Below, in pieces: positions 1 through 64,000 of a stretch of 64,000 nt of DNA. Position 1 is the stretch's first letter. Every line of letters begins with the position of its first letter. A program made the translations under genes and the position numbers. The notes below the pieces were generated by a model. It was given only the letters and a program-made list of their open reading frames with translations, was not told where the DNA came from and did no database searches. The DNA is from Morchella semilibera (Eukaryota; Ascomycota; Pezizomycetes; Pezizales; Morchellaceae): the NCBI GenBank assembly GCA_009192285.1, contig WBVU01000005.1, positions 1,630,731-1,694,730 on the forward strand, read 5' to 3'.

Positions 1-935
1 AGCCAATAGTTCCGTATAAACCCACTGACAGGATCCTCCTGGTGGGAGAGGGCGATTTCTCGTTCTCAGTGTCACTACTTACGACGCACCTGCTGTCTGG
101 GAGTGGGAGTGGGAAGGATGTAGACGTAGATGTAGATGCCAAAGTCCTCGATGCAGACGAGGACCTAGACCTCAATGAAGACCTCGGAGAATACACACAC
201 CCCATCCCCATAAATCTCACCGCAACCAGCTACGACATAGAAAGCACCCTTTTCGAGAAGTACCCCCAGTCCGCGGGCCACATCCAGCTCCTCCAGTCGA
301 AGGGCGCAACAGTGCTCCACGGTGTGGATGTGACCAAGTTCAGCAAGCTTCCCAAGAGCCTTCGGCGGCGAGCGGGCGCATTTGACGTCGTCGGGTTCAT
401 GTTCCCGCATGTGGGCGGGCTGTCGACGGATGTGGGGCGGCAGGCGAAGAGTAACCAAGGTTCGTGGGGTACTTGCTACTTAGGGTATGGGTGTAGGGGG
501 CTGACGATTAAAATTGGGGAGGGGAACTACAGAGCTATTGCTAGGGTTCTTTACGACAGCCGCAGAGCTGCTTGCGCAAGATGGGACAGCAGTGGTTACG
601 CTCTTTGACGGCGCGCCGTACGATCAGTGGGATGTCAAGGCGCTCGCAAAGGCCGCGGGCTTCACGACGAGGCGGTCGTTCAGGTTCATCAGTGAGTTGT
701 ATCCTGACTACAGCATGCTAGGACCCTAGGCAATGTTGAGGGCAGTGGTAATGCCTGGAAGGGCGAGGAGCGGAATGCAAGAACATATGTTTTTGAATTG
801 GCTGAGGTTAAAGGTTACAGTGGTGAGAAGACGGGCGCAAATGCCATAGAGGTAAAGAGGATAAAAAGGACTACAAAGAGAGAGAGAAGATTCCAGGACG
901 AAAGTTCTGATGAAGAGGACAATAGGAAAAAATGA
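1..935 (+). CDS. BMT5-type 25S rRNA (uridine-N3)-methyltransferase, 5'-partial, frameshifted
   Basis: Domain of the BMT5 (DUF2431, Rossmann-like) family, which methylates N3 of a uridine in 25S rRNA in the nucleolus. The gene enters from the left edge, so its N-terminus is missing. Reading from base 3, the SAM-binding glycine motif VGEGDFSFS is at 42-68, and the family motifs FPHVGGLSTDV (about 400-435) and ELLLGFF (after the intron) follow. Intron 460-532 has a GT donor, a CTGAC branch point at 501 and an AG acceptor. Near 713 the reading frame breaks. Upstream reads ...ELYPDY and the +1-shifted frame continues RHARTLGN...GEERNARTYVFEL, the conserved C-terminal block, to a TGA at 933-935. 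One missing G (AGG to AG) explains this. With it added, the two exons total 287 codons. A 22-nt intron at this point is not credible. Sequencing error is the likeliest cause; a true mutation cannot be excluded. Confidence 0.85.
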
Positions 936-1182
936 GAAATGGTAACCAATGAGTGAAAGATTCCAATGGGCCTCAGCGGTGACTCCAAACTGGGGGGAAA
1001 GGGTGACAAGAAGAGAAAGAAAAAAAAGAAAGAAAAAAAAACTCAGACACAGAGCCAAAGACGCCGACTGCTCAGTGCAGTAGTACCAGCAGAAAAAAAG
1101 ATAACTACACAAGAAATACATGCCGGTCCATACAGCCTTGAAAATTTACAGTACATTATTGTTACTAAGAAAGCCACTCCTT

Positions 1183-2668
1183 TCACATAATGAATACTTT
1201 TCTTAATGTACTATCATCCCACTCGTCGCCAGTAGTCGGATCCCTTATCCTACCGGCCGGCAAACCTAGTTTCACCGCAAACTCTTCCAATTTCTCACGT
1301 CCGTGTATCCTGTTGTTAGGTAACACAACAGGATCCGGGTCAACTGAAGACCGGACATGGTGAGCATACGGGACACTCCTTGCCAGGTCGTTGAGCTCTG
1401 TTGAACAGATTGGACAAAGCGACGTTGTAGTGCTAGCATTATTTGGAGTTGCTATAGATGAGTGGCATGAAGGCGTCTTTAGGGCAGATAGACCTGCGGA
1501 GAGGGCGATATGAAGTAGAGGCGAGACGGAAGGCCGTATAGGCTATGATGGGTGTTTACAAATGTCGCTGCGAGGAACCCCCAGCGTTTAGATGAGTACA
1601 TATCCTACACATAATGTCAATTTTGGGACATTGCCATGTTGAATACTGTAAAAATCTACCTTATATGGCTGGCATTTTGTTGTGGGCGGAAAGGCTAGAA
1701 GGACCCCCACTTTCATTATATCGTCTAGATGTTTTTCTCCCTGGGGTGCAAGGAACTTTTTCGAATATGCTGTGGCTTCTCTATGGCGGCGGTCTCGAAC
1801 AAGCTCGATAAATTGCTGCCTCCGAAGCTCGAATTCAAGGGTACTCTGCGCTTGTCAGTTAATCCCTCGTGAAAAGGTGTGGGCTATTAGCTCCATACAT
1901 TTATCTTCTTGAGAGTAGACTTATTCTCTCCACACCATGCCAGACACTCTGTAACGCTGCCATTTCGAAGACTCGCCTCAATTTTCGAGCATTGTACAAA
2001 TACATCGACATCAACTAGATCCTAAACACCAATTAGATCTCCCGTCAGTCAAACACTCGCTATGCAGGTGTATTAATATCAAGAATAATAGTGACAAACC
2101 TGGATTCCCTTCTCCTCCGCCAACTGCCTCGCGCTATTTCCATACCCGCTCCTTAACAAGAAGTCCACAAGCAACCGATCAAGTCTTGTTCTGCTCCACC
2201 TATCATAGCTCTCATCCACTAAACTTGGGATGCTATACAGGTCCTGTAGGTGCGCGATCCTCTTCCTCGAGTGCTCGTGTAGTGTCTTCTCCTCGTCATG
2301 GAGGCTCTCCAGCTTCCTTTTGAAGCCTTGCATGCGGTTGATCATGCTATCTAATGAGGCCAGCGACTCCTCCGGAGATGCCCCGGCGATTACATCTTTG
2401 GCGGCGTTGTGTATTCCTTCCTTGAGCTCCTTCTGCTCCCGCTCAAGTAGCGCTGTGCTGTCTTGAAGTTCTTCCGGAGGAGTTCGTGGGGGAGACGGAG
2501 GAGTGGTTGGTCCTGGGGGAGCTGTATCAGTATCCCAAGGGGAAAAAAGACAAGTACATGTAGTTAAGTGCACGTGAGAAAAGCCGTGGAGTAGAGAGGG
2601 GGGGGGGGGGGGGGGCTCACAAGGAGAAGATGGTTCTCGGCATTCAGCTTGGTGGTTGACATTGACAT
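1183..2668 (-). CDS. FYV10: GID/CTLH E3 ligase RING subunit Fyv10/Gid9 (MAEA family), two frameshifts
   Basis: Catalytic-core subunit of the GID ubiquitin ligase, which degrades gluconeogenic enzymes when glucose returns. Exons: 2621-2668, 2100-2512, 1899-2021, 1660-1845, 1183-1604. Order of parts: N-terminal [16 protein letters not shown] block and coiled coil; LisH ([28 protein letters not shown]); CTLH with [24 protein letters not shown]-terminal degenerate [24 protein letters not shown]; and the family C-terminus KVFIM. Two one-base losses interrupt it. Near 2444, the frame carrying [11 protein letters not shown] must shift to reach [11 protein letters not shown]. Near 1520, GLPSR must shift to reach [16 protein letters not shown]. 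With both bases added the exons give 398 codons, normal for the family. Intron 1 carries an 18-base C tract (on the coding strand) directly after the donor. It converges on BMT5, with 247 bp between the two stop codons. Confidence 0.88.
2598..2615. repeat. 18-base G homopolymer in FYV10 intron 1
   Basis: Uninterrupted G run on the + strand, so a C run just inside the 5' end of FYV10 intron 1. Long G/C homopolymers recur in non-coding parts of this window (for example 17121, 20611, 20846, 22580, 30281, 38933, 47756). Confidence 0.95.
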
Positions 2669-3532
2669 GATGGGCAGAGTTTGAAAGACAAGCGGAGCTC
2701 TATGGGTCCACAGTGTATAGGTATGTGTGTGTGTGTGTGGAGGGGGTTTAGTTACAAACGACAAAGATGGAGAGGAAATGTGGTATGATATACATGTATT
2801 TTGCGTGCTATTGTATGTTTACATATACAAGCATGTGTGACAGTCCAAAGGTTTGAGTGGCTGCCCCTCCTCCTTTCACAGCAGCGATAAGTTGCCGCTA
2901 GTTATCCTCTGTTACATACCCCCCGGCCATCACGCACACCCACAGCTGCATTATGGCACCCGATGATGATGAAGATCCCTGCACAAATAGCAACATGAAC
3001 CCACCCCTCGTCCAACCAACCATGAAACTTCCGTGCCTGCTGCCGATCTACAGCATGGGGGAAACAAAAGCATGCAAACTGTCAATGCCCATACCCTAAT
3101 TAAACCAAGTTGGATATATGAGTGCCAAATTAGTATCAAGGCTTACTTATTCACATCTCTCATAGAATACAAAATCTCTTGACTATCATTATAGTGCATT
3201 TACCATACGCAACTGCATGGTGTCTTTGTCAATAAAATTCCAACCTTATCGCAAAACTCGCGCCTTATTTCGCCGTCGAAAAAATGACCCCGCAATCCCA
3301 AGAAAATCTTCCACAAAAAAAAAAAAAAAAAAACTATTTAGTTACAATAAAGGACATACACAAAGAAAAGGTACAATGCAAGTAACAAAAACTAACAGAA
3401 TAAATGTTCAAGCAAACCAAGATAGACGTTTAAATAAAATAAATAACTAGGAACAGAAAAGAGGGGGAGGGACGGATATAGAAAGGAAACACAATGCTTT
3501 ATAAATCTCAATCATTAGCGGTCTTATTTTAA
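2669..3532. other. Intergenic FYV10-SAC3
   Basis: Presumed FYV10 promoter and SAC3 3' flank. Holds a (GT)n microsatellite at 2724-2739, one TACATGTA palindrome at 2791 and an A tract at 3317-3335. The open frames here are short, low-complexity and match nothing I recognise. Confidence 0.7.
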
Positions 3533-6500
3533 CTACCAACGGCCCTCCACCGAGCTAGGAAAAGATGATGACTCCCTAACCCCCGCCATCTCTTTCTTCA
3601 GATCCCCCAACTGCTCAATGTTTTCATCAAACATCCCATTCACCTCACTCATCATCCTCTCCAAATCCATCAAATCATTCTTCAGTCCATCAAAGGAACT
3701 ATCACCCTTCGGAGAAACAGATCTCTTCTCAATTTTATTTTCAGGGTTGGTAATTGGAGTAGTGGTCACCAAGTATTCCTCGGCCACAGGGTTCTCTATA
3801 CCGCTTCCCAAGGTACCACCACCAGGCACCGGAAATTTATCCCAATCTAAGTGTAATCCTCTTGCTTTGATTGAAAAGTAATTTGTCTGCATACCAGCGT
3901 TTCGGATACGCTGTCTCTTACCCCTACCATCGAGGACCATAGTTTCTGCCGGGGCAGGTTTTGTAGGCTTAGGTGATCCTACGGACAGCTGTTGCTGCCT
4001 TGCACGCTTTCTTTTGGCAGAGCTCTCTGTCTCGGGTGAAGGTTTCCGTGACATCATCTCAGCAACTTTTGGGTTGACCGTTTCAAGGACCAGCTGGGAG
4101 AATTGCTTCATTACTGGAGTGAAGTTACAATCCTCGAGGTTTTCGACCAGGTGAATGTCCCGGCCAATAACCCTCTCATCAAAGGTATCTAAATTTAAGG
4201 CTTTCCGAATCTAGTGGCCGCTCTAATGTTAATATCTGTAATCACGGTCTCGAACCAATCAAATCCCATTCTGGCAACTTACAGCGGCAATACGTGCGCG
4301 ACGCCCTGGACCTGATGTCCTTCCCAGGTCCCTTCCATACGGATCCGCATCCTCAGTATCTAATGGACTTCTATAACATACTACCATAACCGCCAGTTTT
4401 GCGAATTCTGTGGCACCAGCAAGCCAACTAACTGCCTCATGCAAGTTGGTCCTGTCCCTCTTGAATCTCTCTTTATTTGAGATACTATAATCTGCGGAAC
4501 AACCAAAGATAAACCCACCAACCTCCCTCCCTTCCGCCTCTGGGTCGGTCAAATCAAATTGGACCTCAAAGTTCCTTTGTTAGACATGGCGATGCGAGGC
4601 TCGCCATTACCAATGAACTTCTCTATCCACCAATAATTTTTAACGTCAACAGAGGTATTGCTGCTTTTACACAGGAGGCGCCATCGTCGGTTCCCTTCGC
4701 TGGTTGGCCACAAGGCCTGTTGAACCTTAGGCAGAAAAATCTCCTTGAGTGGCACTGGTTGATAGGTGAGTGAAGTCATTCGTTGGACCTAGTGGAACAA
4801 GTTAGTGCCTTAATATAAGGTATGATCCACTAAACGTGTTACAAACCTCATTTATTGACCTATCGAATGCTTCATCCGGTATTTGAACAGGCCGCCACTG
4901 GACGTGAGGGGAAACTGGAGGGTTTTTCCGCCTCTCCTCCCCTCTACGCTTCAACATCAATTTCCGCGCCCTCGCTTTCCACGCATAAAATATTCTTGCC
5001 CCAGAACGACTTGTATAAAATTGCTCTGCGGAGATATCCAACGCAATTTTTCTGGCTACGAGTTTTTGGGCTTTCTCATATTCTTCTGCAGCCAACTCGC
5101 GGATGATATTGGCTTTGTCCTCTTCAACAGCGGACTGGACTACTTTTTTGGCCTCCCGTGTTACAATCTTATCAAAAATTGAGTTTGCGATCTCCCAAGC
5201 GGCGGAACGGGGTACCAGTGGCTTTGCAACCGGGACTAGGGGTGGTTGTTGAATAGACTGTGCCGAAGAGGTGGTAGGTATCAAACTAGGAGCCGTAAAG
5301 GAGAAGGGTTTGGCCAAAGATGAGTCCATGGAAGAGGCCTGAAGCCCAGGAAGCAATTCCTTGAGCGTGCCCGCCGGTTGATTCGGAGTATCTTCCTGGG
5401 ACGGTAGGTTTCCGATACGATCAAACAAACTACCACCTGTTATTTTAACGGGTTCAGGGACACTATATGCACTGTCGTCTTCATAGCCGTCATAGCCGTT
5501 AGGAGCTATTGGGACACTAAAAAAGTTTGAAGGAAAGCCCTTCTGTTCAGGACGTGAATCGAAAACCGAGCCACCACTCGTTGGAACTGCCGCGGCCGAG
5601 TCTTGCTGAGCGTTTGGTGGTTGAAAAGGGGAGAATGATGGCGTGGTAGATGGCGGGGGTGGTAAAGAAGAGTTGTTTGAAGGCTGAAAAATTCCATTAG
5701 ATCCAGGTTTAGAGGGGCCCTGTTGGAATATAGACTGAGACGTGGATGGCGCTTGACCTTGTTGAAACTCAGACTGTGAAACAATAGGTTGGAAAAATCC
5801 GCCAGGTGTCACCTTCGGAGGGGCTAGGAGGGGCTGCGTGTTTGATAGAGATTGTTGAGGAACATTGCGGAAAGGCCCCTGCTTGAAGAGTGAAGACTCC
5901 GCCTGGTTGGCTGAATTATTAGGGGCAGAGAAAATTCCAGAAGGCAATTTTTTAGCAGCTGCATCTTGAGGAGTTGGTAAACCACCTCTTGAGGTGAATC
6001 CAGAATTGGGGGCAGCGGGGGGGAACGCTGGGGATATAGCACTCCCCGGCGCGAAAACACCGTTTTGAGAAGACGCTTGGGCCAAACGAGACTGTTGTGA
6101 TGCTCCCCAAACGGGTGTTCCAGATTGGAATACTGAGGCCTGTGCAACTGGTACAGCTGCCTTCTGGAATATATTGGAAGCCTGTGCTGAGGAGTTGCTA
6201 GCTTTTTGGAAAACGTTAGGCGTTGGTTGTGACGCAGCTTTTGCAAAAATACCGGCAATAGGTTTCGATATCGTCTGCGGGAAGCCAACGCCAAATGCTG
6301 GGGCGGCTCCAGAATTTAATAGTCCAAACCCCGGTGCAGAGTTTGTAGGAGGGGCTATAGATGCATTTTGCTGACCAAAACCCGAAGAAGGGAATGTGTT
6401 TGCCTCCAGGGCCACAACAGGTTGATTTATAGATTTTGCTTGACCAGGTACAAAAGATTCCGCGGCCGGATTAAAGTTCTTATTACCACTTGCCTGTCTA

Positions 6501-8479
6501 CCATATATAATATCAGGAATAGACCTGTTTCCAATCTTTGATTCAACTAGATTAGCATGGAATGACTGCCTCAAAGCGGATAGTCCGTCTGTATAGTTCT
6601 AGTTAATAATTGTGTAATCCAAGTAATCAAATCACATATCTTACCATTCCAGTTCGCGCCGCCTTTTTTAATGACCAAATGATAAACCATTTGGCCGTCA
6701 ACTTCAACTTCTCCAAGGCCAATTCCATAATATTCACAGTCTCTAAAAGCCATCTCCTCATTCTCGTAAGCTAACATCTCAACGATATCCCTTAACAAAA
6801 GTTGCTTAGTATCAGGCCGATAAGTGTTTTTTATAGCCTTCAATGCTGTTTTCCGGATCTCATTAAAATGGGTTTCAAGTAAACAGGCCATCAGATACGA
6901 TGTACTCTTGGCCTTTACGAGTCTAAAGACAGTCCCGAAGAGATTAGAACATGATTCCGCGTTTCCAACCCTCATGTGTACAGCCTCATCATTATTCCGC
7001 TGGGTGAGGGCTAGAAATTTTAGGGCCTGTTGAACCGGCTTCGAATTGAAGACGTGATCCGGCCACCTTTGAGCTTGTCGCTCTTGATCCGGGTCGCGGA
7101 GGTGTGCTATTATCTGATATGCCCGAAATTCCGGCTCGTTGGGATAGATAATATTTACTAGTCTCGCATCCTCATATAGCTCAGATAAAGTTGTAAGCAC
7201 CTTTTGAAGCTGCTCCATTTCCTGATGCGGAACAAAGTTTTTGGTCTCTTCGCAGAGCTTATGCATCGCGAGGATGTGAAAACGAGCAATAAGCTCGTGA
7301 CAAGCTACCGTCTCTGAGCCACGATAGTTCTGAAGAGTGAAGTCTTGCCGGATCCCGCGAGTACGGTCGCGCAAGAATGGATGAGTGAGCTCAAGAAGTT
7401 CGCCCCCACCGGCAATCTCGTTGATCAGATAGTCAAGTGTCGAAACAAGAACTCGAGGCGGGCGCACATCAGATGGGAGCTGTGCATCATTCCCAGCAGC
7501 TGGGCGGTGGAACTGCTTGACAGCAAGGGCCTTGTCGATTTTCCCGGTTGATGGGTTCTATTCGGGCCGTGGGTCAGTACATCGGGCTGACCAGTGGAGG
7601 TTGGGCTGTTGCCTACAATTTCCCATCTATCGACCGCATTTTGAACCGCTCTCTGTTGACGTTCGAACAACGGGCACATATCCATGCAGGTCCCAACGAA
7701 GTCGATGGCGTGTTCCAAGGTTTTCCGCTTCTCGGGGTCATCGATAGTACCATTAGCGATCGCATCTCTGCGCTCTTGGTCGCGTGCTATTTTCAACTGG
7801 AATTTGTGTTAGTACCGGTTATAGGGTATTAAATCCTTGCATTGCGACAAACCTCCTCATAGGACGCTTGTTCTAGTGTGTTGCTTGAAAACTTGGCCAC
7901 ACGGGACGCTGGCGTAGCCATTAGGTCGCGAACGTTGTCCTCGAACTCCTCGTCTGCTTCATTACCAGCCGGTGGTGTAGATGCAGGACTATTCCAACCA
8001 TCGTTTCGCGCTCGTCCATCGTCATTTCGTCCCTGATAACCTCCGCCCCGTCCACGGTCGCTATTGCCCCGACCCCGACCCCCGGCAGCACCACCTCTTC
8101 CACCTCTTCCGCCCCCTCTCCCTCTATTTAGGTTAGATGAACGAGTAGGATTACTCTCCATCCCGTGACTATTCAATTCTGTTTGACTGTAGTGAGCATT
8201 CTGGTGCTGAGACGAGTTTTGGAAGTTGCACTGGCTACTTCCACGGTTGCGATTATTGTGGTTCTGGTTGTAATTCTTACCGGCGTAACCCGCAGATAGG
8301 GGGGATTTAACTCGCTCGTTGGGAAAAGGAAGAGCAGGTCTATTTAGGAAAGCACTGACTAGTTGTCTCTGCTGGTGCTGTTCCTGTTGTTTCTGATAAC
8401 CGTTGTGTTGGGGGTTGAAGGAGTTGAACTGACCCTTGCCTGGAGCACCATGCGCGTTGAAACTACCACGCCTAGACAT
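3533..8479 (-). CDS. SAC3: SAC3/GANP mRNA export scaffold (TREX-2), one frameshift
   Basis: Scaffold of the TREX-2 complex, which couples transcription to mRNA export at the nuclear pore. Exons: 7853-8479, 7617-7796, 6645-7557, 4847-6588, 4283-4788, 3533-4210, about 1548 residues. The N-terminus has an RGG-rich stretch (GRGGGRGGRGG, about 8040-8130). The SAC3/GANP domain follows (CMDMCPLFERQQRAVQNAVDRWE, then FHRPAAGNDAQLPSDVRPPRVL and RDRTRGIRQDFTLQN). Exon 4 carries an FG-like, GLFG/FQ-rich region resembling nucleoporins, then the CID-type helix (FYAWKARARKLMLKRR) that binds Sus1/Cdc31. The last exons hold a GANP-like C-terminal domain. Near 4570 one base is missing: the frame ending ...AMSNKGT must shift to reach FEVQFDLTD. 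Adding one T makes the exon sum 1549 codons. Intron 1 has a perfect TACTAAC branch point. Identity is secure; the break is probably a sequence error. Confidence 0.9.
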
Positions 8480-9343
8480 ACCTGGTTACGCTTGGCCGGA
8501 CACGTGAGGCTGACCGGCGCAGATTCAGGAACCGAGAAAAAGCACTCAAGTTTTAACAGGTAAGGATAACACAAAATATTAACAAGTAGAGCAGAAGTAC
8601 ATGCGCAAAAACTGTAGCTAATCTAAGCTGTTGGGTAAATTATGAACGATGGTGGGAAGGAAATTCGAAAGTCTTTCAAAGAAATAGTATTATGTGGCAG
8701 GCCGTAGTGCCCCGAAACCTTTCTGTGAAAGAACCATGGAGACATGTTGATAAGCCAGTCTATATATCCTATATGTGTTGATGTAGTCGCAATCAACAGG
8801 AATACATGTACCTACTTCCATTGTATGTCATGTGTCTTAATGTTGTGACTGACGACGTAACGGGCTTAAAGATGCATGCCATTTAATAGACAAACATCAA
8901 CAATACATACATCTCTAGGTAAGTAGATTAATCACTAGTAATTCATAGAATTATTCTTAGAGCACCTACGTGTAAATAGTAGCATAACTCTCAGGTAATC
9001 TAATAGTGGATCACAGCATCTCACTCGCTAATGAGCCACATTGATTGATTGGTTTGTTGATTGATTTATTACCTAATGAACCACATGAGAACCCCTTGAA
9101 ATAACTGTCTCGAGACTCTTTAAACAGATATACAATGTTCAGGGTACCCGTCATATAAGACGAGAAATTAGAAGGTAAACCGGTTAAACACATTATAACC
9201 ATACCAGAAACTTTAGCCGTCCACACGCAGTTAATCATGAAAGTAAATATTTGGAAACTCCTAAAGACTTATACCGTGAATAGGGAAGGGCCGCCAAGAA
9301 CTGACAAATGTATGTATGTATATGTGGGATAAATAAATGTATC
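8480..9343. other. Intergenic SAC3-aminopeptidase P
   Basis: SAC3 upstream region and aminopeptidase P 3' flank. One TACATGTA palindrome at 8803. No gene seen. Confidence 0.7.
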
Positions 9344-11903
9344 TTAAATCGCCGCCGTTTCTCTCTCTAGCCACTTTAGCGCCAAGCTATCCTTTTCGAA
9401 AAAATCTTTTGTTTTCTCGTGAACCTCCGCATGGTAATCGTTAAGCCACTTTTTCTCGCCAGGGGTGAGAAGAAAGGGGTCGGTGAGCTTCCTGCACATA
9501 GGAACCTGTGCCATGACAGCAGGTTAGCCAGGCCAGGTGTTTGGGTGGCTCAATAAATGACTTACCATAGTAACATGCTCAAACCCGTAGTAGGGCCGAT
9601 CGCCAAAGTTGTGATTTGTCCGAGTTTCTTTTACCATGATTACATCTAGATTCTTGTTAACAGGCGCCCGGATAGGTATTTACAAATAGACCTACTCTCA
9701 ATGCGAATACCAAAGGACCCATCCTCGTAGTAGCCGGGTTCTTTGTGCAACGTTAATTCATGGTTCTCAATTCTACCCCAGGAAAAATGACTGACCGTCC
9801 GAGATGACCATCCCTGGGCCGAGAGGGACCTCTGCATATTGTATCCTTGTACCGATTCCGATAGGGCCTTCATGAACATTCTAGTACATCTTTAGCTCCA
9901 CGACTTCCTCAAAATTTATTTGGAATTAGTTTTTACCAAAAAGGATCCGACCCCATGCCCGGTTCCATGGCGGTAATCTAGGCCCTCGGCCCACAAGAAT
10001 TGTCGCGCTAGTACATCCAGCGCAAAGCCTGTAGTTCCCTTAGGGAATACTGCTCTATCTAGTGCAACCATTCCTTTTAACACCAAAGTGTATGCCTTTC
10101 TTTCTATATCTGTTGGCTCTCCAAAGTGGAGTGTGCGAGTCGTATCGGTAGTCCCGTCGAGGTATTGCGCGCCAGAATCACACAAGTAGATAGCTTTGGG
10201 ATCAATAACTGCACATGCGCCAGGTGTTGGTTTGTAGTGAATAACAGCAGCATTGGCACCGGTTGAAGAAATTGTATCGAAAGAAAGTCCCATAAAGTCC
10301 TTATTCTTTGATCTGATTTCCTCCAGCTTGTCTGCAGCTTGTACTTCATCTAACTTCTCACCTTTCCCCAGTTCATTTTCCAGCCAGGCAAAGTATTCAA
10401 TCAATGCTGCCCCATCACGAACATGACAGTTTCTCATTCCTTCTCTTTCTGTGTCGTTCTTAACAGCTTTTGCATCCTCAATAGGAGATCGGATAACCTC
10501 AATATTTTCCTCACCACCAAGTGCTTTCGACAAGGCCCACGAAGTCTTGTTGGAAACAAGCCATTTCTGGACCTCTTTCGCAGAGGTCTCGCTCTCACTA
10601 GCTGCCGACTCTTCTTTAAATTTCTGTGAAGTGGCGGCAAGTTCGTCGAAGATGGCATGGTAAGGGCGGATCGTTACCTCGTCGCCTAAATGGGCAAGGA
10701 CCTCCTTGTCCAGCTTGGAGGAATCGATGTAAAGAGTTGCATTGGTGGGAGTTATAAAAGCGTATGAGAAGAAAACCGGATTGTAAGGAATGCTTCACAG
10801 AAAATGGTTGTCAATAAAGAACGAGTGATACTGCTCTTTCCGGCACGTGATCTTTCCAAGGGTGATGAGCCAGGAGTATATAGCAAAGGACCAACGGGAA
10901 CATACTCGCTTCCTCTTAAATTATATAGCCATGCAATCTCATCCAACATGCTCACAACAAACCCAGGGCTCTTTTTTTTTTCCATTTCTTTCCGAAGAAC
11001 TCCGAGCTTCTCCTGGAACGGCTTTCCGGCGTATTTTTGATCCAAGAGGATCACTTTATTGTTAGGCCTCGCCGGTCTTTCTGCGCCCCAGACCTCATCT
11101 ATAAGATTCTTAGACATTCCGAGAAGGCCTGTACCACCCTTCTTCTTAATGCGAGTCTCAAGACCCTTAGCTTGCTCTATTCAATAAAGTTAGAGCCTGA
11201 TCCTAAAAACGCAGAGCAATTGACATATTACGAGCTGTAATGAGAGTGGCATCGACGCCGACAATTTTGCCCCCCTCCGCCTGCTGAACAACCCTACATC
11301 ATAATCCATCAACTTAATGGACAAGTACCATAGGCGTATGTGGTTGAGTTACCATTCCTGCCAGGTAGGAACATCAGGGAGCCCTTGTTTCAAGAGCTCC
11401 CAGTTGCTATCCAACTGATGCTGTGCTTGGTTGAAATAACGCCCATCCGTAGAGAGTGCGGCCTTTTCCTGGGTAATTATGGCGCACCCAGCTGACCCCG
11501 TGAAACCAGAAATAAAGGCTAGAAAACGTCAGAGACGAGAAACACCACAAGGACGGAAAATGAGTAGACCTCTCCGGGCATCCGCAGCACAGATGTATTC
11601 ACTGCTATGAGCATCCTCACTGGGCACAACTATAATTTATATGTCAGCTGTAACATATGAGATTTACACTAAACCTAAAGGTTAAGTACCATAGACATCA
11701 ACGTTCTCCCTCTTCATGAGCTCTCGCAGCTTCGCGAGGCTGCCGGAAGTGTTTACAGGTTCCATATCTGTGCAAAGTGCAGAGAACAAGCGAAAACGCG
11801 GCCTTGTGGGTTTTAATAGGGGGTTTGAACGAAAACGGAGGATATCTGAGGGCAGGAGCCGGCGTAGATTGCGCGTGAGATAGAAAGAAGAGGGGGCTGC
11901 CAT
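9344..11903 (-). CDS. Xaa-Pro aminopeptidase P (M24B), possible mitochondrial and cytosolic forms
   Basis: Metallopeptidase that removes an N-terminal residue preceding proline. Ten exons: 11690-11903, 11570-11629, 11353-11518, 11232-11293, 10906-11176, 9937-10792, 9796-9880, 9696-9740, 9566-9645, 9344-9505. These sum to 667 codons. Creatinase-like N-terminal modules ([20 protein letters not shown]) precede the pita-bread catalytic domain. Its metal ligands are visible: Asp pair in [17 protein letters not shown], His in [11 protein letters not shown], Glu in [10 protein letters not shown] and Glu in FGIRIEN. The family-typical start is the Met at 11765 (MEPVNTSG, 620 residues). The frame stays open upstream to a Met at 11903, adding 46 residues rich in Arg ([16 protein letters not shown]) with almost no acidic residues, like a mitochondrial presequence. 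I therefore give the longer form. No frame breaks anywhere. Confidence 0.93.
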
Positions 11904-12026
11904 TTGATGCGGGGCTCTGTAGAACTTTGTGAGGAACTCTTTGAGTGCCACAGTGAACGCCTCAAGTGGCAGGGATCGCCATCGAATTAACCAACAAAAC
12001 CCTTTTGTGGCGTCTACACCAGACTG

Positions 12027-12120
12027 CATGTACTCCGGGTGTAGGGGCAAGTCTATAGGCACCTACTACAACCACGACTGGCACTGGTCTACAGACTTAC
12101 CCCTACACCCGTAGTACATG
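12027..12120. repeat. Imperfect inverted repeat, 32-bp arms
   Basis: Arms 12027-12058 and 12089-12120 are reverse complements at 29 of 32 positions (core CGGGTGTAGGGG), with a 30-bp loop. It could be a tiny MITE or a transcribed hairpin about 125 bp upstream of the aminopeptidase P start. No clear target-site duplication. Confidence 0.75.
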
Positions 12121-12663
12121 TACATATTGTAGGGGCCCAATGAGTGCTTTTGAGACCACATGTAGGTACATGTACTTCATGTATAATACTACACACAGTT
12201 ATGACATAAATAGTTTTTTTTTTCCAGCTCCGATTCAAATGTTTATTCGATCTTGGAAAAAAGAATGGCATATTAATTCTCTTGTATGGGCTCCAGCTAA
12301 GTATGTCTTACACATGTCTGAGTGAAAAAGGATAATTAACCGCGTATGTATGTGTATGCGTGCGTGTTTCTGTTAAGTACATGTATGTCTATTCAGGCAA
12401 GTTCATGAAGATTAATCATGAATGATCACTCGTATAAATTTGTAGTGGTTTTCTGTGAAACTGTTCCGTGGGGGTGGCGCACAGATCACCGCACATATAG
12501 GCTAACCCAATTAAGACATAGCTGTGCAGTGTCACCTTTGATGAATGCCCCTCCAACAACAACAGCGCGGATGTGGCTCTTGATCCGCCATACTTTTGAC
12601 GATAATGAACTTCCGCTCTTTTCTCTGATCTTAGGTTTCCCATGACTATTTTACATTCAAGCT

Positions 12664-12671
12664 TGACGTCA
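12664..12671. promoter_or_regulatory. CRE-like palindrome TGACGTCA
   Basis: Perfect 8-bp CREB/ATF site inside the larger palindrome CTTGACGTCAAG (12662-12673), 23 bp upstream of the karyopherin ATG. Fungal bZIP factors of the Atf1 family bind this sequence. Function here is inferred; one copy by chance is possible. Confidence 0.4.
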
Positions 12672-12694
12672 AGATTTTATTCGAATTTTCTAAC

Positions 12695-15600
12695 ATGGAT
12701 CCCTACCCATTCCCAAACACGCTGGAGGAGGTTGTGGGTGTAAGGCTCTCCATAGTTTCCACCGTTTGTGCTGCGAGTCCGAATATCTCGATCGCTAATA
12801 TCCATTGTTATAGCTCGTCAAACGTCTTTACCAACCTGGCTCTCCACAAGAGCTCTCTCAAATCCAGGCAACTTTGCAAGTGGTCCAACGTTCTTCAGAG
12901 GGATGGAAACTGGCAGATTCACTCCTTGGTATTAATGACGAACTGCTTCAGTTCTTTGGGGCCCTCACATTCACAGTGAAGCTCAATTCCGATAGGTATG
13001 AACTGTCCCCTCAGGTTCGAGGAATATGCCCACTGATGTGATTGGATCTGTAGTGAGTCAGTCACTGAAGAGGACGTTCCAATTCTTCGGGATCGCCTCA
13101 TCGGCTGGCTAATCAATGTCGCCTCTACCAACTCCTCCCAAATGGTTATTAAAAAGCTTTGTTCAACCTCCGTTGTATTCTTCCTACGTTTCCCCGAAAG
13201 TTGGCAGAATCTCATTAGACACGTGGTCTGTTCACTGTGTTTGGGCCGCGTTGTACCGGTTGAAGAACTAGAAAACCTTCCTACTTCAGATCTATTATTA
13301 TGTAAAGCAGACAGCAGAAGTAAAATTACGGCCTTGTGGTTTTCAGCTATTCTTGTGGAAGAGGTGGGAAAGGTTGATGGAAAGAACGTCAAAAAGTGAG
13401 CTCGCAGGTCTGCTTGATGCACACAGTAAGCTCGGCTTGGTTGGATGGGAGCTAATCGAGACTTAAAGCCTCCGCTTTCATGACAGAATACATTCGAATG
13501 TGGACGAGGCTGTTATATTAATATGGGACTCTATAGCCGGAAGCTATGTTGACGGTAATCACACTACTCTGCAAAATGAGGAGTTTTAATTTTTTTTACT
13601 AATTTCCTTGCAGAGACCGGAAACAGATCTTCCGAGTATGATACTCGGCTTGTGAGGGAGGGTATAAAAACGTTTCAGGTGAATTCCCATTTCTGTTTCA
13701 CAGACTTCTTCTGAAACTAAACGTACTATAGTCATGGGTCTTCTACTCCCTACGTGCTATCCTCGATTCAACACACACATTTCCTGAATTAAAACGTCTA
13801 ACCACGCCCGTTCTCAACTGGATGGCTCATCCAGAAATGTTTGACGTGGCATGCGAGGTAACCACAGAAATTCTTACCCATTATTTTACATTCCTCACAC
13901 CTGGGGATGAGTCCTGCCTGGCAAGCATCATTGTATCTCCATGGGCCCTTGAGCGCTACGAATTACTCACATCCGGGGATGGAGACTCGGAAGAGTCGCT
14001 CCAATTTGCCCGCCTCATTTTATCATATTCAGAGGCAACCGTACTAAAGATTGCACGCAACTGGGATAAGCAACAAAGTCGGACATTAATGAAGATGCTT
14101 CATGGAATGTTGAAGGTCCCCGGATGGGCTATGGCGGAAGAAGAAATATCTGGAATAACATTTGAATTCTGGAGTAGCTTTGCCGAGTTTTTGCTAGACC
14201 CGGAGGGAATCGACGAAGATCAGCTTGGAATAGTGTTGATGGCCGGTAAAAAAGAGATTCTACAGGCTGTTGAAGAGTATTGGAGGAAGATCCGGATACC
14301 GGGCGGTCACCAGTCTCAGTCGTGGTTATCATGGACTAAGGATCAGAGGGACGGTTTTATGACTTTCCGGAAGGATGTGGGCGATTTGGTGGAGGTGGTG
14401 TACGGCGTCTTGGGGGCTGAACTATTCCGGCGGCTTGTCAACCAAGTCTTGGGCGCTTTGTTCCAAGCAGATGAAGGCAGCGACGTTGTTTGGGAGGATG
14501 TGGAGGCGAGTTTGTTTTGCCTAAACTCTCTAAGCGACTCATTGAGTGATGAGCCAGAAGAGGACGAATCTCTTGAGATATTATTTGGGGGGAAACTGTT
14601 TGTTATATTGGCGGATTTCGGAAGCCATATACCAATCAAGGCAAGGCAAACTGCTGTTAGTTTGATCGGTACGTTCCCTATCGTCCGCAATCCACTAATA
14701 ATAACTGACAGCCATTTCAAGGATCATACTCAGCCTTTTTCGAAAGACACTCGGATTTCCTACCGACAGTATTAAATTTCCTGTTTATATCTATCTCGAC
14801 GCCAACCTTGGCCAGGAGTGCATCAAAGTCTATATGCTCTCTGTGCGCATCATGCCGCGGTACTTTAACAGGCGAGCTTTCAACCTTTCTTTATCAATAC
14901 GAGGTTTTTTCTGCCACAAGTACCGCAGATGATATTGCGAAAGAGCGGGTACTTTGTGCTATTTCTTATGTCGTTCAAGCACTGGGATCAGATGAAGAGA
15001 AATTAGAACCTGTCAAGAGACTCCTAGGTTTTGTTGAGAAGGATGTACAGGAATGCTTGTCATTGGTAGCGCAACAGAACGAAGAAGCGAAAGAAGTGGC
15101 TTTATTGGCTCTACGGTGCTTGATTTCTATTGGAAGAGGTCTACAAGTCCCAGAAGATGTGCCAATTCTTCTACCTGGCGAAGGGCCACCTCAACCCCAA
15201 TCGTTCTGGGAGCGCGGTGATGGACTGGTTGTTCAAAGGCGACTTCTAGATATTGTCCGGACCCTCGTTATAAGTTTGCACGAAGATGGCGAAGTTGTTG
15301 ACGCCGCTTGTGCGGTCTTCCGAACAGGTTTCGCAGAAACCACCCCGGGTCCATTTGTCTTTGCACCACGCGTAGTCGCAGGGTTTCTACTTGAGAGAGC
15401 AAACAATGGTGTCCGAATTGAGTCTGTACTATCGACAGGATGTACTATGGTCAGCTCGCATTCAACGGATGGCAGTCCTGACATCTCAGTGGAGGTAGTA
15501 CAATTCATGGAATTCATTATGACCCTCGTGGAGAGAATGCAGGACCCACAGGCAGACCCAGAGGCATCTCAAAGTGTGGTGGAGTTCTTAAATAGAATGT

Positions 15601-16072
15601 TGTCTAGATATGTCAATATTCTTGTGCAATACCAACCCACGGAAAGGATGCAGATGTTGTTTGGATTTGTGTTGAATGCCTTGGCGGTCAGAGAACCATT
15701 AGTGAAGAAAGCCGCAGCTACTTTCTGGGCGACATTTGTTTCTTTATCAGATCAACCACCACCTGTCCAGGCCGCTATAGATGGCGTTGTGGCGATGTGT
15801 GGTACAGCTCTGGCTGAGAAACTTGTTTGGGTAGGTAACTCGTTGGAATGTTCTAGGATTCACTTTTCTGATCCGTATATGAAATTTAGGGCGTTGGAGG
15901 TGGAGCTGCGAGAAGTGAAGTTGATAGCCTTACAGAGCCTCTTAAGAGACTGGTGGCTAGGCAAGTGAAGGCCAAAACTTGGCTTTCTACTGCTCTGTCT
16001 AGAGATGGTTTCCCTAGCCCAAACTTGACGGACAAGAGTAAAACACGGTTTCTTAATAGTGTCATCAAGTAA
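12695..16072 (+). CDS. Importin-beta family karyopherin (Kap111/Kap122/importin-13 type)
   Basis: Nuclear transport receptor built of HEAT repeats; carries cargo through nuclear pores in a Ran-dependent way. Exons: 12695-12733, 12814-12995, 13054-13395, 13469-13554, 13614-13678, 13732-14668, 14722-15830, 15890-16072, total 981 codons. The N-terminal importin-beta segment is visible (LVKRLYQPGSPQELSQIQ, SSEGWKLADSLL, FFGALTFTVKLN). An exportin-1-like segment follows (NLIRHVVCSLC). Next comes the hallmark VWEDVEASLFCLNSLSDSL, which parallels the WRxxEAxLFxLxSI motif of transportin-3/importin-13, and then PTLARSASKSICSLC. Exon 6 to 7 uses the AG after TTCAAG, not the nearer CAG, to keep the frame. 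No breaks. Assignment to Kap111 rather than Kap122 or Mtr10 is by resemblance only. Confidence 0.88.
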
Positions 16073-17147
16073 GCCTAAGCCTTTATCAAGCATCTCCCGA
16101 GATTCTAACATAAGGCCGGTTAGTTTAAGAGGAAAGCGAGGCACGAACCAAATCGTTAAAGAGTTTTGGCTGAGTGCAAGGGGCAGTGAGTTTGATTGTA
16201 AAGAATTCTCCTTCCTCCGTTTTCTTCACTATACAGACCTTTACTTACCTTATCTTGCTTGGCATATTTTAGACGCTTCATAGACACAATTTCATCCTGT
16301 TTATCACTACAGGATCTTATTGTGTTTGGTAATGTGAAGGCATCACCTTTGAATTCTTAGGGGTTCCTTTCCTTTTCTTTTTCTGGGCTGGGGATATCGT
16401 GTCTTGTCATCTTCTCCAATTTTATAGTATTCTTGCTTCTTTCACCCAATTACCCTTACCCTTTTATGCCTCTTCCATCTTGGGACGGGCAATTTTCATG
16501 TACAGTACATCGTAAGATGCAGTTTAAAGAGTTTGAGACGGAGCAAATATTGGGCCAATTATGAGGATACGTACATACATGTACTTGAGGTATGTTGAGA
16601 TTAGAAGGCTTTAGGCCTAGTGGATTTCATCGGCAGAATAGCTTTGGGATAATCGCCTGACTGTTCATTGATTACGGTAGCACTTTTGCACATGTTTAAC
16701 AGATTGATCATAATATTTTGCAGTTGGGATTAGTTCTAGTAGAATCCATCCAGGGATTGCGGTCGTTTAGTCTCGGTACTGGCGCTATCTGCCATTGAGG
16801 TTGGGGTAAAGCACCGCATATGCTACCGAACTGATGGAGGCAATATAAAATACATTGGAAACCAGTTTGTTTGCTTCTAGGAACCATTCATTCATCGATT
16901 CTCACTCGTCAGTACTTGTAAGTAGTATGGTGATCTAGTATAATACACAAGTTAGCCTCAATAAGCTCAAGTTGACTCGGCTCTTGGAGGCCCGAGGTTC
17001 TCAATGTTCCAGCCTTGGATGAAGGTTCGCCGCATGGGCTAGAATATTTAATATACGTACTATAGTAACTGACCTGCTTAGGCTCCGGCATCTATCTACA
17101 TGTACGTAGCAGCCACATCACCCCCCCCCCCCCCAGATAGCCCACCA
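16073..17147. other. Convergent intergenic region karyopherin-exonuclease
   Basis: 3' flanks of two convergent genes. Holds TACATGTA at 16576 and 17097 and a C homopolymer of about 14 at 17121-17134, next to the exonuclease stop. No gene seen. Confidence 0.7.
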
Positions 17148-18870
17148 CTACCACCATGTATATGAGTTTTGCACACTCTGCGTGTTGCGAAGGTACGAGA
17201 TATCTTGATCCATAGACTCGAATTCTTCTGGCCCCGAAGGACTCTGAGGTGACTCGAAAGCACCCTCCAACCGCTTCTGTTCCCCCTTTAGACGCTGCCT
17301 CTCCTCTCTCAGGACACCACTAGCTTCCCGCTCCTTACGTCGTATCTCCTCCTCTTTTTGAAAAATTACTGCTCGCTCTGCCACAAGGTCCTCGTTTTGA
17401 GTACACCATATTACCAGTTCACGAGACGCGAGTGCGTCCTCCACGCAATCATGACCCGACTTCGAATCTTGAACAACCTGTCCCAAAAGCCCCTTCATGA
17501 GAGTCTTCAAGCCATTTCCCGAGGCATTAATTTTGGGGATACATAGAAGAGAATCGACGATCAATGGGTGGGCGAGCTGCAGTTCCCGCAAGTCGCAATG
17601 AAGGGAATGTCCAATGAGTATCGTTGAGCTATCAATCCACTTCCAAAGTTCCCTTCTAGCACCTTCAACGCCATCCAAGTACTCGCCGGTGGCTATAGCT
17701 TTCTCCATCATCTCACGGGTAACCCCACTATACTGGGTATTGTAGCTTCGCAACTTAACTTTCGGACGGACGAGCATGTCGATCAAGAGTTCTCCAGTAA
17801 AATAATCAACTACGCAAAGTTGGATGAGCTCGCTGGTGTTTGTGAAGGAAGTGCCCATCTCGCAGTCCAGAGCTACTGCCTTCCGTTTCTGTATCCCCCG
17901 CGAGGGGAGGGGCGTCTTTACGATTCTTAATTTTTCGGCGATTGTATCGAAACTTTCGTAAATGTGCTGGCCGTTGACGACACATTTTCCGCAATCAGGG
18001 CCTTCGACTTGATCGCAACAAGGGTAGTATGTTTCTCTGGCCCCTGTGGTTCTGTTAAACTGTGTCCATTAGTATTACTTGCTTTTCTTTCGAGTTTGAG
18101 TTGCACCTACACTCCTTTTCGGCTTCTTAGCATGAAATCGGCAAGTAATGCTTGATCTAGCCTTGAGCCTAAGACATTTTTCTGGGAAGCGAATGATTAG
18201 ATTCTCATCTCTTTAAAAACAATGACAATCAATACCCACCATGGCAGTTAATACATTTTCTCTGATCCATGATATCCTCCTCGGTAAGTGGCTCCAGTTT
18301 ATAGCCAGCTTTTTCTAGCAACTCTGCACCGTGGGCCATTGATCGTAGCTTTTCGATAGCCTCTGGCGTCTCTTGTATGATCGACCACTTGTTCTTATTA
18401 TGGCGAGCAGTATTCAACTCGAGTTTTTCTGAGGCGGCCCTGAGATGCGTATTCAAAGCTTCTGACGTCTCGAATTTGCGGCCGCATGGTGGATAACAGA
18501 CCGTACATGAGAACCTATGTCCCGTATGAATGGATCCATGCTGTGTGAGATACCCTATAGTGCAGGTATCTCCCGCGCTGGTAGCACGGGGGGCCGGGTG
18601 GCAGGCAGCTGTATGTTGCTCCAGGTCGTGCTTAGTCCTGAATTTTTTATTCTTGCAGTGTCCACAGGTATGTAGACCACCTATCTGCCCTCTTTCAATT
18701 CCAGGAGCGTTACTGTGGCCCTTGGGGATGCCCCCGCTGGTAGGTTTCTGGCTGTGTACTTGACGTGGACTTGACTTGGCTTTGAGAGAGTGATTTAAGC
18801 TGTACATCATGTGTGAATTCAGCGCGGCTTCGTTAACAAAATCTCGCTCGCAAAGGACGCAGCGGGACAT
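17148..18870 (-). CDS. C2H2 zinc-finger DEDDh RNA exonuclease (REX/REXO1-like)
   Basis: 3'-5' exonuclease of the RNase T/REX superfamily, expected to trim structured RNAs. Exons: 18240-18870, 18111-18181, 17148-18059, total 538 codons. The N-terminus has C2H2-like fingers (CVLCERDFVNEAALNSHM; CGHCKNKKFRTKHDLEQHTAACH; CTVCYPPCGRKF...H). A Cys-rich linker of the REX type follows (CINCH, TCRFHAKKPKR, CCDQVEGPDCGKC). The nuclease core retains all DEDDh residues: Asp/Glu in ALDCEMG, Asp in GHSLHCDLREL, and His/Asp in HDCVEDALASRELV. The C-terminal tail is a charged coiled coil (about residues 465-510). The start codon directly follows a CA-repeat leader. Family is secure; the orthologue among Rex1, Rex3 and Rex4 is not decided. 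Confidence 0.88.
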
Positions 18871-18871
18871 G

Positions 18872-18922
18872 TTGTGTGTGTGTGTGTGTGTGTGGTGTGT
18901 GTGCGTGTGTTTGTGTATATGT
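18872..18922. repeat. (GT)n microsatellite adjacent to a start codon
   Basis: GT-rich run with interruptions. On the coding strand it is a CA repeat lying immediately 5' of the exonuclease ATG, so it would form most of the proximal 5' UTR. Confidence 0.9.
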
Positions 18923-19783
18923 GTACGTTAAGTTGTACGCTGTCTAAAAAGCGGGGAGAGGAGGCTAGAGGAGGCACAAATACATAGAGGCAAGGGTGCA
19001 GGAACGACTGGAAAACTGAGTAGAAGGCTATGGCGCGGTACATGTATGGCACCAATAATGCAGTGAAATAGTTCCAAAACTTGAGCTAGTCTGAACATAT
19101 ATGGAGAAGTGACATGCCCAAAAATACCCTGGAGATTGTGGTGGCCAAAGTACCCATCTAAAGATACTGTACTCATAATGCGCATATTAATATAAGACGA
19201 GTTATGCACTTAAATTACATGTAGTTATGGGCACATAATGAACAGGCTTCTATAGAGACCCCTATATTTACTACATGTTAGTACTTTCATTGCTTACCCC
19301 TTGAACACATAAGAGTATGGGGGGGGGTGTTTAATTAAAAATTCCTAAGACTAAAGGCCCATAGAAATATAATAGTGAAACCTTGTACACTACTCGGACA
19401 GATAGCCTCTTAACCGTAGGAGGAAAAGGAAGCGTTTCTTACCACACATCTTCATGATCATGGATCATGATCGGGATCAAAGGATGTCTACTTATAAGCT
19501 CTCTAAGTAACCAACCAAGCTGTACTAGCTGGATCTCCCTATAAAGATCCACTTGAGATTATGATACTACAAGTAGTTTCACATAGTCATAACAACCCAA
19601 GAATAACCGGAGCTAAAGGCACGACGACCAAGGATCTCAGGTTTGAGAACTGTTATAAGCCAACCCGTGAGGACTTACGACCGGCTCAAACATACATGTA
19701 TGGTGTCATTAATAATAATCATATAGTGGATATAAGTTGTGAAAAACCTTTTGGGGAAAACCAAAATATGATATACCGCAAAA

Positions 19784-19899
19784 ACTCGAAAAATTGGCTA
19801 TCTCCAGCCAGGATCATCTCCTTCATGATTGGTTAAAGGGCGTAGATCAGGTCTGCTTATAGTAATTTTGATCTTGTATGCATAGCCAATTTTTCGAGT
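19784..19899. repeat. 116-bp unit with perfect 18-bp terminal inverted repeats
   Basis: Arms 19784-19801 and 19882-19899 are exact reverse complements (ACTCGAAAAATTGGCTAT). This could be a small MITE or solo hairpin. No target-site duplication is evident outside the arms. Confidence 0.6.
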
Positions 19900-21327
19900 A
19901 ATGGCGCCAGTACATGTATACATGTATGTATGTACACTACTAATTCTTCTACCCCAGTTCTTTTACCCAAACCACCAGGTAAATTCTCAATTGTTTCGAT
20001 TTCTCTTTCTATCACATCTAAAAAGAAAACTACCGCTTTGAAAGTAAAATAAACTTGTATGGGTGTGGCACTAAAATGTTATTATAATGAAGTTGCTTCA
20101 AAATCCATCACTCGATTGCCAAGACACTGCTTTCCGAGGCTGAAATTTGGGTGGTTTCCACTTTCCCTAGACAATCTACATGTAAGTACTAGTACATGTA
20201 TGTACTTCCCTCAAATGTGGGTGATGCAATTTGGCTAAGCAATTTAAACAGTTGGTATTTTGGCATAAACCCGGCTAACGATCGATCATACTTGCTGCAG
20301 GTCGTTCAAAATTCTTGTCAATGACTAAGCATTCTCTAGATTAATACCCCAGGGCAATCAGAATACATGGCTTGCGTCAGGACAGTATCGAGGATCATAT
20401 AATGTTCTGGTTTTAACCCAGCTATCAGAATGCCTCAGCTATATCGACAACTACTCTCTTCTAGTGGCCCCACCCAAATAAGTCTTGATTAGGTCTAGCG
20501 TACTGCTGTTGGTGCCCAGCCCAACACGTCCTGCGGGAGCGGCCCGATCCGCATTAAAAAAAAAACGTGGTGCCTTGCCTACGCAGAAGCAACTCCCAAG
20601 TATATGTACGCCCCCCCCCCCCCGGGGCCTCGGACGATATCACAGCCCATATCTTTATGGGGTAGATTAAAGAAAGCAAGGGCTACAAGGAAAACAAAGA
20701 GAGGGGGGAGGACAGGTTGATTGGTGAAGCTTTCTACCTCCAGATCCCCCTCTTCATCTACAAAATGGAGTGACGGAAGAGGAAAGCGATAGAGACCTTT
20801 TGACTCCATCCACTCTCCTAGTGTTCTACACAGCTACTCTCCTAACCCCCCCCCCCCCTTTCGGTCTCTTAAGGGGCAAAGTAGTTAGAGAGATAGAAGG
20901 GGACTTTTAGATTTTTTCCCATTCGCGGCTTCCTACATAAGCAGTGACCTCCCCTTTTCTCAAGTACGTACAGCTACCCGCTGATAGAGATCTTCTCACC
21001 CCAACCCAACCCAATGCAATTGCACATATGTGCCGTTGCTCCCTCTCTGTTGAAGCGGCTGGTGATTCTCTTGTGTGGCTACTTTGCTCAAGTTCTATCA
21101 AGAGGATAACGTATAACCGATATAGTCTTGTGGGGATCTTACATGTCTACGCCGAACACATTAAGTACATGTAGGTATATGGCCACACTGCATAATCTAG
21201 AGTCTTGGGTGACCTAGTCTCGGGACACCTATTAGTAGAAAGCCGCTCAATAACCCTTTTATCATTGGCGTCTCCTGTCACTAAAGATACTAAGCTCGAG
21301 CCTTCACGTATGAGGAGTTGTTCTGAG

Positions 21328-21922
21328 CGAGTGATATTTCATGAGTTAGTACATTACATGGTTGTGCCAACTTCGACTACAGCGACTGCGAAGACAGTGA
21401 CACCAGAACAGATAGCTACCCTGAAAACGGGGATACATGTAGTCATCACCCCGAAAATACATGTATTATTGCTCTTTACGCTAGAGACCACCCTATTGCC
21501 CACCTTACCGATCCCCCCACCAAAGTCAACCCCGAAAATCATCCGGACCATACTCCCCTGGCGAGCAGCGATAGCCCGGTCTCCCTCTCCCCCAGTTCGT
21601 ATCATATCTGCCTTGACTGTATCTATACTTTCAAACCTTTTCGCCTCAAAATCGGCCTAAATGCATCAGCGGGTTGGAGCCCTACTATTAGGCCTAACTC
21701 AAATTTTTGAATGGTAGTTCGAGGCCCTACAGCCATGTGCCATTTTTGAACCCTAAAGCATCTCTAATTTCGGGCCCAGATCGGAGAAATTTCAAGTTGG
21801 CGTCTGCCAAAAACCTCTATTGGGCAATATATTCCTACGTCTTCATGCTTTGAGTACCATATCAAAGTGCGCATGCTTGTAAAAGTATGACGAAGCTATA
21901 ATATATTACTAGATATCACTCG
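21328..21922. repeat. Possible degenerate element bounded by inverted CGAGTGATAT motifs
   Basis: Exact 10-bp inverted ends CGAGTGATAT (21328-21337) and ATATCACTCG (21913-21922) enclose 595 bp. The motif also occurs elsewhere in the window, which fits transposon termini, but there is no flanking duplication and no coding capacity. Weak call. Confidence 0.25.
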
Positions 21923-22080
21923 GGATGCAATAAATCTTTACCCAGCACTTATATATTTACATAGAACTAGGTTTATCCTCCATGTGTGTGTGTGCTTTGC
22001 TAGCCGTCATAACACCAAGGTGGTTCCAAGATCCACTAGAGCATGTACCCTTAATAAGCAACAGAGCCTACAAATACCAG

Positions 22081-22186
22081 GACAACGTGGTGGAGTGGTT
22101 AACACGTTCGCCTGCTATTGCCAGTATATACTGGTACAGTTGAGCGGATGCCTTTGGGCGCGCAAGTTCGAATCTTGTCGTTGTCG
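22081..22186 (+). tRNA. tRNA-Ser(GCT), with 25-nt intron
   Basis: Class II tRNA. Acceptor GACAACG (22081-22087) pairs fully with CGTTGTC (22179-22185); discriminator is G. D arm GTG/CAC. Anticodon stem TTCGC (22107-22111) pairs with GCGGA (22144-22148) with one G-U pair. Anticodon GCT is at 22114-22116. An intron, 22118-22142, sits at the canonical place one base 3' of the anticodon. A long variable arm (GCCTTTGGGC region) is present, and the T arm has GTTCGAATC with stem GCAAG/CTTGT. Reads AGC/AGT serine codons. Confidence 0.92.
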
Positions 22187-22634
22187 GTGTCATGTTCAAT
22201 TAGTTCAGGTAAGATGGTACTTATCATATCTTCATAGTCACCTCTATCAGATTTTTTTTTAAATCATACACATCCTGTTATCACTAGCACTGTGCACTGA
22301 ACTATAAAACAAAACTAGCACTTAGACAGGAGATATTTAAGCCGGGTTTGATAGTTAGCCAAATGTTCTCAATAAGTAAATGTGTAAGACAGAAGTACAT
22401 TGCTACTCGGTGCTCCCCATCGAAGTACACCAACTTGCACCCAATTCGCCTTTTATATCATTTATTTGACTAATAGATTACTAACTAGCCCGAGGAAATA
22501 CAGGGGAAAGAATTTTACAAAGAAAAAGAGAATGTCTGTGGCAAAAAAAAAATAGTATTAGTTACACTAGTTATTTATTTGAAGGGGGGAGGGGGGGGGG
22601 GGGGAAGAAGGGATCCACAAACATCTTGAACCCT
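22187..22634. other. Intergenic tRNA-eIF6
   Basis: tRNA 3' flank (no nearby long T run) and eIF6 3' flank with a G-rich tract at about 22585-22603. No gene seen. Confidence 0.6.
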
Positions 22635-23754
22635 TTAATAAAATGTCTCCACCATAGTATCCCTCAGTGACCCTTGGACATTTCCAGGCCCCATACCCTC
22701 TCCGAGCTTGAAGACACTCTCCACGACTGACAGCTCCGTCGCGGTAGTGTCGAGCCCAGTAACAGCCATCCAGTCGTTAACAACCATTCCCGCACCGACG
22801 ACGGGCGAACCACGATTGACACTACCAGCCACTAAGGGAACCTGAAGAAGCGATGAAAGCTCGTCTTGGTCTTCTATCGAGGTTTTAGGGTGGACAATAC
22901 CGCCTTGGTTGGAGAGGGAGCAGTAGGAACCGACAAGGACGTTCTCTAGAATCCAGTATGAGCAACCAAACCAAGAGAATGGGCGGTTTTAGAGCTTAAG
23001 GTTGGGCATACCGGAGATAGTCTGTCTAAAGACTTCGACCCCCAAGACATCCGCAATGATCTCCTCTGTCTCGCGCTCAATGTCGGGGTGGACCAAAGCG
23101 ACATGGTCATTACAGCAGATAACGTTTCCAAGCGCTGATAGCCGCTCCTCAATACGCTGAATTTTCACTGTCTCGGGGATTGAGTTCCTGAGGTGTTGTA
23201 GCTCCTGGTCTGTTGTTGAAGTAGGAACTAAGAGACCTTTCCGGTTTCTAGAAGGTTATACATTAGCACATCCTTCACATTTACGGAGTTTTGAAGGTAG
23301 CATAAGGGTTTTCAGAGTTGCATACCCAGCGGTCAACCTCCCAACAATTCTGGTTCCGGCAATGGTGGTATGACATATGGGGATGATATCCGCCAATTCA
23401 GCCTCGAAAACACTAAATGAACCTCAGGTCAGTTCTATATCCCCCATAACCTCGTTCTACTAGCCCATACACCTTCGGAAATAAAAATAAGCACTAACCT
23501 GTAAAAGTTCATCGATCCTCCTGTAGCGACGAGCGCATACGAATTTGTAAGGGTCGCAAAAACACCGACTCTGTAATTACCCGTGAGCTAAAACCATTAT
23601 AGTATCAAGTACACGATGCCAGCAGAAAACAGCCATACTCATTTGAATTCTCGAACTAAACAAAATAAAAACACCCCAATCAGCAAACTTTGCTCATCAA
23701 ACCTAAACCAAGAAGTAACGAGAGGAATTCTCTAACCTGGGCTCTTAGGGCCAT
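22635..23754 (-). CDS. TIF6: Translation initiation factor eIF6 / 60S anti-association factor
   Basis: Binds the pre-60S subunit, prevents premature joining to 40S and is needed for 60S biogenesis and export. Exons: 23737-23754, 23639-23655, 23499-23570, 23326-23412, 23012-23247, 22635-22945. Total 247 codons, matching the 245-residue family size. Start MALRAQFENSNEVGVF and the repeats of the pentein fold are clear ([78 protein letters not shown]). Exons 1 and 2 are only 18 and 17 nt. No breaks. Confidence 0.95.
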
Positions 23755-24756
23755 TGCTACGGTTTATTGGTGATGGAAGTGTTAAAAAAGCGAAACTAAC
23801 AACAAAGGGTGTTATCTTTGTGGAGGGAGAGAACTAGCGATGTTTTCGGGAGTGGTATAAATTTGGCGTTGGATTGTTATAAGAGATGAGAGGAATGATG
23901 TTACCGTTTCTGTGCGGGGCGGCGACTGGTGGGGCAACGGATTTAGAGACGCCAAGACAACCCACTTATTACTCACTCAGACTTTATCGACTGGTTCAAA
24001 CTTCGAGTCATTCTTTCACTGCATGAGTCTGGACTGCATGAGATATGACTCGGAGTGTACAAAATTTGCCGCAAATTAGCAAACAAATTTATTTCATGTC
24101 ACAAATTACCATGTAGCCTTCACACTAAAGAGATAGTCCTAGAGTCCCACTGGAGTTGGTAGTCAGTCCCATGTATGAGGCATCAAGTCAAGATTTCCTA
24201 AGCTAATATTCCAGATGGCCGACCGTAGAGCACAAAACCACGAGGTACATGTAAGAATACTGGTACAGCTTTGATACATGTTTTGATCGGCTAGTAAGTG
24301 TGATTTGCTATTAACATATAAAAGAACTGTATGTATATTAATAGGTTCGGAAAGCTACTAAGTACATATGTGTAACTACATGTAAGTACATAGAGTTTGA
24401 TTCTCTCTTCGGAAGGATTATAATTTTATTGAAACATTATTACTCTCAAACACCAATCCTAGAAGCGCTAGGATCATTTCAATAGGCTGACACAACTACA
24501 TACCTCCCAAAAGAAAATAAGTATTTGTAGATACATGTTATAGGCGCTTGACCTTATAGGTACAGGCCAAAAGGAAGACAGCACCGGTTTGAAAAACTAC
24601 TCCTATGCACTTTGAGAGACGATTGGTAGTCAAGGCCATAAAAGTATAATTATACACAAAAAGGTGATTAAACAAAAAAACGTAAACACTCCTTATCATA
24701 CCATCATACAATCCTTCACACATTATCTCTTTATCATGAAAGAGATGTCCTCAACC
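23755..24756. other. Intergenic eIF6-ABC transporter
   Basis: eIF6 promoter side and ABC transporter 3' flank. TACATGTA at 24245 and 24378. No gene seen. Confidence 0.7.
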
Positions 24757-27700
24757 TTACTCTTCAGCGGTCTCGACAAGCGTGTCAGTACCCATATATG
24801 CCTTCTTGGCCATATCCTCCAACTGTGCCAGTTCACCGCTAGATTCGCACATTTCCCTGAAAATGCCTTCTGGGTTTTTCAAAAGATTGTGCGGGTGGTC
24901 GTACTCTTGAACCCTCCCTTGATCTAGCACGAGGACTTTATCGTAGTATATGATGGAGTTAAGCCGATGTGCGATAGTGATGGTTGTACTTTTAAGTTCA
25001 CGTATGGTGGCCTGAATTTTGGTATCGGTAGTGTAATCAATCGAGGCAGTTGCCTCATCCATTAGAAGCACCTTAGGTTCCTTCAAGAGTGCTCTTGCAA
25101 GACACAACAGTTGCCTGGGCAAAGGTCAGTATCATAGGTTCCCCAAAGAAATTTATTTGAAAGAATATTACTTTTGCCCCTGTGAAAGATTGTTACCGGA
25201 TTCTGCAACTACACTCTGAAGATCAAGAAAGATGTTTTTGTTGATCGACGCATCATCTCCAGCAACTGGTGCGGCGACCTCAGGTGCTTCGTTGATCAAT
25301 TGCACTCTCTTTAACGCATTAAATATTTCGCCATCAGTGTAAATGCCAAATGGATCGAGATTGCTTCTAATCGTGCCGGTAAAAAGCGTTGGATCCTGCG
25401 GTACCATAGTAATCGACTGACGAAGGTCTCGGAGTCCAATTTTGCTGATATCTACTCCATCAATGATGATTTTACCTGTTTCGGCCTCCAAGCTTCTAAA
25501 TAGTGCAAGTGCAAGAGAGCTTTTTCCAGCCCCGGTTCTACCAACGATCCCAACCTTCTCAAATGGCTTGATTTCGAAGCTGACGTGTTTAAGAACTGGG
25601 TCAAGGTCAGAGCGGTAACGTGTTGAGTAATCCCTGAAGACAACAGAGCCACTTTCCGGCCAATCGGTAGAGGGCCTGTTTTCCGGAACAATCTCAGCGG
25701 CCTCTTGCTCAACCTCTAGATATTCCCTAATCCTCTCGACCCTGCGAAATAGTTAACATCAACACGGTTAATGAGTATTTGTTTGAAACACTTACGAATT
25801 CATGTTCTGCTCATTCATAGCATATAATCTAACCACCCACAAAACGTTGTCCGTGAAAGTAATAGCATAAGTCAACGAAAGACCCGCCAACCCAGCGTCA
25901 ATCTTACCCACGCTGGAAACCACAAACACACCCGCGAAAAATGAAACCAGAGCGCCTGCAATATCGACCCTAAACCCGAGCCAACGATTACAAGCCCAGA
26001 GGAAGAAGAATGGCCTGTTATGTGCATCAATCTTGCTGAGATTATCCCTTACAAACCGTCTCTCATCACCATATGCTCGAATAGTGGAGACGCCTGTTAA
26101 TGTTTCGCCGAAATGTTGATACAGGGGGCTACGTTGAATTGATTCAATACGTTTCAAGTCCCTTGATGCGCGGAGATAGAAGACCCCAATCAACCAGTAG
26201 AGCATACTAATGATCACGCCTGCCCCAAGGAAACCAGGAGTAATGATAGAGATCAAAACCACAATGGCAATAACAGATGCCAATGAATGAACCATACCCT
26301 AAAAAATGATTAGCTAAGCGCCCATATATAACACTATCAGCGAGAACTTACCAAAGCAACAGGCGCAACCTCCTGATCAACGGCCTCAACATCTTTAGAA
26401 AATCTGTTGATAATCCTCCCCAGCGGAGTAGAGTCGAAAAATTTAAACTTTGCACGCATAATATGATGCAAAAGCCGTTCATGGATCCGCTTCGACGCCC
26501 TCAAGGAGCCGTAAAACACAACAGCCTCCCTGATAAAGGACATGGTGGTGTACGTTAAACCAATGAGCAGATAGCCTATGAGGTAATACCAAACATTAAC
26601 TTTACCCTTGTTGCTAGTAACTCCAATAGTATTTGGCGACATTGGTGCTGGAAAAGCCCACGAGCAACTTCCAGATACAAAGCAACCCCCTGAATATCTG
26701 AGTGAGGACGAGGGTACACCATGAGCTACAATCGACGTAGTAAAGTTATTGCCTTCATTCGTCTCGGTCTCATACTCTAGTGCCCACTGACGGATCCAGA
26801 AAGAGGTGGCCACAGTGCCCATTTGTTGCGCCCCGAAAATTGCTAAGACGATAGCCCAATACCACCATGGCCCCATCTCAGTCAGATATAGTTTATAAAC
26901 CTTCCAATCAACGCTGCCTTCGAGTTTTGTTTCCTCTCCAGATTTTTTGTCTTTCCTCCCAGCTGGATCTATAGACCCGTTAAGTGGTTTTGGCTGAGAT
27001 ATCTGATCTCCACCATCAGTTGGTATCCCAATATATGACGGAACTCTCGAGGGCATTCTTGAAGCAGGTCTCGACTTGACCCCCACTTTCAATAAAACAT
27101 CATTTCCAAGCGCCCCAGAATCAACTACAGTCTCCGGATCACCCTGCATTGAGACGCGTCCATTTTCCATAACCACGACATGCTTCGCCAAAGGAACACA
27201 AAGCGCAACATTATGAGTGACCAAAATACAGGTCCTGGCATGCATCAAGGGCCCCATTATGCAGTAGTCATAGATCCATTTTGCAGTATGGGAGTCAACG
27301 GCGCTTAAGCAATCATCGAGCAAAAGATGTTTAGAATTTGAATATAGGGCTCTCGCAAGTGAAATCCTTTGCTTTTGCCCTCCAGAGAGGGTGATACCCT
27401 TTTCTCCGACTTCCGTTTCGTCGCCATTATCCAAGATCTGAAGGTCACGTTCCAACGAACATGCAATAAGGACTGCATGATATCTTTCCTCATCATATGG
27501 ACTTGCAAAAAGAATATTGTTTTTGATTGTATCATTCACCAACCATCTATCTATTGTGTTAGTTTGTGACTAAAATTGAGGGCCAATTAACTCACGCTTG
27601 TTGAGCACAATAAGCTACAGAGTCAGTTAGTCCAGTTTCCGGATCTACTATTAAGTCCTCCCGGCTATGTGCGCCGGGCAAATGTACAGTCCCTTTAATA

Positions 27701-30143
27701 CTTGTCATCTCTCCCAACAAAGCCATTAGCAAGGATGTCTTCCCAGACCCTGTAGGGCCCGCGATAATATTAAGAGCTTCGGGTATAAAGCTGATATTAA
27801 GCTCCTGTAGCTGGAAAGCCGATATCCCGCTCTTGGTTTTAACTTGTTTCTTACTTCCCCAGGTAAAAGCCGCATCTTTAAAGCCGATGAGTGGAGCGTC
27901 TGGATCCCCATCCTCTGTAGACTTGAGTTGAGTATACTTCTCCGTATCCTCCTCGTTCAAAAACTCTTCTACACGATCAATGGATACCTTGGTTTGTAAG
28001 ACGTTTGTGACCATGTCTGCCAGCTGATCTAGCGGTACACGTAAAACATTGAACAGAGACAACGCGGTGAAAGCGACAGGCGCGTTGAGATCTTTCCCTT
28101 CGATGACTGTATAGCAGAGGAAACTAAGGAAGGTGATGATAATCGGAGATCCATACCACGAGGTTGCGGCTACTGCCCATAGTATATAACGTTTTCTCAA
28201 GTTTTTCAGCTCTGCGGTTCTAGACTCATCCACAACCTGCCCAAAGCGCTCTTCCCAGGCGAAGAATTTTATGATCCTGATGTTCTGCAAGACTTCGTTC
28301 GTGGTGTGAATCCGCTTATCCGTAGTTGACATGATAGCTTGCTGGATCTTGCTAAATTGGCTAGAGATATAATAATTTATAGGGAGTAAAAGAATCATGA
28401 CGCCAATGCCAGCAATAGAGCTCCATCCAAGGATCTGGTAAAGTAAGGTCACAGCGATAATTACTTGAACCGGAACAGCAGCAACCTACAATTGTCAGTT
28501 CAGTCCACCCACAACTCACGATATTAAGAGCATACCAAGAAATGTAGATAAGCACAAACTTCCGCAACCTTAAAGGAATCGACAGCCATCAAGTTGATGA
28601 TGGCACCCACGTTGGCCTGGTCACCATTATCTTTATCTTTATCTTCCTCTTCCTTGTCAGTATCCGTAGGCTTCTTCCCGACCTTCTTCTTCTCATCTTT
28701 TTTCCCTAACTCTTTATCGGCACCAGCGGCAGCCTTTCTCCTAAGTGCTTTTGCATAGACCTCTCCAATGATCACAGCCCTAAGGCGAATACAGATCCTA
28801 CGACCAATGAATAAAGCTTGACCGTTTCCAATAGCAGAAATAGATGCAGCAACAAAAAGCAACACCACAAAAAGCCATGCAACGTTCTTAGGTGTATCTT
28901 CTGGAGATTGGACATATTGCAAAATCACCCTCAGAAGAATGGTAGGTGCAAAGGTGAATGCGGAAGCAAACACCGCCCATGCAGACTGAATGGCAAGATC
29001 CCGTTTGAAGTGCTTTAGTAGAGTAACGGCGAGGGTAGTAGCTTTCCTAGTTTTTGTCAATACGATTACCATGGGTTTTGTGTCGCAGGTCCACATACTT
29101 AGTTTGCCTAAATGTACTCAAAACTGAATATGCAATATCATCTTCCCTTAGATTCCAAAGTTCTTCGAGGACATAGGGTTTCCAATAGCCCTTCCATACA
29201 ATCCCATCGACCCAACTAAAACTAGCTAACGAAAAAAGCGAGGCAAGAGGCTCCCTGGAGGGCTCGAGACCATCGATAACCTTCAACTCGACTGGCTTAT
29301 TCCCTCTCCTGCTGGAAAGAGCGATCATACAAAGCAGGGTGACAAGTGCGAATTGGGTTATGGTAAAGGCCTCATAAGTGCCAATTTCCTTCTGGATCAG
29401 AGCAGTTCGAAATCCGACAGTAGCGAAAATGAAACTAAACATATAGATAAGTGCCGTGTGATCCCAGAGAGATGGCAAATCCCGACCCCCGGATACTGAA
29501 AACCAGAGCCTAAAGGCTGTAAGTAAGGCAACATAACCTAATCTATGTCAGCTTAGCTCTTCCCAAATCTACGTATCCTCTGAACGTACCCAGCGCACGA
29601 CTCCTGAAACCAGTGGCATTCCTGCATAGTTCCAAACATCACCGTTCCTCATGAAAACTTCGGCAATGAAAATTCCCAGAATTGCCGAGGCCCCGAGCAC
29701 TTCGCAAACAACCAAAACAACCTCACCCGTTGGGGCCAGGACCTTCGCTTCGGTAAATGTACCATGGCTCATTGTATGTCTTAAGCTCAGATGCTCTGCA
29801 AACTCGTCATCGTCATCGTCGGTTGAGTCGCCATCATCAACAGCCGCCACTCCAAACGCGTTCTGGTGAGTTGGGAGCTTTCGGTACCCCTTTGAGCGGC
29901 TTTTGGAAGCGAGGCGATGTATAAGGGATGCACACAGCCATAAAACGGATAGGCCAACGACGAGAGATGGTAGGAGGACCTGGATGAGGCTGATTTTGAT
30001 GGAGTGTTAATTACATCATACCCAAACAACCGCACAAACATTCAACCAGTCTTTACTGGACCAACTTACTCCCTACGTATACATGTTGTGAAATCGTCCC
30101 CTCTCCAGAAGGGACGTTCGCATTGTAAGAAATTGGGATGCAT
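24757..30143 (-). CDS. ABCC (MRP-type) full-length transporter, YBT1/BPT1-like
   Basis: ATP-driven exporter of organic anions or glutathione conjugates, probably vacuolar. Nine exons: 30070-30143, 29586-29989, 29099-29537, 28536-29046, 27596-28485, 26352-27546, 25796-26298, 25172-25741, 24757-25114, total 1648 codons. The start [13 protein letters not shown] fits fungal ABCC N-termini; the donor GA|GTAAGT at 30070 joins to [14 protein letters not shown]0 and TMD1 precede NBD1: Walker [10 protein letters not shown], signature LSGGQKQR, Walker [16 protein letters not shown]2 is followed by NBD2: Walker [10 protein letters not shown], signature LSQGQKQ, Walker [13 protein letters not shown], and IAHRLN with the switch His. 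A Lys/Asp/Glu-rich insert before [18 protein letters not shown] is typical of the Ybt1 branch. The gene is intact. Substrate is not predictable from sequence. Confidence 0.93.
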
Positions 30144-31391
30144 GCCCTTCCGGCCGCGCGACCAAAGAGTAGAACTCTAGGGCCAATCGACTGGTGGGAA
30201 TTCGTTAATAAGAGACAGTTCAGTCCTCGTTCAGGTTGAAATAGGGTTTAAAGCTTAGAACTATCAGTAACACCAGGTTTGGGGGGGGGGATATGGTCAA
30301 TTGAATGGGAGAAGCTGGTGGGTGGCCTTGATAAAGGGTAAAAGGAGGATTTTGTGATAAGATGAACTTATATGCTAATCTAGATCCGGTGATACAAAAT
30401 CCCTTGGGTACACGCTGCAGCACGGAGGTGAACGCAAGCTACGCAACGAGATAACCAGTCAATCAATTAACAGGGCAAGAAGATAGAGCTGAGCAATGAC
30501 TATGTGTCCATGCAGAGTGTATGTACCTACTCTACCTACTCTATCTCTTGAAGCGAAAGTCTTTGCTGCCAGTCAGTACTACTCTAGAGAACGGAAAGTC
30601 TTTGCTCTCCCAATCGCTGACTGAGACTTCTTGTTCCAGCCCATGCATTTTAGCGGGTGACGATAGCAAGCGTTAGCGTATGCCATGATTTATTATCTCT
30701 ATGTACCCTTGCATTTATTGATTGGGTTTACCGGCAATAGATGTCACTTTTGGGGTATAAAAAGTAGGGCCGTCGTACGCGGAAGAAAAAAGCAAAATTC
30801 TAGAACAACCTGCATCTAAGGACCTGCATGCCTCAAAAAACGGTCTCGGGTTGAACTTAAAACCCCAGAGGGACCCGACCTTGATATTACATAACTCTAC
30901 TCGGGGCCAAGTATAGTATCTAAACGTTTTTGACTACAATTCAAGATTCAGTGCATAATGATCTCGGCTAACTCTGTCTTCAAGTACATGTAGGTACATA
31001 CATGTAAGTACATGTATATCCTCATGGTTTAATTTAATTCCCATGCTAGCCCTCGGCGGTTGTAAATGCCCTTTTTACGCATAAACATCGAACACGAACT
31101 CAAGCGCTTGAAGCTACATGCGATACATACATGGAATGAACGCACAGCGTGTCTCACATACGGCAATGCTACAGCATGCTACAGCATTCAGAACGATAAA
31201 GGTGCGGCTACCCTACAAATCTTGCCTATCCTATGCGACAGTTTAAGCATAAAGAAATTCAAAAGTTCAGATATCTACCAGTGTCAACAAGCCTCGCACG
31301 CATACTCTATAGCTATTTACCAATGGAAAAATTGAAAGGAATTCTTATACAGCCCAATACCAACATGCAGCTAAATGTTTTGTGGCCAGTC
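30144..31391. other. Intergenic ABC transporter-NDUFA12
   Basis: Contains three TACATGTA copies in a tight cluster near 30985-31016 and a G tract at 30281. An open frame 31066-31427 (+) has no recognisable homology and is not called. Confidence 0.65.
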
Positions 31392-32221
31392 CTAGACCCT
31401 GGGCCTGGCAATTGCCTCCCAAGATGAGACTTTCGGTTTGGTCCTATAACTTATCAGGGGAGCGTTCTACACTTCTGGATATACTCGAAACTTACGTAGA
31501 GTAAGGCTTATAAGCAGCACGGCTAAATGTCTGGTTCGGAATATGCTCCTTGTTTTCCCAAGGTCTAACATCATGCTTCATAATCGGCTCGGAGGTCGGA
31601 GGCTTATCGAACATGTACGCGAGCCATCCGTGCCTATGTATTGCGTCAAATTTCCAGTCATAAAGTAAATTATGTGCGAGCAATAGAACTATCGAGTGAT
31701 CGCTTATGAATGGTGTCACTTACCAGCCGGGCTCTACCATGGACCTGCAGGTAGAGTTAGAATACATCTCCATATTATGATTCAGTAGGAACTCTTACGC
31801 ATCGTATTCCTTCCACTCTTTGTAGTCAACCCACTTGGTTCTCACTGTCGCCACAAGCCCCATTAGTATACTCTAGGTAGCGCTCAACTGCCTGTATTCC
31901 CCGGACAAGACTCACAGGGGAGCTCCTCGTTATTATTCTCATAGTACTTGTTCCCGTATTTGTCGGTGCCGACAAGAACGCCGTACTTGGTGTCACCTAT
32001 ATATTGTCAACTCACGTGCGGATCCATTGCGCGGGTAAAGAAAGGTGAACCAATGCGCTACGCCACAGATTAGCAAGCAAATTACACCAGTAGCATCAGG
32101 ATTTTAAAGATTATAGAAATTTCCGGGAGTGTGTGGGGGAGGCACATACATTCATCTGGTAAGCATACTGCCCAAGTCCTATCCGCCTAAGATACCTCAA
32201 AGTCCTAGAGATTGTCGACAT
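31392..32221 (-). CDS. Complex I accessory subunit NDUFA12/B17.2-like
   Basis: Mitochondrial respiratory complex I subunit (or the paralogous assembly factor). Exons: 32150-32221, 31916-31996 (possibly to 32003), 31799-31844, 31724-31744, 31496-31633, 31392-31443. Sequence features: MSTISRTLRYLRRIGLGQ, then DTKYGVLVGTDKYGNKYYENN, RTKWVDYKEWKEYDA, WHGWLAYMFDKPPTSEP, HIPNQTFSRAAYKPYST and a short C-terminus ending ARPRV. The exon 1/2 junction is awkward. Homologues read ...YIGDTKYG; that sequence (TATATAGGT) is present but preceded by AA instead of an AG acceptor. The next AG, after TATATAG, breaks frame unless a weaker donor four bases downstream of GTATGT is used. Exon 4 is only 21 nt. Identity is strong; the first junction is uncertain. 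Confidence 0.85.
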
Positions 32222-32826
32222 ATTTGTGTAACTAATTAAGTAAGTCTGTAAGCTATGTGTCAAGCAAAAAGAAAATAGGATCCTAGGAGGCGAAATAACC
32301 TGGAGTGGAGAGTTTTGCAGGGGTGGAGATGTCGCGGGCGATATGTCGCCCTGTAGATGACAGGTTACCCTCCCGAAAGAAACACCCCACTATGTAAAGT
32401 ACATAGATTATTATGATAGATACCAATTCCGATGTTTCTAATACTAAAATGGGCTTCCCCCTCCGCCTGGATGTCACCAGCTCAAGAATACCGAGACACA
32501 TGATTCGCGATACCCTAAGTCTCATGATAGATATCCCACGAGCTTAAACAGAGGAAATGACTCGGTTTTTGTCGGATTACAAGGCTCTACTTTATTACAT
32601 GCATGTGTATCAAGTACTCAAATCACTTTCATAGGCAGGCCACCTAAACTCCCCCCGTGCCCATCATGTATGATATATCGTTATTCCCATCCCCGGGTGA
32701 AATTGTATTTCCCCAATGTGTTTGCTTAGTCAGCAGAATATTAACCTTAGTGTAGATACCTGTGGTACCTCCTACTAGGACGACGGCGCAATTGCCTTAA
32801 AACAACCAAGGACTAGAGCTCTCTTC
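32222..32826. other. Divergent intergenic region NDUFA12/PGS1
   Basis: About 600 bp shared upstream region of two genes whose products are mitochondrial (complex I subunit and cardiolipin-pathway enzyme). I saw no clear shared element. The reverse open frame 32283-32525 is not supported. Confidence 0.6.
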
Positions 32827-34593
32827 ATGATAGCCATAACCCTCCAACGTACTCTACTGCGGTCTTCCGTATCTCGTTCACGTTTCTGCATTTCATGTGC
32901 AAAGCGGAACTTTGCATCCTCACCCCCACCCTCGCACAACGCTACACCGGTTCACTCGGCTTCAATGTTGGGTACTCTAACCGGAGAGTTAGATAAGCTT
33001 GCGCCCCGGTTTGAGATTCACGCAAACAAGATTAGGATACTAAGGGCTCCAACCGAGTTTTATGAGACGTTAAAGGTAATTGGTTGTTAGCCTTGGTGTC
33101 AATAAGAGGAAATGATTGAGTTTGAGATTCTGAGAGTATTGGGGTGAACGAATAGGAGCGCATTTTAAAAGCGGAGAAGAGAGTGTTTCTTAGCACGCTC
33201 TATATAGGAAAGACTGAGTACGAGCTTGTATGTTATACACATCCTTTGACCATCAATTGGGTTTTTAGTTGAACCAGGTGAATTTAGATTGATACACTAC
33301 GACAAGCACTACGTCGTCAACCCAATCTCCAGGTTTCAATATTATCTGATGCCCTCCGTGGTACCAGAGAAGCACCAAGCGCATCATGCGCCTCCCTTCT
33401 TACTCCACTAATTGAGGAATTTGGGGATCGCGTTGAGATTAGAATGTATCACACCCCAAACCTACGCGGATTGAGGAAACAGATTGTTCCAAAACGTCTC
33501 AACGAGGGCTGGGGACTTCAGCACATGAAACTTTACGGGATCGATGATGAGATTATAATTTCTGGAGCGAACCTTTCAGACGACTACTTCAGGAATCGAC
33601 AAGACAGATACCATGTTTTCTCATCAAAGGATCTGACAAACTACTTCGCCAGGATTCATTACGCTATATGTTCAATCAGTTATAGGGTTTTACCTGCGCC
33701 GATAGATGTTGGAGGGTTTACTTTAGAATGGCCAGTCTCTAATCCAGCCCCCCAGCCAACGGAGGACCCAACTGCATTCAAAATCTCCGCAACCTCCATT
33801 CTTGGGCCCCTCATACGTCCAGCAACCCCTGCAGTGGCTTTACCTCAGACCTCAAGTAGAACAGTTATATATCCTCTCGCTCAATTTACTCCCCTCATGC
33901 ACCCTACAGATATATCAACCGAGCACCCAGGTCTCTTGGCGGTCCTACGGTTACTCTCAAGACCTGACTGGGCAACATCAAAATGGATGTTCACGGCAGG
34001 TTATTTCAACATTCACCCTGAGCTTAAGAGGTTGCTGCTAGAATCCAAGTCAGCCGAAGGCACCGTCGTTACTGCGGCCCCTGAAGCGAATGGGTTCTAT
34101 GGGAGCAAGGGCGTTAGTAGCATGTTACCGCCGGCCTATACGTTGCTCGCAAGACGATTTTTAACAGATGTCGTTAAAATGGGCAAGGGCGAACGAATAC
34201 ATGTCCGGGAGTGGATGAAGGGTGGGGCTATTGGGAAGGATCCTGATGCCTGGACTTATCACGCAAAAGGTTATTTTCTCCATATTAGTATTTACTTCTA
34301 CTAAAGCCTATATAGGGATCTGGGTAACCCAACCTCAAGATGAAAACCCAAGTATTACGCTCGTGGGGTCATCAAATTATACAAAACGATCATACTCCCT
34401 CGATCTAGAGGTGAATGCGCTGATAGTTACAGAGGATGATGGATTGAAGAAACAGCTCGGTGAGGAAGTAGAATGGTTACAGAAAGACTCACGAAAAGTA
34501 GGTATGGAAGATTTTGAGAGGGTGGAAAGGAGAGTCAGTCTAAAGGTTAGGTTAGCTTTATGGTTGGTGGGTGCTATAGGGGGCCAACTATGA
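32827..34593 (+). CDS. PGS1: Phosphatidylglycerophosphate synthase (CDP-DAG:glycerol-3-P phosphatidyltransferase)
   Basis: First committed enzyme of phosphatidylglycerol and cardiolipin synthesis, on the mitochondrial inner membrane. Exons: 32827-33075, 33156-33227, 33288-34269, 34316-34593, total 527 codons. N-terminal presequence is Arg/Ser-rich without early acidic residues (MIAITLQRTLLRSSVSRSRF). Phospholipase D-superfamily HKD motifs are both present: HMKLYGIDDEIIISGANLSD and, across intron 3, YHAKG then a GSSNYTKRSYSLD block. FLSTLYIGKTEYEL and VSILSDALRGTREAP are family-specific. No breaks. Confidence 0.93.
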
Positions 34594-35777
34594 AACCCCC
34601 CCTTAGAGAAACTTCCAGTAATTTTAAAGCGGGCTTTGGCTTGTCTGATTTCGGCCAATACGATCTTGCCCATGGGGACATCGTAGTAGTTCAGGATCTT
34701 GCAACTATCGATTCCCAGGAGGAGAAAGAAAAGATACCCTATATTTAGATTAATTCCATGGAACTCTTCATGCTTAATTCTCTCCCTATATACCTACATA
34801 TATACATCACAAATGCAGCCCCAACATAACTCAACCCCCATCTACAAACCGGTACTACGAATTCGTGTTCGTTTTCGCTATACTATATACACAAATGTTC
34901 TCTAGGCTATATATTGACCCATAAGTACGGTGTACTAAATGTAGCTGTTGCCGTGTGATTACTATTTTAATTTTATAGAATTAAACATCATAGGGTTGAA
35001 CAGTTGATTCACCCACATATAAAATTTAGGTATTCGATTCGGGGTGGAGTTCTACATCTCTATTTTATCAACCAAGTCGCGGGGGAATCTCCACATGCAA
35101 CCTCAGGGGTCCGTCCACTTGATGAGGTTTTAATAAAACAGTTATTCCACTGGGTACCAGACCTATACACAAAATACAGTATTCCGTCTTATACAGTGAT
35201 CGTTTTGGGTACACAACTGTGGTTCACTTTCACCGCGGTATCAACGATCGAACCTTTACTTCCGTGGTATAGTACAGCATAAACAAAAATCCAGTGTTTA
35301 TACCACCGGTGGTCAATGTACTGACGGGCTTAACACTTCGGGTACCTAGAACCCTCTAATAATCCAGTTATAGGTGTAGCACGCACGTATATATCGAAGC
35401 GGTTAGCTCATATGAGGTTGTGGTAATGGGGATTAGATCGAAGGGAAGGCTCCTTATGGTTGCTTCGTAATGAGGAGAGTGAGAGATGGGTCACAATCCT
35501 CATTAGTGGGGGATTTTACTTTCGATCTACTCCAAGCTTTGGCTACAAAACACAATCTTTTTTTGTTTTGGGGTTGTATCAATCATGATATATCACTCGA
35601 GAGAGCTTCTTGCTGCATGGGACTGCTTAGGGCCCAACCCTTGCACGGAAATTTCAAATTGGGCCGAGCCACACACACACACAACTTTAGTAAATCTTTC
35701 CCGGTACACAGAACAGACGTTGACGACAACAGAACAACAGCGCACCACCACCAAAAACTCAGTTACCATCGATCACA
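34594..35777. other. Intergenic PGS1-RPL8
   Basis: PGS1 3' flank and upstream region of the ribosomal protein gene. AATCATGATATATCACTCG at 35581-35599 recurs at 39018. A short (CA)n lies near 35671. No gene recognised. Confidence 0.65.
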
Positions 35778-36840
35778 ATGGGAAGGCAAGTTCACGTAAC
35801 GGTCTAGAGGCTGGGAATTCGGATTGTTAACGGGACTGGGATTATAGAGTTATCCGCAATCAGAGAAAGGGTGCCGGCTCCATCTTCACGGCCAACACCA
35901 GGCTGCGAAAGGTCGGTTTTTGATATCCAGTGGTTTCGTGGTTGGTTTAGAGAAAGGCCCACTGACTGAGGCTTCCGTTTCAATTTCCAGAACCCAGCCA
36001 AGTTCAGAACCCTCGACTACTCCGAGCGCCATGGGTACATTCGAGGTGTCGTGAAGGATATCATCCACGACCCTGGTAGGGGTGCTCCTCTTGCCAAGGT
36101 TGTCTTCCGCGACCCCTACCGCTACAAGCTCCGCCACGAGACGTACGGCCTCCCATTCGATTTTTCTCAGCTTGTTTTGTGGGAGCTTTGGCTGCTTGGT
36201 GGGGTATTGGGCTGACGGGTATGGGAACAGTTTCATTGCCAATGAGGGTATGTACACAGGTCAGTTCATCTACGCCGGAAAGAAGGCCGCCATCAACATC
36301 GGAAACGTTCTCCCTCTTGGTTCCATGCCTGAGGGTACCGTCGTTACAAACGTTGAGGAGAAGACTGGTGACCGTGGTGCGATCGGCCGTACCTCCGGAA
36401 ACTATGCCACCATCATTGGACACTCTCCCGATGAGGGTAAGACCCGCATTAAGCTTCCCTCAGGCGCCAAGAAGGTCGTTCCCAGCGCTGCTCGTGGAAT
36501 GATCGGTATTGTTGCTGGTGGTGGAAGAACCGACAAGCCTTTACTCAAGGCTTCGCGCGCCAAGTTGAAGTACAAGGTCAAGAGGAACAGCTGGCCTAGA
36601 ACTCGTGGTGTGGCTATGAACCCCGTCGACCATCCCCACGGAGGAGGTAACCATCAGCACATCGGAAAGGCTTCAACAATCTCCCGTTACGCTTCCCAGG
36701 GTCAAAAGGCCGGTCGTAAGTATCCCAAAATGGCAATTATCAACGCTATGCACCAAGTCCCTTACTAAATCTAAATTTCTTTAGTCATTGCTGCCCGTCG
36801 TACTGGTCTGCTGCGCGGTACCCAAAAGACCAAGGAATAG
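35778..36840 (+). CDS. 60S ribosomal protein uL2 (Rpl8/Rpl2)
   Basis: Universal large-subunit protein at the peptidyl-transferase centre. Exons: 35778-35785, 35848-35911, 35991-36142, 36231-36715, 36785-36840. They give 255 codons, the eukaryotic uL2 size. Motifs: [74 protein letters not shown] and the catalytic-loop [20 protein letters not shown]. Intron 1 begins GCAAGT, a GC-AG intron; no GT donor nearby restores MGRVIRN. Codon use is strongly C-ending, as expected of a highly expressed gene. Confidence 0.96.
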
Positions 36841-39471
36841 ATGGTTGGGTAAAGGCTGGGTTGGTGTTTTTTTTTTACGATTTCTGGTTCTATTTCTTTT
36901 TTTTTTGTGGGACAGGTTGTTTTCCTTTTTTTCTTTCCCGGGTTAGGGTCTGAAAATAAAAAGGGAGAAAGTTGCATGGCTACCAAATAACAGAAAAGTG
37001 CCATGTTTCGAAAGCAGCATACCCGAAAGGAACTAGAAATCTAATGGCGTCCTGAACAAAATTTGGTGCTTATGTGGTTTGGTGATCTTTTTATAATTTT
37101 CTCTTTGGTGGATGTGGATTCTAGTACGGGTGGGGTTTTTCCCTCGGATCCAGAAATCCAGCAGCGGTAATCAACAGATAAGATATTAATGATATCATTC
37201 AGCGTCGGATATTTCCGCATCAATGCGTTTACGGACACCTTAAATCTATCTTCAGAATTAGACAAGGTTTAATGTATTGAATTTCCGAGCGATTTCTTGT
37301 GTATAAAGATAGCTTGGGATGTTAAGTCGTTTATTGATAGCCTGGGTGGGACAGCTCAAAGGCCGCAATAGCACCCGAAAGCAAACTTCCCTAATCAAAA
37401 AGAAAGCACAGAGTATAGTGGACCTCCTCTCTATTACTATCCACGACTAGTGATGACCACGGGACTATCCGAATTAAATAATACCGTCTACTTGACAATG
37501 ACAACATTCGAGCCAAAATGAAGCACTACCCATATACAGCTCCAGGGAAGGCTGGAAACGGTAATTTTGACCTGTAGATTGCCAAAAATTATCTAGATAG
37601 TGCATATGTGTGTTGTATTTCCCCTAACAGAGTACAAGTGAGTACCTCACTTACCCAGGCACGTGCACGTGAACTTCGTGAATACATGTATTAGCTAGCG
37701 AAATAACTTTTGTTATATAGTACATGTATTTCCGGTACCTCAACCTATGTACCTAGGGTGTCGGAAAGTGATGCACATTTGGTGGTTTCATAGCCACACG
37801 GGAACCAACCCCCACACCAGGCTATTCCAAGATAAATATGAGTGTGCAGATACTCTTCATCAAGTATATGCTTAGTGCTTAGGTATGGTAGAGAAGTTCT
37901 GTATGTATTGTGATAAAGTATTTGGGCGTTGTCTAGTCAAAATGTGCATCACTTTCCAACATCCTAGGTACATGTAGTTATGATGCTGTGTGAGCCCAAG
38001 TACTAGATGGTCGAAATCCCACACCTACATGTAGTAAGCCTAAAACCGCAAAACTCAATCTATAGTAAATTCGTGTACGACGCAGAATAACCTATCCACA
38101 TGAAAACGCATCCACTATTACGTACTTACCGAAAATTTATTGATAAACAACCAGGCAAGAGGGAATAAGTACATGTAGTCTAAAAACTATCTAGGGCCCT
38201 AGTCCAGTCCCCCCATGTATTAACAGGAATCATTAGTTCCCTAAACATATTTATAGATCGAATGGGCTCATGTTTGTTCTGCATTTTGGAGTTATGTATC
38301 AGTTCATGTGACTTTTTGGTTCCCATACTTGCTGGTAGGAACGTTAATTCGGCCCATGGTCCCTCACGGCGGGCTTGAGGATGGTGGGGGGGGGGTTATC
38401 TGTTTGGGTGGTGAGCTAGTAGTAGGGACATTGTAATCCTTGCGGACGACCGGTCCTTTTATTATCTCCCCCCTTGAAATAACTAACTGGTGACCACTTT
38501 ATCCTTAACTTTGCACCTGAAATAATGAGACATTCGGTAGGGCAGGTTGGGGGGGGGAGGTACGGCCAAGTACTTGGGAATTGGTTAGGGTTAGGTGAGG
38601 AAATTAATCTTTGTGACCATTCTCAATTACTGTGAGCGAATGTATCTATATCTTGCCGAACTTTCTATCTCCTATAAGTTTTGCGATTTTAATTTGAATT
38701 GCTAACCCCGACCCCAGATACCCACATCCATCCTTACAATTAACCCCCGGTGGTTATCACCAAAAACTAACCAGGGGATTAAAAATGCAGAAAAGTACTA
38801 TGTATACGTGTATTAGAATATCCAAGTAGGCCCTCTCCATCAACTACATGTACGTTCAGCATTCGCCGGGTATTGGCTACACACATATACATAATTGCAA
38901 GTACCGTAGTTTGGGACTTTTTTTTTTTTTTTTGGGGGGGGGGGGTATCAAAAGATTCCTTTTCCATTTTAACGACGGTACGTATCCGCGGCCTTATGAG
39001 CAATGGGGCCGGCCGTGAATCATGATATATCACTCGCAATCTACCAACAGGGGGCAACAACAGATGCAAAGAACGGAATAGGAAAGCTACATATCTGATT
39101 GAGTGTTCAATACTTACTTTTACTAACTTATCAAAATTCTTGGGACTTTGGCATTACATGGTCTGCTATCCCTACCCAACTGCACCTACATGGGCCGGGG
39201 GTTTATCTCAACCACCTCATTGGGGCATAACATATTTTGAAGATTCTCAATTCCAGTCATGATTATGTTTCCGACTGCCTTACTGCCTTGACCCAAAGAT
39301 TTAACGCCACACGTGTGAAGATACGCGAGGCCAGAAATATATAATACAGAGCCCTTGATCTAAAAAAGAAAACACAGCAAACTCCTTCCTTGATTATTGC
39401 GTCACTAAGCTCTCTCACCGTTGCCACAAAGAGCCTGATGATAAAGAAAATAAGAAGACATCGTGGATCAA
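36841..39471. other. Gene-poor block with MITE
   Basis: About 2.6 kb between convergent genes. Contains the TA-flanked MITE 37752-37968, six TACATGTA copies (37683 to 38845) and G tracts at 38384, 38550 and 38933. A 74-codon reverse frame (37041-37265) has no recognisable homology and is not called. Confidence 0.65.
37752..37968. mobile_element. MITE with about 31-bp TIRs and TA target duplication (Tc1/mariner or pogo-like)
   Basis: Ends CCTAGGGTGTCGGAAAGTGA and, inverted, CCTAGGATGTTGGAAAGTGA continue to GCACATTT on both sides with two mismatches in all. The unit of 217 bp is flanked by TA (37750-37751, 37969-37970), the duplication made by Tc1/mariner transposases. It has no coding capacity, so it is non-autonomous. 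Confidence 0.75.
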
Positions 39472-41145
39472 TTACGCAACTAAATCTTCTAAAATGGATT
39501 CAAGTTCTTCCTTCTCAAAAGGTGCCCACATGACTTCTGTGCCTTGCGAGTCTTTTTTGGAGACGATCATCTGATGGTCTTGAAACCTTGGAGAAGGTTA
39601 GCGATTTGCACACGAAATCCATAAGAGGGGAACGTACTCCTTCAGCAGCGTTTTGAACGCCATATCATTACTGCAAAGAAATTCCTCCACCGCTTTCTGG
39701 TAAAATACCCTATACTCTATCCCCCATTCCTCACCAGCTCCACCTTGACCCGCCGCAGGATCATCCATCATAGCTTCGAGCTGATGACTAACAAGGACTC
39801 TGAAAAGACTTCTTGCATTCATGTTCAGCGATGACAAGACGTGTTTAGCACCTCTCGTTCCGCCTGCTCTCTTGGAGCCACCAATGAGGGCAAGAGATTC
39901 ATCAATTGAAGACTCAACAGCATATGGCGCAAAGGTGGTCGCGTCATGCCAAAGGAAGTTATATTGTGAAGCACGTGCAGCATCCCAGAGGAGAGGGGCA
40001 CGGAGATGATCAATCGTGGCCACAAGGGAGATTTTTGCGTGCGAACAGAGACGAGCGATAAGAACTTGAGAGCGTTCTCCTCGGATAGATTCACCATCGA
40101 GGTTGTGAATTATCAGTGTAAGCTTTTGGACCTCGTCCGAATCAAGGATGAGCATTACGCTATCGAGCATCTCGTTGGGATTGGATCCGAGCTTGACGTT
40201 GTGGCCCTGGCCGAGAATGGCATTTGCAATAGATGATAGGATATCTTTGACTGTGAGGGTAGGGACGTATCCGTTTACAACAACAAGGGACGAGGGAGTT
40301 GTGTAGATTTGTTTCGCAAACTCCATCACGAGTTTGCGCTTTGAGCCGTAGCCATATAGTAAGATGTTGAAGCCTTGGGAAAGCTCGAATTGCCATTGAT
40401 CGAAGGATTTCTTGTGGAGTTCTGCGAGGTACAGTCGGTCCTCAACGTGGTCGGGGACGTGTTCCCTTATCAACTGAAAGTAGCGTCCATGGTCTAGTGG
40501 GGATAGGGACGCGAGAGTGCTATTTGAAGTAATTTGTCGCGCTTTCTTGTTTTGTGCAAAATACGACTCAAAGCCCTCTGTTGGTGGGGGTGGTTCCGGT
40601 TCCTTCGGCTTCCGTTTCCTCCCCCGGGGTTTCCCCTTCTTTGCTCCAGCTTCGTTAACAGTTTCTGGGTTGATTCCATCCTCGTCACCCTCATCTTCAG
40701 AATCTCCATATATCCGCCGAACAAGCTCGTCCTCCTCGTCCTCGCTAGAATCACCGGCCACTACACGGGCGACAATCTGTCGCGCACTCTTCTTCCTAGC
40801 TGACCGGTCCGCATTGGTGACAACTGGAGGGGGTGAGATTACGTTCTCTGCGAAACGAACCGAGCTTGAATTATCGCGTCGAGGCGTTCGTGCTGGAGCA
40901 GCGCGCTTTAGAGGTGATGAAGACATGATGGTTTCAGATCCCAAGCTGGTTCCTTTTGTGCCAATTCTGGGGCTAGCCCTGTTGGGCGCGCTGGACAGGG
41001 TACGAGAGCGGTGTTTCCCGGTGGTCTCTGGATGTTGAGGTAGCTGCGGAGGAACACTTGAAGACGCGGTAGCGGGAAGCAGCAGCTTAGAGGTTGAGGA
41101 GGATTTTGCGGCACCGGGAGAGTTGGACGACCGTTTCCTTTTCAT
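39472..41145 (-). CDS. ORC2: Origin recognition complex subunit 2
   Basis: ORC subunit needed to load MCM helicase at replication origins. Two exons: 39638-41145 and 39472-39586, 541 codons. N-terminal third is disordered and basic/Ser-rich (MKRKRSSNSPG, SSVRFAENVISPP) with acidic patches (GDSSEDEEDELVRR). The ORC2 core follows: FESYFAQNKKARQI, FDQWQFELSQGFNILLYGYGSKRKLV (degenerate AAA+ P-loop), VVVNGYVPTLTVKDIL, LTLIIHNLDGESIRG, LVATIDHLRAPLLWD. The intron restores FQDHQMIVSKKDSQGTEVMW and the end EELESILEDLVA. No breaks. Confidence 0.93.
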
Positions 41146-42015
41146 GGCGACCTTGTCTCACTGTCTAAGACTAAGACTTGCCCACGTAGGAATGGGCGTG
41201 GTGCGAATTATACAGGGGTTTACACTGTATAATAAGCTGGACCAGAAACCCTATCAGAGGCACTGCACGATCCAATCTCCCCGACTGCCAGCGCCCAAAC
41301 ACCCCATAACGCAACTGAGAACGCTATGTTCCTGACTACGGAACAATATGTACAGTAGGCTCTAAAGCACCGTGTGATATGCCCAAATCCACAAGTCTTG
41401 GCAGTTGTCGGATGAGGGACTCAAAGGTCCCCCACAGCAGTCTCATTAGGTTGGATGCTCTAAGGCGGGCTGTGGGCAGTTGAGCAGGATTGTTCGAGCT
41501 TGATTCGAACCTGGTGTTGGAAATAAAGCCCCAAGATTATTATATAGTGATTCCTGAACGGGTTTGGTTAAGACCGAGTGACAACTGGTGAGGAACAAAT
41601 TTCAGATATGCATGTATGGTTCGCAAGTTGATAGAACTCTATATACTTAGGGAAATTTCAAAGAGCTTGAAGGTCTTGACAATTCTTACGCCCTGTTTAA
41701 AAAGTTAAAGACTGTCCCCCACACACAATCTCCGAAACCCCTAACCCTAGCAGTTAAGATTTCCAGACCCAGATCTTCGGATTACATACATATAGTCCTG
41801 ACATTTTGTAATTCCTTACCCCCCAAGCGCAGAGCGCTTACATGTATCTACTGTAACACAGGAAATTTTCCCTGTAACCCCCCCAAAAAGCGGCTCTGCG
41901 TAGATAAAAAAATCTCTCTCCTCCCCCCCCCTCACTCCCTCACCCCCCGCTTCTACATCCCTACGCTCGAAAGCTACTATCCTTTACCTATCAATTGACT
42001 CTCTACGAAACCGTA
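41146..42015. other. Divergent intergenic region ORC2/ArgJ
   Basis: About 870 bp with one TACATGTA (41838) and a C9 tract near 41925. A TGACTC half-match to the Gcn4/CpcA site lies just upstream of the ArgJ ATG (about 41997) but lacks the final A, so I do not call it. A B-box-like GGTTCGAATC on the reverse strand near 41515 has no tRNA around it. Confidence 0.6.
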
Positions 42016-43605
42016 ATGCTTTCTAGATTCTCTTCAAGGCTCCCGACTCGTGGTGTCGCTGTTATGACCACTCGCGGCTACGCAACTGGGCCCGCGCCAA
42101 ATGCAAAGTGGAAATACGTCCCTCAGAGTGGTAGCTACCCGCAGGGCTTCAATGTTGGTGGTATTCACTGCGGAGTGAAGAAGGATGGGAAGAGTCTTGA
42201 CCTTGCGCTTGTGACTTCCGAGTTACCATGCAGCGCTGCTGCGGTCTTTACGAAGAATGTCTTCAAAGCGGCCCCCGTAGTCATGGGTAGGGAAATGTTG
42301 GACAAGCGAAAGGGTTACGGGGTCAGAGGGCTTGTGGCTAACAGTGGATGTGCAAATGCCGTCACTGGAAAGGGTGGAATGGAGGATGCATTGGCCATGG
42401 GGAGGGGAGTCGATAAGCTAGTGGGAGAAGAGGAGAGCAGCACTTTGGTCATGAGTACTGGTGTTATTGGACAAAGGTGTGATATTGCCGTTGCGAAATT
42501 AGTATTATATGGAAGGCTAATTTCTAGGATTGACAAAGACTCCCGATTAAAAAGATTCTCGACGGAATCCCGGAAGCCTACAAGGTCCTCGCTCAGTCCC
42601 ACGAGGCCTGGCTGAATACCGCGAAGGCAATCTGTACAACAGATACCTTCCCCAAGCTCTGTTCTAAGAGCTTCACCTTCCCCGGATCCTCAACAACCTA
42701 CAAGATCGCCGGAATGGCAAAGGGAGCCGGTATGATTCATCCTAACATGGCCACCCTCCTTGGATTCATGGCCACAGACGCTCCTGTATCACCAGAAGCT
42801 CTCCAGAACATTCTCACCCACGCCGTTGAGCGCTCATTCAACGCCATTTCTGTAGACGGTGACATGAGCACCAACGATACCGTTGCCCTCCTTGCCAATG
42901 GCGCTGCAGGTGGTAAGACCGTAGAGGCAGGAACTGAAGCCGAAGCGGTTCTCAGAGCGGTCGTAACAGAGTTCGCTGAAGAGCTCAGCAAGCTGGTTGT
43001 CCGTGACGGAGAAGGCGCAACAAAGTTCGTGACCGTCAGCGTGAAGGATGCAAACAACTTTGCAGATGCAAAGCAGGTCGCATCAACTATCGCTAGATCT
43101 CCGTTGGTGAAGACGGCCCTTTACGGGCGAGATGCTAACTGGGGTAGGATCCTATGTGCAACTGGATACTCGGGTATCGAGGGAATCATTCCGGAGAAGA
43201 CTAATGTGTCTTTCATCCCAACTGACGGCTCGCCCGAACTGAAGCTCCTCGTGAACGGGGAGCCAGAGAATGTTGACGAGGAGAGAGCGAGTGAAATCTT
43301 AGCTATGGAAGATCTTGAGATTAGGGTTTCGCTGGGAACTGGCAAGGGTGGTGAGGCGGCATATTACACATGCGACTTTTCACATGAGTAAGTTGAGCCC
43401 TAACCCTGAATTGAGGATATTGTGTCTTTCCTTCGTTGGTTGCTAGGATTATTGCTGACAGAGCGGTTTGTAGATATGTCACGATTGTAGGTTTTTCCCT
43501 ATTGACTCTTTGGCTCCCCATAGACGATAGAAAGGCACCATGCAATCCAGATATACAGGAGAGAAAGCTAACATTCGGGTTAAGAACGGAGACTATCGCA
43601 CTTAG
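42016..43605 (+). CDS. Mitochondrial ornithine acetyltransferase / N-acetylglutamate synthase (ArgJ type)
   Basis: Bifunctional enzyme of the cyclic arginine pathway, transferring acetyl from acetylornithine to glutamate in the mitochondrial matrix. Exons: 42016-42476, 42539-43387, 43474-43486, 43585-43605, total 448 codons. The start is the ATG at 42016, giving a presequence ([20 protein letters not shown]). ArgJ motifs: [40 protein letters not shown], and the autocleavage site [13 protein letters not shown], whose Thr becomes the N-terminal nucleophile of the beta chain. [13 protein letters not shown] and [17 protein letters not shown] follow. The canonical end YVTINGDYRT is recovered only through a 13-nt exon 3 and a 21-nt exon 4. 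Confidence 0.95.
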
Positions 43606-44283
43606 ATTAGGTAGAGGGCTTGGTAAGGGTAAAGGTGGAGGTCACGTGGCAGAGCTATATGTTGTTAATGATCACCGAGAACGATTAATGAAAGTTGAAA
43701 GTGATACCCGTGATGAACATAAGCTTATTCTTGTCCGCCTGTGCCTGGGTAGATTTCGAATTGAATCGAGCAGAAATTAAAAGAAGGAAAAAGACAAAGA
43801 CTGGAAGTAGATGGTGAGGTGCTCTAGTAGAGGTATATCTGTCCAATCAACCATATCATCCACACACTGATTCAGGCCACATCTGCTTGCTGTGGGGGAA
43901 ACATAAGAATATGTGTTGTTCTGGAACTACATGTAGGTAATGCCGGTCCCTGTAGGGAGGGAATCTTATTTCGGTTGTGAATGAGCGACTGAGTGAGGCG
44001 GCGTCGTGCGGATGGGGATGACAAGGGGCTAGCGGGTTGAGCCCAGCCAGAGAGATGTGGCCTCAACTCTCTTCCTCCAACTAAAAAAACCCCCGAACTC
44101 TCCTGAACGTCTTCCTTTCTTTCTTTCTCCCAGAACCATCAACCATCTCTCAACCAACCCTCCTCCCAACGGCACTCTCTTAAAGCGTGCTTGCCTTCCA
44201 TAGCGAGGAGACTCTCTTTCTCTTCGTTCATTACCCATCTTTCCTTTGAATTTTCTATAGGCTTCTTCTAATTCACCACAATC
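43606..44283. other. Intergenic ArgJ-SEC61
   Basis: ArgJ 3' flank and SEC61 promoter. One TACATGTA at 43929; pyrimidine-rich stretch (CTTTCTTTCTTTCTCCC) about 44115-44131, 150 bp upstream of the ATG. No gene seen. Confidence 0.65.
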
Positions 44284-46075
44284 ATGAGCGGCTGTGAGTA
44301 ATATCCGAGTTCCAATTCCGCTACTGAAGAAACTTTTATGTTTCACAATTCTCTTTAACTCTACTGACTCTATCTCTACAGTGCGATTCCTTGATCTAAT
44401 TAAGCCGTTCGTGCCCATCCTCCCAGAGGTGGCGTCACCAGAACGCAAAACCCCATTTAGACAAAGGCTAATGTGGACTGGGGTGAGTTTTTCTTCGCGA
44501 TATTCGAGCCTCGCTTGTAGCAATGTGGCCTTATGCTGTGCACGGATGCTGACGTACTATGGCGCGGATAGTTGACACTTCTTATTTTCTTGGTTATGTC
44601 CCAAATGCCGTAAGTTTTCTTGTTCCAGATTCATTGATCCCATTGGACAGCTTTACTGACCTGCATGAAGATTGTATGGAATTGTATCTTCGGATACTTC
44701 AGATCCTCTCTACTGGCTCCGTATGATGTTGGCAAGTAACAGAGGAACGTTGATGGAACTGGGAATATCTCCGATTATCTCGTCTGGAATGGTTTTCCAG
44801 CTTCTCGCCGGTACTCATTTAATTGATGTTAACCTTGATCTTAAATCTGATCGCGAGCTTTACCAGACCGCCCAGAAGTGTGAGCAGCCACCCAGCCCCA
44901 TGTGCGATTCTTCAATGGCAGTGCGCTAATGGTGTGGCGTGTAGTATTTGCCATTATTCTTTCTCTCGGGCAAGCTACTGTCTATGTTTTGACCGGCCTT
45001 TATGGACAGCCTAGCGATCTTGGTGCTGGAGTCTGCCTTCTTCTTGTTCTCCAGCTTGTTGTCGCAGGTCTCATTGTCATTCTTCTCGATGAGCTCCTCC
45101 AGAAGGGCTACGGTCTTGGATCCGGTATCTCTCTTTTCATTGCCACCAACATTTGCGAGAGTATTATCTGGAAAGCTTTCTCTCCCACTACCATTAACAC
45201 TGGACGTGGACCTGAATTCGAGGGTGCCGTCATTGCTTTGTTCCACCTTCTCCTTACCTGGGGCGACAAGAACCGCGCTCTTCGTGAGGCTTTCTACCGC
45301 CAGAATCTTCCCAACATCATGAATCTTTTGGCCACTCTTGTTGTCTTTGCCTCGGTCATCTACCTCCAGGGATTCCGTGTCGAGATCCCCGTCAAGTCCA
45401 GCCGTTACCGTGGAACCCGTGGAACCTACCCCGTCCGCCTCTTCTACACCAGCAACATGCCTATCATGCTACAGTCTGCTCTGAGCTCCAACGTTTTCCT
45501 CGTCTCTCAGATGTTGTACAACCGCCTTCCAGACAACCTTCTCGTTCGCCTTCTCGGTGTCTGGGAACCCAAGGAGGGATCTGCTCAGCTCTACGCCGTG
45601 TCTGGTATCTCATACTACATGTCTCCTCCCCTCAACTTCACCGACGCTCTCGTTGACCCTCTCCACACTGCCTTCTATATCCTGTTCATGCTCACTGCCT
45701 GTGCCATGTTCTCCAAGACCTGGATTGAGGTTTCTGGCTCCAGCCCCCGTGATGTTGCCAAGCAATTGAAGGAGCAGGGTTTGGTCATGGCTGGACACCG
45801 TGAGCAGAGTATGTATAAGGAGCTCAAGCGCGTTATCCCTGTTGCCGCTGCTTTTGGTGGTGCTTGTATTGGTGCTCTCTCTGTTGCCTCAGATCTTCTT
45901 GGTGCTCTTGGCTCTGGAACTGGTATCTTGTTGGCTGTTACGTAAGTTTTATCCGCTGCACTGAGGTTGTTAATATTGGACACTAATATAATCCTGTTAT
46001 AGAATCATTTATGGGTATTTCGAAATTGCTGCTAAAGAGGGCGACATGGCTGGTCTCGGCCAGTTCGTTTCATAA
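44284..46075 (+). CDS. SEC61: SEC61 translocon alpha subunit
   Basis: Channel-forming subunit of the ER protein-conducting channel; about ten membrane spans. Exons: 44284-44293, 44382-44482, 44572-44609, 44671-44879, 44945-45941, 46003-46075, total 476 codons. Start [20 protein letters not shown] is typical, and the plug and lateral-gate regions are conserved ([66 protein letters not shown]). The cytosolic loop [18 protein letters not shown] and end [11 protein letters not shown] are complete. First exon is only 10 nt. High C-ending codon use suggests strong expression. No breaks. Confidence 0.97.
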
Positions 46076-46979
46076 GTACGTTGCCAATAGCAAGATGCAT
46101 TTCTTTTCATGTTGATTGACATTTTTTTGTTTCCTTGTAAAGATAGAGATGTGTTCCTAGTGCAGGAAGGGAGAGAGAAATCAGGAGTCTGTTTTTACCC
46201 CCCTGCGTTTTGATGAAGAACGAAGAGATATTAAAAAAGATGGACACAAATATCGATACCTGGGTGTCAAAGCGATCTGGAACTTTTTTTTTTCTGGGTA
46301 CTCAAAAAAGGTCAAGGTTTGTCAAAAAGTGTGCGGCTTTTGCGTTATTATTTTAATGTCGCTGCCTGGAGCAAAGGAAAGAGCATGTGTTATGTATTTA
46401 GTATTTGTTTCCGGGTTTCATGTGGGTACTTTTGGGGATAGGGCGAAATGTCGAATTGATTTTTTCCAGGCACTCTATCCGTTTCTCTCGTTTCACCTGG
46501 ATGAGTGAAATGTGGATTAGTCAGAGTAGTTGAAGCAGTGATTTCTGGGTCTCAGGAGGGATCAGTAAGTGTGGTCGAGAACTGTGGTGGCGGTTGATGG
46601 GGCGGGGATAAACTTTGATTGAATGACGATGAAGGATTCACAATCACAGTGTATCACTCGGCTATATAATACCTGAGGGGCAGTCTTGATGCAATAACGC
46701 CATACAACTCCTCCATAGAGATTCTTTCTCATTCTTGGATACGACCAAAATCTGGATGGCATTTATAGGTGTTCCGTCCGACTCGATTTGGTCTCAAGAG
46801 CGCGCTATCTTGGCTATATCGAAAAGCGGATGAGGGTTTATATACTAGAATCAAGCTAAATACCCTATCTCTGGTCCGCTAATGGGCTAGACTCTGTTGG
46901 GGGAGGTATACGGAGCTAATAGGAGGGGAATAGAAACGATAAATTCCTGTAGAAATGCGCACCGCTTAACCCTCGGGGC

Positions 46980-47283
46980 TAGTGGTGGGCACGAGACGAG
47001 GCGAGACGAGACGAGACTTGGAGAAGTCTCGTCTTTTCTTGCATTATTTGGATTAAGCCTTGGAAATCTCGAGACAATGGTCTAGTCTCGTCAAAGTCTC
47101 GGGACTTTTGGTCATGTGACCTAGTTTCTGGAGAACCTATATAATCATGAAAGTTAATGTAAATTGAAGGTTGGGGAGGAGTTTGAACCGTGGCTGGGAG
47201 TATGTTCAAGTGTCCAAATAGTGGCTGGGGAGCATATTTAGGTGTCCAAAAAGTCTCGAGACTAAGTCTCGTGCCCATCACTA
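46980..47283. mobile_element. hAT-superfamily MITE with perfect 8-bp target-site duplication
   Basis: Termini TAGTGGTGGGCACGAGAC and, inverted, TAGTGATGGGCACGAGAC match the hAT consensus YAGNGNTGGGCA. The 304-bp unit is flanked on both sides by CTCGGGGC (46972-46979 and 47284-47291), the 8-bp duplication made by hAT transposases. Inside are many GAGAC/GTCTC copies near both ends, resembling subterminal transposase-binding repeats. An imperfect duplicated unit of about 32 bp (about 47191-47255) contains GTGTCCAAA. It has no coding capacity, so it is non-autonomous. The intact duplication suggests recent insertion. Confidence 0.93.
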
Positions 47284-48010
47284 CTCGGGGCATTTTGATG
47301 CCTACAAATGCGCTTTTGTGCACAGTGCTGATGGTGAAGCCTAGAGGCAGTGTGTGGGCTTTTGCCTACGCCCCTCTCAAGGTGTCGAGAAAACCGAAGC
47401 CAAGAGCCCACAGAGGACCAAAAGTCCGCATAAAGGCAAAAGCAGACGAGAGTGGGGGCTCTCTCAAAACCGAGGGGTCAGGCAATATCTCTTAAAACAT
47501 CCTCGGAGCACCTAAGAAGCGACAATTAACGGACAGAAAAGCTTACACTAGAGGACCAAAGACCTTACAGAAAACCAAATCATAACCATCCAGAGCCCCA
47601 ACGTCTCACTTATCCATCGACTTCTCAAGGCAAATCAGTGGTAAATACTCATTCACTCAGGGATCTTTTTTACCCAGCATACCCGTACCCGCATATTACC
47701 CCTAGATGATGGGTAAAGTTAAGGAACTGGTACTCTAGGTGGGGACGTTATGTTAGGGGGGGGGGGGGTTGTAATCTGGCGATAGCTAAGAGCTATGCAT
47801 TTATGTTGGTTACAAGTACAAGTAAGTACGGACAATTTTGGGATGGGCCTGATCGGGTGGTTGTATACGTATGGCGTGAAAACGTTTTGTCTTGGTGGAC
47901 TAAAGATACACGCATAGGTGTCACTTTCTTGCACGTGGAGTGTTTTGCGTAGTCCAGTTGGGTTAGAATCTCAAGAGATTCATCCATAGACATCATCCGT
48001 TAATCCCAGG

Positions 48011-48060
48011 CCTAACGACAGCCCAACGACAGCCCAACGACAACCCAACGACAACCCAAT
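48011..48060. repeat. 11-bp tandem repeat, about 4.5 units
   Basis: Units of CCCAACGACAG / CCCAACGACAA in tandem, the first with CCT and the last truncated. Confidence 0.9.
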
Positions 48061-48749
48061 ACTTGTTTTCACTTCATATCTAAGAGGACAATCAGCTTAG
48101 TCCCGATAAATGTAAATTCGCCCCCAATACGAAACGACTGTTCAAGAGAAGCTCAATAATAACTTTCCTCAGGTCAGCTAAGGGTAGTGAATATCAATGG
48201 GCTTGTGAACAGGCGTCCCCTATGACCTATAGCGGGATAAAGCTAGCAATAGCTCCTCAGTCTTACTTACCCGCAAGTTCTGCACCCGATCACCTCCCTT
48301 AGTACAACTGCTCCAACAACCAATCAATGGTGTGGATATACCACCAATACTCAAAACTTTCATGGATGAGTTTGGGCCAAGAATATTTACTGGCTCAAAA
48401 CAGATCTAGGGATGGAAATTCTATTATGTCGGCGGCTGCCAAGACCGAGTGATCTCCTATGATCACCACAGCTTACTTCACCAATCCCCTCTCCTGCCAG
48501 AAATACGGACGGAGTATGTTGGATACTCGCCATTTATGGAAAGCCCTCTAGGACTAGCTAATCTAGAATAGATATGTCCTAATATGCTTCTTCCGTACTC
48601 GTCATAGCTACAGTTAAAATTTGAGGGGTATCAATATCCGTTCTTAATGTTTTATTCCCCCTCCGAAAAAAAAAAAGAAAAAAAGAAAAAAAGGATATTC
48701 GCTTTACTTATTACACTAACTATGCTAAACATTTTGTTATCTATAGTGA

Positions 48750-51700
48750 TCATTTCGAGACCTCGTTTTGCAACCTCTTACCCGCCGTCACCGCCCAGTT
48801 TACAAAATCAGTAAATAAACCTCCCTGAACTCTCCAAGTGCGGTCCGTCAACAATTTTGTCAAACTCTTCGTGTAAATACCTACCGCTCTCTCTACATCC
48901 TCCTTCTGCATGCCCCCACTCGCAACCAACACCTTCATGATGGTAATACTAGCCTGTGAGCACGCTGCCTTGTGCTTCTCTCTCCCAGGTCCGCCATCCT
49001 TTGCCGCCTCCGCATGGATCCCCTCCAGCAGTGACCACAACGCCTCCTTCTGCGGTCCATTTGCAAATAGCACATCGACTTCTTTTCCTCTGAGCGAGTT
49101 CGCAAAATTTCTTATTACGAGTGCTGCATGGTCCGCAACCGGCTTACTTGCCGTCCTCCGCGCGCATCTTAGTAGAGGCAGTATCATGGCCGAAGAGATT
49201 CCGATATCAAGCGCCCTCGAAGACTTTGCAAAGATGTCGAGTAGGTCTAGAACACGGTTTTTAAAGTTCGCAATTGTCTCTTTGGCAGCTTTAATTTCGG
49301 CCTTTTTCGACTTCTCGTTACTGCGCTGCTTGAAGATTGTGATGAGATGCTTATCGAGCGCTAGCATGGCGTCATCGTCCATGTCGCTGCCATCGTCATC
49401 CGAGTTTGCGGCGGCGCCGCTGGCGGTGAGTGCTTCGGCGAGGGCCGTCTCGAGCTTGGCAGCTTCGGTCTCATCAACTTCTTCCCCCCCATCTTCCTCA
49501 TCGAATGCAGAGGAGTCGTCGCCGTCACTGGTATCTTCGTCGAGATCCATCTCCTCGGCGTCCACGACCTCTACGTCCGAATCCTCTTCGTCGTCACTGC
49601 CGTTCATATCAACATCCTCCTCCCCATCCTCCTCATTCCCGTCGAAGAGCTCCTGCTGCCCACCTAAACTCTCCTTCGTTTCCAGCACAACAAAAGTTGC
49701 CTCAAGCCCCCCAGTAGTAATCTGGTCTACAAAGCTCGTGAACACCTGTTGCGCCAGCTTCCGTAACAGAACGCTTGGCTTCGACAAGAAGCTAAGCAGT
49801 ATCTCAACCAGCACCTGGCTCGCGTCCACATCCTCGTCTTCGCTGCTCTTCTTGGCCCGGCGCACAACCTTGTCGTAGCAAATCTGCAGTTCATCAAGAA
49901 CTCCCAGAGCGTCGGTTTCGCCGGCGTAGACTTGCAGGATGACGAGCGAGTAAAGGAGTTCGAAGGAAGATAGCTGTGAGGATTTGGTATTGTCTTTGCC
50001 TGCTGAGGTAGCTCGCTTCTTTCTAATACGTTCAAGTGTCTTGGTGGCACTCTTAATCGCCTCGGCGATCACATCGTCAATCTCGATGGCGAGTTTGTAA
50101 CCATCGGCCTTCTTGAGGGCACCGATGGTCTTTACGGCCCTGTAGGGCCAGGTCTCATCGTCATTTTTTGTCTCTTTGAGCGTGATTAGATGCGACAAGC
50201 AGCTCATCAGGCGGCTTCGAAACACTCCCTGGCTGTTGGCACTGATTGGCGTCGTGAGCTTCAGGACGTCAAAGTGACCGAATGTTGTGAACATCTCCAC
50301 CACCTCCCCGAGCCAGCCCGTAGACTTTACACTCTTACTGCTGCGCACCACAGAGAGAATCTGGTCGCACGCCCATTGCCTGCGTACCTCTGTCGTTTTG
50401 ATGTCCTCCGCAGCCGGAGTTAGTATGATGCCCCTTAGCACACGCACAATCTGGACGAGCCCGTCCTCGTCGGCAAGGCACAGAATTTTCTCAACATGCT
50501 TCCCCTTTGTCAGTGAGTCGAATGTTGGTGTTCCGTTGTTTGTAATGAGTTGGGTGACAATGATGGGTGCGCTCCAAGTTGCCGCCTCCGCTTTTGCCAG
50601 CAGCGCGCGTGAGCATTTAGTTGCAACTTTATTGAGGTATCGTGAGGCGTCTGAGATCTGATTGATAAAACTACGCATAAAGTTCTTCGTGAAAAGCGCT
50701 GCAAGGTGCTGCGGAGATGATGGTGTTATCTGATCAAGGGCCTTAATAAAGAGTAGGAAGCCATGAAACTTGCGCTCTTCTGAGGAAGAGGTTGAAAATA
50801 GCGATTCTGGGGGGGTAATGATTGGTTAGCGAGTTTTGAAGGGATATGCATGCCGATCATTGGCCCTCGGGGTGGCGATGGGGGGGTTCCGAGTATACTA
50901 CTGGGCATCGAATTGAGGCAATCCTGAACAACCAATCCTGGGAAGATACAGCGATTCACCCTGGAGCAAAGAATAATATAAAAACTCACCATCAATAACA
51001 ACTCTCCAGAGCTCCGCCCAGCCGGCAATTTCAGAGCTGCCCCTTAGTTCACTCCAAACCTCATCTTCGGCCAAGTAGACCGCAAAGATAAAATCCCATA
51101 CAAAGTGTAACTTCTGGTTCCATGTGCCCTTTACCGCACTCCCTTCTTCTTCCCCCGAATCCTTCAATATCCTCCCTAACATTCCTAGGTTGCCTGCCCC
51201 TAGCGGAGAACCCCCACCCCACACCTCCTTCGGCGCTGCAACCCCCGGGTGATAGGCCGCAACACATAGCCACACCGCGACCCCCTCCATTGTCTTGGCC
51301 ATCCCGCTTTCCATCAGCGCAGCATAAGCCAGCGTAGCTGCCTCCACAGTAACCCCGCGTTGCACAGACTCACACACGGTCCACGCGCAGCTCTCGCGAA
51401 GCCATGGCTTCCGCTTTGCTAGCTCAAACAACAAGTTGAGCACTTCCTTGTGCGCAGCCTCGCGGCCGGGAGCCGTCGTAATGCCTGACGCGAGGACACT
51501 CTGTAGGCCGAAGAGACGGCCGAGATGGTAGTCGCGCTCCTCTGGGCGAGTCGTGTGACCGCTCTGCGGCGCTGTGTTATTCTTCACCGCTCCTAGGATC
51601 GTCTCAAGGCTGATGTTCCATTTCTCTGGGTTCCCCGAGGACTGGAGGGAGCTGATGAACTATGTGGTCTCCTCAGGGTTGCGTTAGATAACAGGGAGTG

Positions 51701-51965
51701 GAATTGAGAGTGATTAAGGGAGGCATGAGGGAGGCATGAGGGGGCGTACCTCGGTGAGAACAATTGCGAAGCCAGGGCGTGAGGAATTGCTCCCGGAAGA
51801 GAGACCTTTGGTGAGTCGGGAGAGAGCGTAGTCGACATCCTTCTTGCTCTGGGGCGTGCGCTCGGTGGTGAGGAGGGTGTTAAGCTCGGTGGTGAGTGTG
51901 TGCGCAGTGGAGAGGCGCACAGATTCGTCATTTGAGCCCAGAGGCTTGTAGAGGTGTAAAGACAT
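48750..51965 (-). CDS. POL5: Pol5 / MYBBP1A-family nucleolar protein (DNA polymerase phi)
   Basis: HEAT-like nucleolar protein required for rRNA synthesis and ribosome assembly; the polymerase name is historical. Exons: 51750-51965, 50990-51659, 48750-50806, total 981 codons. Family markers: SNDESVRLSTAHTLTTELN at the N-terminus; ERDYHLGRLFGLQSVLASG; RESCAWTVCESV; KFHGFLLFIKAL; LLYSLVILQVYAGETDA. A long acidic tract (DEEDSDVEVVDAEEMDLDED and onward, about 49480-49650) and the C-terminal helical part follow. Intron 2 is long for the window (183 nt) and contains a C-rich 3' end. No breaks. Confidence 0.9.
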
Positions 51966-52439
51966 TTTTGGTGCCCTTGCTACTATCTACTCTACTATAG
52001 TGGGTATGGGTTTTTAAGGAATGAGTTTTCTCTTCTTTCTAGGTTGGTGTCGCCAAGAGGAAAGATTTTCTGAGACTGGCGCATGAGCAGGGGTGCGCGG
52101 AAGAGCCTCCTACGTCAAATGTAAGACACCCCCACGACGTCAATGATAAAAGATAAGATATATCTTAATATCATGAAAAGTAGCACAATACACACTCTTA
52201 TAATTGTTCAATTTGAAGGAAACTGATAACTACTAGCGAGGGATATAATTAACCAAAAATAAAAGAAGAAAAAATTTACTACTACCCAAGAAAACTGCGA
52301 CAGCAGTGCCTGTTACGATGCTTTTCGCACCCCAAAGAAAAAAACAGCGCAAGAATCCACCCCAACAGACTCCTTAAAAGAAGCAATATCTACACCCGAC
52401 TGTTCTCTCTTCCCAGGATAGATCTTTCCAACCATATTG
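51966..52439. other. Intergenic POL5-HG-rich gene
   Basis: About 470 bp, AT-rich toward the right. POL5 upstream region. Nothing recognised. Confidence 0.6.
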
Positions 52440-53566
52440 TCACCTGTCCGCCTTCACTAAACTTCCGATTGAGAAGGCGCTTCTGGACTTTGCCTTCATA
52501 TCCGCATATTTTGACGACCCCAGCCTTTGCGAAGAACTGCGACTCGGCTTTTCTGTTCTATGCGATTTGGTAATAGTAGCAGAAGAGGAGGTTGACTCCG
52601 TTAATGTCTTTGTGCGCCTAGGCTTGCTAGACTTCTCAACCATGATCTCGCCGCCGATGGGCATTGTGTGCCCATGAATGAATGCCGGATGATCTGAATA
52701 GCTGGTGTGCCCGTGTCCATGTCCATGTTCATGTCCGTGTCCTTGCCCATGTCCGTGCCCATGTCCGTGCCCACTACCATAGCTACTTGGTGAGGGTGGG
52801 GTCGGCGGTGGCGGTGGCGCACGCGGGAAGAATGTCTGGGGATCAATATCGGCCATTACTAGCCGACCCTGATGCTTAACGACCTTGTCTAGTCTCGACT
52901 CTGTCATTGGCACACCCGTCAGCACCCCCCACCACACTCTTGAAAAGGCTCCAAAAACCCCGAGTAGCACCTACCATGCGAGTACGATACTATCAGCGAA
53001 TACCAAGGCCAACCCTCCCCCTCCTCAAAAAACAACCCATCCTGCAAATGATCCCATGAATTCTTCACATCCTTATCCAGAAGGAATGCCAAAAAGTCAT
53101 ATGACTTGTCCGCTGAATTCCCGGTCTGCAACTGCGCATACTTCTGTCGGAATACGCTTGTCTCCTTGACTGGTGGGATAAATAGTGTTCCGTTATCGTC
53201 CAAGATCCTACACAGCTCCACCCTCAAATCGCAGTCGAGCGGCATCATATTTTCTGGCGCTGCCTTGGAGGATAACCGGCCGCTTTTACTACTAGTAGTC
53301 TTGGCCATCCGCGTCAGGTCTGCAGTGATTGCTGCGGAGATGGCGGCATAGAGGCCGCCTATATCGCCGGGGGCGATGGCGGTGAAGTCCACTGCTACAT
53401 GGTGGTGGCGTGAGCCACCCCAGTTTTTGCGGTAGCGGACTATTGACCTTGGGGGCGCGGCCGTTTCGATGTCAATCGTTTCGACGGGGGCAATGGGGTC
53501 GACGGTGGACATGGCTTTTGGTGGTGGGTGTTGGTGCGAAAAGAGGCCTGAGATGAGGGCTGACAT
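52440..53566 (-). CDS. Hypothetical protein with His-Gly repeat
   Basis: Not recognised. Two exons, 52975-53566 and 52440-52900, total 351 codons. The first in-frame ATG is at 53566 (MSALISGLFSHQHPPP); the open frame extends further upstream only from a GTG. N-terminal half looks folded: RSIVRYRKNWGGSRHHHVAVDF, LDCDLRVELCRILDDNGTLF, KSYDFLAFLLDKDVKNSWDHL and a Trp-rich GEGWPWYSLIVSYSHE spanning toward the intron. C-terminal half is low complexity: PPPPPTPPSPSS, then alternating Gly-His pairs (about 52700-52780), then a Ser/Lys-rich tail. The His-Gly run could bind metal ions, but that is inference. The intron has consensus ends and restores frame, so I think the gene is real. Confidence 0.7.
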
Positions 53567-54959
53567 TGACGGTGGGTATGCGGGGGGTTTTATTTCGGGT
53601 TTTTTTTGTGAATCCCTTTGGTTGGAGGAGGACTCGCGCACGATGAGACGATCGCGATATCAGAGACGCATTACGAGGACAGATAGACTGTTACACTACG
53701 ATGAGTCGGTGACAGTTGGCTCGTTGCTGGCTGGCTCACCGGGTGAAAGAAAGGGGAAGAAAAAAAGAAAAAGAGGCATCCCTCCTCCTCCTCCTTCCTC
53801 TCCTCCTCCCTCCTCCCCTCCCTCGCTTCACCGCCACCATCCACAGACACACCCATCCATCTATCCCCTGCGACGAATAGAAGCTATGCACGTACTCTAC
53901 TGGGCAGAAGGAACTTCTACATACATTCTCTGTGTGCTCCACTGTAAACTAGAGGCGTCCCATCGTGATAGAAGGACAGGCAGGGAAAAAGCTACACACA
54001 TAGACTAGTTCCTCTGTTCTACATGTAGTCCATGTCGTCCCTTCTTCTCCCAGCTGCACAAGCTGTGCCTGCTGCCGGACCACATGTATGCAAGCCAGTT
54101 GATCCCTGCAAGTACCTGCCAAGGCGCGTCGTCGCAGAACATTCGAAACCACACGCTAGTGCTAAGCAGCTAAGGCTGTTGGGTGAACAACAGCATTAGA
54201 TGCGATTAGTAGTAATTCGCAGGGGAAAAAATAAATTAGAAGTAAGGCCATGTGCGCGGTAGAGATTTGACAGTTTGTCAATACCCGATGTTCCGGCAGA
54301 TCGAGATTAGCGATGGGGAAGATAGAGTACATAGGTATAATATCGGTATTGTAAATACCTACATACTACATACTGGGGGGGGAATGATACCCACGACCGG
54401 GAACTGAATCAGGAACGAACGAGCGAAACGTTGCGGAAAATATTAATAGGATTCAGATGGGACAGACAGCTCATAATGACGTAAAATAAACCAGTCGAGG
54501 TGCGAGGAATAGGTAACTACAAGAGCTACATGTAATTATTGCTTTGCTTTACTGTAGGTACGGTCTAGATAGCGAGAGGGCTTCAAATGCCACTTGGAAA
54601 AAGGTTTTATGGTTGCCCCCCCAGATTATGTAGTTAATGCTTGTTGCTTGCGCTACTTGATACACCATAAACTGAATGCCGATTCAGCCAGACCTTTTTT
54701 TTTTTATAATACCCGTCCTGCCCGCCCCCTAGGGTACCATGATTAGATTATACCTTCCCTCGGCCAGTAAAAAAAAAAAAATCCAGCAAACAACTAAAAG
54801 TAAGCCAAAGGGGAAAAAGGTTGTAAAAAAAAAAAAAAAAACTAAAACTAAAGCTAAAGCTAGGAAAACAAGCTCCACCAGTCCAACAAGCACATCAAGG
54901 TTAAAAGGAGGAAAAAAGAAAGACAGGAGACAAGAAAAGACACAAGAAAAGTTCCCTAG
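53567..54959. other. Intergenic HG-rich gene-CWC21
   Basis: Contains a long CT-rich (polypyrimidine) tract about 53780-53830, TACATGTA at 54021 and 54531, a G8 tract at about 54375, and A-rich tracts at 54770 and 54826. A Lys-rich forward frame 54739-54963 is driven by those A tracts and is not called. Confidence 0.65.
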
Positions 54960-55670
54960 CTAGGGGCTCCCGCCCCTGCTCTTTCTCGCATACTCATTCT
55001 CCCGCATCTCCCGCCTCCTCTCCTTCTCCTCGCTCTGCTTTCTCCAATGGCTGCCCTCCTCATAATCCGCCGAGATGCCTAGCGCATTCCTGAGTCTCTC
55101 GCTCTCAACTACAACACCAATCAGCATCTCTGCCAGCCAGAAAGAGAGAAAGGGAAAGGGAAAGAAAAAAAAAAGGAAAAAACCAGCACAACGACCAGGA
55201 CCAGAGACAACATACCAAGCTTCGCGGCCGCCAGCTCATGCACCTGGTGCGGCTTGAGGCCCCTCGCATTGACGCTACCAGCATCCCTCTTCATCTCCTC
55301 CAGGAGTTTCTCCCGGAGCTCATCGACCTGTCTATCGATCTCCTCCTCGTCGACCCTGCATACACCCCATCGCCGTCCATTAGCCACTCGGTTCCACTCT
55401 CCCTATTGCTTCTACGACTACTACTCCTACTACTTACTCCTCATCTTCCAGACGGTCCCTAAGCTCCAGACACCGCACCTCGACCTCGCGCTTGCGGTCG
55501 TGCTCTAGGATCTCCTTGTCGGGCTGCCGCTGCTTGTGCGCCTTGAAAGAGTCGTAGTCCTTGGGGTAGGGCGCGATGTTGTCGCGCGGCTTGAGGTGCG
55601 AGAGGTTGCGTTGGACGTAGCCTGAGGTGCCGGAGCCGCGGGGAGTGGTGAGGCCGACGTTAGACGACAT
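54960..55670 (-). CDS. CWC21: Pre-mRNA splicing factor Cwc21 (cwf21 domain, SRRM2 N-terminal type)
   Basis: Spliceosome component near Prp8/Snu114, active around the catalytic steps. Exons: 55438-55670, 55216-55355, 54960-55108, total 174 codons. Start MSSNVGLTTPRGSGTSGYVQ and NLSHLKPRD are the conserved N-terminal block. KEILEHDRKREVEVRCLELRD leads into the cwf21 helical domain VDEEEIDRQVDELREKLLEEM and LKPHQVHELAAAK. The last exon ends LGISADYEEGSHWRKQ plus an Arg/Glu-rich tail. Start and all junctions are unambiguous. Confidence 0.93.
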
Positions 55671-57067
55671 TTTTTTCCTTTCTTTCCTTCTTGCTTTGCT
55701 GGTTTATGGGTGTTTGGCGGAGGTTCCCGTGGTACTCTGGTGGAGATGACAGGGGGGGATTGGATTCGTGTGGGCATTGGGTTGTTACCCGGGGATCATG
55801 TTATGTCACTCGGGGCTGAGTGGGCGGCATAGAGGAGCCTGTATCTTTTGATAGCCTGCATATCACTCGCCACCACTGAATAAAGTAAACCTGTAAGAGT
55901 AACCAACAAAAGAGTTCGGTACCCAGGATTCCCGCATGGTCACCCACTGCAGTACTAACTGGGCGATACGATGGTTGGGTATGGCAGAGCGGACGGGATG
56001 CCCCATTTTCATCGTTCTATGACCGAACACGGCAGGTTAGTGGTTTTAGGGTTAATTATTGTAGGATTTTGATTAACGGGAATCACAATCCCCGGATAGA
56101 GCGGGATTTGGGGCAGCAGTTTAAATACATGTACTTATTTATGCCGTCTCCGCTCGGTATGTATCTTAAGGATTACGCCGCCCCCATTAAAAGGCCGTTT
56201 TGGCTCCGGCCGGATCAGTGATCACAGCTACATGTACATGTAGTATCAGAAATTAGGCAGGGCCAGTTACTTAATATGTACTAGAGCCGATACAATGCAA
56301 AAGCACACCAATGTCCTGGATACCTACAAAACTACACGCACACCACACCCGCAGCTGGCTCCATGGCGCAGCGAATCTCTATACGCTAGGCCTCTAGAGC
56401 TTACTTAGTAAAACTTAGAAGGATAAAAGGACGCCGGTTGACCTCGAGCCGTACCAGCCGCATGGTAAGATGAAACTGCAGCGGCATCATATATATCTAA
56501 TGCCTCCTGTCGTAGAAATATAACTACCCACAAGTGTGTTTGCTTCAGTTAAAATCATATCTGGTTAGGAAGCGTTGGAAAATGTTGCGCGCTTAATTTC
56601 TTGGTCTCCAAGTATCACTCGGCTTGGCAAATGATGCACCCCGGGCAAATGATGCCCCCAGGGTCCTCAAAGTGAATTTTACAGCTGCTGGCAACCATAC
56701 CCAAATTTGGGAATAATTTATATATAATTGCATCAGGCAGAGCTATATAATAAATAGTATATGAAAACAAAAATGAAAAGGTTGACTGGGTCTAGGTTTG
56801 ATGGTGGCCGCGGCATTAGAGTGTTGAGCTCGATCATTGCACCACTCTGAGGACCCCCGGGGTACTCTCAACGTTTCTAGAAAGTACGCTGCAACACAAC
56901 ATAGACACCCACTGGGACCATGATAAAAGACTGTCATCCCCGGTCGTCTCTATAAAGCCGCTCTGACAAAAGAAATACGAACGCAAAAAATAACTAAAAC
57001 GCTATGTCAAAACCGTCCGTGATTAACACTACATGGATAGGCAAGCAGACACCACCCAAAGCGTTAT
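55671..57067. other. Intergenic CWC21-ALE1 with 5S rRNA
   Basis: Apart from the 5S gene, holds TACATGTA at 56127 and an overlapping pair near 56231, and TATCACTCG at 55861 and 56613. No protein gene seen. Confidence 0.65.
55912..56030 (-). rRNA. 5S ribosomal RNA
   Basis: 119 nt. The 5' end GTGTTCGGT (at 56030) pairs with the 3' end ACCGAAC (near 55915), forming helix I. Conserved internal elements are present: CATCCCGTCCGCTCTGCC (loop A/B region), AGTTAGTACTGCAGTGGGTG (A box/loop E side) and GACCATGCGGGAATCCTGGGT (C box to helix IV). A T4 run follows the 3' end on the transcribed strand, a Pol III terminator. Single dispersed 5S genes are normal in filamentous ascomycetes. Confidence 0.93.
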
Positions 57068-59225
57068 CTACTTCTGCTTATTCGCCTTGTTTATCCTGTC
57101 TGTCGCCCTCCTCTTCAGAATCTCCTCCTTCTTTGCCTGAAGCTCCATTTGAATGTCCTCAATCTCCCGAACCGGATCATCTGGGACCCCTAGGGAGCCT
57201 GATTGGAAGTTCTCCGAAGATGCAGATCTATGTAACTCGCGAGCTGCGGCACGGCCAACCTTATTCTTTAGACGCTGTTGGAGCCACGGCTTTCCGGGAG
57301 AGTTAAAGAACCCAAGGGAGACGATGATGCCAATGTGAACGAAGAACTAAGAAAATAGATTCAGCTGGTTTACTTCTTTTTATGGACTAGAAAGCTTACG
57401 TATGCTCTTGACCACAATTTCAATGAATCCTTAAAATCAAGGATGATAAAAGGAGCAACGATGTACGCAAACGAGAACTGGGTTACCAGTAGGCCAAATA
57501 CATCGTATATCTTCTTGTATGGACCACCTGACTTTTGATCAGCGGTCATGAAAAGTGGTCTGACATGACGGCGGAAGTCTTTAAGCTCACTGTTAGCTCT
57601 TGACTATCACTGACTTGATGGAGCACATACATTTTGCAACAGTCTGTACAAACGACGCAGTAATGAACGTCAAGTAGTACCCGGGGGAGATTCCATGCCA
57701 AATAGCAGAAGTCCCAAAAGTAGCCATAGAGCTCCTGAATCCTGGTTTCTTGCCTTTTGGTGTAACCCTCAGGTAGACGTAGTTTTTGAGCCATTTATTT
57801 GTGTTCATGTTCCAATTTTCGAGATACGCACGAGTGTTTTGAGCAGTCTCAAGAGCAAGCGGTTCAACATTGGTTAATCTATCCCAACGTGGCTGCTTTT
57901 TATCATCGAGACCGTTGTATCCGAGACCCGAGAGGATGCAGGCGCCTTCAGTGAGGTACCAGGCGCCATAGTACTTCAGGCGTGAGGTGAAGCTAAGAAG
58001 ATAGATATACCAGATCCTGATAATATACTTAGCATCAGGAATTTGTCTCTCGGCCTAGAAAGCCTTTACCTTTTGAAAATACCATATTCCAAAAATTCGC
58101 CACTGAGAGCAAATTCTGTTGTATACCAGCTCGAGAACTTCAAAAACAGGAAAATCCATCCTAGTCCCTTCACCGCTTTTATTGTCGCAGGAATAGAACT
58201 ACTAGGAATCTTTCTTTTTCTCTTGGTTCCACCCCTCTTGGTATCTGGAATTACGACGTCAAACATGCTGCAATCAATCCATCTGCGGTATTCGGCATAG
58301 TCAAAGGCTGGGCCCGCGAATAGAGAAGGGAAAAACAACTTATGTTCGATTTCAACTCAGCCATTTTTCTCGAGCTCTAGGGGGGAGTAGTAGAAAGCAT
58401 ACCACATATCCGGCATAATCGAGAGAACTGGGCATCTCCGGTATCGCGCGATCCTGCTGAAACTCGGAAAGCTCTGACTTTGGCAGACGTCCATCATGCA
58501 CAGACCAACAAAATGCCGTCAACTTAGACACCGAACATTGTTAGACTCCCCACTCCCTAATTTTTAGGCGTATAGAGCAGACCTTCATCACCAAAACCAT
58601 CTGCGCGCCCGTAACATCCACCACCCCAGGTTGCGGATACATCTCCCGGTGTATATGCCCCACCAGCATATGGCCCATCAGAAATAAGAAAGAAATCCAT
58701 GGCATGTACGGGCCTTGCACGAACATTGCAATCAAATACGACCCAACAGAGGCGATAAGAAGCGTCCTAATTCCCGACCAGAGAGAGAATACACCGATTA
58801 GGTAGAATAACGACACTCTATTCACATGGTTCAGTCAGCACCATGCACAGGTCGCGGTGGACTCCTGCCCTTTCTGCTTCACCAATAAAAAATCATATTT
58901 AAATCCAATTAGCAAACAAACATACCCGATCATGAAAAGGTTCTTTTTCGCAGGCTCTGTATCTGGAAGTCTTTTCAGGACGCCCGCAAGCGGGTAAGAA
59001 AGTAGGATTGTGAATACAAGCTTGACTATCACGCCTGTAGGTTAGCTCTATACTTTTCTCCATTATTTACCTGGAGAGCAAAATTCCACTTACGTTCATC
59101 CTTCGGTACACCTATGGTATCCTGAAGCCAAATAAATGCTGCAACGGATAAGACAAATTAGGACATATAATTTCCTCTAGAAACCAAAATTTTTGAAACT
59201 CACGATAATCTATGAAGGGTATCAT
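57068..59225 (-). CDS. ALE1: Lysophospholipid acyltransferase, MBOAT family (Ale1/LPEAT type)
   Basis: ER-membrane enzyme that reacylates lysophospholipids in the Lands cycle. Nine exons: 59204-59225, 59094-59138, 58926-59034, 58583-58817, 58403-58522, 58070-58338, 57631-58016, 57400-57578, 57068-57346, total 548 codons. Multiple hydrophobic spans. Family block FPSLFAGPAFDYAEYRRWID and VHDGR are visible. The MBOAT motif has Asn in NWNMNTNKWLKNYVY, and the catalytic His is in SAIWHGISPGYYLTF. C-terminus ends in a Lys/Arg-rich coiled coil (RINKANKQK), including a basic ER-type tail. Intron 6 uses the AG after TTATCAG to keep frame. Confidence 0.92.
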
Positions 59226-60326
59226 TGCGATAAGTTGTGTAGGGAGAAGGAGGGTACAAAATTTCTCAGGACATGGAAATGGGGAGAGTTCAAAAATGTT
59301 GGGACAGCTGAATCAGGGCAGGATGTGTCCAGTGCTACATACTAAAAACCCGCTACGTATGACGGAAGGTTGAGCTGCAGCCACCTTGCATATCATGGGA
59401 TTATTATGTCAGCTGGCCTGCGACACGTGCGTTTCATGTGGGGTCACTCGTGGTTCCAACCGCCACGCTTTAAACTATGAGTGACTGCTGTAGCCAATAT
59501 CAACCTCACCTGGCACCGCTCCAAAGCCTCTTTATTATGTGGCTCCTGGGCATTTTTCATCAGTCTGTATCAGGGCTCTACCCTAGGGACTTCTAAGATA
59601 GGATGTAGTTAGGAGAACTGGTATTATCTAACCCTGCGCGGGGCGGAGGCAAGCCTTGGTTACAATATTCCAGGGGGTTTCTAGAAGCAATCGGTTAACG
59701 AGATTCCTAAGACTCGTAAAGTCGAAGACAACATCCATAGACCCCCGGAATCACTACAGATCATATTTTCACATCTACAAATCGTTGAAACACATGTACG
59801 GGACGAGTTTCAGCGAGCCCTCAAAAAGGCAAAGAGGCTCTATGTACTTATTAGTGATAGATTGGGACCCTAGCTCTGCATTTACAAAAATACCGAGAAG
59901 GACACGCTATATGAACAAAACTCCTACAATAGTTCTTTTTGGCAAACAAAAAGACTTCCTCTTTTTTCTTTTTTTGGTGATATGAACTTTTAAGTGGTGC
60001 GGGGTTGAAACAATAGCATACTAAAGGAGAAAAAAGTTTTAAAACCCAGGAATAAGATAAATCCCCTTACGCTCCACTATACCGCTCTTTATTCAGATAC
60101 AAGATAAGTACGTAATAGCACAAAGACAAAAAAACGGCGAAAAGCGAAAGAAAGATATCGAATCCCCCGACAAGCATTCCCCGCAAAATACTCCGCTGTT
60201 TTGCTTCTTCGCCACATACCTCTCCCTACTCTCCACCCACACCCTTCAGCCACCGGTTCTTTTATTACTACGCCAACTTCAAAATCTTTGATCTTGCACG
60301 TAGACTAGCCAAATCGATTATTAAGT
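59226..60326. other. Intergenic ALE1-actin
   Basis: ALE1 promoter side and actin 3' flank. Forward frame 59656-59985 shows no homology. Nothing else recognised. Confidence 0.6.
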
Positions 60327-62091
<1,765 letters not shown>

Positions 62092-63331
62092 TGTTATTGA
62101 TGAAAAAGGTCTATGAGATTAGAAAGTTTAAGGAATTCGTGAATTACGTGGGTTGATAGTTGAAGTTGTAGAACTGAGATGAAGTAGCAGGGGGAACTGG
62201 CTTCTCCGGGATGGGGGACGATGGATGGCTTTTGTAGATGGGAGATAGATGGGTGTTCGGGAAGAGAGAAGAGGAAAAGGGGAGAGGAGGAGGAGAGAAA
62301 GGGAGGCCCGCACGCATTTGCCCACGCACACACCCACCACCATCCACGATATGCCCTGTCTCCGCCCTTCTTCCGCCCCCAACACGCCAACGCCATACTA
62401 TGGAGGCTTGGCAAGCAGTTGTATTAGGGTTTCTTGCTTCACAAGGAAGTCGAGTTTCCTTCTTTGTCATCGATGATGAGGACAAAGCGCTGATGCGGAG
62501 ATCTTACTGGGCAATATACCTACATGTACTTATTCGCATGGATTTTAGAGGTCCTATTTTTATTTCATCTACGGAAAACAATCTTGGTGCTGTAAAAACT
62601 CTTGATACTGAATATGTTTCGCCTCTAAGTGACACTTCAATGGGTTCACGGAATGTAAGCTTTCACCTCCACCGTACACGCGGTCAGCCTCGGCACCTTG
62701 GCATATTTCGTTCCTGGTGTAGTAGTCTGTGTGGTAGGTACACTGATGATGGATCTGTGCTTCTAGAGAGTAAATTGAGTACCTCTAAAGACCTCGTCAG
62801 TACCGTGCGCGGCTCGGCCGCGTTTCCCAGAGCGTTTACTATGACTGCTTAGTCGCTGTGAGCAGAGAATGAATCATCTTGCTGGAGCTGACGACAAGAA
62901 CGAGCGGGGCTTTCGTGTACTGAATATCTTCCCGGCCACTTTCTTGGTATATAGCTGGTTTGAGGCTGAAAACTTGATGGCGGGGTAAACGCGGGCATGG
63001 TGGGGTTTCGACAACTGTTTCGCCAGTGCAACAAAAGTCAAGCTTCATAAAAAATTGTTTGAGAAGAGCTAAAGCATCACAATACATGTATGTATCTAAA
63101 TATGGCTTTAAAAGCAAAATTTGATAATTTAAAACATGAACTACTCTTTGGCCATCTTTATCGAGGTAGAATCTCGGAGTGTAGTCCCGAAGTGTCTTCT
63201 TGTTTCCAGCTATTTCGGCGTCGCACAAAAATCTTTATTCTATTAAACGCTCAGAAAAAGTAAGGCCTACGACAACAACAACAATCAGCAAAGCTCCCAA
63301 AACACAAACCACCCCTTCTCTATAGACCATC
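62092..63331. other. Divergent intergenic region actin/FES1
   Basis: Holds a GA-rich tract (62240-62310, CT-rich on the actin strand, likely in the actin promoter or leader) and TACATGTA at 62521 and 63084. Open frames 62238-62852 (+) and 62839-63228 (-) resemble no family I know and have no splice or codon support. Confidence 0.6.
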
Positions 63332-64000
63332 ATGTCGGATATGTCAAAGCTTCTCTCCTGGGGCATCGAGAATTCGGTTCCTGGGGCACCCGAAGATAAA
63401 AGAACCGAGTTGGTATGCTACGACATGAACTCTTTGCTCCTTTTTTTCTTTTGTCCGCGTGTTCTCAGACTAATTGATCTTCATCGTTAGGATCCTGCTC
63501 TTCTGGCCAAGCTTTTTGGCAACGTAAAGGATGACGCTACCGTAATGAAGGAGTCTATGGCGGCGATTCAGGACCCTGAGATACCACTCGTTGATAAAGA
63601 AACCGCCTTCGATAATTTTGAGATGCTTGTCGAGAATCTTGACAACGCAAACAATATCGACAATCTCAAGCTCTGGACCCCGTTGATCTCTCAGCTCTCT
63701 GCACCTGAGTTTCAGCTCCGCTTTATGGCCGCTTGGTGCATTGGGACTGCTACCCAGAATAACATCAAGTCTCAAGAAGCCATGCACAAGTACGGCGGTG
63801 TCCCAAAAATCGTCGAACTTGTCCTGAAGGACCCTGAGGAGAAAGTCAGGACCAAAGCTATCTATGCACTCAGCAGTCAAGTCCGCAATTATGGACCGTC
63901 ATTGAAGCAGGCACTGGACTTGCTTCCGGAAGAGCTTGCGCCAAAGAAGGATCTCGATGCGGAGGATATGGACTCTATCGATGAGTTGATCCGGAAATTG
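63332..64000 (+). CDS. FES1: Hsp70 nucleotide exchange factor Fes1 (HspBP1 family), 3'-partial
   Basis: Cytosolic armadillo-repeat exchange factor that releases ADP from Hsp70 (Ssa) and promotes degradation of misfolded proteins. Exons: 63332-63412 and 63491 to the window edge; the C-terminus lies outside. Start MSDMSKLLSWGIENSVPG is typical. Armadillo core: KESMAAIQDPEIPLVDKETA, FDNFEMLVENLDNANNIDNL, RFMAAWCIGTATQNNIKSQE, VRTKAIYALSSQVRNYGPSL. Intron 63413-63490 has a GTATGC donor and an AG acceptor at 63490. Diverges from actin. Confidence 0.93.

Follow-up and report, generated by a model that had tools for sequence, protein, structure and literature searches.

Why does one palindromic octamer, TACATGTA, recur throughout the window, by which we mean the whole 64-kb stretch of DNA analyzed here? 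An initial annotation, made by eye, counted about 38 copies where about one is expected and proposed a binding site for an abundant protein, a replication or chromatin element, or short mobile hairpins.

Abundance and position of the octamer

Exact matching recovered 38 copies in the window, compared to a mean of 0.80 and a maximum of 3 in 100 dinucleotide-preserving shuffles, in agreement with the count made by eye. Of the positions reported with that count, six (24378, 37722, 41838, 43929, 54021, and 56231) were displaced by 1 to 2 bases. The excess was upheld across the 56.76-Mb genome, with 22,206 copies versus 3,723 for the reversed palindrome control (ATGTACAT), a total somewhat inflated by duplicated contigs, as C9 and C10 are 99.95% identical over 100 kb. 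A haplotype comparison of C9 with C10 was uninformative because these contigs duplicate each other in the assembly and show 2 mismatches over 99,900 aligned bases. Among the 256 palindromic octamers, TACATGTA showed the strongest deviation in intergenic DNA, where 117 copies were observed and 2.8 expected.

Position was evaluated against gene models predicted de novo in this analysis, gene ends included. By these models, 37 of the 38 window copies are intergenic, one (2555..2562) lies in an intron, and none falls in an exon, as the initial annotation had described. Intergenic copies at 2791..2798, 8803..8810, 12167..12174, 12378..12385, 17097..17104, 19039..19046, 19216..19223, 19693..19700, 20177..20184, 20193..20200, 21166..21173, 21434..21441, 21458..21465, 24246..24253, 24377..24384, 37683..37690, 37721..37728, 38026..38033, 38170..38177, 38845..38852, 41839..41846, 43928..43935, 54020..54027, 54527..54534, 62521..62528, and 63083..63090 are accompanied by one at 56126..56133, upstream of a 5S rRNA gene, one at 16576..16583, between convergent predicted genes, and those described below. 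In a 214-kb sample (the window plus 150 kb of contigs C9 and C1), 117 of 120 copies were intergenic, 1 was intronic, and 2 were exonic, compared to 0.4 to 0.6 exonic copies expected by Markov models; one of these two sits at the extreme end of a predicted gene. Because exon counts are close to the Markov expectation, coding DNA does not avoid the octamer, and its excess is confined to noncoding DNA.

The distance to start codons showed no sharp preference, with bins ranging from 0.2 to 2.4 copies per kb out to 3 kb. Rather, 110 sites lay anywhere between about 100 bp and several kilobases from start codons and also occurred between convergent genes, where density was 1.1 per kb versus 1.4 to 1.5 otherwise, once UTR-like zones had been trimmed. 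The zones immediately downstream of stop codons and upstream of starts held 7 sites in 24.0 kb, compared to 103 in 71.8 kb outside them (P = 4e-7), and introns held 1 in 14.7 kb. Because sites are depleted in these three settings, an RNA-level signal such as a 3′ UTR or poly(A) element was ruled out.

Clustering of the copies, also noted by eye, was borne out, as pairs separated by 2 bp made up 606 of the 2,294 pairs at gaps of 0 to 24 bp. The last two of three copies at 30985..31016 (30985, 30999, and 31009) lie 10 bp apart and so have this favored gap of 2; two other copies are directly adjacent (19911 and 19919, 19911..19926), and two overlap as TACATGTACATGTA (56229 and 56235, 56229..56242). 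The AG/GT flanks reported in the initial annotation were only part of the picture: with both sides pooled, the main preferences are for T at +3 (0.65), for A at +4 (0.49), and for C or T at +5 (0.65), and they are still present at isolated sites.

Insertions at TA within a repeat family

Ancestral states could be read in MITE1, a repeated family with one copy in the window (37750..37970 with its flanking TAs, TA-CCTAGGGTGTCGGAAAGTGATGCAC...GTGCATCACTTTCCAACATCCTAGG-TA) that carries an octamer at its right edge (37969..37976). In an alignment of 35 copies, each of the three intact interior octamers is an exact 6-bp insertion, made at a TA where most other copies have nothing added. They occupy two positions, one shared by copies L050 and L064 and the other held by L062, and both have T at +3 on both sides, like the octamers at large. 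With 24 differences between L050 and L064 over 185 aligned bases, their common octamer could be inherited or recurrent. Two more 6-bp insertions found by eye, CACATGCA in L050 and TACATGTC in L061, look like decayed versions of the same word. All of this direct evidence derives from a single repeat family, in which it covers two intact positions, or four with the decayed ones included.

Insertions of 2 to 40 bp in MITE1 duplicate TA in 13 of 29 cases, with any other dinucleotide duplicated in at most 5; lengths of 4 or 6 bp account for 19 of the 29. The TA-duplicating set includes TACATGTA three times, TACATA twice, and TATGTA once; the latter two words, 2-nt companions of the octamer, are carried by L048, L055, and L059, although the TACATA of L055 requires an additional C-to-T change from the consensus. 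Within the same set, TATA and two TATATA insertions could reflect slippage, and TAAATA could be a tandem duplication. In intergenic DNA, TACATA and TATGTA occur 174 times, or 157 times with the octamers masked, compared to 89 expected, and the masked set weakly shares the +3T/+4A context. Octamers also abut the family, with 13 edge sites on 11 of the 35 copies. By eye, no interior insertion of this type was seen in 22 copies of a second family, MITE2 (2 from the sequences analyzed first and 20 fetched from further matches), nor was a TA-type insertion seen in three 640-bp repeats of contig C9.

These observations bear on the reading of the octamer as a selected binding site for an abundant homodimeric regulator, such as a TALE/IRX-type homeodomain or general promoter factor, which we consider unlikely. 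The word is a perfect palindrome, its 10-bp spacing (the 2-bp-gap pairs above) would suit proteins stacked on one helix face, and motif-1 and M93 of Phytophthora carry the same octamer (PMC3520976 and PMC3597505, both in excerpt). A selected site would nonetheless have to be reconciled with copies whose visible ancestral state makes them exact 6-bp insertions at TA, with their TACATA/TATGTA companions, and with the lack of a sharp position and the similar density between convergent genes. An exon-wise homeodomain search, in which intron-split homeodomains could be missed, gave one KN match (PF05920, E ≤ 0.001), with the recognition helix WFINARRRR. IRX homeodomains have alanine at position 50, a rule by which this sole match would differ from IRX. 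Since the octamer has no clear position, lies on both the 5′ and 3′ sides of genes, and, wherever an ancestral state is visible, originates by insertion rather than point mutation, neither the DNA-binding-protein site nor the replication or chromatin element proposed initially is supported, although individual sites may still serve in either capacity. The suggestion of short mobile hairpins came close, in that MITE1 points to an origin by insertion at TA, but the palindromes themselves are not mobile hairpins.

Transposon ends and a proposed excision-footprint model

Elements with fitting ends are present in the genome. A Tc1-like element with an open 366-amino-acid frame (DDE_3, E = 3e-15; HTH_Tnp_Tc3_2, E = 1e-12) reads TA-CAGCGG...CCGCTG-TA and occurs at two loci that differ in their flanks, framed by TAs in each. 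A Tc1-type end, TACAGNGG...AAAAGTNTTG, gave 77 + 74 matches with up to 2 mismatches, compared to 12 + 21 for its reversed control. The bases inserted in the octamer match the termini (CA...TG) of TA-flanked elements found in this genome. Target context agrees in part: isolated octamers have TA at +3/+4 on 64 of their 170 sides, as do 28 of 68 distinct CAG ends, versus 1,716 of 15,168 background sides (Fisher test, 1e-18 and 4e-10, respectively), so that +3T/+4A is common to both. At +1/+2, octamer flanks are not A, then T or G, while the listed CAG ends have C (0.88) and A (0.71); because of this difference, the listed CAG-ended families need not be the parents.

We regard TACATGTA as probably a footprint left by the excision of Tc1/mariner-type cut-and-paste transposons that insert at TA and have CA...TG termini; the source elements would probably have been mostly small, nonautonomous MITEs. 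Insertion of such an element would duplicate TA. On its departure, the transposase would cut each 5′ end two bases into the element and leave TA-CA and TG-TA on the flanks; end joining with both overhangs kept would yield TA-CA-TG-TA, while loss of one overhang would give TACATA or TATGTA. We infer that these cutting and joining steps produced most of the approximately 20,000 copies, and the parents would be CA-ended families now present or their lost kin. Such scars may accumulate outside transcripts either because they are tolerated there or because insertion is favored there. Their one-mismatch variants are 1.1- to 3.1-fold above expectation, which is compatible with neutral decay. The very high ratio of scars to recognizable CA-ended elements counts against this model. 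An inverted-repeat scan of the sequences then collected returned three CA-starting pairs and no CA-ended parent among them, as two were MITE1 copies edged on either side by TACATGTA and the third was a motif overlap.

Each scar would offer later elements two TAs in surroundings that suit insertion, and repeated landings there could build clusters. The overlapping pair at 56229..56242 is as expected if the TA of an old scar were hit again. In the window, a MITE-like inverted repeat, TA-CTCCGGGTGTAGGGG...CCCCTACACCCGTAG-TA (12031..12116 with its flanking TAs), has as its right TA the first TA of an octamer (12115..12122). More tentatively, the scar may be self-reinforcing: excision would turn one TA into two, both in the preferred context (ATG-TA and TA-CAT) and in many cases with a further TA at a distance of two bases. 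Transposons would thereby build their own landing pads, and the octamer would result from a positive feedback loop in which Tc1-type transposition and end joining with retention of both overhangs reinforce each other. This possibility draws on the 13 MITE1 edge sites, the 606 pairs with a gap of 2, and CAG ends that directly follow TACATG in TACATG-TA in 9 of 68 cases, where about 1 is expected from 117 scars among approximately 7,800 intergenic TAs. A family preference for ATG-TA confounds both the CAG-end and the MITE1-edge evidence.

A scar of different chemistry, in which the parent begins CATG and self-complementary 4-nt overhangs reanneal to give TACATGTA every time, would account for the stereotyped 4-nt form. 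Two of the 35 MITE1 copies (L036 and L037) read TA-CATGTACCC...GGGTACATG-TA at both ends and would pass as CATG-ended, but as most copies are without one or both outer TACATGs, we read these two as MITE1 between or inside scars. Beyond them and one motif overlap in L031, no CATG-ended element emerged from the inverted-repeat scan; the Tc1-like ends found start with CAG, and the 2-nt companions better match 2-nt CA overhangs, which together make this chemistry improbable. An origin by mutation or repeat slippage, or a role in chromatin or replication with no link to transposons, would fit both the clustering and the location in probably untranscribed DNA but is highly improbable, as slippage does not convert ...AAGTATTT... 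to ...AAGTACATGTATTT..., other palindromes are far less enriched, the flanks have a common TA-centered preference, and the MITE1 insertions occur at TA.

Known footprints and the meaning of the proposed scars

TACATA and TATGTA are common forms of the Tc1 footprint. The footprints of Caenorhabditis elegans Tc1 likewise consist of a TA duplication with CA and TG terminal bases, with the same two companion words. Among them, taCATGta is reported as a rare form (PMC3520976, in excerpt, citing Eide and Anderson 1988). Here, in contrast, the form with both overhangs is the most deviant intergenic palindromic octamer, at approximately 20,000 copies. Excision by Tc1/mariner elements leaves 3′ overhangs of 2 to 3 nt, and Sleeping Beauty and mariner footprints include C(A/T)GTA and others (PMC3878927, in excerpt). 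Those are also TA-flanked remnants of element ends left after end joining, although Sleeping Beauty leaves 3 nt, where we infer 2 + 2 nt.

In Phytophthora, motif-1 is reported upstream of 12,070 genes, with TACATGTA named as the site preferred by IRX; the authors weighed a Tc1 footprint for motif-1 and did not expect it (PMC3520976, in excerpt). Motif M93 of Phytophthora infestans is the same octamer (PMC3597505, in excerpt). In both cases, an identical palindrome is highly abundant upstream of genes, yet these are oomycetes rather than fungi, and the word is read there as a transcription-factor site. By analogy, self-reinforcing scars may be the source of this abundant "regulatory" motif. HIP1 of cyanobacteria, GCGATCGC, is tied to DNA methyltransferases (PMC4390886, in excerpt). 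It resembles TACATGTA as one palindromic octamer of very high genome-wide frequency, but both sequence and organisms differ. We know of no insertion origin for HIP1. Two further sources were set aside: the excerpt on MoISW2 palindromes of Magnaporthe (PMC11481914) has no word starting with CATG, and that of PMC3445587 yields only a primer. Tc1 footprints are already known, and a genome-wide accumulation of approximately 20,000 identical ones does not appear in the literature searched.

If this model is correct, a palindrome that appears regulatory would be a countable fossil record of approximately 20,000 excisions in one fungal genome and a natural readout of the end-joining repair of transposon breaks in this fungus. 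The TA-duplicating share of the MITE1 insertions suggests that scars make up a large part of the small insertions in neutral DNA. Abundant palindromes, those of Phytophthora among others, should be tested for insertion at TA before being called transcription-factor motifs.

Abundance and placement of the octamer

The initial annotation had claimed about 38 copies of the palindromic octamer TACATGTA where about one is expected in 64 kb, nearly all between genes, with one in an intron and none in exons. Both claims held: the window contains 38 exact copies, compared to a mean of 0.80 and a maximum of 3 in 100 dinucleotide shuffles, and 37 were placed in intergenic DNA, 1 in an intron and 0 in exons by a self-trained gene finder, whose models were made without public annotation and are approximate at gene ends and UTRs. 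When 150 kb from two more contigs was added to the window, 117 of 120 copies were intergenic, 1 was intronic and 2 were exonic. As Markov models predict 0.4 to 0.6 exonic copies in the 93 kb concerned, the word is not avoided by coding DNA, and the excess is limited to other DNA. The genome-wide count, proposed in the same annotation as a check, gave 22,206 copies in 56.76 Mb versus 3,723 for the reversed palindrome and approximately 700 expected by chance (window shuffle mean scaled up). These counts take in duplicated contigs, so the genome-wide total may fairly be rounded to approximately 20,000. The excess is real and very strong. Contigs C9 and C10 are near-identical (99.95% over the 100 kb compared), and C12/C13 and C21/C22 are paired too, judged from matching places alone; all three pairs are apparently assembly duplicates. 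The assembly itself is described as monospore.

With UTR-like zones trimmed (300 bp past stops, 100 bp ahead of starts), octamer density was 1.1 to 1.5 per kb across convergent, tandem and divergent intergenic regions. There were 7 copies in 24.0 kb of UTR-like zones versus 103 in 71.8 kb outside them, and 1 in 14.7 kb of introns; the octamer therefore avoids probably transcribed DNA. With both sides pooled, the flank signal lay mostly within 5 bases per side, comprising T at +3 (0.65), A at +4 (0.49) and C or T at +5 (0.65), while A was disfavoured at +1 (0.11). This signal was kept on 170 sides of sites having no neighbour within 40 bp. A gap of exactly 2 bp separated 606 of 2,294 pairs (gaps of 0 to 24 bp), as expected from the preference for TA two bases off.

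Three octamers lie within approximately 215 bp upstream of a 5S rRNA gene (Rfam; 55911-56030, minus strand). A 106-bp Rfam tRNA match (22081-22186, plus strand), without an ARAGORN report, probably contains an intron. G/C runs were strongly in excess at many places in the window (GGGGGGGG, 61 versus 6 expected on both strands).

Insertions within a MITE family

MITE1, a repeated TA-flanked family, has one copy in the window (37750-37970). A genome search, in which 40 of 104 candidates were scored, gave at least 82 matching pieces; 35 copies were aligned, comprising the window copy and 34 fetched ones, after 5 rows on duplicate contigs had been set aside. Three of the 35 had an intact TACATGTA in the element's interior, and in every case it was an exact 6-bp insertion where most others have a bare TA. 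In copies L050 and L064 the insertion lies at GATAAAG-TA-TTTGGG; these copies show 24 differences in 185 aligned bases, and their common scar (the octamer in its proposed reading as a Tc1-type excision footprint) was either inherited or recurrent. In L062 it lies at CATCAAG-TA-TATGC, and both places have T at +3 on each side. Two further 6-bp insertions resemble decayed scars by eye.

TA was duplicated by 13 of the 29 MITE1 insertions of 2 to 40 bp, and any other flanking dinucleotide by at most 5. The 13 comprised TACATGTA (3), TACATA (2), TATGTA (1), TATATA (2) and one each of TATA, TAAGTA, TAAATA, TACGTTA and TACTTAGATCTA; slippage could account for TATA and TATATA. Divergence from the consensus was slightly higher in the 11 copies with 4- or 6-bp insertions than in the other 24 (p 0.04), the latter including L043 and L049, which bear 5- and 10-bp TA-duplicating insertions. 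No comparable case was seen by eye in 22 copies of a second family, MITE2; the insertion evidence comes from one informative family with few independent intact events.

Candidate parent elements and possible reuse of scars

A Tc1-like element in the stretch L065 contains an open 366-aa frame with DDE_3 and HTH_Tnp_Tc3_2 domains and is bounded by TAs (TA-CAGCGGTAGG...CCTACCGCTG-TA). Its boundaries are fixed by a second copy on C9 with identical ends and other flanks (GTATG-TA-CCTAC). An octamer lies within the element at L065:415, between inverted repeat and transposase frame; the C9 copy matches the 210-base stretch bearing this site at 98% with no change in its length, and presumably shares the site. 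Genome-wide, the general Tc1-type end pattern gave 77+74 matches versus 12+21 for its reversed control, and 68 distinct ends were drawn from the 100 matches listed. Among these CAG ends, T stood at +3 in 49 of 68 and TA at +3/+4 in 28 of 68; TA occupied +3/+4 on 87 of 234 scar sides and 1,716 of 15,168 sides of background TAs. Unlike scars, the ends among the matches listed favour C at +1 (0.88) and A at +2 (0.71). Because of this difference, CAG-ended Tc1-like elements are candidate parents of the right type, with parenthood not proven.

A CAG-ended MITE in L088 (C5:43231-43522) encloses a TA-flanked MITE of approximately 128 bp (CTCGCAAATTC...GCGAG); searching with the whole MITE gave 315 first-look candidates, and most matches listed cover the nested part. 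In intergenic DNA of the window and the C9 and C1 stretches, TACTCTA/TAGAGTA occurred 48 times versus approximately 19 expected, and TACAGTA/TACTGTA 34 times versus approximately 16, possibly as 3-nt footprints left by elements with CTC or CAG ends.

An element lies directly behind TACATG in TACATG-TA at 9 of the 68 CAG ends among the matches listed. MITE1 has 13 edge TACATGTAs, spread over 11 of 35 copies; the right TA of the window copy begins one TACATGTA, as does that of a TA-flanked inverted-repeat element at 12031-12116. The right TA of a MITE-like TA-flanked inverted repeat at 46980-47283 begins none, and a further MITE-like inverted-repeat stretch occupies 19784-19899. Elements adjoining TACATG-TA or an edge octamer suggest that old scars serve again as landing sites, a reading confounded by the families' own ATG-TA preference.

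The octamer as a probable excision footprint

The best reading of TACATGTA is that its copies are scars of Tc1-type excision, in unusual numbers. An element with CA...TG ends, cut with a 2-nt stagger, would leave TA-CA-TG-TA if both overhangs were retained, and TACATA or TATGTA if one were lost. Passages of PMC3878927 and PMC2170065 support such excision chemistry. In a less likely variant, a palindromic CATG overhang would give the octamer; CATG-ended inverted pairs were seen only in MITE1 copies flanked on each edge by TACATGTA and in one overlap of motifs.

Binding of a homodimeric regulator, an explanation offered earlier for this octamer in Phytophthora, might also be held to explain the abundance. 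The evidence speaks against it: the intact copies inside MITE1 originated by insertion, no sharp promoter position was seen when sites were placed relative to predicted genes, and a single KN homeodomain match was found, reading WFINARRRR. Individual scars could nevertheless be bound or co-opted by a regulator.

In C. elegans, taCATGta is described in a passage of PMC3520976 as a rare Tc1 footprint, whereas here approximately 20,000 copies are present genome-wide. Such a footprint is already known in kind; on the reading preferred here, its scale in M. semilibera would be unusual.
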